Source: Antitrichia curtipendula
Lineage: Eukaryota > Streptophyta > Bryopsida > Hypnales > Leucodontaceae
Direction: 5' to 3'
Length of the DNA stretch: 64,000 nucleotides
Assembly: GCA_951230915.1 (NCBI GenBank)
Contig: OX579634.1
Coordinates: 45,149,570-45,213,569, forward strand
The notes under the pieces are model-generated. The model was not told the origin of the DNA and did no database searches. It saw nothing but the letters and a program-made list of their open reading frames with translations. The translations under genes were made by a program, and so were the position numbers. Within the stretch, counting starts at the first letter, position 1, and the number at the start of each line of letters is the position of its first letter. Below, piece by piece: positions 1-64,000 of this stretch.

Positions 1-2
1 CA

Positions 3-1125
3 ATTGCATCCAAGAGACCAAGTCTGCCACACAGACAGTCGTATTCACCGTCGTCTCCACAAAACAAGAAGCGCTCGACCCGTCAAGCAAGAAAGCCAAA
101 TCAAGATTCCACTTCTCCTCCAGCTGCTGCAGGCGCAATTTCAGCTCCTCCTCATCCAGGAGTGGTGGAGCAACTCCCAGGAAATAAGGTACAATTCACA
201 AATCAACTTTCAATCCGCAGAGGTAATCAACGCCAGAATGGTCATGTTCGTTCCAATTGCTAATTGCGGAGCATCTTAAAGGTGAATCAAAACTCTGAAA
301 ACGAGTGCTTCAAGTGCTAATATGGACTTTCAAAAGTTCAAATCCAATTTAGAGTTCTAAGTCTAGGACCAGATGGATAGAGATGTGAGGTTCAGCTGCG
401 CTGATGCAGTTGAGGGGTCCAACTTCAACTACTCCAGTTCAAATTTGGACGACTAAAAACTGTTCCAGCCATGGTTCGAGAAAATTTTGAACTTCAGTAC
501 GTTGGTGATATATTAACCTTAGCTAAGTTCCAAACTCAGCTGCTTTTTTACATGGCTACCGGTATTTGCCTCACAATTTGCTATTGGAAATTTTCATTCT
601 GTAGTTTCAAAAATCATTTTTTTTCATTTCACCCGTTTACAACTTCCAGACTAACAGTGATTCACCCAAACCATTGCTCCAGTTCTTTAAAAAATTGTGA
701 GAGTTACGACTGATTTTAACAAACGTGCGCAGATCAATGAAAACATCGAAGTGTCTCCGGGAGCGCTCACCCCCACTAGCAGCTGGGGTGCCTTCCTGGG
801 GCCCAGAACACGCAACCTCCAAAAATCACATCCACACCAGCCCAGCAACGGCACCAACACTCCTGCACCAAGACAGCTGAGAAATTTGCTTCACAAGTTT
901 GTTCGTGCACCTGAAGCATCAGCAACTTCGTCGTCGTGCCACACACCAAGCGTTTCGTCTATTCCACGCACGACCGGAGAAGCATCTTCCTCGGGCGTCA
1001 TCAAATTCAAGTTGTTCAACGTGGAAATCAGTGTGGCTGTAGAGCCTGGACATGGCGGCGACAGGACAGAAGCTCACGGTGAATCGGAACCACAGCTCCG
1101 CAACCAATTGATCTTGCCGTACTAA
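3..1125 (+). CDS. Possible 3' end of an unrecognised gene entering from the left
   Basis: Two open stretches could be exons of one gene. The first (3-188) encodes a basic, Ser/Pro/Lys-rich segment and ends at AAG|GTACAA, a usable donor in phase 0. The second begins after the acceptor CGTGCGCAG at 733, also phase 0, and stays open to a stop at 1123-1125. It encodes about 130 Ser/Pro/His-rich residues. The matching phase supports joining them directly, but an intervening exon between 189 and 732 cannot be excluded. No domain is recognised; composition suggests a disordered, perhaps nuclear, protein. Low confidence. Confidence 0.3.
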
Positions 1126-2231
1126 AGAAGTGCAAGATCACGGGAGCAGCGGTACCTACAACCCCAAATCCGAAACCAAAGAAACTGTGACACATTGGTG
1201 TATTTGTAGTCAAACTACAATTAGAGGTTGTTGTTTCGGACCTGAAGGGAAATATAACAATCCTTTAGTTTCCGAATCCCACATTATATGTTTTGGAGAC
1301 TTTTTATTATTTCTGTGGATTTCAAAAGTGAAGCGTTGGAAGGTAGTGTCACATTGGTGTATTTTTGAAGAGTGCTTGGAACAGTTTGAAAACCATTCAG
1401 GAAGGGGGAAAGGACATGTTTTGGAGACGCTGTTTGGAGATATACTGTCTGTGAGGGATCTTCGTGAAGCATCTACACCACATCGTTCGTATTTACTGAG
1501 ACTCACTAATGTACAGATACTCAAGAACCATGCGCTTACGACTTGAAATCATGTCTTGCATCACTCAACTGAAAGGGAGGAGAACCTGTCGATGTGAGAA
1601 ATTCGAAATGTATGCCCAGCAGTGAAGTCCTCACTCAAAACGTGATCAGGTCTCGGAATGTACTTTGAGGAACAGAGCTTTTATCTACATGACTGGATGA
1701 ATCTGTGTCAAAGGAAAGATCAATAAGGTCGGCACTGGAGTGACGCGCGTAGGGTACATCTTCGGGAATGTAAGAGAATTCCCGATTTGTGCCTGGGGCT
1801 CGTCGTGGCAGCTGGCTCAATGGCTGACTTGAAGTTCTTTGCAGATGACCTGGCCCTGCACACGTTGCAGCAGGTAGAGGGGAAAAGGAATGAGGGAAAT
1901 GAGGAACGCTCTATGTAGCAACAACAAAGGCCTCTTAACTCACATGGCTATTTGCTCAAGTCATAAAAAGAAATCACTGAAATGATTCATAAGACACGAC
2001 ATTCAACCCTCCGAATTTGACTGCCTCGGGGAGAAAATGGGCGCTTGCCCAGTGGTTCAGAACTTGGCATGTGGAAATTGTCGAATGGAGAGATGGACAC
2101 AAAATAGGAGAGATTCTCAGGAAATAAAGGGAATGTGCAACTACAGCGAGTGTCATTAGAGAGCGTGGGGCGTAATGAAAAGGAAAAAGGAGAGAATAGC
2201 AATTGAATTCCTAGTCAGAGAAGAAGGATGA
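1126..2231. other. Spacer between convergent genes
   Basis: No coding region, RNA gene or repeat is supported. It probably holds the 3' untranslated regions of the plus-strand gene on its left and the minus-strand ANTH gene on its right. Confidence 0.4.
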
Positions 2232-3269
2232 TCATGTGACATGAAACTCACCGTTTATTCGTAATGGCTGTCGAGCTGTGCTTTGGAGAGGAAGACTTCC
2301 AGTCATCCCTTGTCCGCCTGTCGACACCGACCTTGTAAACGAAGAAACTCTCGGCTCTTTCTGTAAGCTCTGAATACTCTCCGTCAACTTCTGTATTTCA
2401 AGCTTGCTCACCATCGCTTTCCCTGGCAAGGGCACGTCGGACAGCAATCGCAACTCCTTGCAATTCTCCAGAAACGTCTCCCAGGCTTGCATCTGAATAG
2501 CAGCTCTCTTGCAATCGTGAAGCATAGCAAGGCTCTCCGAAAGCGCCAGGGCATCGACTCTCCCTAACAATTCATGAATCCGGAACCGAATTTCGGAAAC
2601 CACCTTGTAGCCATCCATCACTACTAGCACGAGGGCGCCTTGAATGACAGGAGGCTCCCCTGCTTCGGCTCCGGGATCGCACTGATAGAGCTCCTCCAGC
2701 AGATTCTGAAGACTTTCTAACTGATATAAAAGCTCCTCGGAACCCATGTACTCCACCCTGTTCTGCGTGATCTCGGCTTTCCACCTGTGGTCAAGATGGG
2801 TCTTCAAAGCATGTGCGCATCGAAGTCTTTCGTCCAAGTACTGTGCGTAATTCCTCACCCACAACGAACACTCCGACGCCTGGTTGAACTTGGAAAAACT
2901 GAGATACTCCTTCCCTTCTCGAAGAGAACTGTAAGTAAGCAAATCTTGAAACAAGAATCCGCCGTCCAGCATACTCCGATGCAAAATGACGAGACACTTC
3001 ACGGCCACGGCCCAGTTCTGGGTCTTCTTCAGACGTCTTACAAGAAGGCGCGTGCAGAAAGAGACTTGCATCCGAGAGTCGGCACCCGCGGCGAGAACGT
3101 CCTCCACGTACTTCTCCTCCGGCAAGCTCTCTTGATGGTTGGTGGCCATTACTATCGCGAACCGTAAGTGCGAGAACGGGCCGCTGGCTCTTGCCGCTGT
3201 CTGGTCCTTTAACAAACCAAGCACGGCGGCCAGCTTGGTCCGTCCTCTCAACCATCGTGCCACAGCCAT
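2232..3269 (-). CDS. ANTH-domain putative clathrin assembly protein (AP180 N-terminal homology)
   Basis: A single uninterrupted reading frame of 345 residues. ANTH proteins bind PtdIns(4,5)P2 and clathrin or AP2 at membranes and promote clathrin-coated vesicle formation. Seen here: an N-terminal helix with LAAVLGLLKDQTA, then the lipid-binding stretch IVMATNHQESLPEEKYV at about residues 39-55, then the helical repeat body (RLLVRRLKKTQNWAVAVKCLVILHRSM, SLWVRNYAQYLDERLRCA). It ends soon after the ANTH fold, as in the short plant group related to Arabidopsis At4g40080, and lacks the long C-terminal tail with DPF/NPF motifs of full AP180 proteins. The ATG chosen is the one that starts directly before the conserved helix. 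The canonical basic residues of the lipid-binding stretch are partly replaced by Met and Glu, so binding may be weaker or altered. This is the only ordinary, intact host gene in the window. Confidence 0.9.
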   Translation of the reverse strand: MAVARWLRGRTKLAAVLGLLKDQTAARASGPFSHLRFAIVMATNHQESLPEEKYVEDVLAAGADSRMQVSFCTRLLVRRLKKTQNWAVAVKCLVILHRSMLDGGFLFQDLLTYSSLREGKEYLSFSKFNQASECSLWVRNYAQYLDERLRCAHALKTHLDHRWKAEITQNRVEYMGSEELLYQLESLQNLLEELYQCDPGAEAGEPPVIQGALVLVVMDGYKVVSEIRFRIHELLGRVDALALSESLAMLHDCKRAAIQMQAWETFLENCKELRLLSDVPLPGKAMVSKLEIQKLTESIQSLQKEPRVSSFTRSVSTGGQGMTGSLPLQSTARQPLRINGEFHVT

Positions 3270-6200
3270 ACCCTAATTGGCCAGTGCCGCAAAGTGGCAA
3301 CCCTCACAAAGACTCACACATGGAATCCAACCAACATCTGATTTGTAAACTCCTCCTCCTGTGCCTCTCTGCCATGAAAAGAAAACCCTAACAACGCCCG
3401 TCTAATACGCTCTCGGCCATCGCTTCCCCTCCAGAAGCTTTCCCATCAACCGCGCTGCAAGAGAGGACTTCCTTGACTGCCGAAGAGGCGTAATTCAAAC
3501 AAACCTACCAACAACGAATTTCTTCGCAAACCTTTTCTTCAACGCAAAGACGGAAACGTCTTCAGAAATCGGTCAACCTCAGAAGCTAATTCGCAATCAC
3601 TCCTCCCAAGCCTTGATCACACCTACAATGAGCTGCGAAATTCTCAGACCCAAACCCAACACAAAATGGTTACAGAGCCCCCAATTAAGGGCTTGATCAC
3701 ATCATCCGAATTGGTCAAACCCAACACAAAACGTCACGGTGCGAGTCGCAATTTTCTAACCCAACCAACAGAACAGGATTGTACTATACTGTGCATCTCG
3801 GCCAACCAAACAAATGGTCAACGTTTTGCAAAAGCAGCAAGACTGCAATAGCCTAAAACAAAAGGCGACTCTGAATGCGGGGCCAAAGCGACTCCGGAAT
3901 CTAATGCGGCATGAGAAGCAGTCTCTCCTCTTTTTTAAATAGGAAATTCCTTTTTTTGAAGAGTTTTTTACACAATCAAGAGACAAATTGTGGTCGTGTC
4001 CTGGAGAATCGCATAAGCTGTCGTCAAAGTGCTTCGGAAGTGAGTCTGTTGTGTGCATCTCGAAAGCTGGCACGGGCCAAAAGAGGATGAGGCTGCAGAG
4101 CGCGAGATGGGGACGAGAGGGGCGGTGTGAACGAGGCATGGCGAGTAGATTTGAATTCTGACAATTCGTGTACCGACATCTTCCAACGACAAATTTGGAC
4201 TACTCTTGTCCTTCTTAGGCACCGTTGCGGCACTTTTGGAAGCTCACTGAAGTCGTAATTCTCCTCCTTTCGTCCTTTCAGGAGAGCAGTGTCTGGGCAG
4301 AAATTGGAGCCACATGGGCCAGTATCTGAAGTCTTTTTTAATAATGGGAATTGGTTTTCCTTTGAAATTCTTGGCTGTCCCTTGTACTTTTACTTCAAAT
4401 TTATAAAATCTAATGATTTTGTACATGAAGTATGGAAAAATGAACTCTCTCATCATATAATATTACAGTTGACTTTTCTCTCCACTCATTCGAGATATTT
4501 CTTAATCCATAAACAACGTTGAAGATGTTTTTCGGTTGATGAATGACAAAACCGAATCTTTCCATGCATGATAAACGTGCAACTATTCATCCTCCAAATT
4601 TTGTATGAAAAGAGAAGGTCTTCTATAGCAGTTTGACTTCCAATGAGTGCTTTTGCATTTTTTTAAGCCAACAATTCCTATGGTCCTAAAATAGATGATT
4701 TCCTTGGTGATTAGCTCGTCCTTTAAGGGTTAATTTCTCTCTAAGTTTTCTGTGGAGTTTTCCTCCATTTCATAGCTCCAAGCAGAATTTGGTGTAGAGT
4801 TTTGAATCTCGTATCGTCTTAGTAGACTAGTGTATTTGCACTACTTAATGAATATCTTTATTACATGAGAGAAGTTTGGTCTCCCAATGAATGTTATTTG
4901 TTTTCACCTTTAGGACCCAAATTAAGCTTATCCAATGACATTGGAGCCTGTTGGAGTTTCATAATTACAGTTTCATAATTATAGTGTCTTTTACAATATC
5001 AAAATCAAACTTTAAGAATAAATAGCCTAAAGTGCTTGAATGTCCTATGTGGGTATTTGTTTGTATGAAATAACACCTAGTATAAAATTGGAAAATAAAT
5101 GACATGTCTTGAAACCCCTATTTATCTAATTATCGATAAATCCATAGTCTATAAATAAAACAGCTAATGGAAGATATTACATTTTTCTCTCAAAGCAAAA
5201 AAACTTGTGGATTAGAAAAATAAACAAATTGATGAAAAATAGTAATCTTGTGCATCTCATAAAAGATAAGGCATAAGCCAACGGACATTTTTTGGTTGCT
5301 AGCACTATAGGAACACTATGTTTTATATGAGTTTTCATGATTTTAGAAGATAGATTTCAATGGAGGTCCAATAAAACAATTTGTGGTTGGTTTTGTAGCC
5401 CAACCACCTATTGTGGAAAAATAAGTATTGCAAACTACATAATGATGACTTCTTTGTCTTTAGAAGAAAAGTATGCAATGATGTTGTCCTTGATAACACA
5501 AATGTGGGTGTTATGTTCATGTTGGAGCCCGAGACACTCTAGATGACAACAATGCATTGGAAATTAATCCCTAGAGGACCAACATGTGTTTTTTGGCAAC
5601 ATAGAAATTTTGGGCAAGTACATGTGATTGGAGATTTCTATATTTTAAACTGAAATTTTAATAGAAAGAGGGGACAAATAATATCTTCCATATGCACTAA
5701 ATTTAATGATACTTGGAAATCTGAATCAAAAGTTATGGCCAAATATGTTACTTTTTTCTCTAGCTAGGCAATCCGGACAGATCAGAAAAATCACTTTTTT
5801 CATAAACAAAATTTAAAAATTGATTTTTTAGAGTTATATAAACATGAAAGCTTTGAATCATTCCATTTTGATCAATGAGTCAAAAGTTATGAGGGTTTTA
5901 GTTTGCGGGCACCCACATCATTAGTTCCTCATTTCCAACTTGTGTTGCTAAAGTCTCAGTCCTCGGAACTACTAACACACACTCCACACATAACACCTGG
6001 CATGTCACTTGGTGATGTGGGGCAAAACTTTTATTAATGTCCAAGCACTTGGTGGAGACACTACTCCCCATCGGTGCTGATTGCCCACAAATGCCATCCA
6101 ACTCTATACTAGATCCATTGTATATTTGTTACTTTTAAATCAAGACTAATTGAGACTCACAACTCAAGACACATTGAGAATGACCTAACAAGAAGCGGAA

Positions 6201-7324
6201 CTCCATCCAACCGGTGCCATGGGACACACACACAAGTCTCTTATGGTGCCTTGGATCAGGTGGTGAAGTTACATCACCAAACTTAAGTCACTGAGACTCA
6301 TTAAAGCTCTAAAAGTAGTAAGGAGGAAGACCAAACCCTCCTAAAATATTTTTTCTGGGATTCGGCAGAATTTTTCCCCTTGTGGGTTGAAGGAACTTCC
6401 AACATACACTTTGGTTTAGGAAGGCCATCCATTTCCAACTGAAATCACTAAGTTACGACCATGTTTGAACTCTCAAACTTCCAAACGGTGTAACTTTGCA
6501 GCTAAAGCTTCAAATTCCACGTGCAAGACCATTTTGGATATTTAAGCAACAAGTAGACTATTCACTAATCTCCTTTGGACAAGTTTTCACAAAATTATGG
6601 CCTTCCAAAGATTCAGGTTCACTAGGAACAACATCATGCTTCTACGACGACCCTTCTCTTGACCACAAATTTAGGCTCGTAGCTTAAAACCTCGTAATAT
6701 TTGTCATTATAATTTTTTTGTGTTCTTAGTTTTCCAATGATATGCTACATGACATATTTCTATGAAGGATTAATTGAAAAACTCTCAATCCTAGCCCTTA
6801 AGTGTCTCGGTGCCACCGGGACACCCCAACTTTGAATGGCCATAACTTCAAGCCAATTAGGTCAAATTATGCATTCTTTAGATAGTTGGAAGCGCCTTTT
6901 CAATGAATTTCCAAAAATGTAAGATACTCTACTATGCTCTTCTAATTCAAGGCACTATCGTGCCTTGTTTGCTTGGAAGTCATTAATTTCTCCCTTCTTT
7001 AGTTAGACTTGGGCAAGGCTTGGGACGTCACCTCCAAGTCCCTTTTGTTCACTAAGGCACTTTGGCATCCCAAGGAAATAAGGGTGTGACAATCAACCAC
7101 ATTCACAAACAATTCAAGATTAATGCACAAAATTCTAATGACAATCATTAGCGAGAATTGTAACAAAATGCCAAATAAATTCAAAGTTATTGTTTATAAG
7201 CAAGTGGACAATCTAAATGTTGTTTGGTTAGCCATGAAATGGAATTTCATGTTAGAAAAAGCCAATTTTGTAAAAATCTCCTATCTATTTTTGTTAGATA
7301 TTTGATGGTGTACCTTCTCTTCCA
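3270..7324. other. Gene-poor AT-rich intergenic region
   Basis: It contains the likely promoter and 5' leader of the ANTH gene at its left edge and otherwise no supported gene. One degenerate copia-like fragment is listed separately. The open frames here are short and match no family I know. Confidence 0.5.
5349..5520 (+). pseudogene. Degenerate Ty1/copia RNase H relic
   Basis: One frame reads DRFQWRSNKTICGW, a gap, then SLSLEEKYAMMLSLITQMWVL. The order and spacing resemble the copia RNase H block (Arg-Ser-x-Ser/Thr-x-x-Gly-Tyr, then Ser-Thr-x-Glu-Ala-Glu-Tyr-Met-Ala). Only about 55 residues survive, with no LTR or upstream reverse transcriptase nearby. The resemblance is by eye and may be coincidental. 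Confidence 0.35.
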
Positions 7325-7395
7325 ACAATGCTAGTGTGCGAGCTTGGAGCTGTGAGCCTGTGAGCGTGGAGCTTGGAGCCTGTGAGCCTAGAGCC
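7325..7395 (+). repeat. Left terminal inverted repeat of the host MULE-like element
   Basis: Starts ACAATGCTAGTGTGCGAGC and continues into degenerate repeats of GTGAGCCTG and GCTTGGAGC. About 21 of the first 25 bases agree with the left end of the giant element at 9617. An A/T homopolymer-rich stretch follows (7398-7470). Confidence 0.6.
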
Positions 7396-8588
7396 TAGGA
7401 AAAAAAAATTCCATTTTTTTGCCAAAATTTTTTTTTGGTGAAAAAATTCAAAAAACTAAATTTTTTTTTGCTGTTAATGGCAAATTTGGGACCTATGACC
7501 ATATATCCTATGATCGTGGATTAGTAAATATTTTATGTGGTGTTCTAATTCTTTGTAGTAGAAAAGAAATTTGCACATGGTTAGACTGAGAGTCATTTCT
7601 TATGGAGGCTAAGGTTTTAAAGAACCCTTGGCTCCCAAAAATATGGGGAAGTCTGGTGGTGACCACGGCATTGTCCTAAAAAATTTAGAAAAATAAATGA
7701 CGGTGTCGTGTTCAGGCTGGGAGTTATTTCTCATTGAGTCTAACCTTAAGGTTTTAGGGTCTGTATGGATTTCAAAAGGAAATGAAGAAAGGGTTTTGAA
7801 CCAATTGAGGCAAAGTCTATACATGCTTTATTTATTATTCTATATGTGTTTTATCTATATAGGCTTCAGTTAGTATTTTCAACAAAATGACAAAGCACCG
7901 CTCGGAATATAATTCTCTACATACTAATGGAGAAAGGCTATTCTCCAAACTGTATCTTGTCATATAAGACCATCGAAGGTGACACCTCTTATAGTGGCAC
8001 GTTCTAGAATGCCAATTGTTATGGGACATATGATATGAATATGAATCCTGGAACTTTGGGTCTTTGCGGTATTCAAACTTGGGCCATCCTCTTCTATTCT
8101 CGTGGACCTCTTGCAAATATACTCCAGTCTAAAGGAGGTACTGCTTAAAAATTTTCCTTATAAAATGCGGAAGACGTCTTCCCAAAAAATAAACAAAAAT
8201 ATGAAAAAAATGGGTTTAGGATTTTAGTGTTAAGAAATAAAAACTGGGAAAGCAAATTCGAAAAAAATAAGAATAAAAAGGAAAAAAAATGGAGAAATAC
8301 TAGAAAAAAATAAAAAGGAAAAAAATTGGAAAAAAAGAACAAATACCAAATGAAAAAAACACATTTGATATTCATACATCCATTAGTATATACGGAGTGA
8401 TCATTATAGTTCTTGGCCATTCATACCGTCACATTGCCTAACGTTTGATAAATGATATTATTTCCATACTTCATACATGTATAAATGTGTTCCATTCCAA
8501 ATGCTTCAAATGATTTCAATTGTACCAATTGTATATAATTAAGCTTGTACAATTGACGTACATAGTAGAATTTTACTGGCCCCCCCTA

Positions 8589-9616
8589 CTATAGAACAAT
8601 GATGATCCCTGCTCGAAGTAAAAGAAGCTTCAACTTGTTGAAGTTATAACTGGGTGCATGAATGAACTGGTCATCAAGAATGTCCATCTTGCAGAAGTAC
8701 CAATACAAGTAGTACAGATGCTTGCAATTCACATATGCATGATGCCCTCCAATAGCAGAAATCGACATTTGAACAAAATCCAGGCATGTGCATGACGGAA
8801 ACATACCTAGTGTAATTCGGTACACATTTCTAGTAGGGTTTGCTCCAGTCTCCAATGAAACTATTCCACCTAGGCCCAAAAAAAGAAGCAACGTCACTCC
8901 CACTATTTGTCTTCTAACGTTTCCAGCACTCTTCCACTTATTCCGCTGCTTTGTAGTTGGTGCATTTCCATTTTGCCTTATGGTTCGATTGTTCCTCACC
9001 GTTGGATACACACCTACATCTTGTGGTTGCGGTTGATCATAGAAGACACTCTTGAATACCTTTGACATATTGAAGAGTCATTGCGGTGACAATGTAGGGT
9101 GTTTTTGGAGGTGGAAGCCAGCATGTTGTAGATACAATGTCTCTTCTCTACTGAGGTTGGTCCCAGTCAAAATAAGCCAAATGTCTGGAACCTTGGACCG
9201 ATCTATAACGTACTTGCGCTTTGTACCTTTCACACATCGTTCAATGTCATTCCAACAAAACCAAAAGTCTGCCACCACCTCTCGCTTAGTCCCATAATCT
9301 TCCTTTCTACCACGATAGGTGGGAGTAGGGGTTCCCTTCCGTCCTCTCGCAATTCTGGTAGTGCACTTCATATTTGATGTCTGTTGCTGAGCTTGACATT
9401 TTGCGTTTGATTTGTGGCTGATCCTTGCAATGTGCCACTTCGACGTATTGTAGTTACTTTCAAATGCAATTGTAAAATGTTTGGATGGTTGAAACTCAGT
9501 CTCCTTTCCTTTGCTTTGTGAAGTCTCTGCAAAAGCCGTATAGGACCTCGTTCGAACACGAGGTTGAGAAAAGTTGACTTTGTCAAGTCGATGTGAGTCT
9601 CCTGCATCACCAATGG
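8589..9616 (-). pseudogene. 3' half of a MULE-like transposase gene with SWIM zinc finger
   Basis: Read on the minus strand from 9616, the frame starts IGDAGDSHRLDKVNFSQPRV and stays open to the stop at 8589, except for one TGA at 9078-9080. The related gene at 31217-35075 reads LGCNQDSHRPDKVNFSRPRI at the same place, so this copy starts mid-protein. Its C-terminal part carries a SWIM zinc finger: CTC at about 8785 and CKH at about 8725, the Cys-x-Cys...Cys-x-His pattern found downstream of many MULE transposase domains and thought to bind DNA. The missing N-terminal portion lies 53 kb away at 63070-64000. The TGA can arise from CGA by one transition. Confidence 0.8.
9603..9616. repeat. Left target-site duplication of the giant element
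   Basis: TGCATCACCAATGG abuts the left terminal repeat. The right copy at 63070-63083 is TGCATCGCCAATGG, 13 of 14 identical. Both encode the same transposase residues (ATT-GGY-GAT-GCA, Ile-Gly-Asp-Ala) in the broken host gene. Known MULE duplications are usually 8-11 bp, so the true duplication may be shorter with chance extension. Confidence 0.8.
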
Positions 9617-9648
9617 AGAATGCTGGTATGCGAGCGTGGAGTGTGGAG
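9617..9648 (+). repeat. Left terminal inverted repeat of the giant element
   Basis: Starts AGAATGCTGGTATGCGAGCG and continues with GTGGAG repeats. It pairs in inverted orientation with 63038-63069; mismatches fall at positions 3, 4, 5, 9 and 26. Degenerate GTGGAGCGG/GTGAGCAGGGA repeats extend to about 9690 and have counterparts at the other end. Confidence 0.8.
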
Positions 9649-9734
9649 CGGAGAGTGGGGAGCGGGGATTAGTGAGCGGTGAGCAGGGATTCTATAATTT
9701 TGGTGAATAACTTTTGAAAAATTAGATGACAGTA

Positions 9735-9900
9735 ATTGAAGAAGTGGATGAAAAGGTGGATTAAAAAAATGGATGAAAAAGTGGATGAAAAAGTAGATGA
9801 AAATGGTGGATGACAAAATAGATGAAAACGGTCGATGAAAATGGTGGATGAAAAAGTAGATGAAAACGGTAGATGAAAATGGTGGATGAAAAGGGGAAGG
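9735..9900 (+). repeat. Left subterminal GTGGATGAAAA-type array
   Basis: About fourteen degenerate copies of GGATGAAAA with GTGGATGAAAATG variants, all in one orientation. The reverse complement (TTTTCATCCAC) fills 62640-62860 near the other end. Such arrays often bind transposase, which is inference here. The Phe/His/Pro-rich frames they encode on the minus strand are not genes. Confidence 0.7.
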
Positions 9901-9965
9901 AAAAACATAATTAATAACATGATGAAAATAGTAGTTGAATAGAGCGAATTTCATAAATCCCTCCA

Positions 9966-10944
9966 AAAAGTGAGTTCATGAATTATATGATATTACATAC
10001 TCCATAAAGGCAGGGCAACCCTCCTTCTCATAATGGGGCAGCTAGTACAGCCTGCCTTGCCAACTTAGCTGGGCTGACACAGATAACTGCAGGCACCGCT
10101 TCAGCCATGCAGCACGATACAAAGCATTCGAAAATAGCTTTTCTGTGTACCCAGTGGCTTATCACTTTTTTGTTTTGAAGCGGCTTAATCCGAAGGGGAT
10201 TAAGGTATTGTTGGTTATTCAGGGATTGGGGGAGCTGCAGTAGCTCTCCAGAAGGTTGGGATCAATCTCGACGTAAAGGTGAGCGTGGAGATTGAAGAGG
10301 GAGCCCGTCGTTGCTTCCAGACTTGGTGGTCCATAACGAATTAAGAAGGCTATCTTGATCTGGACTATCACGATGTGAGACAATTAACAACACATGTCTT
10401 GCCCAATCTCACATTGCGATCAATTGCCACTGCGGTGCATAAATTAACTATGGCGAGATCCAATAAAAAAATGCCCAGCTACGAAGTGACTACTAAAGAC
10501 CCCTCCCGGTACGGGGAAGGGGCTTTGAAATGCGACTTCCAGGTATAGGAAGATGGAAGTGATTACTAAACACTGTCGTCTCTTCTCTTGCCAAAATTAT
10601 TCTTGCCAAGATAGTATAAAGAAGTAGTCGGGTAGACTCCTGTTGGGAGTGACATGTTTTGAAGACAATCTATCATCTTGCTAAACAATCCTCAAAAATT
10701 TGACTTCATTCTAGTATATATTCTGGCATTGGAGTACTTATTTGAACATGTCTTGTCCAATCAAACGTAAACACATACATACATCATCGGCTATTTGAAA
10801 GCACAAGACAATTTATGGAGATATAAAATATACGATGTATGGCGCCAAAATAAGTAGATAATAGTAGAAAACATCATAGTAATATAATAAATCAAATCCA
10901 ACAATAGAGGGCGTTAAAAAGGCTATCAAAAATCAAATGGATAG
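9966..10944. other. Left arm of the giant element
   Basis: Contains the DRM-like relic listed separately. Otherwise it holds only short unrecognised frames and the downstream flank of the ParB-methyltransferase gene. Confidence 0.4.
10178..10395 (+). pseudogene. Relic of a DRM-type (domains rearranged) cytosine-5 DNA methyltransferase
   Basis: From about 10217 one frame reads SGIGGAAVALQKVGINL, then VSVEIEEGARRCFQTWW, a TAA stop, and EGYLDLDYHDVRQLT. This matches the AdoMet-binding motif I and following motifs II-III of plant DRM enzymes (FSGIGGxEVAL...VSVEI...TNQ.G.L...DVQ.L), the de novo methyltransferases of RNA-directed DNA methylation. Just upstream, a stretch reading KRLNPKGIKVLLV is joined through a one-base frameshift. 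The catalytic PC motif is not found downstream. At least one frameshift and one stop make it non-functional. Homology is judged by eye. Confidence 0.6.
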
Positions 10945-13900
10945 CTAAAGCGCTGACATAGAGCTACCCTCACTATCAGAAGATTGAACATCAGACTCAA
11001 CTGCATGTTCATCTACAAATTCTAGAACGCGAGGATTCACGGATCGAGTTCTAGAAGTAGGCTGTGGGTCATGTGCAACATAATCCCGGGATAAAGCTGC
11101 TGCATACGGAGGGAGAACAAAGGGTTTTGGTGGGCTCTGGAAAAATAGTGGATTTGCAAAAAAAGGTACATCTCGGGAGGAACTCAATTCCTGGACTTGC
11201 CTGCACAAACCAATGAACAAAATGTTAGAGTACTACACCTTATGACAAATCAATATGTCTGAATTACTGAGCTCGGTCATCGACTTACTTACTAAATCGG
11301 AGTGTCTTCTGAACCTTCTGGATGATAACTTCCTTGTTCTCCTCAATTCCAAGGTCAGGCAGTGACCTTGGAATCTCCGCCGCAAGAACCACCGATTTCC
11401 GGAGTATTGGAGCTATAACGGCCTCGAAGATGCTCACATCCTCCTCAAAAGCTAGAATATGGCGACGCGTCGCACGGCATGCTTGGATGCTGGATCCTGT
11501 AGAACAAGAAATTAGACAATCAAAGTGGCATTGAGTATGTAAAGATCGACTTTGAATATGTAATGAAATTAAAATAACAAACCTGTTGCCGCTGTGCAGT
11601 CAACTACAACATCTCCTGGTGCAGTCGCTGCCTCAATGAGCATCTGCATAAACTCACATCCCTTTTCGCGCGGGCCACGCCATGGCACGTCGCCGTTCAT
11701 CGTGACATCTTCCTTGAAAACCAGATTGCGGAGGATGTCGTCCTTAGCGAGGTTAACACCCACCTTATCCTGGGACGGGACAAATTGAAAGGGAAATTCC
11801 CTTAGTGTCTTCGGCCCGGATTTCCGCACAAGTAGCGAGACAGAAAACCTCTGAGTCTGCAATTCCAACGAAGTCAATGTCAAGGAATGTGAAGTGGAAC
11901 TCATACAAATGGAGACAACTGAATGTAAAACTATAGAAAATTACCATCTTCTTCGGATCTGCGGCGGATGTCAAGTGAAGATGGTTTGTGCCAAAATATG
12001 TCTCCAATATACGAAAATCGTATTCCTGGCAGCATCCAAGAAGGTGGCTTCGATGTGCTGAAGACGACGCTGGGTAAATTACGAAGAGGGCACCATTATC
12101 GTGAAGGTACTGAGTCGCGAAGTCAAAGATAGGTACCAAGTAGTCAGATTTGAATTCGTTCCACTTTGGTACTGGAGCAGGTGCTGATGAGAGAGTAGGG
12201 ACGTGGAGTTCCTCGGGCACATCCACTATCATAAGGTCAACAGCTGACTCGGATCCCATATTTCCGTCAAAGGTGCGGTCTTTGTCATTGGAATGCTGCA
12301 ATATGCATACAATTGAGAAGTTAGTTAGTACAATATATCTATTATGAAGTTAATGAAACCACATCTGCATTATATAGGGAATTCTGTATGAAGTGAGTTT
12401 CCTGTGAAACATTCTCAAATCTAAGTCTAATCCAGCAATTTGAAGAGAAGATTTACCATGGCTAAGAAGGCCTCAATGTCCTCGAAGGACTTCGTTCCCA
12501 TCTCAAGATCCTTGAGTGCCATGTTCAGTATACACTCATCGATATCAGACCCCAGAATCATAGTCTTAGTTGACGGCGTCATCCCCTGCACCATGCGCTC
12601 CTGAGTGAGGGAGAATCCGGATGATGAAAGGTTGATGTTTGCTGCACTTGTAGCTGGTTCCGGAGCTTGGGTGATGTCCTTCTCTAGCTGATGCTTCTTC
12701 GTCCCCTTCCCTTCCCCTTTCTCAATTTGTCGCTTCTTCTTGTTCTCTTCGCCCTTCTTCTTGTTTAGTTCAGACTTCTTCTTGGCCTCCTCCAACTTGT
12801 CCACCTTTTTCTTGTTGGCGAGCTCTCGCTTTGCGATGGCCTTGGCCCTCGCCTCTGGTTCCAGTCCAGCAAATTCATCAAACTCCGCATCGGTCACCGT
12901 GGCCCCCTTCAGCGTCTGAAAGAGGTCCTCTTCTTCTGGTGGAGTAACGCCGAAGTTACACTCAAGATACCATGGACATGTCTGCAAGTGAGGACTTGTC
13001 CACTTTTGCAGTTGAGTAGTGGAGAACATGCAATCCGCTGACGACCGGTCGAGCCATGTAGTGAGAAACGGTGGTAAGTCCTCTTTCCTAATAGCCTTCT
13101 TGCCATACAACTCGAACTTGAAGTATCTATACACATCAGGAGTCGCTTCCGTCAGTTTGAATAATTATAAGAAACAAGAGAGTACTGAACATCTATATGT
13201 AACTGATAATAGATAACAAGAGGTCATAAAATCATGAGGAGGAAAACGAAGTGGTCCAACAGAGGACAACTACCATAATAATCCACAAACTGAGGCAATG
13301 TCCTACAAACAACATAATCTAGAACATGGACACAATACAAATTAGTTAATATGTATTAAAATGATAGTACTACCTGTAAATCAATCTCTTCGCCGTCAAG
13401 CTAGTTCCCCTGTACAACGCAAACCTGTCCGATTTCTTGAAGGCGTCCTTTCCCTTGAAGACCCCTGTGTAGGCTTGGTCCCATTGCTTCATCCGCCACG
13501 TCTCCAAATACTCTACTATTGTCTCGGGCTCACTCGGGGCGGTCATGTCAATTGGAATGCTGTCAGCGTAGGTGATGGTCTCAAACATCTCCGCAGCTGC
13601 CTCCTCTAGCTATAAAATACATAGTTTAGTCAGACCTTGTGTCAAATAGAGTAACCTACTTCAGAATGAATAATAATTAACTAAGTGAAAGGAGAACACA
13701 TTCGGCAATTTCATATTCAATCAAGTAAGGATCCTACCCCGGCGTAATAGGCAGCCTTGGCCAGAAAAATGCCCAGCTTTTCCTCATTCACTGGATGTGG
13801 AGGAAAGTGACGAGCTTCTTTCGTATGAGAACTCGCGTTCATCCATCTAAGCCATCTGACCTTGTGTCTTGGTTCCACGGCTGTAGTCGCAATCAGCTGC

Positions 13901-15289
13901 AGCTTCTCCAGTGTCAACTCAAGAACAGCATTGTGGCTCTAGTGGCTCTCAATCTGCAAGAGTCCGAAACTTAGAAATAATTCATGCATAAAATCAACAC
14001 ATGTCAAAATCAGTCACTATGTATTAAAAAGTTACAAACCTCTTTGAGCCAGTCCGGGGTAAGCTCTGGATTTGCGACCGCCACAATCTTTGAAAGCTTC
14101 TTGTAATGTCGATCGGTTGACCCTTTAATAGCCGCTCTCATTGTGGCAACGACATCCTCCCTGGTCACTTCCACTTCTTGATTTTCATCTCTGAGCTTTT
14201 GAATTGTGGCATCAGCTGCAGAGGAGATCTCTTGCTAAGAGGCAAAAGTCGTCACACCAATAATGAATACAAGGATTATAACGAGTACACTCGATATGAT
14301 TACACCGTGCATTTATCAGACAATGGATTGCATAAAAAATAATATTTCATACTCTAAAGATGAACCTAGTGAATATATGCAGGGGCATGGTATACCAGCT
14401 TGTCTGGGTGTGCATCTTACAGGTCTTCACATCCTCCTCAGTCAACAACTTCTGAAACTTATCAAGCTTCATAACCCCGTATTTCTGAACGCGATAGAGG
14501 GTATGCACAAGGTTCGTCTTGACGTGGGAGTTCTCTGTATGCCTGTCCATCCAAGTAACAACGACTTGTGAATGACAAAGTAACCATGTTAAATGCTATG
14601 ATCTATACCATGAATTCAATGTGATTACTCAAGTAAATAATAATATGAACTTACATGTTAATGTTGTGCATTGCTTGCATTGCCACCCCAATGCGTTGTC
14701 TTGTATCAAGGACAATGGAGTCCACACAAAAATGCCAAGAATGCTCTTGACTGTGCAGCCTCTCAATATGGTTCATCCAGGCTATGCGTCTGTGATTTCC
14801 GTCACAGACAAAGAACTTATAATCTATTAGATGCTTCAGAGATGGAATGGACTGCAACTGAGTATTGAAGGTGTCGTTTATCGAGTTCCAAATGGGACCC
14901 CACACACGCTTCTCCTCATCACTGAAAATCTCCGTATTTCCGTTCTCGTCAGAGTATGACACATAGAACACTCGAGCTCCTTCATCATAACCCCGAGAGA
15001 ACTGGTTGTCTAGAAGGGTCACGTCGCAAGTAAGCGTAGGACGAACCATTGGCATAGGCACCATCCTGCACAATGGAATTTTCATGCGTGAGTGTCCATC
15101 CGACGTCATCTTTAAACTGTTGATGACGGCCACCGTGTCGAATGATTGCACACGCCTGATGTCTTCCTCAAGAAAACAGGGCTCTACACCCGGAATGTAG
15201 TCCTCCGCAGGATCATCCTCTGCGTCATCGTGAATGACCTCATGAGCAGCTGTGTCGACATAGAGGCGATGAACACCTTCCCGCTGATC
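10945..15289 (-). CDS. ParB-like domain fused to a beta-class N6/N4 DNA-methyltransferase domain
   Basis: Eleven exons join with consistent phases: 15289-14655, 14542-14431, 14234-14040, 13953-13738, 13609-13374, 13302-13274, 13145-12457, 12295-11945, 11856-11583, 11496-11289, 11200-10945. They total 1067 codons. Exon one holds a ParB/sulfiredoxin-like signature (VCDGNHRRIAWM, about residues 155-205). A Lys-rich coiled region with likely nuclear signals sits near residues 570-630. A methyltransferase domain follows in beta-class order: motif IV position DLMIVDVPEE (about 723), then PASSSAHRSHLL, then motif X/I DVVVDCTAATGSSIQACRATRRHILAFEED (about 901-930, split by an intron). Such enzymes move a methyl group from AdoMet to adenine N6 or cytosine N4. 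The catalytic DPPY/W tetrad is replaced by DVPE, so activity is doubtful. One in-frame TAG (13939-13941) would truncate it unless splicing differs. The 5' end and the third donor are least certain. ParB-methyltransferase fusions are familiar in phages and bacterial mobile elements. Confidence 0.7.
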
Positions 15290-15456
15290 CTGCACCTTCA
15301 CGATTCAAATAGGCAAATAAGGGACAGCAAATGAAGTCATGATGAACGGATTCTCAAACATGTAAAATGAATGCAATGCAATCATAGATTCATAGTGGGA
15401 GCCCTGTAGGTTGCAACTAGGGAAGGCACTTTATAATGTAACCTAGCTAGTCATAT

Positions 15457-15894
15457 TCAGCAACAGGCCTCTGTAGGAAGACGGAACATCCCGCAACAGA
15501 ATATGAGGACGTTATTGTCAATGATCGGTCCAGAGTCAACATTGTGAGAGCAAGTACAATAGTCGACGCTATACTGCGGATCTGCAATTTCCATATCCCA
15601 TGACCCTAGTGACGTACAGCTAGACTCCTGCGGTGACATTGGTTCCTCAGCATAGAGATGATTCAGTCCATCATCAAGTTCACGGATGAGGTCTGTGAGG
15701 TCTCCTACCATATCCCCCTGCGCTTGATCTTGATGAATATCTTCGTCCACGACAGGAATCGGGTCGAGCACAGGAACAACGACTTCGGCAGGAATGAGGT
15801 CATAGTCCGGAACATCTGGAACCTGATTGGCCATTGTCTCTACTTCGTGAGCTGAAGCTTCCACCCCGTTTGTGCTCTCAACCTGCTCAACCAA
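15457..15894 (-). CDS. Possible acidic 5' exon of the ParB-methyltransferase gene
   Basis: An open stretch of about 145 residues lies just upstream of the ParB exon on the same strand. It is rich in Asp, Glu and Val (for example MANQVPDVPDYDLIPAEVVV, an ATG start at 15834). It could be the N-terminal exon, but I could not find a convincing donor in the phase needed to join 15289. No domain is recognised. Confidence 0.3.
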   Translation of the reverse strand: MVEQVESTNGVEASAHEVETMANQVPDVPDYDLIPAEVVVPVLDPIPVVDEDIHQDQAQGDMVGDLTDLIRELDDGLNHLYAEEPMSPQESSCTSLGSWDMEIADPQYSVDYCTCSHNVDSGPIIDNNVLIFCCGMFRLPTEACC

Positions 15895-16071
15895 TATTCT
15901 CGATTAGAAATATGTCTTGGATGCCTATAGACATCTGAAGTACATATCAAAAAATGGACACAACCGCAAACAAGCAAGGCACCCAGTTTTGGTCATCTGC
16001 GTTCAAACTCGTAGTCATCCGATTTAATATATATGTAGACAAGGATGCATAAACCCTCACAGTGAATACCC

Positions 16072-16490
16072 CCTCTCGGTACCGAGATGGTCCTGGACAC
16101 CCGGTCACGTATGCTTGGGGGCCGTAAAGACCCTGAGAATGACTGAGATCGGTGACCCAAGCTGAACGCGACAAAATCGAAACACCAGACCGGCAAGATC
16201 GCGGAGCCAAAAATAAAATACAAATCTGGGATCTCCCAATACCAGTCCCCAGCACTGGATCCAATACGAGTGGGGGAAACACAAAATGTCACGACAAGAC
16301 GTCAAAAACTGAGCTCATTAGGGCCCCTGTCCAATCCCTTCCCCGCACCGAGAGGGCTTTCCACACCCAGTGAGGTATGCTCGGGGGAAGCATACACGCT
16401 GAGTATGACTGAGATCGGTGACCCAAGCTGAACGCGAGAAAATCGAAACACCAGATCGGCAAGAATAAAATACGGACCCGTGCCCAATCT
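16072..16490 (+). repeat. Two tandem copies of an interspersed repeat (CCGCACCGAGAGGG family)
   Basis: Copies with core ACCGAG at 16081 and 16347 share ACACCC...GGTATGCTYGGGG, then GACTGAGATCGGTGACCCAA and AAAATCGAAACACCAGA. They lie about 266 bp apart. Related copies lie at 29290-29800 in the same orientation, with a similar internal spacing. The first begins with the palindrome CTCGGTACCGAG. No coding capacity. Family unknown. Confidence 0.7.
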
Positions 16491-16728
16491 ACGAGACATT
16501 AGAGAAAAATCGGACTCGCGAGAAGGCTGCCAAGAAGTGCTTTAGAGGACTCACGGATTACATTTATTTCTTGCATTCCAAAACTATTCCCCTATTTCTG
16601 CTCACCATTGGCGGGGGGGGTGATGAGTGCATACGGACAGTGAACGCAATTCTATTGGGTAGTACACCCGCATTGCCAAAGCCGTTGGTACAGAAGGATT
16701 CATATTTAAATGGAAAAGAGTTGTGCTT

Positions 16729-16843
16729 TTTACTGTTTTTTATTTGAAGAGATGTGTTTTTTATTTTGAAGAAATGTGTTTTTTATTTGAAGAGATGTGT
16801 TTTTTATTTTGAAGAAATGTGTTTTTTATTTGAAGAGATGGGA
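16729..16843 (+). repeat. Tandem repeat, alternating 22-24 bp units
   Basis: GTGTTTTTTATTTGAAGAGAT and GTGTTTTTTATTTTGAAGAA alternate about five times. Simple local duplication between cargo genes. Confidence 0.75.
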
Positions 16844-17426
16844 TGGTACAATTACCTTTGGCAATAGAATATTGGCAAGCTGAGTTGGCAACAAAATTTC
16901 ATGAACAGGGTCTGCATATTTTTGGCTACGCCTGGTCTCTTGTTTTCAACACTATTGAAGGAAATACAAAGAAGATTACCTGAAAATCCATGAGATCATG
17001 AGGTGTATTCTCCCAAATGCAAGACTGAGGCCTAATTCAGACAATTTCCTTTATAAGTGCTGCAAAGATTATAAGTGGCATTACATAAAAAGCGTTTGCA
17101 CAAAGAAAGTACTAAGATTGAACCATTCAACTGAGGATTGACGTTTACAGAAAAAGGCAACTGGATCTCCACCGTCGAAACCATTTCGAGCTGAGAACTG
17201 GAATCGGGAATCCCATTCTGAGACTTCACGGGAAGAGGGAATCGCATATTCATCAAAATGGAGAAAGGGAATCACCTGAAAAGCGAGGTTGGAGGAGGGA
17301 CGGAGCTTGTACTCAGTCCTGTTCTTCACGAGGGAGAAAATTAAACCTGAAGTAAATATTGAGAATAAATCTTCATGCAGCATCATCTTCATTTGCTGGG
17401 AGAGACTCTCGAGAGAGGTACCTTGA

Positions 17427-20400
17427 CTAAACTCTAGCACAACCATTTCGCCACTCTGCATGCTTCGCACTTCCTGATGATGCAAGATAAATTTGACGCC
17501 TCTTTTCTGTTAGCGCCCTAGCAGCTATCACGATTGGACTACTTGCTAGTGCCCTAGTTTTTTCTCGCTTGCACTCCCTCTCCTGGATCACATGATACCA
17601 CCATTGGAACGTCTGCACGATTGGGAGATGGTGTTGTTGAGTTCCAAAATGTTGGGTATGCTTTGTGTAAGTCGTTTTTGCCTCGTAGTGGCTTTTTTCC
17701 ATTCCCTGGGTTGACCAAACTGATATGCTCCCATACTTTGTAACAAACCAGGAGCTATGTTTCACTATGACATGCTGCCAAAATCCAGATGAGAAAAAAT
17801 ATTAATATAAGTTGTATTGCAAAACATCAATGACAATATGGTAACTTGCAATTCAACAAACAACAATGCAATTATGTGAAGGAAGAATAAACAATTATAC
17901 TTACAACATAATGCGTAACAGAGCCTTCCCCCAAAGCAGCCATGTATGCTTTGCCCCATCGCTCGACGATGCTTTTGTAGGCCCTTTGTTGTGTTGTACT
18001 CAAGAAAAAGCCAGATGTCTTTCTTTGACTAGGTTTACTCATACATTGAAAGTATGGCAAGAGTTCTGTGAATGCCAACCACACCTCTTGGCGTTGAACC
18101 TTTGATTGCCCTTGATTTGTGTTGTTCCTTTCTGCATCACAAACATCTTTCCACACCGTGTCAAAGGTAGACCAAGTCGAGGGTTGAAACATTTTCCGAC
18201 ATTTGGAACCATTGAACGAGAGCTTGGACGGCAGGTCAGAATTTGCTCCTGATAGCTTTGGGTCTCGCGTTAGAACAACAAATCCACCACAAATCCCAGC
18301 TTTTGACAACACTTTTTCCATTGCCGCCACAACTTCCTTCCTCTCTGTCGGGTCCTTGATGAGCCAAACGTACAAAATTTGCAAGTGCACAATTTTTTCA
18401 ATGACACGGCACATTGCATGAAGAGTGCAGAAATGGACAAGCTCAATGGGAATCTTAAGAATCGGTGCCCATTTGCCATCCCCATTTGGGCCACCATCAG
18501 GGCCTCGACTTGGCTTTGCTTGAATTGATTTAGAAAACAACCCCCCATTCCATGCTTGTTTGTGCCGCCATGGCTCCACTGATTCTAATGCTGAGAGTTG
18601 TCGCTTCTCCCCTTTGCTCTGCCAACAATACATGCAGGAATGCAATGAATTGGCACCATGAGAAAACCCATATAGGCATTTGACCGTTTTCATGTCACAG
18701 GCCAAATGCCATTCTATTGAAAACTCCCCTACATTCTCCACGACAAGCTTTTTGCCAGATGATTGAGCCTCTATAACTGCTGGAATGGGAGTTTGTTCCA
18801 AAACCCATTTCAAACATTCATGTGACTCTTGCACCACTTGAAACGTGCCTATGGGCCATATTTCCCTTTCCGATTGTACCAAGAAGAATTTGGGATCACT
18901 TTTGAGCAAATTTGGATTGTTGAGCGCTCGATTCATGATTGTAATTGCCATCCGCTCTTGCTTTTGTCCCTTTATTATTTCTGCCTCGTCCATTTTGAGT
19001 ACAAAGACGAGGGGCCCTACACCAACCTCTGCAAACATTTGAATGGACATTGAATAAACTTGAAAGAAAAAATAGCCAAATTGTAATATAAAGGATTGCA
19101 TGCAATGGCGTGAAGGGGCGACATATGAAGTCAAGTACCTTCTATAGTGAATTCATAGTGCTTCACCATTGATTGTTGTACAGTTAGCAAATCTACAAAC
19201 AAATTATTGCCTGGGTTGAGGTGCAAATGTGTTGGTGTTTTACGCTTCTTTGGGTCTTCATTGAGGCTAACAGGAACCTCCCACGAGTTACTAATATGGA
19301 AGTATTCACCTACATAGTCTTGCAACTTGGAATTAAGTTCAGTCCTCAGCATGCCCACCTGTAAATTCCCAAGCAAATGTAACAAGAATAACTATAAGCA
19401 CAATTTTGCAACCATGAAAACAATACAACAACAATCATAGAATAAGTCAAATTAATGCAAGAAGTATATGCAAAATCATAAAGGGGAGTTGTGGCACTAA
19501 CACGGAAAGCAGTTGGCATGAATTTGAAATTCAAGTTCTTATCAACTTGGCGGACACCATTCTTCATAATTTGGATTAGTTTGTTGTACCCTGCATGCGG
19601 GACTCCATTCTCATCTTCAACAGACAAGATCTCATGAGCATCCACAATATCACCTACCGCTTTGAAGTGCGCATTTGTTATGCCAGCAGCCACCTTCCGA
19701 AACTTTGGAGCCGCCATCAGGGACTTTGCCTCGCCCTGTGAAAAGATTTCACTTAAGACAGCACCTGTGGCACTTTGCTCCTTGCTTGCACCACAGAGTC
19801 TCTTGCATGTGCCATTAAGGGTATTAGCTGAGCGGATGGCAGAGACTGTCTCATAGTAAAGGAGCTCCCTAAAACAAAACAATAGTTGATTCAATCAACG
19901 TCAATTTTACATTAAAATTGAGAAAGTGAATTGCAGGGCATTCTTGGTGGGCTCACCTGAGTTGTGCCTTCACTTGTTTCGCCCGGCCACCTCCTTTGGC
20001 TAAATTTGAAAGGTTCTTCTTTTTTCGCCCTACAATCTTAGAACCTCGCAATCTTGCAACCTGCAAGTTTGAAACGGCCAAGTCATTCTGACTTGTGAGA
20101 AGCTCGAGCTCCAAATTCTTGATCCGTGTTTCATAGTTAGCTTTTAAGCGTTCTGTTTCCTGTGAAGTGCTTGCTCTTGCATTCTCCATGTCGATGTTTA
20201 CCTCTACCAAATGCCGAGCCTTATCTTCGATGTGCATAGAAATCTCTGCATTTAACCTTCGGAGCCGCATTTGGTAGGCTACATCTACGTCGTGCAAACG
20301 ATCTTCCTGTGTCGCTGAAAGGTGCTGAAATAAAAACCTGTCGTGAGCCCGTCCCACCCTCTCTGCTTCAAATCTCGATTCTGCTTCTTCCTTCGCAGCG

Positions 20401-20528
20401 CCCAACCTTTCCACCAAAGCCGCAAACTCATCGCATCGTTGCGCATACTCATTCCCATTGCAAAGGGATGAAGTATATCCATACAATCCATTGGCACCAT
20501 CTCCCACAAAGCAAAGGAGTCCTTTCAA
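17427..20528 (-). CDS. Intact five-exon gene for an RNase H-like, transposase-like protein
   Basis: Exons 20528-19957, 19868-19502, 19358-19139, 19028-17905 and 17774-17427 join in phase through GT-AG introns to 877 codons including stop. The N-terminal part is a long coiled coil (about residues 25-170), followed by a basic KIVGRKKKN stretch. The core has features of an RNase H-like nuclease: Asp in CDMKTVKCLYG, a possible zinc site SLHSCMYC, a second block IPIELVHFCTLHAMC, and a late HVIVKHSSWFVTKYGSISVW with GMEKSH offering the acidic residue. From memory, the same block order occurs in uncharacterised, often repeated proteins of cnidarians and other animals; I know no name for the family. 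The frame continues upstream to 20834 with similar coding character but meets a TGA at 20589-20591, so the original protein may have been longer. It could be this element's recombinase or cargo. Confidence 0.65.
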
Positions 20529-20834
20529 GTCCCGGAAGGTAGGTGGCTTTTGTGTAATAGGATTTTTGGGATAAACACTCCCATCAAGTCAAATGTCAAG
20601 GTTTGTGTCTCCTGCTTTCCATTTGGCTTGGAATTCAGATCGAGGTGCCTGGTCCAAAAGCTTGTGCCCACGAAGAATTGCAGGGCGATACTTTGCAGGA
20701 ATTACACAGCTTGGACTATAGGAACCCTCGGGCTTGTAAGCATTTGATATTTCACCCAAAACCATCTGGGCGTGTCTGCGCAGCTTCCGAAGATGATTGC
20801 CAAAGTGAACTACAAAATTTGAAGAAGACCCCAA

Positions 20835-21471
20835 TCAAAAGCTTCAACGACAATTCTATTAGAAGTTGCAGAATTGAACCCAATAAGAATTGAACGAATA
20901 AATGATTCCAATTGCAAAATTGAACCCAAAAAGAATTGAAAGAAGAAACGATTTCGATTGCAAAATTGGCAGAATCGGCAGAGGAACAAGCGCCGTGAGA
21001 GCAGGAGAAGCCAGAGGACTTGGAGCTCTGCGTTGCATGTCAACGGGCGTGCGGGTGGAGCCCAATTCTTAGGCAAGGGCTGACTGTTGTGTGTGGGAGC
21101 ATATACAATAATAAATTTTTTGTTGTAGAAGACTAATTCGGAACTATAAACTAATTTAGTGACTACCAATTAGAAATTATAAACTAAATTGATAAATTGT
21201 TTTTTTAATATGAATATATCAATCTAAATCTGATTAATCACATTCAATGTCCTCCATTGGGTCTTGTCCAGCACCCTAAAAAATAATCATTATGAAATTT
21301 TACTAAATGAAGCTTTAAATTTTCTATTTAAAATAATTTTTTCATTACTTTTGCAAAGAAAAAAATTACAATGATTTTGTACTTCTTAAATTCCAATTCT
21401 TTTTATTTATTAGTGTAAATCAAACTCATCTATGTTTATTGAATTGGTAAAAAATATTATCTCATAGTTCA
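20835..21471. other. Upstream flank of the RNase H-like gene
   Basis: Probable promoter and leader region for the minus-strand gene. It includes short direct repeats of AATTGAACCCAA(T/A)AAGAATTGAA near 20870-20940. No gene is supported. Confidence 0.35.
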
Positions 21472-21814
21472 TCTACACCTTAAATTTGTTTGTTTGCTTC
21501 TTTGTTTGTTTGATACAAGGAAGGGTGCATGGACTTTGTTTCATGACGTTTGGACTTACAGTGTAAAAGTTAGTAAAAGTTATGGATTTTTGAATTATAT
21601 TTAAATTAAAAAATTGAATCAAATCGTTTTATTTTAAAATACCATAATTTTCACATTGCATGTTCAAACGCCACAAAACAAAGTCCTTCTACCTCTTTGC
21701 TTCATGGTGTTCAATTCATGATGAATTTAGATATCCCTATAAATTTAAAAAAATTTTAAAAAATACTTTTATTATTATTTTATTATAATGTGGCAATGGC
21801 ACATGGCACACTAG
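21472..21814 (+). mobile_element. Helitron-like non-autonomous insertion, copy 1
   Basis: Begins A|TCTACACCTTAAATTTG and ends GGCACACTAG, with the TC start and CTAG end expected of Helitrons. The interior holds an inverted pair: GGACTTTGTTTCATGACGTT and the later AACGCCACAAAACAAAGTCC. A longer relative lies at 25156-25754. The base after CTAG is G, not the T expected for insertion between A and T, so the right boundary is uncertain. Confidence 0.45.
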
Positions 21815-24800
21815 GATTTTTTTAGCTGCTACAATACTTTTGAAATTATATAATTTTATGATTTCAAACTTACAAATTAATAAATTATTATTATTTTTAA
21901 TTTAGATGTAGCAAATTAGAAAGTTCATTGAATTGAAATTTTACACACCTACAACTTTACAACTATAAAAATTAAAAATTTCTTGACATTAGCATGAAGA
22001 TTAAGAAGAAGTGCTCTATACTTCTTCTTTTCTTTTTTTTAATAATTTGAAACACATGGACAATTTCCATTGCAAGGGAAAACAGCACAAGGAACCAGGA
22101 GCCGAGGTCCATACTTCTGTTTATTTAGTAAACATACATCACATGTGGGGGTTCAGTAATGCAGAAAGTGCATAATCATATCTTAGCACCTGCACTCAAT
22201 AACTTTGCACGCTGTCCCAGCACACAAGAGAAGCTGATGTCCCTGAATTCCTGAACGAGTAACTTTGTGACTGCCAAGTACTCAGCTGAACACAAAGCCA
22301 ACCGTTTCTTTTCCAGAAAGTAGTGACAGGTCAACTCCACGATTTGTAAACAAGCATTATCAATCGTTGATTAAACTGAATATATCAACGACACTAGGTC
22401 AAGCCAACTGGAATGTTCACATGGAAGTCCCTCTCTGCCCTTCAAGTCACCCTCAACTTCAATGACGTAGCTGCAGGAAGGAGAGACATGTCAGATTGAT
22501 TGTATGTTTTACGCGCCAAGTTTGATGGCGGGATGTTACAATACTGGCCCTTCAGGATTTGGACTACCAAGTCATCAGAGCCTAAGGGCTGCAGGGGCCA
22601 CCTCAGTGACCTCACATTCCCCTTCATGATAAGGGCAGCTGTACAAGGAGCCGTGCAAGGGTACCTGAACAAGGAGCTACTATTATCTATGCCTTCAGCA
22701 CATGATTCTAACAGGAATGTTCTTGAACAATACATTCTGCGTATTCAGCTATACAGAAGCATTCTGTTGGAGATAGCCTTCAGTTAGTATGAGGAATTGG
22801 TACACAAGATCAACGTATCTAGGGTTTAGGGTTTAGGCTTAGGATTTCTTTAGGGTTCAAGATTTAGGTCTAGTATATTTAATTAGTAACCATTCAATGA
22901 CCAATTACTGTAGGCCATCCTATGTATTATTGTGTTAAGGGCATGTGAACATCCCATCTAGGCAATTGCCATTTTAGTTTTATTACCTCTTAATCAACCT
23001 AAAATTTCAAAAATTTATAGCAATAGGAACTATTCATTAGAGAAATTTTGGACTCTCCAGTAGTCCAATAGGTCGCTAAGAAGAGACTAAAGGGACCCAA
23101 GGTTTCCATTTATTTTGTTCTTGGAGAATTTTTTTCTCCTATCCCTGCACTCCGTTTGTACACCGCAATGTCATATGTATGATCTACAACTTTTACTATT
23201 AAAATGGACGGTGTTTGTGGCACTTAGTGTTGTTTAATCTTAGAAACTGTAAAATAAGATTGCGACCAAAGATAAAATATTCTCACAACAATGCATGATT
23301 TCAAGACCGGGTGGCATCGTGGTAAAAACTTGTGATTTTCCAGTTCATTTCTTTTGTAATTTTTTAATCATTTCAATTCAAGTCTTAAAGTTCTATTTCT
23401 TTATCATTTATTCAAATTTCATTTGTGAATTTTCATATTCAACACTTTAAAATTAATAATAATACTCTTATTGGAAGATTTGAATATCTCTTAACAATTT
23501 GAAAATTTGATAAAGATATATTCTTACATTCATTCTAGCATTCATGCTATTGTCTAAGACAATATATGAATTTGTAATAAAAAAAAGTATCTTGAAATGA
23601 AAGTAAGTGAAATTGTAATGGAAGCAAGTGAAGTGAAAGTGAAAGTGAAAGCATCATAAATTAAAGTGAAAGCATGTTACTTTAAATAGAGATAAAAATA
23701 AATAATTCATTACAACCTAACTTGAAGTTATCCAATTTGAGACACAAAGATGATTTGGTCTCAAGTGTTTGGGACCCAAACCTTGTGAGTTTGGGATCCA
23801 AACTCCATGACTTTGACACCAAAACCTCACTTGGGACCTAAACCTCACCAACTTTGGTATCCAAACTCCATAGTTGCATTCTTTCAAATTGATTTTTGCC
23901 AAAAACCTAAGAAGATGCAGAGACAACGAGCGCAGAGATTATATTAGTTTAACGATTTGGGCAGAGTTTATTCTCAAAGCTTTCTTTTGTTATTCTCTAC
24001 CAGAGTTAGTTTGATATAATGTTCTAACTGTTACAAGCTTACACATTCCGTTTTGAAAAATAAAATAAAATAAAATTTGAAGTCATAGGTTTATTCTCAT
24101 GCTTCTAGGTGGAAGGTGAAAGCGGCAAGGGTTGATCAAGTCCACATTAAATAACCAAACAACCAAAAAAACACAATTGAAAAAAGTCATAACAAGTACT
24201 TTGCTCTAACAACCACGGAATAGAAAACGGAGTTATACTCTTTGTCAATAAGCTATTCATACAAAGTGAATCTTTTTTGTCATAGATGTCGTCGTTTTTC
24301 TAGCTCTGTAGGGTTCTTGAATTAGCTTGGTTTGTCACAAACTCCCTCTGGAGAGTCCGGAATTTCTCTCATGTAAATCAACTACATCAATCACAAAAGT
24401 ACGTAATATTTAAATGACCAAAGACAAATCTAGCTGAGATATTGTAATGTTAAACCAAATTGGAACTAGTTTGTCAAATTGGTTAAGAAGTAATTTTTTT
24501 TAAACAAATAGAAAAGTCCATCGCAAAGCAACTAAAAAACACCTACTTTAGAAATAGCAACCTCATTGAAAGTTCATCCAAAATTATTGCCAATGCTTAG
24601 AAGGCTAAATCCCTAATAAAAAACGTTTCTTCCAACCACTCCATAGATGTTTTTAATTTTATAAACGTTGTTCATCTAAATTTGTGTCTCTAAGAAAAAA
24701 AATGTCAACAAGTTAATCTTATTCAAAAACTCAAGTTTTGCAAACATGTGTTGAATAAAGTATCTAGCCCTGGGACACTACTGCAAATACTCAATGTTCA

Positions 24801-25155
24801 ATAGATGACTTCACCTTGCATTGTAGGATGAAAAAAAATGTATTTTTATCCATTTTTTTTATTGAAGGTACTTGAGTACATTTTTAGTGAATTGAATTGC
24901 AAATTCCCTCAACATGGTTTTATTGGCTTTTCTAAAGAAGTAAGTTAATTCACGAATCACCGTTGTAGTGCATTTGGGCCACTTCTTGCTATTATTCTTG
25001 ATGTAAAATTGATGTTTTTTGAATTTGAGTCTAACAATTGCATTGAAGCTTCTCAACTTGTATTTGATATTTCAACTTGCTTTGAAACTTGTACTTCACA
25101 TATGAATTCATCTCTGAAAAATAAACATAAATTTTTTTATTCATATCTATATCTA
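21815..25155. other. AT-rich gene-free stretch with a telomere-like motif
   Basis: No gene is supported. A short frame at 22500-22787 is open but unrecognised. At about 22828-22867 there are two to three copies of the plant telomere motif TTTAGGG, then degenerate TTAGG sequence. The rest is low-complexity AT-rich sequence. Confidence 0.5.
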
Positions 25156-25754
25156 TCTATACCTTAGATTAGGTTGTTTGTTTGTTTTGTTTTATTTGAT
25201 ACAATGAGATCTAAGAAACCATGAGGTGTCCGGAGGCATTTTTGAAACTGTTGAAAAGCTTTTGAGAAGGAGAGTGCCTGGACTTTGTTTCATGTGGTTT
25301 GGACCTACGGTGTGAAAGTTATTGAATTTCAAAAGTTTTTATGAATAAAAAATATTTAATTAAATTATATTTATTTTGAAAAAAACATAACTTTTACATC
25401 CTGTGTCTAAATGCTACAAAACAAAGCCCTTGCATTCCTTTCATGCATAGAGCTTGCTATTCATACCAATTTCGTGGCCTTTGGACATGTGGTGTGAGAG
25501 ATAAGGATTTTTTAAACTAAAAAATTGAATTGAATTATTTTGGAAAAATCCTAACTTTCACATTGCGTGTCCAAACGCCATGAAACAAAGCCCTTGCACA
25601 CCTTTGTGCTTAGAGCTTTCTATTTGTGCCAAGAATGCAACTTCTCACACTACGGTGAGAAGGTTACTGAATTTAAAAGTTTTCATAAATTAAAAAATTA
25701 AAAAAATTACATTTACTTTTATTTTGATTGTGGCAACGACACAGGGCACACTAG
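25156..25754 (+). mobile_element. Helitron-like non-autonomous insertion, copy 2
   Basis: Starts A|TCTATACCTTAGATTAGG and ends CAGGGCACACTAG|T. The A and T at the flanks and the TC...CTAG ends fit Helitron insertion. It contains repeated inverted blocks around TGGACTTTGTTTCATG and its complement, partly duplicated compared with copy 1. No Rep-helicase gene is present. Confidence 0.5.
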
Positions 25755-26155
25755 TCTGGTTGCAAAATGGTAGCAAACAGATTGATGGGCAGGGAGTGTT
25801 CAAATCAAAGGTTATTGGTCTGTCCTTACAAGGCTAGCTAAAACAGTCTGGGTCATGATTAACAAACTCAGGCGCTTATGGTTCAAATTACATAAAAAAA
25901 TGCTCACCTAGCCATCTCCTGAAGTATATCGTTTGTACTTATTCGTTTTGGCATTTTAATATTGATTAATTCTCCGTTATCTTGCCCCTATCCCACCAAT
26001 CCAGGCTCATGCAACATGATTCTGAAATGTGCTCCAAATCAGGAACGTCAAAGTTTATTTTGTATTCCTAAGCAAATAGGTTCACTTGGCCTTATCCCCA
26101 GTCAAACTGTTTATAGAATTCTAGTTTTGCCTCCATTCCTTGACACTTTGCAAAG

Positions 26156-28032
26156 ATGCCTCCTCGCGAGCGCCCAATTGATCGTATCGAAACTGTTACC
26201 TTGCACAATGTGCAGGAGCATGCCACTCAAAGGTACATTCCCATGCAGTTCTCGCTGAACTCCTGGATAATCCTTGAGCCTGACCTCAACTCCGAATGGG
26301 GCCAGGATTCTGGAAGGTATGCAGTCTCCAGTGCGCAATATTATTGGAAAGCCAAAATAGTTGGTTTCAGGTCCGGAGGGAATGACAATTTGGTGACACA
26401 GATTCGCGTCCGCCACGCTTATGAGCCGCGCCAATTGTCATTGGACCCACAGGTCCCACGTCCGCGACTTCCTTGCAATTGTAAGTTCACCTTCCGTTTT
26501 CATTTAAAGCTTTGATTCTTAGTGGATATAACATTTCTCCCTTCTTCTCTCCCTCTGTGTCTCTGTCTCTGTCGCTATCTCCGTAGGGTCGTGTACTACT
26601 CACCAGAAATCCTTCTTGCTGCTACCCTCGTTGTGCAGAATTAGGGATAGTTGAACCCAGGTTTTGGTGGATGTAACTTAACTGCAATGAAGCGTCCTCT
26701 TTCAGTCTCCAAGCCTGTTGTGTACACAGCAAGGTCGTAATCAATAACTGGGTAGGCACTGATGAGGCACTGATTAGGAAGAGTCCTCTTTCAGTCTTCA
26801 AGCCTGTTGTGTACACAACAAGGTCGTAATCGATAACTGGGTAGGCAATAAATTAGGCACTGATTAGGAAACAAACTCAGTCAATAACCGATATCAAAAA
26901 TCTGCATTTTAATGTTGACTGAATCACTTGAATATGGATCAATGAATTACCTAGGAGGTATGCAAAGAAACTGTTTGTTCCATAGTGTCTACTTGATTGG
27001 TGTTGAATTGTTCCAATCTGTTTTTCTATCAAACATTACGTCATTTTTCTCAAGCGTGATTATCCGTAACGTTACCTTCAGTCTTGTATTCTAACAACGT
27101 CATTGTGGATTGTGCTTGTTGCACTTGATTATGCAGATCTTTTTCCCTCGTACTTTGAGGATTGGGTAGAGCCAGCATCTGTAGTGGGGCTCATCGTAGC
27201 AGTGCATGCCGACATTGGAGAGCGGATTCACCATAACCGCACCCACTGTGAGCTGCATGACCAATCAATCTTCTTCTTCAAATATGTTTACGTTCCACCC
27301 GCTGGCCACCGTCTATATGGGCAGTTGGAAGAAATTCCATTGCCAGGCTTTGGCTCCCTGTCATGGCCACTCCCTGATATGAGCACGTAAGAGAGTTTCC
27401 ATGCCAAGCTACGGTTGGACTTCAGAACGGCTCTCAAGCCAAAAACAGGGTCCCGCCAAAGCTCAATAAAGTGGTTTATTCCTTTTACCATATTTGTAGA
27501 TCTCTTTGCGTCGGCTAAAAATCGGGTCCGGACTCCTACATTGTTTACATTCAGAGACCTTGATGACGTTACTTTTTCTGACCTCATGGATGATGGGTGG
27601 TCTTCGAAGACCACTGTCGGTGACGATATTATCAGGTGCAAGGTTTCTCTCCCAAGCGTTGTCTTCAGGTATCACATTGGTCGGCAAAATCTGTATGCCA
27701 ATTTTTACTTCACAAAGGAGCGAGCAGTTGGCCGGGATTGGGTGCCCTTGGAGCACAAGAGGGGGGTCCCGCTCATCAGCCTCTCTTGTGAGGTGCTTGA
27801 AGCCAACCCTCCACTTGTACTTCGATTCGCAGTTGGCAACGACTGGCCCATATCGCATCTCCGACACGAGGTTCAGATTAGTATGGGCCATACAGCACCG
27901 AAAGAGTATGTGTTCCTTGTATCAGAGCCCGGGGGTGTTGATAAGAAGCTGAACAAACGAAAGGAACACAAGAGCATAGTAGCAGATGTCTTGCCCCCTT
28001 GTTCTTTGAAGTTGAAGATTTTTTATGATTGA
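26156..28032 (+). CDS. Intact three-exon gene of unknown function
   Basis: Exons 26156-26480, 27137-27386 and 27555-28032 join in phase (donors GTAAGT and GTAAGA; acceptors TTATGCAG and ACATTCAG) to 351 codons including stop. The start ATG opens MPPRERPIDRIETVTLHNV. The middle is rich in aromatic residues (LFPSYFEDWVEP; FFFKYVYVPPAGHRLYG), and the C-terminal third reads like a globular beta-rich domain ending KLNKRKEHKSIVADVLPP. No signal peptide, membrane segment or catalytic motif is seen. I do not recognise the family. It lies between the RNase H-like gene and the MULE transposase inside the giant element, and unlike its neighbours it shows no stop or frameshift. That suggests recent arrival, selection or a young element. 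Confidence 0.6.
26694..26870 (+). repeat. Tandem duplication of about 88 bp inside an intron
   Basis: Two copies of a unit containing TCCTCTTTCAGTCT, AAGCCTGTTGTGTACACA, CAAGGTCGTAATC and AACTGGGTAGGCA, each ending GGCACTGATTAGGAA. They differ at a few bases. The duplication lies in intron 1 of the unknown three-exon gene. Confidence 0.75.
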
Positions 28033-28098
28033 AAGTTTAATTGATAGACCTTTGTTGAGGTCTCAATTATATCCCTGCAATGTGGGCTGCAGATTCTT

Positions 28099-28167
28099 GT
28101 GCAGATAAGATGCAAATAGTTAGTGCAGATAAGATGCAAATAGTTAGTGCAGATAAGATGCAAATCC
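28099..28167 (+). repeat. Three tandem copies of a 24-bp unit
   Basis: Copies of GTGCAGATAAGATGCAAATA plus GTTA start at 28099, 28123 and 28147; the last is truncated. They lie in the 3' flank of the unknown three-exon gene. Confidence 0.85.
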
Positions 28168-28269
28168 TTTTTGATTACAAGTTAAACATTTTCACCATTA
28201 TCACTTGACAAGAATCATCAAGTATCAATCCACACTGGATCATTGCAGACGACAGCGGCAACATTTTAC

Positions 28270-28385
28270 CATCTTAGTTTTGTAATGCTAGCTTGTGTCT
28301 AGACATTGCAAATGACAAAACTAAGCTTTTTTAAAGTTTTGTAGTGCTAGCTTGTATCTGGACATTACAGATGATAAGACTAAAA
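28270..28385 (+). repeat. Imperfect tandem duplication of about 60 bp
   Basis: The unit TTTTGTARTGCTAGCTTGTR...GACATTRCARATGAYAARACTAA occurs twice (about 28277 and 28336). Each copy has mirrored AGTTTTG/CAAAACT ends that could fold. Confidence 0.65.
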
Positions 28386-29289
28386 TATTTTCAATTTTAG
28401 CTTTGCACCACTTTATAGTTTACAGAGCTATTTGTGTGCTCATGTTTGTATGCCGGACCTTTGTGTTAATTGCTCTGCATGTACTCCAATTTGATGGCTC
28501 CAACAAGTGATCAGCATTGGACACGCTTCCTGAGCTTGTATCCACACGCCTGCTTCAATGATGGAATTGATTGGTTAGACTAAGACTGCATGAATTTAAT
28601 TCAAGGAAGCCTGTGTGTCAAAATTTTGTAAAGAGGTTAAAAACAGCATAAATAATACTTGTAGTAATGCTATATATGTAGTCTAATTCTTGCCCAGATC
28701 CCAAAATATTGAACAATCTGCCTATTTTCATTTTCGAGTCCATTAAGTTCTCCATATTTACACTCCAAATTTTGTAGCTCTTGCTGGAAACATTGGTTTT
28801 TTTGCTTCTACAATATACTTAAACAGTTGATACGTGTAGAAACTGGCAAACCTCCATGTGAAAGAAGCAAAAAAATCAATTACGATCACAACAAAACAAG
28901 AGCCAGCTGTCCAAAGCTGGTTAGCACAAGAATACAACTGCGATAGTCATGATTGGATTTGAAGACCTGAAAGAATAAAGAATTCTTGCTTTAAAATAAA
29001 CTAATGCTTTGCGGGAAGACACTCAAGAGTCCTCCCTGACACAATAGGCGAAAGATATTAAATAATAATGCTGTCCGGTAAAGAAAGTCACACAAGATAG
29101 CGACTGATTTCTGTCAGAACTTCTGTACTGTAACTAGCTCTAGTAGCCCATTTACAGTAGCTCATGGTGTCACTGCCTTGCGGCCCAGTAGAGAGCTGGC
29201 TTTTTCTCTAATGAATACGAGAAGGGGAAACTCAAAACTTTCGGAACTTGAAGGGAAAGCTGTGTTCACCTGGTCCTTGGTTTGCCACA
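28386..29289. other. Gene-free spacer
   Basis: No coding region, RNA gene or clear repeat seen. Confidence 0.4.
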
Positions 29290-29810
29290 GTACCCGCACC
29301 AAGAGGGTCCTCCACACCCAGTTAGGTATGCTCGGGATCCACAAGAAGTTGAGACTGACTTAGATTCGCTTTCCTAGGGCAGGATGTGAGTAAGCCGAAA
29401 CAACAAATCTCAGCTACAGCGGAGACCAAAATAAAAAGAGAAACCCAGGGATGTTCTTAAGCCCGAGCTCGCACATCCGGGAGACTGACAATGGGGGGAA
29501 ACCCTATTGAATAAGAGGCGACGAGTAATTTCAGCTCATGAGTTCACTTGACAACCCCCGTCCCCGCACCGAGAGGGTCCTTGTCACCCCTCAGGGTATG
29601 CTTAGGGCCACCAATGGGTGAGACTAATTGAGTTGGTCCTGCTACAGACGGTGAATGCGGATAGCGCTCTGGCGGTCTCAGTCCGGAATGAACACTTCCA
29701 AACTCGTGCATTAACGAACTCTCTGCCACTACCGCAAATAGGCTGGTTCTATAGATTGTCTTGTTGTGCCCTTATCTTGGCTTCCCTCTCGGTACCGAGA
29801 AGCGCCAAAG
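29290..29810 (+). repeat. Second cluster of the CCGCACCGAGAGGG interspersed repeat
   Basis: Two copies with core ACCRAG at 29298 and 29568, and a partial third starting CCCTCTCGGTACCGAGA near 29783. The first matches the 16.1-kb copies beyond the core as well (GACTKAGAT, AAGCYGAA, GCGGAG-CCAAAA). The orientation is the same as the 16-kb cluster. Confidence 0.65.
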
Positions 29811-31216
29811 CCTCAAACGCGTATTTACAGTTTTGATGACAATATTACAACATACAGGAGGCTCGTAATATGAGAGCTTTGTGATCGACGCTAGGCAGGG
29901 TATAATGGCACTATACCTCAATTGTTGCTGCGACAGATTCTCCACCGTTTCGATGGCGACGCGATCTCAGCGTGCGTCCTTGATGTTCCATGTTCACCTG
30001 ACAATGAGAGAAAATCGTGAATACTTCAGCAAGGACGGCAGTGGCCCACGAGAGCGTTAGTTATAACCGAAGAATTGTAGGGACAAAGCAAGAGCATCAT
30101 CTGGAGTTGGATGTGGGTCAGAATCGTACAAGAGACAGAGAACTAAGATGAAGCAGTTGAAGATATGCGCACCCTACACTCTCCCGTGTTTCTGGTGTTC
30201 AGATAACGGAAGGCACTAAGGGCTCGTCAACTTTGCGTTAGCAATTGACGGCATCAAAATAACGCCCGACAACATATAAATTAGGGTTCCTTGCAGTTTG
30301 ATCCCGTTGCGTCCCCGTCAGTATACTTCTTTCTATTTGATACTTCGGGAAATACTGCATCGCCCTTGCATCGTAATTAGGACACTAAAGTCAAGCATCG
30401 TAATCATATATCACATCATAAACCGTTTCAATGGAATTTACTTAATATAATATTTAGTATGATTCATGGTGTGCCTATTCTGTTATTTAAATGTTACATG
30501 TATTATTATTAGATTTATAGAATCATGCTAATCTTGAGACTGGTTGCAACTTAATTAGGAAATTGACAACATTACCGGTACTCACATATCTCGTCATGAA
30601 TTGGATTTAAGATATTTAAATTACACCAATTATAGTTCCAGTTCTAGCGCCGATTTCTTCGACTGTATCCTATATCCGAAATTGATGACTCTGGTACAAC
30701 GTCAAATTTTATTACTCATGTTCAGCACCCGGAACCGTGTACACACTATACTCACTGACACTGAACTGCCAGCGCACGGGGTCTAGCCACAATTTTGTTC
30801 AGAGGACTCATTGGTTTACCTTTGATGAATGCCAAATACTGTCATCTGCATTTCGCAATTAGCCTTCAAGATGGCTTTGCAATGGTAGATTCGTCTAGGT
30901 GAGTGGCGATTCAACATATCATTAAACTTAGAAGGGTACAGCGAGTTATTCTGTCCTTGTCGGGAGTTTTACTATACTTCTTCCGACGTCTAGAATTAAT
31001 CTCCTACTACACCGTCTGGCACTCCATTAACACATGGATTAGTAAGCGTGCCATTTGATCATTTGGACGGATTCTAACCGTCAGTCTAATATTATTAATA
31101 GAAGAATGTGATACGATGCGGGTTCTTTAAGGCGTTAATGCAACCTATGGTATACAACCTTTGTATTCAGTGTAACCAACCATTGGCTTCTGGAATACCA
31201 CTCAAACACCGCTCAT
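29811..31216. other. Gene-free spacer upstream of the transposase pseudogene
   Basis: No supported gene. It may contain the promoter and leader of the MULE transposase. Confidence 0.4.
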
Positions 31217-34200
31217 GTGTCAGGAGGTAATGAAGGCGTATCAGGAGTCAGTCCAAGTCTATTTTCTATTTTCGAATCGTGTGGATTCTGGAAGGAAGGA
31301 GCACTACTGTGCATTTTGGGTAGTTTTGGCGGTCTGCTTGGTTCCGCGCTTTGTACCCATGATTTGAGCATTGTTTCTATGGCAGACCTTTCGGAATTGG
31401 TGGTTGTTAGTGCAAACAAAGGCGAAGTCCCAATTCTTTTTCAAGTCGCCTCTGATGGATTTGCTGCTATATTGGCTTCTCAGTTAGCTTCAAGGTTCCA
31501 ACTGAGAGAGGACTATGTCTGTGTTGACGAAGAGATTTTTGAGCCGGGGTCGGGAATTCTCATTCACACTGTTGGCCAACTTTCTGCGTTAGAAGATGGC
31601 ACCAACGTCTGGCATCTTAAGCCAGGGAAGTACAGAGCGTATGGAGTTTGATCGCTATTGGTAGCAGTGGATGAAGTCGGATGCACCCCTCGCTTGTCTT
31701 TGACGTCGTCTTTTCAAACACCATCTTTGCTCCGTGTGAAGGTAGAGTTCCATATAGACAGTGTCACAATTTTGAGTTCTGATTCTGATCGCAATTCAGA
31801 AGAGCATGTTTTGGGCTTGCAAACTCCGTTTTCTGTGTCAACTTTACCTACTCTTCCTAGCCTTCCCTGTTGTTCGTTGTCAAACTCATGCGCAAATAGT
31901 GGATCTATTATTGATTGTCTGCGTCAGTTACGGATTCAAAAGGGGTGCCGGAACGTGCTGTCCAAGATTGATTATGAGAGTATAAGTATTCAGAAAGTTA
32001 TTACATTGCCTCCACGATTCAATGGAAATATCATATTTGAGTTGCCGGCATTAGATACGAGATGCTCTATATCACAAGCCAAGCAGATGTCTGGAATGGA
32101 TAAACGTTACGACGAGCACGTCTGGTCGAAGACAATGACAACTAATATCAATAATCGGATGGGCTTGACGTTTCGCACATCTGTATGCCTTGGGCATCTT
32201 AGATGCAACAATGCATGTTGCGAATTTCTCAATCGTGTTAATCGCATTGAAGTTGTGAATGAGTTAGAATGGGAGGGACTGTCTCCATCTGCCTTGAATG
32301 TTGGCGATTTGCATCCGCAAGGATCATCACTTGTCTGCAAAATCTGCAAACAGCCTCCATCTTGTATTGCAAAATGACTTGTTAAGGCGTACTATGTCGT
32401 GGGAAACCTTGGGATGACTCGGGCGTTCGTACACCTGGGAGTTCACGAACATCCCGTTAAGGATGGAGAACTGCGGGACATCCAGGAAAGAACTAGAATC
32501 CTTATCGGTGAACAAATGGAGAAAATGCCAATGGCAACAAATTCATCTATCGTATTGGAGGCTACGAAAGAACTACTTGGCAAATTGATCCTCAGCCAAG
32601 ACAAAGTGAATCCGAAGCAGCTCAACTTTGATGACCTTGTCCCTGTGCTGGACAAATGCAAGTATTTCAGTTCCCCCAGTATCCGGAACGAGGTTACGTC
32701 GTTCAAGAGTCTCAGGAGATTGGGTGTCATTGATAGCATTACAAAGTTAAGAGGTTCAAGCACTTGGGCTTTCATTCAACAGAGCAAGTTTCCCGGACAA
32801 GGAACAGAGGCGGATAAAGTATTTCTCTTCAAAATGTCAGAAGTCAGTCCGGGAAGTGGAGTAGATTTAGTAAAGAGAATGCAAGAAGGTGGTGACCTTC
32901 AGGACTCATGGATGATGTTCGATCACGTGAAAAGGGGTGGACCACGATGGCATGCCATGTTTATGATGCCACGTACTGCCGTGTCATGAGTATCGCAATT
33001 TGCGACATGCAATCTGAAGATTCAACTGCCCAGATCCTATTTTGGAGGAATTTAAACGCCATCCTTGCCAGACATGGTGTGAGGGACACCCAGTTCAAGG
33101 GATTCATGGCGGACAGCGCTCAAGCAAATTGGAATGCTGTTAGGACAATTTATGGTTCAGGAGACAGTACCGTGGCAATGGAAAATCGTGAAAGAACATG
33201 CCTTTTTCATTGGACGCAGTCCATGGAAAAGCATACCAAGGCTGACATCCGCGGTGACTTGCAAGATCAGCATCGCATGTTATGCAAGCAATACAAAAAC
33301 ACCACATCCCCAGATGAGTCTGAAACAAGGTACCTTGCCATCAGGGCTTGGTGGTTGTCATCCGGTGCCACATGCAAAGAAGGAAGACGTCGACTGACTT
33401 GTGGTTGTCATTCTGGCATTTCCGCTATCGCTAGTGGAGTGGCTTTTTGCAACTTGTATGCTCACTTATCCCATTTATGTCCTTTATAAAACGGGGATCA
33501 TTTCTTGGCCACTTAGAGAGTAATCTGCTTTTGTAAATTGTAATGACCTAGTTCCAGTCAATTATATCAAGTATTCTAATGGTAATCCTTCATATTGGTA
33601 TTCAGGATCTTACGGAGACAGAACTTGCGGAGATGCCGTCTTGCAACCTTACTGAGATAGTCCACAATAAGTGGCTTCAGCAATCCGGCAATCGTGGTAA
33701 CGATTTGTACATAGCCATGGTAGATGACTTTGTTAGAGCATTCATGCAGATGGTGAGGTGTTATCAATATTTGAAGGGTAATGAAGCTGGCACCGGTCCG
33801 GGGAAGGAAGAACTAATGCTCCGAGCTGCCCAACGATCGGCACAAAGAAGTGGGAATCCGAAGGCGCTCACGGAAGCTATTTCAAGCATTCGAGGTGTTG
33901 AAGAATTTGTGAATAGAGAGCCGCAAATAGAGGGTGAAGAAGTCTTTGGATCTCATAAGTGGAAGGCAGACATGCCTCTCGGATGCAACCAAGATTCTCA
34001 CAGGCCGGACAAAGTCAATTTTTCTCGTCCCCGAATCCAAACAAGATCATCAAGAGCATCATCAAGTGCAGCCCAATTGAATCCGATCATTGAAAATGAC
34101 ACGTCAAGAATGGATGTGGATATCGAAGGACTTTTTGCTAATGATGTGATTTTGGAACGTGGAAATACTGCACCATCCACTCACATATCATGTATCCAAG

Positions 34201-35075
34201 AGACAGAGGTTGACAAAACTCAGTGGCATATTGCGAGACTACCAAAGGCATCTGCGAAGGCGTGCTTTGCTGATCAAGCAATTACAAAGAAGAAGTGCAC
34301 TACTCGAATAGTTCAGAACAACAAACCTACAGCAGCGCCAACTTATACAGGTATGATGGTCAATTATAGGAAAAATTGTAATGATTGAATGGATTTTTTT
34401 TTTTGCAATGACGACATCGAATGGTGCGTGAAGGGATATCGACGGAAGTGGGTGTTAACTGTACCACGTGTTCCAAGTATTTGGCCTGTTGAAATCGGAA
34501 CCAAACTTTCATCAGCTGAGATTTTAGCACTCGAAGCGGCGGGATTTCAGCTTCCAAAACGACAGGTCATTTCACCACAACGATTCTTTGGTGGAGATGC
34601 TACAATCGGATTGGTGCGAGATTACCCAATTCCGTCTAGTCCAGATGAGTATCCCAAAACTCGGGCGGGTAAACTCATTAGACGGAATCCAAAGGCCCCA
34701 ACAACAAAGCATCAAAACAATTGTGCTTCGTCATTGACTCTTGAAGCACGCATTGAAAATGTAACCATGGTCCCTCATCCTGGATTTGGGTGTATTGTTT
34801 CAATAATTTCTGGTGTCGAGCCTCGTACAGAACAGTACATGCTAACAATTTCATCATTTCCAGACTGTACCTGTCCTTATTTCAAGAAGATGAAACTGAA
34901 ATGTTTAGGAAAGCAAGGAACATGGGCTAACTGTAAACATTTGTATTTCCTTTTTACAGTTGTTTGCAACTTACAGTGCGAATCAGATGGCTTCATTCAT
35001 GCCGCAAGCTTTAGCTTTAATGAGGTAAAGGCAATTCTTCTCCGGAGGATACTCAGCTATGTTCGTTCTAGTTAG
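31217..35075 (+). pseudogene. MULE-like transposase with SWIM zinc finger, decayed
   Basis: Probably the giant element's own transposase. MULE transposases cut and join element ends through an RNase H-like DDE core. In order: a Cys/His-rich region (CLGHLRCNNACCEFLNR ... CKICKQPPSC, about 32187-32363); a DDE core with Asp in YDATYCRVMSIAICDMQ (about 32965), Asp in FMADSAQANWNAV (about 33112) and a CLFHW motif (about 33199); the conserved WHFRYR block; an intron at 33456-33605; MPSCNLTEIVHNKWL; and a SWIM finger (CTCPYF at about 34869, CKH at about 34935). Lesions: TGA at 31649-31651, TGA at 32375-32377, a one-base frameshift near 32960, another near 33385-33402, TAG at 33429-33431 and TGA at 34386-34388. 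It is homologous to the split gene at 64000-63070/9616-8589, whose intron lies at the same position. Confidence 0.8.
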
Positions 35076-35120
35076 TTTATGTGCAGTAAGACATCAGTAC
35101 TCTCTGTATGTACTGCACTT

Positions 35121-35172
35121 CACTACGAGGTTTTTCCTGTCCAATATGACAAAAATTTGACGGAAAACTGTC
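35121..35172 (+). repeat. Left CACTA terminal and subterminal repeats
   Basis: The first 10 bases match the right end perfectly. After a diverged block, the ends agree again at ATGACAAAA-TTTGACGGAAAA. Further TTGTCAT and TTGACGA motifs run to about 35265 and resemble TNPA-binding subterminal motifs. Confidence 0.85.
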
Positions 35173-36464
35173 AAATGTCTTGTCATTGGGAACTTGTCAT
35201 TTCGGACACGTATTTGACGAGAATCTGTTAACTATTCTGTCATTTTGGACAGAATCTCTGTCAACATATGCTCAAAATAATGGCTTGTAATTTGTTTTTT
35301 TGGAAATGAATCCAAAGTTTAGGCTGAAAAATGCGTGCTGCGACCAAATTTGGTTTAAATTTGGCCACACAAAGTGTTGCCTTGTCCAACTTCCATTTAG
35401 ATCCCCTTTTGTGTATGACCGCTTCTCGGCTTCCTTTCATCTGCCTTGACATACTAAACAAGTAAATTACATGCATTCAGACTTTTAAGTGCACACTTCC
35501 AGCAGCTTTCTTGTCACTGCCTGCTCTGTTGGATTGAAATAATGCAAGTACAGTCACATGAACTTCAACTACTGTCCATAATCTCCATCTTGCACACAAC
35601 ATTGGGAGAACAAATATTTGCATTGCTGTAACACAAGGAAGCACTATTTGTCATGCACCGGCTTTAGAAAGTGAGAAAGTCCTTCACTGAACGTAAAAAA
35701 GTTTAATGATTTCATACAAAATGCTGATTGCCCAGCTTTAATGCAATGGGAAAAACAACAACTTCCCTACAATTCTTACGTTCCAAAGTAAGAATGCTTT
35801 CCTTCACCGGGATAGTGCTCCACAACATTCTACATATGTGTATGCTTGCTTCAAAACTCCCTCACCTTCACTGCTACTCTTCTATGCCAGTAAACACTTC
35901 ATTTACGGGAAATTCTACAAGCACTACTACACTATAGATCCCCTCCATCACCAACACTGACATAATTTCTTCCTTTGTTTCAACAACATTTACAAATAAA
36001 CTTGTATTACTCTTAACTACTTTTCCACACTGTGCTTTCATAGTACAACTTCACCTTTCATTTCCTCCACACTCTACATTTTCTTTCCAAAACAGGTATG
36101 GCGGACTATACCTAGTTCTTGTTTGTGCACCTCTTCCGCTGCACCCGCTACCGCACCACTTACTTGTTCTGCCAAGTACGTACTTGTTTCTTGTCCTCAA
36201 GCAACCTGTGCTCTCTTACTCTTCCTCCTCGCTGGTGCTGTGCTTTCAGTTTCCTCCGATGCATGAACACGTGCAACTTCCTGCATACATCATAACATCC
36301 ATTGAGGGGTCATTCCACTAAACGGACTAAACCAACAGATCTGAAAATTCCCTACACAGAAAAAATAGAACGTCATAAACTGTTTTGCCTCCCTTCCCAT
36401 TTTTGGACATAAGTTCCCACTGTACTTCCCGTCCGAAAAACATCCTTCCCATACAAAAAATTTC

Positions 36465-38829
36465 TTACGGTTCATTTAGAACATGCTGATTTGATTGTAC
36501 GTGAACTCCGTCTCTTACAATTCCCACCTCTGCACTTGATTCATTCCGTTCTTCCAGCATTGCTTCACTTTGTCTAGCTTCCAGCGCTTCCAGTCGTTGC
36601 ATCATTTTCAGCACAAAAGGATGCTCACAAATTTCTGCTGAGGACATTGAAGCTAAGCTTCCTTGGAAGACCTTTTCTTCACTTCCTACAAGTGCACGTT
36701 CTTCCCTGTCATCTTTGTCGTCCACTGTATTGTCTGCCAGATATTTGTCCTCATTGCCAGCACCTCCATCTTCCTCCAAATTTCCGATGTGTTCACTACG
36801 GCTCAGCACGTCTATGGTCAATCTTTGTGGACGGGCACTTCCACACATGACCTTCAAGTCATGATCCTTTATTTGTTGACGCGTACCATATCCTTTGTCC
36901 CTTGCCATTTCAAACCTGACTTCCTCAGGATCTGGTGATCTTCGTAAGATCCTCCTCAGCCTCTGTCTTACTCCAACTTCTCCTGACGGCCCTGTTTGGC
37001 CAAAGTTCACCCTACTGGCGTTGGCGATACGACAATTCTTAGACTTCCTGATTGATGCTGGGTTGTCAAGTTGCCTCTGCAAAGTTCGCCAAGTTCGGTC
37101 AGATAGTCCGTCTGGTTTTTCTTCGCCATTCCGAATTTTTTTCCACAACTCTCCACGCCTTAACGTGACACCACGGGCAATGACCTCCTTTACAACTTCA
37201 AACTTGATTGGGGAGCTGTATTCCCATGTCTGCTGAATCCATTCAGCTATTTCTGCTACTGCACTTTCAGGTTGGTTATTGATGTTTCTAGTGGCAGGGT
37301 CCAGATTCCTTGACAACAACATTAGTTCCTTCCTCCAATCCCCCACACCCACACTGTATGGCCTGCCTGTTTTTTCATCCACTAGAAGAAAATTCCGAGG
37401 CAAACCTTCCTTTTGACGTTTGTTGCCCTCTTTCTCTAGCCAAGACCTTTCTTTCCTTCTCTCTTTATTTTTTTCCGCTATCGTCGGGTAGAGTAAATCT
37501 TCAACGTCCCTTTTAGAGTTCACATCACCGTAAGGCTCCTTGTGACGCTTGCCTGGTACACGTGCCTCGTCTTCTTCGTCAGTGATGCCATCGTCTTCTA
37601 TATGGTTCTTAAACAACCCTAGTACATGCAACTGTCTCTTTGATAATGACCGAGAACTCTGGAGGCCATCTTCCACATACTCTTCATAATCTGCTTCGAC
37701 TGCTTTGCCTGAAACTTGCTGAACAGGTCAATGTGCACATTCATAAGAAACCTCACTTCAAATATGCACTTCGATCGAAAACTGTCCTCTACAAGAACTT
37801 CAATTTATAACTTCACCATAAACTGACATTTCCGTCCTAATACCCTTAAACCCAAAAATTTAATGTTGGCACACGATGTGCTAAAATCATGAAAAACGCA
37901 ACAAACACATGTACAACACACAACTTACTTTATTGTCCTCGGCCACCGTCAACGTCATTGGTGACTTCTCACGAGTCTCGTGATCGTCGGGGGGTTCGCT
38001 TCCTGAAGACACCGATGTCCTCCGTGACGGAAGGACCTTTGAGCCTTCTGTTGTAGACGTTTCCAAAATCTGCCTTCTGTCCCTCTTACGCACCACCTCT
38101 ACATCAGCGAAGCGTGGGTCTCTGTTCTTGGTGAAAACCTCGGTCTGCACATTTTGAATAAAACTCTTTGACAAACTCTTGGAAGAACACTGTAAGCCTG
38201 TTGACTCCTGCCTGGCAGAATGCGAAAGTGGACGTCCTGAAGCTCCGGCATGGAGGAGGGGACGGCCTGTAGTGTCGACAACGAAATCAGTATAACACAG
38301 TCGGAACCTACAGCCATTGCACTGCTTCACTTCTGTTACTTGGTCAAATTATCATTGCTACCACTGATATTATCACTACATAGAAGCTAACATGTTATAA
38401 CGTGTTTTACTTCTCCTTCCCTGGTTTCTATTATAAAGCAAAACACTGTTATTTGTGAAGCCCACAAAGCAAGCTGCATTGATTTTGTCTCTTACCTTGA
38501 GCCTTCGTTGCACATATTTAGCCATTACTGTTTCCTGCATGTGTAGAGGCCTGTGACTGCTGACCTGGTTTTCCGACGATCCTCGGCGATTTATCTGAAC
38601 CTGACGACACATGTCCTGACTTTGCCTTCGATTGCGACTTCGAAATACCGGAAACTGGACGGAGTACTACCCCTTTGTTTTTGTCTTCAACATTGGAGGC
38701 ACTTTCAGGTGTAACAGCAGCTCTTCCACTTCTCCGAACAGTTCCTTGTTTTTTCCACGGCACAAACGCCTCCACTGCTTTCTTACCACCTCGTTGAGGT
38801 CCCGTGTCCTGCGAAAATGTGTACTGCAT
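36465..38829 (-). CDS. TNPA-like protein of the CACTA element (Transposase_24/Ptta En/Spm type)
   Basis: The long 3' exon runs from about 37708 (after acceptor TTTCAG) to the stop at 36465. It has KKIRNGEEKPDGLSDRTWRT and LDNPASIRKSKNCRIANASR, recalling the plant Ptta/En-Spm accessory domain, where a P-x-G-x-W block is followed by S-x-x-N-K-x-N-R. In En/Spm, TNPA binds subterminal repeats and brings the ends together. Upstream minus-strand stretches at about 38265-37929 and 38820-38518 are Ser/Lys/Arg-rich and end at or near splice donors, so they are probable earlier exons. The exact junctions do not all agree in phase, so the model is approximate. More 5' exons may lie beyond the gypsy insertion, for example near 49386-49495. 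Confidence 0.5.
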
Positions 38830-40368
38830 TAGTAAGTCTCCTGGACAGTGAAGGAATTAATACACCTACTACTTTAACACACACATACTACACTTAATGC
38901 CTTCCATATCGAGAACCAATTTTGAATATAAACCTATGGACGGTAACCTCTGCTCCCTATGTTGTCTGGCAGATGCATAAATGACATACCTCGTCGACAG
39001 TGCTTGATGTAGTCATTCCCCGCTTCTGCAACAATTTACAAACATCACATTACAGGGGCCAAGACACGTGCATGCCACTCTCAATTTATAAATGCATGTC
39101 ATCACTTCAAAAGAGTGAACGCGTGGAAGTTAGTTCCCCACTCTGCCGGCTTCCTCATAACAAAGGAGGAACCTATTGATTTACAATCGTAATAAGACTT
39201 CCAAACTTCTTTTTCAAATTTCAAAAATACTCGTCCACGAAATATTTTTTGAACGTACGAAAAATACACCCATACTGAGTTTCTGCTACATCCAAATGCA
39301 TTAGAAAATTCTGTAAACACCAAAATAGAAATTTCACCTAGTCATTAAAAATTTTCACAATGCTTGCCCAGTTCTTTTCCATGTTTTCCTCGAAATCTTT
39401 CACTCCTTCACTCAGACAATGTTGACACCATTTTACCTCCTACAACATACGTAACAACTGTTTATCATACCTCCTCCCCAAGAAAATCGATTATGTGACG
39501 GCCACAGACACTTTGAGACGCTGTCGTCAATACGTCAGTACGTAGTTTTCTATGTCCTCGCTAAGAGGACTTCCGCAACCACAAACATCAGCTTTGTTTC
39601 CTAAAATTGAAGAAACACATGTATGCCTAAAATGAAGTGATCCTTCGGTGGACTGTTTCTTGTTCATCCCTTTCAAGTGTTCCATTCATAGTTCTGTTCA
39701 CTTGTTGTTTCTCTTCAAAATTAATGGAGTACAACCAAGTTTCAGCAACTTATTCAAAGTGAACTGTCTTGAATACTTACCTCTTTCGCCATACTTCAAA
39801 TCCAACGGCACGACCTCCTACAACGCAGTTGCCAACTACACTCACAGCTGCTAAAGGACGTCTTCGCTTGGCACCAAACAACGTTTGCTTCCCTTCTCCT
39901 TGCAATTAATTATGACATATACTTTTCATTTGTCATGCTTGTGCTTGTCGATCCCCCGAACTGCACAATTGTACAATGCTGCCATTCTCACGGCAAAACT
40001 ATTAGTGCACCAGCTGTGACAGTGCCATGTTAGACAGCATCAGTTACGAGCTCTCCTTCACCGAAACTGGATACGGGGAAAGTTTTTGTGTCATTCAACA
40101 CACCTTCTAAACTGCCGCTAGTCCACTACCTCTGCATTGAAAGTTTAGGTGTGGTCAGTCCGACATGAATTATACACATCCAGAACTTCTTCTTTGGTAT
40201 CAATTTCCGTTTGTTCTATTCACCTTCCCTGAATGGTGCACTTCGTTCTGTCGCTGCTACTTCGTCTTCGGTTGAGGTACACAGCACATGCCCCCCGCAC
40301 CTTTGCGTTCATTCTTAGTAATTGAGTCCAGGCGCACCACAGAGGAAGCCAAACAACCACTGCTGAGT
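38830..40368. other. CACTA interior left of the gypsy insertion
   Basis: Probably introns or 5' region of the minus-strand TNPA-like gene. No further coding block is recognised. Confidence 0.35.
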
Positions 40369-40373
40369 TCCAC

Positions 40374-41696
40374 TGTCGCAGCACAGGATAAGCAATTCCC
40401 ATGTTATACTCCCAAAAACCACTCTAAAGCATAACAAAGTGACTCTAAAGATCGAACCCACGAGATTCTGTGAAGTACCTAGCGTTATTAACGAACTAAG
40501 CCAAGTCAGTAGTAACATCCATCTTTTCCGGTCCTCTTCCTATGACCGGAAACCCAAACACCCAGAAAACAAAGGACCGGATTCGTTCTATCTTCCGATT
40601 CCAACTAGTCTTCCGGTTCTTGAATCCAACACAACCCCAAGATCGTATCCCTTCCGGTCTGGGTATCCGTCTAGACCAATCCGCTCTAGACAACTCACAA
40701 CTATTTCCTCTCTTATCCGATTTGATTTTACCTCTGTTTAGCCATCAGAGGGTTCGCCGCTTGCTTTTGAGAGTGGTAGGCCCACCACAACTTCCGTGAC
40801 TTATAGTGGTTGAAGACCCACTTTCCTAATCTCTTCCTTCCTAGGCTAGTACGGATCCGATTTGGCCCTTCACAGCAGTCCAGATCGCAATCCGGTCCAC
40901 TGGTCACACAAAGACCCCCGTACGATCCTCTCAATACTACAACGACCCTGATGTCATCCTATTCCGTACGAAGCTAAGGCGGTTACAAATGCACCCGTCC
41001 GTTCCAACGTCAACTAGAATTCTTCCGTTTACCGCTAAGATGGCGAGACCTCACAGGAGATCGGACACTCAACCGGATTTCTCATCCAGGAGTTCTAGTG
41101 CGACTAAGGAATCCCTCCCTATCCGCCTAGCCTAACAACGGCTTTCTCACCCGGAATCTCAAACTCTAGACGCGCTGAGGCACTGAAGTTCACTCCCAAC
41201 TCTATCCTATCCGCTCACATGCACTTAGAACCAATAAAACACCAAGGGGAGAAATCCCAACGTATCCGCTCGTGCTTTCCGAACTCCCTCACGCACAACC
41301 CTGCCAAGACCTGGGAGAACGTACAACAAAGAAGCACAAGGAGAAAACACAAAGAAAATATAGAAGGAAAGACTCCCAGTCCTCAGCACAAGGACTGAAT
41401 TATATACACTTTGAGAACTTCCAAAAATAACAAAAGGCAAAAAGAGCCGTTAAAAGTCAACCTAAATCCGGATCCTAACTTCCGGTCCTCCTAACACTAC
41501 TGGACAAGGATCCGATTCCAATCCGGTTCCTAGGTGTCAATGCTAGGATCGGATTCGTTCCAACTATTCCACTATTTCAATGTCGTTCCTAATTTTCCGT
41601 CCTCTGCTGTTTCTAAACAAAACCTAGATACTAATGGATAGTTTCCGTTCCCTTTTTTAGATAAACAACTGAAAACCAAAAATCCTGGTTGCGACA
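40374..41696 (-). repeat. 3' LTR of the gypsy element
   Basis: Ends in perfect 7-bp inverted repeats TGTCGCA/TGCGACA. The polypurine tract lies next to its right edge. Confidence 0.92.
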
Positions 41697-41710
41697 TTAC
41701 CCCTTCCTCA
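41697..41710 (-). promoter_or_regulatory. Polypurine tract of the gypsy element
   Basis: On minus, ATGAGGAAGGGGTAA runs directly into the 3' LTR start. This is the expected position for plus-strand priming. Confidence 0.65.
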
Positions 41711-41732
41711 TTTGTGAGCGTCCTCGCAAACA

Positions 41733-44700
41733 TTACTCGGAATCCTCTGAAGAGGTAGCAGCGGTATACTTCTTCACCCTCGATCCGTTCACACGAGTAT
41801 CCAGCCATTGGCCTTGCAAGTTCTCAAGTTGCACGGATCCGTTCTGGAATACTTCATTGACCCGGAAAGGTCCCATCCATCGAGTATGTAATTTACCTGG
41901 GAAATCCTTATGACGGTTGTCGTAAAGGAGCACCAGACCGCCTTCTCGGATTCCGTGGTTGGCCGGAAGTTTCCGGTCATAGACCTGCTTCCGCTTATCC
42001 TGGACTTCCAGCATTCTCCTCAAAGCAGCGTTCCGGATTTCCTCCAGATCTTCAATTGCCAGAAGACGAGGAAGTGTGTCCGTCCTATGTTCTGCATTCC
42101 TAGCTGCAATGACACGGAATGTCTCTACTTCTAATTCCACTCCATGTACTGCATTTTGGCCAAAGACCAAAAAATATGGCGTCTGTCCGGTTGTACTCTT
42201 CTTTGTGGTGTTGTACGCATGGACCGCCGAAGGTAGTTTCCGGTCCCAATCCGTCTTGTGAGCGGAAACCATCTTGTTCAAGGTCTTACCAACAATTCCG
42301 TTTGCCCGCTCCGTCAATCCGTTCGCCTTCGGATTATAGGGAGTCGTCTTCCGGTGCTTGATAAGATACTTGGTAGTAAGGTCAACAATGACATCGTTGA
42401 GGAAATGGGTCCCCCGGTCACTGACCAATTCCAATGGGTGTCCAAACCGCATGAGGATCTCCTCAAACAGAAAGTTTGCGGAAGTCTGAGCATCATTCTT
42501 CCGTGTTGCCTTGGTCTCCACCCATTTGGTCGCGTAATCCGTGGCTAGGATAATGTACCTCTTCTTTCTGGCACTGACCGGAAAGATGGGTCCAATAAAA
42601 TCTATCCCCCATTTCTCGAATGGAGCTAGAGGAATGATTGGAGTCAGCGGCCAGTGATTCCGGAAGGATGGCGCTCCTGTCCTTTGACATTGATCACAAC
42701 TCCACACGAAATTCCTAACATCCCGATGCAAGCATGGCCACCAGTATCCGGCTGATCGGATCCGGTTGACTGTACTTACAAAGGCAAAATGTCCGCTTGA
42801 ACTTCCGGCATGAAGTGCCCGGATTACTTTCTTCCGGTCCGGTAGTTCCAGACATCGCCTCAGAACATCATCCGCTCCTAACTTGAAAAGGACTCCCCTA
42901 ATCAATGTATAGGGTGCCACTTTTTGCTGAAAGATCTCCTTTTCCTCTCGACTCATTGGGTCCGGATATCTAGACCATACTAAGTAATCTATGATATCTT
43001 GATATTCCGAGACTAATTCATCGTTCAGGTGAAAGACTTCTACCATGGGAGAATCCGGATTGTCTATCCTAACTGGAATCTCTTGAATTTTCGGAAACTC
43101 ATCCGGAAATTCTGCGGATACATCCGCTATGGACTCTTTCCCTCTTTGCCTCGAGAGATAATCCGCATTTGAATTTGCTTTACCGGGTTTAACTATGATT
43201 TCATAGTTAAACTCTTGTAAAAGCAAAATCCATTGAGCAATCCTTCCTGACAAATCCGGTTTATTCACAAGATATTTCAAAGAATCATGATCCGTGTGAA
43301 AAATTACCTTGTAACCGAGTAAGTAATGCCGGAACTTCTTACAGGAATACACCACAACTAATGCTTCTCTTTCCGTGGTGGAGTAGTTCCGTTCTGCCAA
43401 ACTCATTTGTCTGCTGGCATAGTAAACCGGATTCTCTCGCCTATCTGTGTCGTACTGCCACAGGATTGATCCTATACACCAACCGGATGCGTCGATGGTA
43501 ACATGGAAGTCCTTGTCCCAATCAGGAACGGAAAGGATCGGAGTTCTAGCAAGCTGGGTTTTGAGATCCTCAAAAGCCTGTTGCTGTCTTCCGGTCCAAA
43601 GAAAATCCGTATCCTTCTTGAGAAGTTCCATCAAAGGAATAGCCTTCTTAGCATATCCGTCTATGAATCGACGGTAGTATCCTACACATCCAAGAAATCC
43701 CCGGATCTCTCTCACGCTCGTGGGAGGTAGCAGGGATAAAACAACTCGTACCTTCTCCAAGTCCGCTTGCAATCCGGTTTGGCTTACAACGTGCCCTAGG
43801 AGAATTCCGGAAAACATCCCAAAGAAACATTTCCCGGGGTGCAGCTTTAACTTGGTCTCCCGGCATTTTTGGAACGTCTTCCGTAAACACTCCAGATGAT
43901 TTTTCCGGTCACTGAAAACCGCAAAATCATCTATGAATACTTCCAGGAAGCTGTAACACTCGTGTCCAGCCACATGATCCAGAATGATGTCTGTGAACAG
44001 AAGCGGAAAGTAATCCTTCTTCGTGGCTGCGTTCAACTTCCGGAAATCTTGACAGACTCGGATCTTAACCTTTCCATCCTTTCCTACTTTCTTTGGCACC
44101 ACCACGATCGGAGAAACCCATTCGGAATTATTGACCGGATAGATGAATCCGGATTCCAATAACTGATCGATTTCTTCCTTAACCATCAGCGAGTACTTGG
44201 AGTTGAGTCGATACTGTCGCTGACGAACCGGATTAGATCCTTCCGTCAAATCGATATGATGCTCTCCCAAGTGAGGGGGAATTCCCTCCAGATCGGATGG
44301 CTTCCAAGCGAAGACATCCAAGTACTCCTTCAGGAGTTTCACATAAGCGGATCTTTCCTTGCCCTTCAAGAGTCTATTAAGATAGAAACTCTTGCCTGGT
44401 TCGACATTCTCTTCTTCGTAATCCGTGGGTGAAACCACCGGTTTGATCTTTTCCGGGTGAACTTCTTCCGGAATGAAAGTCAAGTTTCCCCAGCCTGCCT
44501 GGGCTATACTACTCACTGGCGTTGGAAGATTTCCGGTTCGGATCTGCTGAGCAATCCACTCTGCCGTGAGCGGAACGCTAGCTTCTCCCAAGGATCAATC
44601 TTCCATCACCGGGTTGCGGATCTCTTCCGGTTCATGCTCTAACACAGCATCGGAGAATCCAAAGCTTGTCTCAGTCTCCCGCTAGAAAGGGTCGACATAA

Positions 44701-47276
44701 TAGCTAGAAGCAGAATCTTCCGGATCCGTCCAATCTGAAGTATAGCCTTCAGACTCACTGGTTTCTCCCAAGTGTTTTTCCGTCACCCAAGGAATCCGGA
44801 CGGCAGGTTTCCCTACCACCAGTTCCTTGGCTCCCCAATCCACCAGTACTCTAGTAGAATACAACCACGGTCTTCCGAGTAGCATCGGAAAGGGTCTTCC
44901 TTTGGTAACTCGGATGATGACGTAGTTGAGCAGATAATCCGTCCCTCCAATCCGGGTTGGCACTTGTGAAAGCCTTCCAACCGGATTCACTCGAGACTGG
45001 TCTGCCATCCGGAGAACTTGTTCCGTGGCTTCAAACGTAGTGAGTCCTAAGTCGAATGCTGTCTCCTCCAACATCAAATTGACTCCGGATCCTCCATCAA
45101 TAGGTACCTTTGGGATCGAGCATCCTTCAATCTCCACTGCAATTTCTGGAGCTCCGGAATCTTCTGGTTGAGAGAAGTTGACTGCCACTGCTGGAAGTTT
45201 CACCCTCTTCTTCCGTTTCCGGGTCCAGGCCTCCCGGATCAGCTTTTGATATGCGACATTGTCATGTAGAAGTTGTCCGATCGTCACGTTGGCCTTCTGA
45301 TCTCGGATGTCTTGAACAATGTTATAGTCATGCGCACCGACATCCGGTTCAATAATCACCGGGGTGTCGTTGAAACTAACCTTCTTCCAGTGTGGCAGTA
45401 TATCCGGTCTAGATATTTCTGTCCGAATTTCTGCACTTATATCTATTGGGATCCGGTTCCGATGCACTCCTTCCTCAACATGGACTTTCTCCGGTTCCGG
45501 TCCTATATCTTCAAGAGTTCGATCGGAATCACTACTCGATTTCGGTTTCCTTCTTGACTTCTTCCTCCTATTGCGAACAGACCGCTCCATTTGACCTCGG
45601 GTGGAGCTGCGGATGGATACCCGGTTTACCAAACTCTTAGTCTTCACTGGTAGCTCCACCTCACACCGTCACTTTTCCGGATTCTCCATTCTGGCAGAGT
45701 GACCGTAGTTGAGCGCGGTCTGCTCCCTCGGAAGAATCTGTACTTGCTTGTAAACTGGTCTGGGCTGCACCGGCTTCGAACACTGATCCTCCTGGTGTCC
45801 ATACTCATGGCAGTTTTGGCACGGAAGGGTCCGCGGAGCACCCTGCTCTGGTCCCCTATATGAACAGTTGGTTGCATAGTGTCTCGGTTCTCCACAACCG
45901 TAACAAATCACGCCTTGTCTATCCGAATAGCCAAGGGCTCACATAGGCTGCTGCATCATCATCCCTTGACTAGGTCCGGGTAGAAAGTTCCGGTTCAACA
46001 TGTTGGACCGGATTGGAACCGTAATTCCCTTTCCTCTCCCGTACGTCGGCTGAACTTGGTACACTTCCTCCTCTTCTTCATTCGCCATGGTGTAGTAGAT
46101 CTCCTCCTCCGGATACACATAGTGAACTTGCTTTTGTGCCGCCCGCTGGCATTCACTCGGATAGTGACCCGGTTCTCCACATTTTCCACACCAGACATTC
46201 GATTGGGAAGTCGGAACAATTCGTCTTGGTTTCCGGTTCTCCGCGAGATTGACCTTGATCGCCTCCAAAGACTCTTGAATATTCTTCATCATCTTCTTTG
46301 AATCCGGATCTTCTGTCTTGACCTTCACAACGGTCTTGTCCCAAGAATCTCTTGACCGATAAGAACGTCGGGGAGGTGAAGCACTCCGCTCCTCACTCGA
46401 ACTTGACGAACTGGAATCAAAAACTTCCGATTCCGAACTCTCGGAACTACTTTCCGATTCCGATACCTTCTTTCGATGCCTCGACTTCCGGTTACTCTTC
46501 TTACTTTTCCCCTTCTCCCGCTTCTCGCTTCTCTTCAAAGACTTCCGGAGCGACTGCGCAGAATTCTCATAATTGGTTGCAGCGTCCATGGCATCTCGAA
46601 GTGTCCGTGGTCGCGTTTGACGGATAAGGAATCCCATCGATTCCGGTAGTCCGGCAACGAACCACTCTACTTGCAAACTGGGAGCAATCTCAGTCGTCAG
46701 TTTCTGGATCAGAGCTTTCACCCTCTGCCCATACTTGCGTACGGATTCGGATGACGTCATCATCAACTTACTCAATCGTCCAAGGGCTCGAGCTTCGCCG
46801 CCAATCTCTCGGAAAGCCTGCACAAAATCTGTTCTCAACTGGTCCCAATTATTCCGGATCCGATCTGGAACATCCTGATACCATTTGAGAGCTTCTCCTT
46901 TCAGCAAACCTTGGAAGATTCGCCGCTGAGCTGCCTCATTCTCTTGATTGGCGACCGCGGTCGACTCAAACTCGCAAAGCCAGTCATACGCATCCTAGCT
47001 TCCATCACCCTTGAAACGTTTGTACCTCAACCGGCTCATATTGTCTTCTTCTTCTAACACCGGAGCTTCTCCTTCCGGTTCCGGTTCACTGCCAGGTGGA
47101 GACGTATGTTTCGATCGTGGTGTCTCGATCTCTACACCTGGTACAGGTACAAAAATAAGTTGGTCCTCCGGATCCGTATTATCCGGATCACTAGGACCTG
47201 AACTAGAAGATTCTTCCGTTCGCTGAGTTCTCTTCAAACGCTCGGACCTTCTTCTATCCCTTGTTCTTCTTTTCAT
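41733..47276 (-). pseudogene. Gypsy gag-pol polyprotein gene, one frame broken by five stops and an RT deletion
   Basis: A single frame of 1848 codons covers everything. Gag (47276-about 45670) has three CCHC knuckles: CGKCGEPGHYPSEC, CYGCGEPRHYATNC and CQNCHEYGHQEDQC. The protease has IDGGSGVNLM and PMLLGRPWL. RT keeps the QDFRKLNAATKKDYF block and the FIDD active-site motif, but jumps from CYSFL straight to EVFIDD near 43940-43950, so the block holding the first catalytic Asp is missing. RNase H shows TIDAS, TEREAL and HTDHDSL. Integrase has the H-H-C-C finger (ending CDQCQRTG) and a D-D-E core (GIDFIGPI, SDRGTHF, NGLTERANG). Stops: TAG 46995-46997, TGA 45939-45941, TGA 45669-45671, TAG 44682-44684, TGA 44595-44597. 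Confidence 0.9.
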
Positions 47277-47390
47277 GAGTTAAGTTTCCGGTTCCGGCAA
47301 TCCAACTCAGTCACAGAAAAGTAAACAAAATTGTAGAAACAAGTACTGATTCTACTACTCGGTTCCGTAACAAAGTTGATAGCTTTAGAA

Positions 47391-47408
47391 TCCCCGGCAG
47401 CGGCGCCA
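47391..47408 (-). promoter_or_regulatory. Primer binding site of the gypsy element
   Basis: On minus: TGGCGCCGCTGCCGGGGA, starting with the TGG that pairs with a tRNA CCA end. It lies 10 nt inside the 5' LTR. It resembles the tRNA-Asp primer site of Athila/Tat elements, but the tRNA assignment is from memory. Confidence 0.65.
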
Positions 47409-47418
47409 GATTTTTGTA

Positions 47419-48741
47419 TGTCGCAGCACAGGATAAGCAATTCCCATGTTATACTCCCAAAAACCACTCTAAAGCATAACAAAGTGACTCTAAAGATCGA
47501 ACCCACGAGATTCTGTGAAGTACCTAGCGTTATTAACGAACTAAGCCAAGTCAGTAGTAACATCCATCTTTTCCGGTCCTCTTCCTATGACCGGAAACCC
47601 AAACACCCAGAAAACAAAGGACCGGATTCGTTCTATCTTCCGATTCCAACTAGTCTTCCGGTTCTTGAATCCAACACAACCCCAAGATCGTATCCCTTCC
47701 GGTCTGGGTATCCGTCTAGACCAATCCGCTCTAGACAACTCACAACTATTTCCTCTCTTATCCGATTTGATTTTACCTCTGTTTAGCCATCAGAGGGTTC
47801 GCCGCTTGCTTTTGAGAGTGGTAGGCCCACCACACCTTCCGTGACTTATAGTGGTTGAAGACCCACTTTCCTAATCTCTTCCTTCCTAGGCTAGTACGGA
47901 TCCGATTTGGCCCTTCACAGCAGTCCAGATCGCAATCCGGTCCACTGGTCACACAAAGACCCCCGTACGATCCTCTCAATACTACAACGACCCTGATGTC
48001 ATCCTATTCCGTACGAAGCTAAGGCGGTTACAAATGCACCCGTCCGTTCCAACGTCAACTAGAATTCTTCCGTTTACCGCTAAGATGGCGAGACCTCACA
48101 GGAGATCGGACACTCAACCGGATTTCTCATCCAGGAGTTCTAGTGCGACTAAGGAATCCCTCCCTATCCGCCTAGCCTAACAACGGCTTTCTCACCCGGA
48201 ATCTCAAACTCTAGACGCGCTGAGGCACTGAAGTTCACTCCCAACTCTATCCTATCCGCTCACATGCACTTAGAACCAATAAAACACCAAGGGGAGAAAT
48301 CCCAACGTATCCGCTCGTGCTTTCCGAACTCCCTCACGCACAACCCTGCCAAGACCTGGGAGAACGTACAACAAAGAAGCACAAGGAGAAAACACAAAGA
48401 AAATATAGAAGGAAAGACTCCCAGTCCTCAGCACAAGGACTGAATTATATACACTTTGAGAACTTCCAAAAATAACAAAAGGCAAAAAGAGCCGTTAAAA
48501 GTCAACCTAAATCCGGATCCTAACTTCCGGTCCTCCTAACACTACTGGACAAGGATCCGATTCCAATCCGGTTCCTAGGTGTCAATGCTAGGATCGGATT
48601 CGTTCCAACTATTCCACTATTTCAATGTCGTTCCTAATTTTCCGTCCTCTGCTGTTTCTAAACAAAACCTAGATACTAATGGATAGTTTCCGTTCCCTTT
48701 TTTAGATAAACAACTGAAAACCAAAAATCCTGGTTGTGACA
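47419..48741 (-). repeat. 5' LTR of the gypsy element
   Basis: Upstream LTR in the element's sense. I found two differences from the other LTR: C at 47835 for A at 40790, and T at 48737 for C at 41692. Confidence 0.92.
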
Positions 48742-48746
48742 TCCGC

Positions 48747-51293
48747 CGTTTTTCAATCGTCTCCCTACTTTCATTAATTAGCCGCATCCCTTCACAACCT
48801 GCACCGCACACATTATAATAGCACCTTCAATTAACCGAACTAAGAGAATCCAGTAAAAGAAAACGGCACCACCCATAAATGCTGTTGTCAAGGCAAGTAT
48901 CCCTAGGCAGGACGTCTTCGGCCATGCTAAAAAAAGGAAAGACAAATTCAACTATACCTTCTATTAATCTGGACTGCAGAAATTTGTGGGCAACATCTAC
49001 ACTAATTTCCACGTCCATCTTCATTTGTTGTAGTTTGTTGTCCCAAATTTAGAATGCCATGTTATTTCTGTACGAAAATTCCGCGCCGGAATTAGAAGAC
49101 GTCTCCTTTGCTGTGCCGTCCTCCACCTCACTCGAAATTATACAATGCGCAGCCCTAGCCGAAAAGAACGGACACCTTGCCAAGCGTTCCAGGTTGACAA
49201 CTGTATATTCAAAAGAAGATGGAATTTAAGAATTTCCAAAATTAAAGCTTCCAAAATCTTGCACTATTGTGGACCGCATCTCCGTTTCCAAAGTTTCATT
49301 TTGGCGCTGTACTTCTTCGCAAACATCTCATGGGGCAAACTACAACAACCACTAACACAACCTACACCATTCACAGATGACTTACCGTCCACTTTGTTCT
49401 TCGACTTGGACTTTCTCTTCCAGTAGCACTGTCGTCTTTCAGGGATAGTCCGCCATTGACTCTCTTCTTGGCATTGCTTGTCAAGAACCATCTGTTCACA
49501 AAAGACCTATGCAGGTTAGTTTCTTCAAGGTCTAGGCTCGTACAAAGACGACATGAACTGTAGACCGTGGCTATGAGACTTTGACATTATGATGAAATTA
49601 TCCTAATGCCAAAACCCTAGAAGATTGTTGTGCATCTGGTACACCTTACTGCAATGCGATTACATTTTGTTCACTCCGCAACAAATTTCTATGTGCACTG
49701 ACTAGGTAATTGAACGCGCGTCCATCATATTTGGTCACCGTCAGCTTCTGTGCATGTCTATGAGAAACTTGTGGAACAATGTCCGCGGAACAGCCTGTGT
49801 AGTCACCAATTTCGTTTGAATGCTCACAACTTCATGAAGGCCTACAAACACATCACGTTATACATTAAATGCGGCCTTTTCTTGTCTGTGAAAACTCACT
49901 GTACAGAGTCCCTGCATGTGTAGGAACAATTCACCACCACAATTTCCCTGCACAATACGTCATGCACTCTCTCTAACAACGGTCGGTGAAGCTGAGGAGT
50001 TGCAGACAACGGAAGTCGAAAATGGCGTGCGCTTGGAGCAGTTGACACTGTCTGCTTCACTGGTGACAATTTGAAGCACCCGAAAAATGTGTAAGTGAAT
50101 TTTGCTTCCTTCTTTCTACAGTAAGGGTTCCTTTTTAACTTTTTGCATGTACATAGAATGTATTTAGGGTTTTTGAATGACTGACGTTAAGAGCAATCTT
50201 TGGTGCGTTTCTTATCGCTTACTGCGATACTTAAATTTGTTCTCGTACTCTTCATTGTTGAGTTCTATCCTGCGTTTCCTTCCTCCCAGAGGAGTCTTGC
50301 AATAGCGGCCACGGACACGATGGAGTCATGGATTGTTGAAAAAGTTCCCTTAGTTTTCCTATTTCTAGAGAAATGCGTTATGTTCATCCGTCAGTACTGT
50401 GAATACGGAATTCACAGTTCAAAATGATGGAAAATGGGTTTGGAACCATGCCTCCAACATTCTAGTTTGCTGGACATGTAGAGAAATACTGCTTCTTAGA
50501 AATTGCAAAATCCTGAACGACAACTTCTGTACCACTTGTGAATGTTCCTATACAAACCACATAAGTGCGTCTCGTCATTCTTTTTTCCGGCATGGCCAAC
50601 ACAGCATATCAGACTTAATCCAAGACTTATGAAAAAGGATCCTAGGGTAACTCTCACTAGGGTCCTCTTCACTTCGCATAGTACTTCCATTTTCTTCTGA
50701 ATGGAAGCTACACAGGTCGTTGCTGGACTCCTGAAGCAACAACCCACTAAGATCTTTCGAAAACAAACGTTATGCACATTATGTTTTCTGAATTTTTGCT
50801 CCATCTGAGACATTTAGGTTATCTTGAAGAAGTAATTTCACCGTGCTTGCTACGGCAGACAACATTCCTCCCCGACAATGCATAATAATCCCGCTGTCAT
50901 TCCTACATTCAAGAACTGATCCACAAATCCAATCATAGCAGGTCTGCTTCAGAGGTAAGTCATCACGAAGTTCTAATTTCTATTTGAAATTCCTATTGTT
51001 CACAGTTCCTACAATTTTAGACTGACTCTAGATCCCAACATTAGCACTTGGGAGACTCTTTGTTATGGACTACTGTCCAGTGCACAAATTGCTTGGCAAT
51101 GAGGTGCACGCACAGTATTATATTCTACAGTCATTGTGCATATGGGTAGGACAAATTCACATCTATGGTATATCAAGGTGAAATTTTTTTAATTCAAATG
51201 TAAAATGAGGTCATGGATCAGTGCGTACTGATAAATGTTTCATTTAGTTCAGTAGTAACTGTTTTCTTTTACCTAGGTTTAAGTGAAGCCAAC
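48747..51293. other. CACTA interior between the gypsy element and TNP2
   Basis: No complete gene. A minus-strand block at about 49386-49495 (Lys/Arg-rich, ending at a GTAAGT donor) may be an early TNPA-like exon. The rest probably holds the divergent promoters of TNPA and TNP2. Confidence 0.35.
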
Positions 51294-54200
51294 ATGAGGG
51301 GAGAGCAGCTTGGAAACGCTTATCACATTGAGAGAAGAGTGGCTGAACGCCAAGGCATTCGTAGTTACCCGTGCGGCTGTGAAAGATGTCATGGATTTAA
51401 GAGACAGGCCGCTCGAGTGGTCGAAAGGCACCACCTAAAATATGGTCGAGATCAAAGGCTGCAGCAACCTCTTGTGGTAAGTTCAGACGACATTACTTAT
51501 TACGCTTTGACTTCATATTTGTAGTGGTCCTTCTCCTCCAGGTTCCGTTATTTACAGCTGTTTCTGATGACGTTGTGAATTGAACATTCAGAATTGACAT
51601 TCAATTCGGAATTGCAATTCTTCGTTGAGAAAAAAAGCACGTCGTCACACCTTCTGCATAGTGCTATATATGACATTCCGTCCACTGTTCCTACAATTTC
51701 CTCAAGCTTTTCCTTCCTTTATAACTTCGAGGAAAGGTCATACTTTTTGTTGCAGGGAAGTGAAGGCCGGTACGCACAGTCTAGCAGCAGTGGTTCTCCT
51801 GTTGAAGATCTCCCTGGCAATGAAGATGAGTTCTTTGACGCAGAAGTTCTTGAAGATTTCGAACCTACGGCTCCAAACACTGACGTGAATTTCGAAGAAA
51901 TGACCCACAATTACTTTGCACGAGTGGACGAAATTCATCGGCAAATCTCAGAAGACGAAGACGCTCCTCTAGATTTTGAAGACATTTCATCCGAGGCAGA
52001 AGAACTTGATGACAATAATGTTCTGGAGGAATTACTCCAACAGTCGACGGAACCTCTTTTTCATGGGTCAAGCACCAGCAGGTTACAATTCAGCATCATA
52101 CTCATGTCTTTATGCACATTATTTTCGGTGAGTCATCACTGTTTGGATGAGCTCTTGACATTTCTCAAGCATGACGTTTTGCCGCCGAACAACAACTGCC
52201 CTAAGAATTCATATGAGATGAAGACATTGTTGATGAAGCTAGGCCTTTCCCATGAGAGTATTCATTGTTGTGATTGCGGGAAAACCTTGTATTGGCAGGA
52301 AAATGCGCAGTTAGATAGATGTCCACACTGTCTAAAATCGAGGTATATAGCAGGCTCTCACTCAGTTCCACTTTGAGTACTTAGGTATTTCTCTTTGATT
52401 AAGAGGTTGCGAAGAATGTTCCGGTGCCCGTCTTTGGCTAAGCATTTGAAGTAGCACTCAACCAACCACTCACAAGATGGAAAAATGAGGTCCGTTGTGG
52501 ATAGCCAGCAGTAGAGTTTTGTAGATGAACGATATCCAGATTTTGCAAGCGAGGAAAGGAATATTCGAATGGGATTGGCATAGGATGGAGTGAATCCATA
52601 CAGTCTTCAATCTTCAAAACACTCTGTCTGGCCCGTCCTCATGGTATTTTATAACTTACCACCTTATCTTGTGACGAAGCGTTTCTTCATTTGTTTGACA
52701 ATGATTATTTCTGGCCCTAATTCGCCATCGGAACACACAATTGATGTTTACTTGGAACCACTAGTACAGGAGTTGGAAAAATTGTGGGTTGGCATTCCAG
52801 CTGTTGACATGTCAACACCACCAAGTCGTACTCCTCACTTCAGATTGCGTGCCCTTCTAATGTGGACCATAAATGACTTCCCCGCTTATACACTGGTGTC
52901 CGGACAAGTTGGTAAAGGCTATGCTGGTTGTCCAGTGTGTGGCGAATTCACTGTTGCAGATTACTCTACGGCTGCAGACAAAACAGTGTTTCTCGGTCAT
53001 CGACGGTGGTTATTACAGAATCACAGGTGGAGAAATGCACATGCAGCCTTCAATGGCCAGTCCAACCATGATCCACCACCACCACGACAATCAGGTATCA
53101 CTGTAGTTCAGAGAGGTGCATGGAGAGAGTCATTTTTACAATGTGGAGGACGGGCAAATTCGAAGGCAGATCCCGTGAAGACAACTGGAGTGAAGAGAGT
53201 AAGCATATTTTTCCGGTTACCTTATTGGCAGGTGAAATTTCTGTTGCCTTCCCGTTTCATTAGATTTCCTGCAGAAGTGAGAGGTCATGTTCACCATTTT
53301 TCCTTATGATTATTAGTTCGTAAGTTGATGCTCTGAAGTTAGTAATTTGAAGGGAACATAGTATTTGATTCTAGTGCCTCGTCATTGTCCAACCACAGAA
53401 GGTCATGAACTTCTTGGAAAATGAATAGCGTCCATAGTAGAACATCCATGTCATAGTAATTACATTTGAAACCCTTTTTTTTTCCCTGCCGCGTCAACAA
53501 TCTACAAGTTTGCAGTAATCAGTAATTGCATTTATGATTCCTGATTATATGAAGTTAAAAGAGTATTTTAAAATAATTCCAAATGTTTGTTTTCTTCGTC
53601 CATTAAGTCCAAGGTTTGCACATCGCTGAACTTGTTGTAAGGGTTGTTTTTACCAAAAAATTCTCGATACCTATCACTATCATGTGTGCTCTGCAATTAC
53701 GTATTTCATTATTTATGTTCATCAAATCTTGGAGAGAGCTTTGTTACTGCCATTTTTGTGGAGTGGCAAAATTGTATTAACTAATTCTGTGACTATGACA
53801 TCTTTTCTTTTACTATGTACGTAGTAGACACTGCAGGTGACACGGCGTACGTAGCACTTTGTTTCTTCAGAAACAATGTAAGAGCAGCTCTGAATTTTTG
53901 GAACAATTACTATACTTCTTTAACTTTATGTGTTGTGGTACTCCAACCTCCGCAGGACCTTCCAATACGTCACACACTGGACCCGATGCATTGTGAGAAG
54001 AACATCTGTGATATTCTTTTGCGCACACTACTGGGAGAAACGGATGGACCCAAATCACGAGAGGATCTGCGAGCAAGAGGAATTCGTCCACACCTACACT
54101 TGCAAGCAAATGCAGACGGTCGAACGTTTTTCATGCCAGATGCCCCGTACGTTCTCAACAAAGAAGACAAGCAAGTTTTCCTGTCTACAATGAAAGACTT

Positions 54201-56594
54201 GAAATATCAGACGAACTACGTCAGTAATTTGGGCGCTAGAATTCATGAGGGTAAACTTCAAGGAATGAAGACGCATGATTTTCACGTTTTGCTTCAACAG
54301 GTCCTTCCATTATCACTGCGGAACGTATGCGATGAAAAATTTGTAGGAGCAATTATGCGTGTTAGCAGATTGTTTCGTAAAATATTTGCTAAGCTGGTTG
54401 ACGTTCAACAGAAAGAGAAAATGCTTCAAGATGTCGCAGAAACTTTATGCACACTGGAAAAAGAACTTCCGCCGTCAATTTTTGTCATCATGTTGCACCT
54501 TCCAATACATTTGGCAGAAGAACTCTTCATGTGCGGTCCTGTTCATACGCGCTCAATGTATCCATTTGAGCGATTCCTGAAGGGTCTAAAAGGGTTTGTG
54601 AAAAATAAGACAAAACCAAAAGGAAGTATGGCATATGGATACATGAGAGAAGAGTCCATTGGATTCATGAATGAATACCTCCGTGAATACAATGCGACAA
54701 CTAAGCGTGCATGGGACGATGCGGAGGAGCCAACGATGTATGATGAAATATTAGAAGGAGCAAAGCGAGATCGACTAATGACTCCTGAATTTCAAAAACT
54801 AATTCATGGTTTTGTGTTGGATAATACGGTGCACATGGAGCCATATAGGAGGTACGTAATTGTGACTATCCTTACCCATCTCATTTCCTGACAAGTTGAT
54901 TCGTTGCTCCGTTTCCGTTTTCATTGAAACTGGCAATTTCTGTATTACTGTCATTTTGAATGGGCCACTTGAAGTATTGATACTATTGTAGTTGAACTAC
55001 AAAAAGGCAGAGTTCGAACCAGTATCATTTGAGGACGTGCAGATGTCATACTAGAAGTTTGTAGTGACTAACAACATGTTTCACTACTAAGAGAAAATTC
55101 ATGTCTTTATTTACTGATTATTGAAGTTGCTGTGAATGTCATACCGAACTAGAATTACAAGGCGATTATGTAGTTGGCAGAGTCCACAGAAATCAATGTA
55201 CACAGTCGTTTACGTAGAGAGTACTTCAAATTTTTAAACGAGGCAGTACTAAGTTTCGTATAGTCCAAAATTGGATAGAAAATTGTTGAGAAAAAAATTG
55301 ATTCTTACCTTGTTCAATTTTGCAAATGCCATGTAGGAGGTATACAGAACGTCTAGAGCAACGGCAGCATGAGAGGGAAAATTACCGCCGCCAGCAGCGG
55401 AGACGAGGGCGTCGGAATCGATTTGCCTACCCCGTGGAGCTCAGCCAACTACCAGACTTCTGTGATTGGGTATTGCAAGAAGTTAGGATGGAGCGACAGG
55501 AGGGTGTGAACGTTGATGCAGAGGTAATGGACACCGCAAGAGGTCCGTTACCTGTTGCGGCCGCGTACAGAGGAATGTACGCATATGGAAACCACTACAG
55601 AGTTTTGAGTTCAGAACAAGGTATGAGAACAGCAAACAGTGGAGTCTCTGCAACATTCAAGCAGCTTTGTGAAAATGGAATCCGAGATGTCAACCAGGTG
55701 GACGCTGATGTCGAATACGTGGGACACATAGAGGAGATTCTTGAATTAAACTATAGACGACATTGTCTAGTTGTTCTAGTTTGTGACTTCGTGAAAGCAA
55801 ACTACTTTGGCGACAATGCCACAATCAAAAAGGATAGGTGGGGCTTCACTTTAGCAAACTACACTAGGAGAAACGGGAACATTTCTCGAGACAGCTTTGC
55901 ATTTCCAGTGCATTGTGAACAGGTATTTTATTCGCAGGCCAATGAAGCACCTGGATGGCGAGTTGTGCTAAGGAAAGAGGTGAGAGGAAGAAGAGTACTA
56001 CCCGATGACGTGAATGATGTGGAAGCAGAACTATTTCAGATGGGTGAAGACGACGATTTTGAAGGACTTCGACCGGAGAGAGAAGTGGGAGAAGATGAAC
56101 TACCAACAGCACGCATAGGTCACAATATTATTTTGGAACCTCTTCGGCCGCCACGGAGGCACATGGGCAGCGCTGCTGGAAGACTGAATAGTAGACGTGC
56201 GCATTGTAGGACCGCTGGACGTGGCATCTGTGTGGGGCGAAGACATCCAAGAAGATCAAATACTGCTGCACAGGAAGGCCAGTTCTCAGCTAACCAAGAT
56301 GAACGAGAAGAGGAGGAAGAATTGTACAGAAACAATGGCGTCAGTGGGAGTGCAGGTCAAACTAGAAGTAGAGATGGGAGCACAAGTCTTCACCACAGAA
56401 GAGTTCGCCGGAGACCTGAAACGGTGGATGTCATGAACACCAGGGAGGAAGTTTCAAGAGACCACGGAAACATCAGTCTTAGCTTGTCAGCCACGTCGTC
56501 TTCTCTAGAGAATTCACAATCCATCTCAAGCAGTGAGGCAAGTTCCACTCCGTTTGTGTTGTTTTCTAAGGCTGAGAAGGTGCTGTTTGTCTAA
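51294..56594 (+). pseudogene. TNP2-type CACTA transposase with DUF4218 and DUF4216 regions, broken by four stops
   Basis: Exons 51294-51476, 51756-53231, 53956-54851 and 55337-56594 join in phase to exactly 1271 codons. This is the catalytic transposase of plant CACTA elements. In order: a Cys/His transposase-associated segment (YPCGCERCHGF...ERHHLKYG); an acidic linker; the TNP2 core (EPLFHGSSTSRLQ, ELLTFLKHDVLPPNN, CPHCLKSRY, GPNSPSEHTIDVYLEPL, ALLMWTINDFPAY, CPVC, FFRLPYW, TLDPMHCEKNICD); DUF4218 (LPIHLAEELFMCGPVHTRSM, YPFERFLKGLKGFVKNK); and DUF4216 (CDFVKANYFGDNATIKKDRWG). Stops in exon 2 at TGA 52374-52376, TAG 52452-52454, TAG 52512-52514 and TAG 52581-52583 end any product early. At two of the TAG sites relatives usually have Trp, so G-to-A changes are likely. 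The C-terminal tail is Ser/Arg-rich. Confidence 0.88.
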
Positions 56595-59004
56595 AAATGA
56601 ATCTTAGTAAGAGTGCATTGACAGAAGATGGAGAAAGGATTCACAATTTCCAAGAAAATTGTGAAGTGGTTCTTGGTTACTTACATGAGGTCCACTACCT
56701 AGCTGTTTTCGAGTCCTCTGTGAAAGAGAAGTCGATGGGTAGGTTCTGTTGAGTGGAGAGAAATGTAGTGTTTAGGAATGAATTGTTGTCTGCGAAGTTT
56801 GAGTTCGATTGATGAAGTCTTCGGCTAGTGTGAGCAGAACTTGATGTACGTGTAGGATTGGTTTGAGTCTTTCACGTACAGTACACAACGACGACCAACC
56901 AGAAGGTTGAACAAAAAGTGGAAATTGGGGGGGGGGGCACAAAGAAGTTGGATGCATTGCTTCTAACACAAAGCACAGAACGTGGACTGCAGTTTTGAAA
57001 CTGAGGAGTGCGTTTTTTTCCATAAAATACAGGGAGAGTGAAAGCACTTAGGAAGACAAGAAGTTGATGCATTCCTTTGGAGTGGTATTTAAAAGGAAAG
57101 GAAGGTGAAGATGAGTTTGTCAAACAATGTATTGGTATGTGTCAATTACAGAGAGGCCTCATCCATTAATTAAATCACGTAATTTGTCGTCACGCTTGGA
57201 GATGTTGTATTTTTTTCATGCAGTGGTTTAAAGTGAGTATGAAAAAAATTGTATTTGTCCACAGCATCAACGGTAAAATCTTACGTTTGTATTTCTGGAA
57301 AAACTAAACTGTCCACAGTAGACTTTCTGCTCATTATGAGGAAACAGAATAAGTGGAGGAGGAACTTCTTTGCATTGTTGGGTAGGACCACTCTTAAACT
57401 GAATTGTTTTTAAAGATTAACAAAGTTACGTTAGTTTTGTATGACTACATGTATTGTGTACCTCTTACTAGCAGGGTTGTCTACAGATACAAGTCTGTGG
57501 ATGTAGGTTTATTAGCGGAGGAATTCTAGAGCATGTAGTCCAAAGTAGTAAGGAAAATTCTTGTATTGCTGTGGAAAATCAAGTAGTATTCAGTTTTGAT
57601 TGGAAGAGTTCAAGTGGGAAGTGAGGACTTCGATTTCAGTGGATTTATTGAAAAAACGAATTGGATCATTTGCTTGCAGTCGTTAGTACTCGTGCTTTGG
57701 AGTGAAAGCATTTTGTGAAGGTACTATGGCTACATGTGTGCACGGAAAGTTTTGTTCAGTAATTTGCAGGAAGAGCATGTATTCGTTTTTCAAATTGAAA
57801 AGGAGTACATCATTTTAATTCAGTTTTTTCATGTTTCATTGTCATGCTAAATGAAAACTGAGTTAGCATTAGAACTTTGACAATGTCGTACGCGAAGTCG
57901 CTAGGTATGTTGTTACCCTTATATCGAAGAAGTTATTGCTTTTTTAATTTTTTGTATGTCAAGAGTGCATTGATAAGAACGGTCGAATGTGATTGTCATT
58001 GACTACAGTAATTGTAGTGTTGTTCGTGATGGAGTTGGACGCAGACCTTGTAGTTAATAAATTTGTGAATGTCTGCAGTTGCAGACATTATGAAATAGTA
58101 GTTCCGATCAGCACATGCAGGAGTGAATTACTTACTATGAAGTCGACTTTGAAAATGAAGGAGGCCCTGTAAATGCAGTTGCTGGTAGCGCCCGTGGAAG
58201 TCAGTAGCGTGGTAGTGCTACCTTATTATTGGCAAGGTGAAGTCCAACATTTTTGTGCTGATTTTCACTTTGAAGATGAACTCGTAGCTTAGTTATTGCT
58301 AATTTGTTTTGGCAAACGTGGGGTGTAGAGACCGTTGTCATATTTTTCAAACATGTTTGTCTGACAAGTGAACAGCAATCCAAAGTAGGAATTGGAAGAG
58401 AGTAAGAGTGCTGAGTCCTGTAGATTAAGTTATCCGTGAACGTGTCCGTCATATTCATGTGAAGAGGGAAAGACCTCACACGACGAAAACGGTCGCGTGG
58501 ACTGCTTCTGGAAGTGTATGATTACCTCATGAAGTCTTCTCTCTCACTCTGGATAGTCTATGCATTTTTGAAGTATGTAACATGTACATGTTTAAAAAAA
58601 AGTTGACCTGATATAGTTGACCGAGGTCTGTGCATACTGTCCACAGTGTTTCCCTACTTTCGTAATGGGTCATGACAGTGGAAAATATTGGGGACATCAT
58701 AAAGCCACCGCTATATAACAGCTAGTTTCCCTACAGCAAGTGACTTAGGTATAACAGTAGAGGAAAAAGAAGTAAAAAATGCGGAGAAAGTCGTCTGCAC
58801 TAAGAAGTAATCTGCACTCAAGTTTGTAGTGGCAGTAATGCTTCGTAGTCATGTGAGAACTAGAAGAGGGATGTAGAAGCTACTGGACATGGATTCTTCG
58901 AAAACGTGCATGCAGATAGATGTCCTCTTTTGACATACCAAGAGCTGAATTCTGTTGTTTAACCTGATGAAGACATGGACCCTTGAAAGCAGGGACATCT
59001 GGAA
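56595..59004. other. CACTA non-coding interior
   Basis: No coding region supported. It contains a run of 11 G at about 56929-56939 and otherwise no repeat structure I can define. Confidence 0.4.
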
Positions 59005-59520
59005 TCATGTTTCGCTGCTGCCAACGCCCTCCACCAAGTAACGAGAGTCCTGTCGATTCCACTTGGCAATGTGTGAGACATGGAAGCAAGACTCGCCAAC
59101 CAACTTGAACTTCAGACGGTCCCCTTCCTCGACGTGGTGACGACGGGCGAAGTCACCCCAACCAGATCCAAAAGAGACTCGATGCTGTCGTTCGACGAAG
59201 CACACTTGAATGTTCACTAGCGAGGAGGGCCTTCTTTCCCCGTACCGTAGACACGCTTTTTGACGTATTTTGTTTCCGTTGCTGCCAATGAACCAAGGTG
59301 GGATAGTCTGGAGAAGCAAAAAATGTACAGTTAGTTTGAGGTCTGCTGTACGAGATGAAAACGAAGACAATGTTTAGCCAAGGAGAAGCAACTAACCAGA
59401 CAAACGAAGGATGTGGATTTCATGGTCTTTTCAAAGGACCTCTCCGGCGTCGGACCTGTAACAGCTGAAGTCAACATGCTGGTAGTGCTACTGCTATTGA
59501 CTGGTGCTTCGCAGCGTCTG
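59005..59520 (-). CDS. B3 DNA-binding-domain protein inside the CACTA element
   Basis: Two exons are clear. The upstream one ends at 59397 (RSFEKTMKSTSFVCL, donor GTTAGT); the downstream one runs 59307-59005 after acceptor TTCTCCAG. Joined in frame, they give the B3 pattern: SFEKTM...IPPWFIGSNGNKIR, ACLRYGERRPSSLVNIQV, RVSFGSGWGDFARRHHVEEG, DRLKFKLVGESCFHVSHI. B3 domains are plant-specific DNA-binding folds found in ARF, ABI3 and REM factors; this looks closest to the REM group. The N-terminal start is uncertain; the frame stays open to 59714 but its composition there looks non-coding. It may be a captured host gene fragment or an accessory gene of this CACTA family. No lesion is seen in the domain. 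Confidence 0.65.
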
Positions 59521-61476
59521 TAGGATCTTTCAGCAAGAGAACAAGAAATTGGCAACAGATATGGCGGAAGCAAATTAGCAATGAGTTGGAAGACTACACT
59601 GTGGAAGAGGAAGGTGTTCATCATGTACATGGGGAATGCTGTGGATGTACGAGAGGTGGTGCCATTAATTGTAGAAATCGTCTGAATATTTAGATTATAA
59701 GTATTTCTAAGCATATCTTTGAAGAAATGCTAATCATGTGTGCTTAAAATTGCATTTCAGGAAGAGTCAGGGGATTCATGAATCTGAGATTCACAATGGA
59801 GAAGTCTGTTCGAGTCTGGTAGATTACAACGACAGTCACTGGAAATTGGGTAAGCCTTGATAATTCTTGTATTTTGAAGCTCAATTCTGATGCATCTTCG
59901 TTTCTTAGTGAGTAGAATGGATTTGTGAAAACACATCCGTATGTTTGGGATGTGATACGCTCTTGTTTGGAGGAGTCTCTGATTTCTGTCAATGATGCAT
60001 GGGACAACAGAGGCTGCATCATGGAATGCAGTTTAACCTGTATCTGCATTGTCGTCGTAGTTAATCTGTTTGAATCTTGATTGCCAATGATTACCAGAAA
60101 TCTCAAAGTACTTGAGGGCGGTTTATTATCTGTCATTAAGTGAAGGCGACAGAGAAGGTTTGTCTTAGTAGTTATAAATTAATGACGTTTGATAGTTTGG
60201 AAATGTCTTGTCGTTGTGATTAAAGTGTATATGAAGGTAAAAGAACCGTGAATTTGCATCCTCAAATTAGCGTCTAATTCAGTAAGGAGTTCCAAATTAC
60301 TATTGTTTGAACCAGAAATGAACATTTCTAAAGGTTGAATTTTCTGGGAGAGCAATGACATGGAAACGAATATGTCTACAGAACTCAGTTGTCACGGTAC
60401 ATGTTGCAGTAGATTTCTTTAGAAGTGCAAGTGCATGTTAAATTCATACTGTAATCTACATTTTGTCTGTCTGTGAAGGTTTGTTGTGGAAGCATTCAAA
60501 TGAACTCAGTGGCTACTGCTGAAAAAGGAATTCTGGCACAGCAGCATTTTTTCAGTGGGGCAGGAGGCGAAAATAGGTAGAGATAAAGTGAACAAGTTGA
60601 AGACGTCAATCAATTATTGAAATTTACAAGAGGAGGTGAGAAAATTCATTGCAAGATGTGATTGTTACAAAAATGTGCACTTCTAATAGAAGTTATTATT
60701 GTACTAGCTATCTATCTAAGTGCCTATTAGTAGTGGAGGTTTACTTAAATGGCTTTGTGGCATACTCTGTATCGTAACACCTCATGTTGGCTAGGTGGAG
60801 CAGCGTGTAAATGGACCACGTGACAACGGCGGCAATTGCAAGTTCTGGTAAAACTCTATGGAAAATGGAGCTTCGAGGGAGCAAGACAGCAAGTGAAGGA
60901 CTTCAACGCGAAAGATAACGCCGACTGTATTTGTTGATTTCGGGAGTCCTGGACTGTTCTTTATCTAGAATTAAACGTCTGTAAGTATGAGTTCAGTACT
61001 GGTAGAAATTAAGGCTTCGAAATTAGATATCCATTTCTGAAAGGGAGGAAAAAGGGACACAAATGCAATAGAGATGTTGGAAGAAGAAGTCGACCTTGTT
61101 ATTGTTCATGTGTTTTTCAATTTAGTGTACTCTGAGGAATGAAGAAACGTCTGGGAACGTGAACCATGACTACTGGGAAAAAATAGATGCATTCAAACTG
61201 TGAAATGTGGAAGGTCCTCTGTCCTCCCTTGCTTCTTCAGTGTCATACAACGTTGGCCAAATTTTTGTTGTGTTTTTAAGAGGAGAAATAGTTTTAATTT
61301 TTCCATGTAAGCAAAGCAAGACAGAAACTGGGAACCTTATTGCTAATTGTTTGTATTATTTTTTTTTTGTTAAATTCATTACCAAATCTATCAATCAGTC
61401 AACCGCTTTTCATCCATATAGTGATTATTTTATTCATAAACAACCGCGGAACACAAGCAGTCCAATACGATAAAAA
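59521..61476. other. CACTA right non-coding interior
   Basis: Short minus-strand frames at about 59744-60136 are open but unrecognised. The region may hold the promoter of the B3 gene. Confidence 0.35.
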
Positions 61477-61549
61477 ATTGACAGGAAAATCAACAAACTA
61501 ATGCTATATTGACAAGAATAAATACTAATCTGATAGCTCTTGTCATCTT

Positions 61550-61601
61550 AGACAATTTTCCGTCAAAGTTTTGTCATCTTGACTCTGTTTTCCTCGTAGT
61601 G
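61550..61601 (-). repeat. Right CACTA terminal and subterminal repeats
   Basis: Inverted partner of 35121-35172. Subterminal TTGACAGG, TTGACAAG and TTGTCATCTT motifs extend left to about 61477. Confidence 0.85.
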
Positions 61602-61604
61602 CTT

Positions 61605-62600
61605 TTCTATAAAATTGAATAGTGAGACTACAAGGGCCACTACTTCCGTACAGTATTTGTCATTGTCTTTCATTGCAGATGTGCTTATATTGTCAAGAAT
61701 GACTGCTTTACGTCTCAAAGTAGGTAATGAATTGACATTAGACGTATTTCTACTTTCATTTAGTCGGATCTTATCCCTTTCTCAAACCCTGAACCCGATG
61801 TTTGCGGAACAAGTGTTGCTGTACAAAACAAGAATGAATTTTGTAGAGAATTGGCCTCACAAATTCACAGGGCCGTCAATGACTTTAAAATCCCAATGGT
61901 ATTAAATAGAGATGAGGTCTATTATTATAAAGATGCCTAAATCCACCCTTCCGTCCACCACGGTTATAGGAGGCCCTATTACCATGGTCGTAGGCACCAT
62001 ATGATTGAAGTTTCCATTTATACACCATAACTAATAATGACGCTAAATATATTATGTTTTTAGTATAGCTAAACTTTTTCTAAGTCCTCACCCTAAACAT
62101 CCCTTTCACATCACTACATCAATTTATGCATGAATTATCTTCAAATGAATCACTTGTTTATCTAATTGTTTCCCCCCCATATTTTGCATAGATTTCTTAT
62201 ACTCCCATGTATTTTGTCATCAAATTTAGTGCAATCTTAAACCGCAATGCCAATGAATGTTGCATCGAGTGTCATCCAAATTTTTTTGCCGCATTTATCC
62301 ATTTGTTTTATTTCTATCATTGAATTTGTTCCACCGTTGCCACCCCATTTACCAGCTTCTTACGTACATACTAACCCTAAACTTGCTTGCACCTATATGT
62401 TTGAACCTCTGTCACCTAGTTTTCCATCTATGATGACTTAGTCATGTTATCCGGAGTCATCCATTTTTCCGTCCACGTTCATCCTTCCTTTCATCCCATT
62501 TTCATCTACATTCTTTCATTTATTCTACCACCCTTCATAGAATGTGTCGTCACTTGTCATCCAAGCATTTGAACCTTAGTCTTCCAATTCGTCCTCCACA
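61605..62600. other. Right arm of the giant element outside the CACTA
   Basis: Continues the giant element after the CACTA. An open frame at 61615-61905 (96 residues) matches nothing I know. No other gene is seen. Confidence 0.4.
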
Positions 62601-62639
62601 TCCATGAAAATCTGCCACATACATTCAAATTTTTGGACA

Positions 62640-62860
62640 GTCCACAGTCGTCCATCCTTTTTATACTCATTCATCCATTTTTGTCATCCACAGTCATCCA
62701 TCATTTTCATCCACAGTCATTCATCATTTTCATCCACAATCATCCAATTTTCATCCACATTCATCCAACTTTTCCAACCACAATCATCCAAAATATTCAT
62801 CTCGGGACATCCCGATTTTTTCATCCACATTCATCTAATTTCTGACAATTTCTTCATCCC
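62640..62860 (-). repeat. Right subterminal TTTTCATCCAC-type array
   Basis: Many degenerate copies of TCATCCACAGTCATCCATCA and TTTTCATCCAC; read on minus they are GTGGATGAAAA, matching the left array in inverted orientation. Looser copies extend toward 62460. Confidence 0.7.
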
Positions 62861-63037
62861 ACTTTTCTGAATTTCTCATCCATTTTTCATTCCATTTTAT
62901 GAAAATTTTCATGACTTCCATCAATTTTTTTTAAAAATCCCGTCCATTTTTCCCAATCCTTTCCAAAATCCCCGCTCCCTGCTCACCAATACACGCTCTA
63001 TGCTCTACGCTCCACGCTCCATGCTCTACCCTCCACG

Positions 63038-63069
63038 CTCCACGCTCCACGCTCGCATACTAGCTACCT
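63038..63069 (-). repeat. Right terminal inverted repeat of the giant element
   Basis: On minus it starts AGGTAGCTAGTATGCGAGCG and then repeats GTGGAGC. It pairs with 9617-9648. Degenerate GTGGAGCGTAGAGC repeats and GTGAGCAGGGA continue inward to about 62965. Confidence 0.8.
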
Positions 63070-63083
63070 TGCATCGCCAATGG
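63070..63083. repeat. Right target-site duplication of the giant element
   Basis: TGCATCGCCAATGG, differing from the left copy (9603-9616) at one base. Confidence 0.8.
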
Positions 63084-63644
63084 GAACGTCTAACTTCCTC
63101 TTTGTACATCCAAAGATCTCTTCTCCTTCCAAATGCGGTATGCGACTTCCAACATCCTTTGATCCAAGCAATGCATTCAATGCCTCTGCCATTTTCTTTG
63201 GGTCTCCACTTCGCCTTGCAGCCCTCAACTTTAGCTCCCCCTTGGATGGACCAGATCCACATGCATGTCCTTTTAAATAAGTACGGTAGTTTGTCATTTG
63301 TGTCCATGCACGAATACTGTCATTGCAGGTGGCGTCAAACAAGTTGTTGCCTCGATTTCCAGACATTTGGAGCCACTTGTTATGAATTGTTTCAGACAAG
63401 TTGCATGATGGCATGTTCGCCAGCTCCTCCAAGCTCAAATCCTGCTAAACCATCTAAAGAACATACACATAAGTAAAGTTTCATGTACAAAAATTCATAA
63501 CCATTGCCAACTGGAATAATTTGTCCACATAAATTTCAATACAATTAAACAACATTCCACTTCTAAAAATATAGCATTTTATATATATTCTTCCTTTACA
63601 AGAAGCATTTCAGGTAACAAATTAATCTAGATGTCCTTCTTCCA

Positions 63645-63772
63645 TTTTTATTCCCACCCGTAACCAAAATTAGGGGTACCACGAGGGGGCTAAAATACTA
63701 CCGTCGGATCCGACGATAGTATTTTTACTCCCTCATGGTACCCTTGATTTTGGTCACGGGTGGGAATAAAAA
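63645..63772. repeat. Foldback (hairpin) element in the transposase intron
   Basis: Two arms of about 60 bases face each other round a CGTCGGATCCGACG centre. Left arm: TTTTTATTCCCACCCGTAAC...GGGGTACCACGAGGGGGC; the right arm is its complement with few mismatches. It has the size and shape of a MITE. It lies in the intron between 63902 and 63442; no clear target duplication is seen. Confidence 0.75.
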
Positions 63773-64000
63773 ATAAATAAATACATTTTAAATTTTAAGT
63801 GGAAATACTCTTCAAATTAAATACAAACAACATTTTTTTAACACACTATTAGTAAAAATCCTCAAAAGAAAAATTAGAACTTTAATTTGTATGTAAACAT
63901 ACCATCTGCATGAAGCCTCCCCATTGCCGGTATCTAAAATGCCAAAATGCAAGCCAGTGGTCTAAGTGATGAAGTGCATCTTTAGTGGCAGCTCCAAAAG

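What the first reader, a model, noticed from the sequence alone, without database searches (positions are those of the whole stretch)
9617..63069. A 53.4-kb terminal-inverted-repeat element explains almost the whole window
At both 9617 and 63069 an inverted repeat sharing GCTRGTATGCGAGCGTGGAG abuts a near-identical 14-mer, TGCATCRCCAATGG. Outside these points lie the two halves of one gene, which is hard to explain except by one insertion. Even without its nested CACTA the element is about 27 kb, and it carries several non-transposase genes. It may represent an undescribed family of large gene-carrying MULE-like elements.
Basis: partly seen in the sequence, partly recalled or inferred. Interest (0 to 1): 0.95.

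Follow-up and report, generated by a model that had tools for sequence, protein, structure and literature searches.

The report
Nested Mutator-like transposon with methyltransferase-like gene
A jumping gene of the Mutator type landed inside a related one, was itself hit by further insertions, and carries a bacterial-style ParB and DNA-methyltransferase-like gene that may help it handle its host's silencing.

Summary
The insertion is real: one element, 9614-63071, split a related element's transposase gene. Ten copies (this one included) with both ends found in the same 400-Mb genome share its termini; three of three fetched uninterrupted paralogues read through the junction. Two details need correcting. 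The target-site duplication is 9 bp (CATCRCCAA, 9605-9613 / 63072-63080), as in Mutator-like elements, not 14. The element's own DNA is 14,260 bp: besides a CACTA (35121-61601, holding a Gypsy retrotransposon), a third, 12,717-bp element (16497-29213) is missing from four relatives. The transposase matches no Pfam MULE model, but its predicted core is weakly closest to the ISCth4 transposase. An oppositely transcribed second gene has an exon whose model resembles ParB/sulfiredoxin folds, then exons faintly like N6/N4 DNA methyltransferases with a degenerate catalytic motif. The ParB exon lies 4.7-8.7 kb inside 22 of 35 left ends. Such ParB-methyltransferase genes are reported from an Ectocarpus Sola transposon and, by citation, green and red algal transposons, so this is a new variant: the same accessory pair in a Mutator-like lineage. 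Its function is inferred.

The parts
7321..7400 (+). Probable left terminus of the outer, older related element (CAATGCTAGTGTGCGAGC plus GAGCCTGGAG array)
   Evidence: no convincing right end in the 40 kb fetched to the right
8589..9613 (-). Outer element's transposase gene, C-terminal part with CxC...CKH (SWIM-like) motif
9605..9613 (.). Left target-site duplication CATCACCAA
9614..9703 (+). Left terminal inverted repeat of the inner Mutator-like element (about 90 bp, degenerate)
9737..9904 (+). Subterminal tandem array (GTGGATGAAAA type)
10216..10402 (+). Decayed fragment of a DRM-type cytosine methyltransferase, longer in four relatives, with shared stop codons
11569..12349 (-). Own gene 2: N6/N4 (beta-class) DNA methyltransferase-like exons; motif IV reads DVPE, motif I DCTAATG
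12427..13164 (-). Own gene 2: lysine-rich exon, open in 5 of 6 copies seen (in c5b in two pieces)
14651..15304 (-). Own gene 2: ParB/sulfiredoxin-like exon (DGNHRRIAW)
15457..15903 (-). Own gene 2: acidic upstream exon (likely)
   Evidence: no homology test
16068..16496 (.). Own repeat array, about 266-bp units (continues at 29214; greatly expanded in copy c8a)
16497..29213 (.). Nested 12,717-bp element with 13-bp perfect inverted ends CATTAGAGAAAAA; missing from four relatives, three of which read straight through; no clear TSD
31385..35075 (+). Own transposase gene, broken by stops and frameshifts; GCM-like N-terminus, D/D/E core, CxC...CKH C-terminus
35121..61601 (+). Nested CACTA element, TIR CACTACGAGG, TSD CTT, Transposase_21
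40374..48742 (-). Ty3/Gypsy LTR retrotransposon inside the CACTA; LTRs 99.85% identical over 1324 bp
62641..62903 (-). Subterminal tandem array at the right end
62982..63071 (-). Right terminal inverted repeat, ending ...CTAGCTACCTTG
63072..63080 (.). Right target-site duplication CATCGCCAA
63081..64000 (-). Outer element's transposase gene, middle part (continues past the window; P0001 homology reaches about position 66053)

Best explanation
The window holds a Russian doll. An older Mutator-like element (left end about 7321) had its transposase gene split by one insertion of a younger relative (9614-63071) with a 9-bp target-site duplication. That element has about 14.3 kb of its own DNA: degenerate inverted ends with GAGCGTGGAG and GTGGATGAAA arrays, a (+)-strand DDE transposase with a GCM-like N-terminus, and an oppositely transcribed second gene with a ParB-like domain and an N6/N4 DNA-methyltransferase-like domain, plus a dead captured DRM fragment and a 266-bp repeat array. 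It was later inflated by a 12.7-kb element and by a CACTA that holds a Gypsy retrotransposon. Shown: ends, TSDs, nesting, copies, empty sites, gene positions, and (with weak scores) fold resemblances. Inferred: the transposase binds the ends and cuts with a 9-bp stagger, cut-and-paste; the ParB-methyltransferase-like protein binds the element's own repeats and marks, or reads a mark on, them, perhaps to blunt silencing or assist transposition. That the ParB and methyltransferase exons form one gene is inferred from order and strand.
Confidence: 0.93

Rival explanations
1. A different transposon superfamily with a 14-bp target-site duplication, as the finding implies.
For: The 14-mers are 13/14 identical and abut the inverted repeat.
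Against: In all 10 pairs read the repeat is 9 bp in one register (within one base in c8a); the extra TG and TGG are the element's own ends (...CCTTG / TGGGGAATG) meeting similar flanks.
Confidence: 0.03
2. A genuine 27-kb cargo element: the 16.5-29.2 kb region is the element's own gene load.
For: It lies between the element's ends; six of the ten end pairs are 20.4-53.7 kb apart, and only two of those six (the window and c8a) were read inside.
Against: Three relatives have the uninterrupted array at that point, and the region has its own perfect 13-bp inverted ends. Four of the ten pairs are 14.8-15.9 kb apart.
Confidence: 0.07
3. Assembly artefact or rearrangement joining two transposon fragments.
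For: The region is repeat-rich; no reads could be examined.
Against: A matching 9-bp duplication, in-frame restoration of the split gene and empty paralogous sites are not expected from misassembly.
Confidence: 0.02
4. The ParB and methyltransferase parts are passive captured passengers without function for the element.
For: Degenerate motif IV; stops in some copies; a captured DRM fragment beside them is clearly dead.
Against: Homologues aligned at 43-67% identity with 19 invariant columns, 150 scored exon matches in this genome, dN/dS 0.19-0.28 between more distant copies, conserved position relative to the left end.
Confidence: 0.25

Closest known systems
Mutator-like elements (MULEs), SWIM-bearing groups (PMC6446971, passages read)
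   Same: 9-bp TSD, degenerate TIRs, DDE transposase with SWIM-like C-terminus
   Different: No match to Pfam MULE models; the parts of the group table that I saw list no ParB or DNA methyltransferase gene; own length about 14-16 kb
Sola1-1_Ec32 of Ectocarpus (PMC12477816, passages read)
   Same: Large DNA transposon with a ParB-like plus N4C/N6A methyltransferase gene antisense to the transposase
   Different: Sola superfamily in a brown alga; here the TSD and, weakly, the transposase are Mutator-like
VANDAL elements with VANC anti-silencing protein (PMC10398659 and PMC5735166, starts of abstracts in a listing; PMC13317346, passages)
   Same: Mutator-like element with an accessory protein that may act on the element's own noncoding repeats
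   Different: VANC was not compared; no anti-silencing activity was tested here
Bacterial ParB-methylase fusions, e.g. Bacillus cereus Bce_0392 (PMC5512222, passages read)
   Same: ParB domain plus DNA methylase
   Different: Bacterial protein; here the parts lie in exons of a eukaryotic transposon and the catalytic motif is degenerate
Pack-MULEs (PMC6431247 and PMC13317346, passages read)
   Same: Carries a captured host gene fragment (DRM)
   Different: Has its own transposase gene and is longer than the 7-kb maximum quoted for Pack-MULEs

Membership tests
Mutator-like superfamily | 8-11 bp target-site duplication | tested here: met
   9 bp in the 10 pairs read, 84-85 of 90 positions matching, one pair only 6/9
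Mutator-like superfamily | Terminal inverted repeats | tested here: met
   About 90-bp degenerate TIRs in 5 of 5 copies aligned
Mutator-like superfamily | DDE transposase of IS256/MULE type | tested here: inconclusive
   RNase-H-like model (pLDDT 78.7, pTM 0.50), ISCth4 first in Foldseek and VIA but weak. D in MFDH, D in MADSAQANW, CxxH and E in NLxE read by eye; the motif names and ISCth4's IS256 family are recalled
Mutator-like superfamily | Match to a MULE transposase profile | tested here: inconclusive
   No Pfam MULE match at E<=5 nor in 10 homologues at E<=1; non-detection does not exclude membership
Mutator-like superfamily | SWIM zinc finger | tested here: inconclusive
   CxC...CKH present; PF04434 E 0.29
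ParB/sulfiredoxin fold (gene 2, N-terminal part) | ParB/Srx alpha+beta fold | tested here: met
ParB/sulfiredoxin fold (gene 2, N-terminal part) | Sequence match to a ParB profile | tested here: inconclusive
   Pfam on the 55 sequences of A3 at E<=1: no ParB family; PDB profile search: no ParB chain at E<=5
N6/N4 DNA methyltransferase, beta class (gene 2, C-terminal part) | PF01555 profile | tested here: inconclusive
   E 0.039, 14.3 bits against cut-off 26.7, matching the motif-I end
N6/N4 DNA methyltransferase, beta class (gene 2, C-terminal part) | Catalytic motif DPPY/SPPY | tested here: not met
   DVPE in the window, c5a and c2b, DVLE in c8a; so not filed as an active methyltransferase. 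The motif is recalled
Pack-MULE | Captured host gene fragment | tested here: met
   DRM-like fragment: DRM2 chain 7l4h E 6.4e-6, DNA methyltransferase chain 4onj E 3.5e-8; in the window and four relatives
Pack-MULE | No transposase gene | tested here: not met
   Transposase at 31385-35075
VANDAL with VANC | VANC-type anti-silencing protein | not tested
   No VANC sequence was compared

The most novel reading that the evidence does not exclude
A Mutator-like lineage, large in this genome and present in others, has made a bacterial-type ParB plus N6/N4 methyltransferase-like protein a fixed second gene. ParB loads on the element's own repeat arrays, and the methyltransferase part marks them or reads a mark, so that the element steers its own chromatin; this convergently matches Sola and other algal transposons that hold the same protein pair.
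Probability: 0.35. Interest if true: 0.78.

Novelty: new variant of a known kind. Interest (0 to 1): 0.5.

Why it matters
If the same ParB-methyltransferase pair serves unrelated DNA transposon superfamilies, it is a general accessory module, and how transposons act on host silencing becomes testable through one protein. The locus also gives a clean order of nested insertions and shows how a 14-kb element can look like a 53-kb giant.

Tried and rejected
14-bp TSD: rejected by ten copies. 27-kb own cargo: rejected by relatives. A 9-bp TSD for the 12.7-kb insert, suggested by overlapping alignments, was dropped: the repeated TACGAGA is already in the uninterrupted relatives. Pfam scans of frame translations with X at stops found nothing. 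PDB searches with profiles A1, A2 and A3 and with the ParB exon alone gave no meaningful hits. The ORF family A2 (17872-19152) stays unassigned. No convincing right end of the outer element in 40 kb: a scan for the 14-base core with up to 3 substitutions gave four weak minus-strand matches past the window, not followed; no ParB match there either. Copy c5b's right end was not found in the fetched 30 kb, so it is not among the ten pairs. Two more same-strand end pairs, 91.6 and 107.3 kb apart, were left out as doubtful.

Paper searches for a ParB or methyltransferase gene in MULEs: (listings). Of the papers opened, only PMC12477816 (passages) describes a ParB-methyltransferase gene in a eukaryotic transposon. 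Subscription papers are mostly absent from the library; Iyer 2011 and Petroll 2025 are known to me here only through its citations.

Full report
OBSERVATION. The inverted 20-mer lies at 9622-9641 (+) and 63045-63064 (-), with a third, weaker copy at 7330. The 14-mers at 9603-9616 and 63070-63083 match at 13 of 14 positions. As a free pattern with 2 mismatches the 14-mer is not rare in 64 kb (3 matches, 0.89 expected, 7 of 100 shuffles with at least 3); at fixed positions none of 200,000 random pairs reached 13/14 or the 19/20 inverted match, and 28 reached 8/9. The ORFs outside are parts of one gene: the right part aligns with residues 18-144 (53% identity) and the left part with residue 143 onward of the homologous transposase ORFs inside the element.

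ENDS AND TSD. The window lies at C2:45149570-45213569 of an unnamed 400-Mb genome in 303 contigs. A left-end query gave 49 rows: the window itself, 28 starting at 9611-9618, 5 covering only the flank, 15 starting further inside. A right-end query gave 52 rows: the window itself, 6 stopping at 63071-63074, 1 at 63082 (copy c5a), 14 covering only the flank, 30 stopping inside the variable arrays. Both searches scored only the best 40 first-look candidates. Merged by place these are 35 left and 26 right ends; pairing by strand gave ten pairs under 60 kb, 14.8 to 53.7 kb apart. The ends of all ten were read. Each has a 9-bp repeat outside NGGRGAATGYTRG... and ...CTAGCTACNTTG: 9/9 in six, 8/9 in three (the window's CATCACCAA/CATCGCCAA, c5a, c8a), 6/9 in c6. 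I set the register by eye; with a one-base shift c8a is 9/9, which is the version counted (85 of 90, against a mean of 2.07 per 9 and a maximum of 6 in 90 non-cognate pairs). The 14-mer is therefore the 9-bp TSD plus TG and TGG, where the element's own ends happen to match the neighbouring flank.

EMPTY SITE. The joined flanks with one TSD copy align to three of three fetched uninterrupted paralogues (C2, C3, C6) at 84.7-85.9% over 443-489 columns with 0-4 gap positions, and read in frame through the site. A left terminus at about 7321 suggests that the split gene belongs to an outer, related element; its transposase homology continues to about 66053.

NESTING. A CACTA with TIR CACTACGAGG and TSD CTT occupies 35121-61601 and encodes Transposase_21. 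A Gypsy element with LTRs 99.85% identical lies inside it. Four relatives (c5a, c2b, c8a, c8b) match the element before about 16464 and after 29213 at 95-97% in the long blocks but lack the part between. Three of them read straight through the point; the insert has 13-bp perfect inverted ends, 12,717 bp and no clear TSD. The element's own DNA is thus 14,260 of 53,458 bp. Four of the ten pairs are 14.8-15.9 kb apart; c8a is 25 kb mostly through expansion of a 266-bp repeat array; the four pairs of 20.4, 28.5, 39.8 and 40.2 kb were not read inside.

DRM FRAGMENT. 10216-10402 (+) resembles plant DRM cytosine methyltransferases (chain 4onj, named DNA methyltransferase, E 3.5e-8; DRM2 chain 7l4h, E 6.4e-6). 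Four relatives carry a longer version with shared stop codons, hence an old, dead capture.

KNOWN SYSTEMS. MULE TSDs are 8-11 bp, and SWIM-bearing groups are common (PMC6446971, passages). [quoted passage not shown] VANC proteins of Arabidopsis VANDALs counter silencing (PMC5735166 and PMC10398659, starts of abstracts; PMC13317346, passages). Cytosine methyltransferases were taken up by retrotransposons (PMC5890265, passages). The new point here is this accessory pair in a Mutator-like lineage; I saw no report of it in the listings.

VERDICT. The 53-kb span is a nested stack around a 14-kb Mutator-like element; what raises interest is its ParB-methyltransferase-like gene.

Noticed in passing
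window 16497-29213: A 12.7-kb element with 13-bp perfect inverted ends and no clear TSD; its ORF 17872-19152 (-) belongs to a conserved family (13 homologues) without Pfam or PDB match.
   Followed up: partly
L020-L022 joined (C8:25218090-25248089), local 8178-19076: About 10 kb of ~266-bp tandem repeats expanded inside a relative of the element, a candidate target for the ParB-like protein.
   Followed up: no
window 63645-63772: A 128-bp foldback (87.5% complementary) in what looks like an intron of the outer transposase gene, possibly a small MITE.
   Followed up: no
window 2232-3272: An ANTH-domain ORF on the minus strand left of the outer element (PF07651, E 3.4e-38).
   Followed up: no
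window 40374-48742: Gypsy element with LTRs 99.85% identical, so a recent insertion; its 5-bp flanks read TCCAC and TCCGC if the LTR ends at 48741.
   Followed up: partly
genome G000: 150 listed ParB-like exon matches fall in several identity bands (55-100%), many with open frames, so several subfamilies of such elements probably exist.
   Followed up: partly
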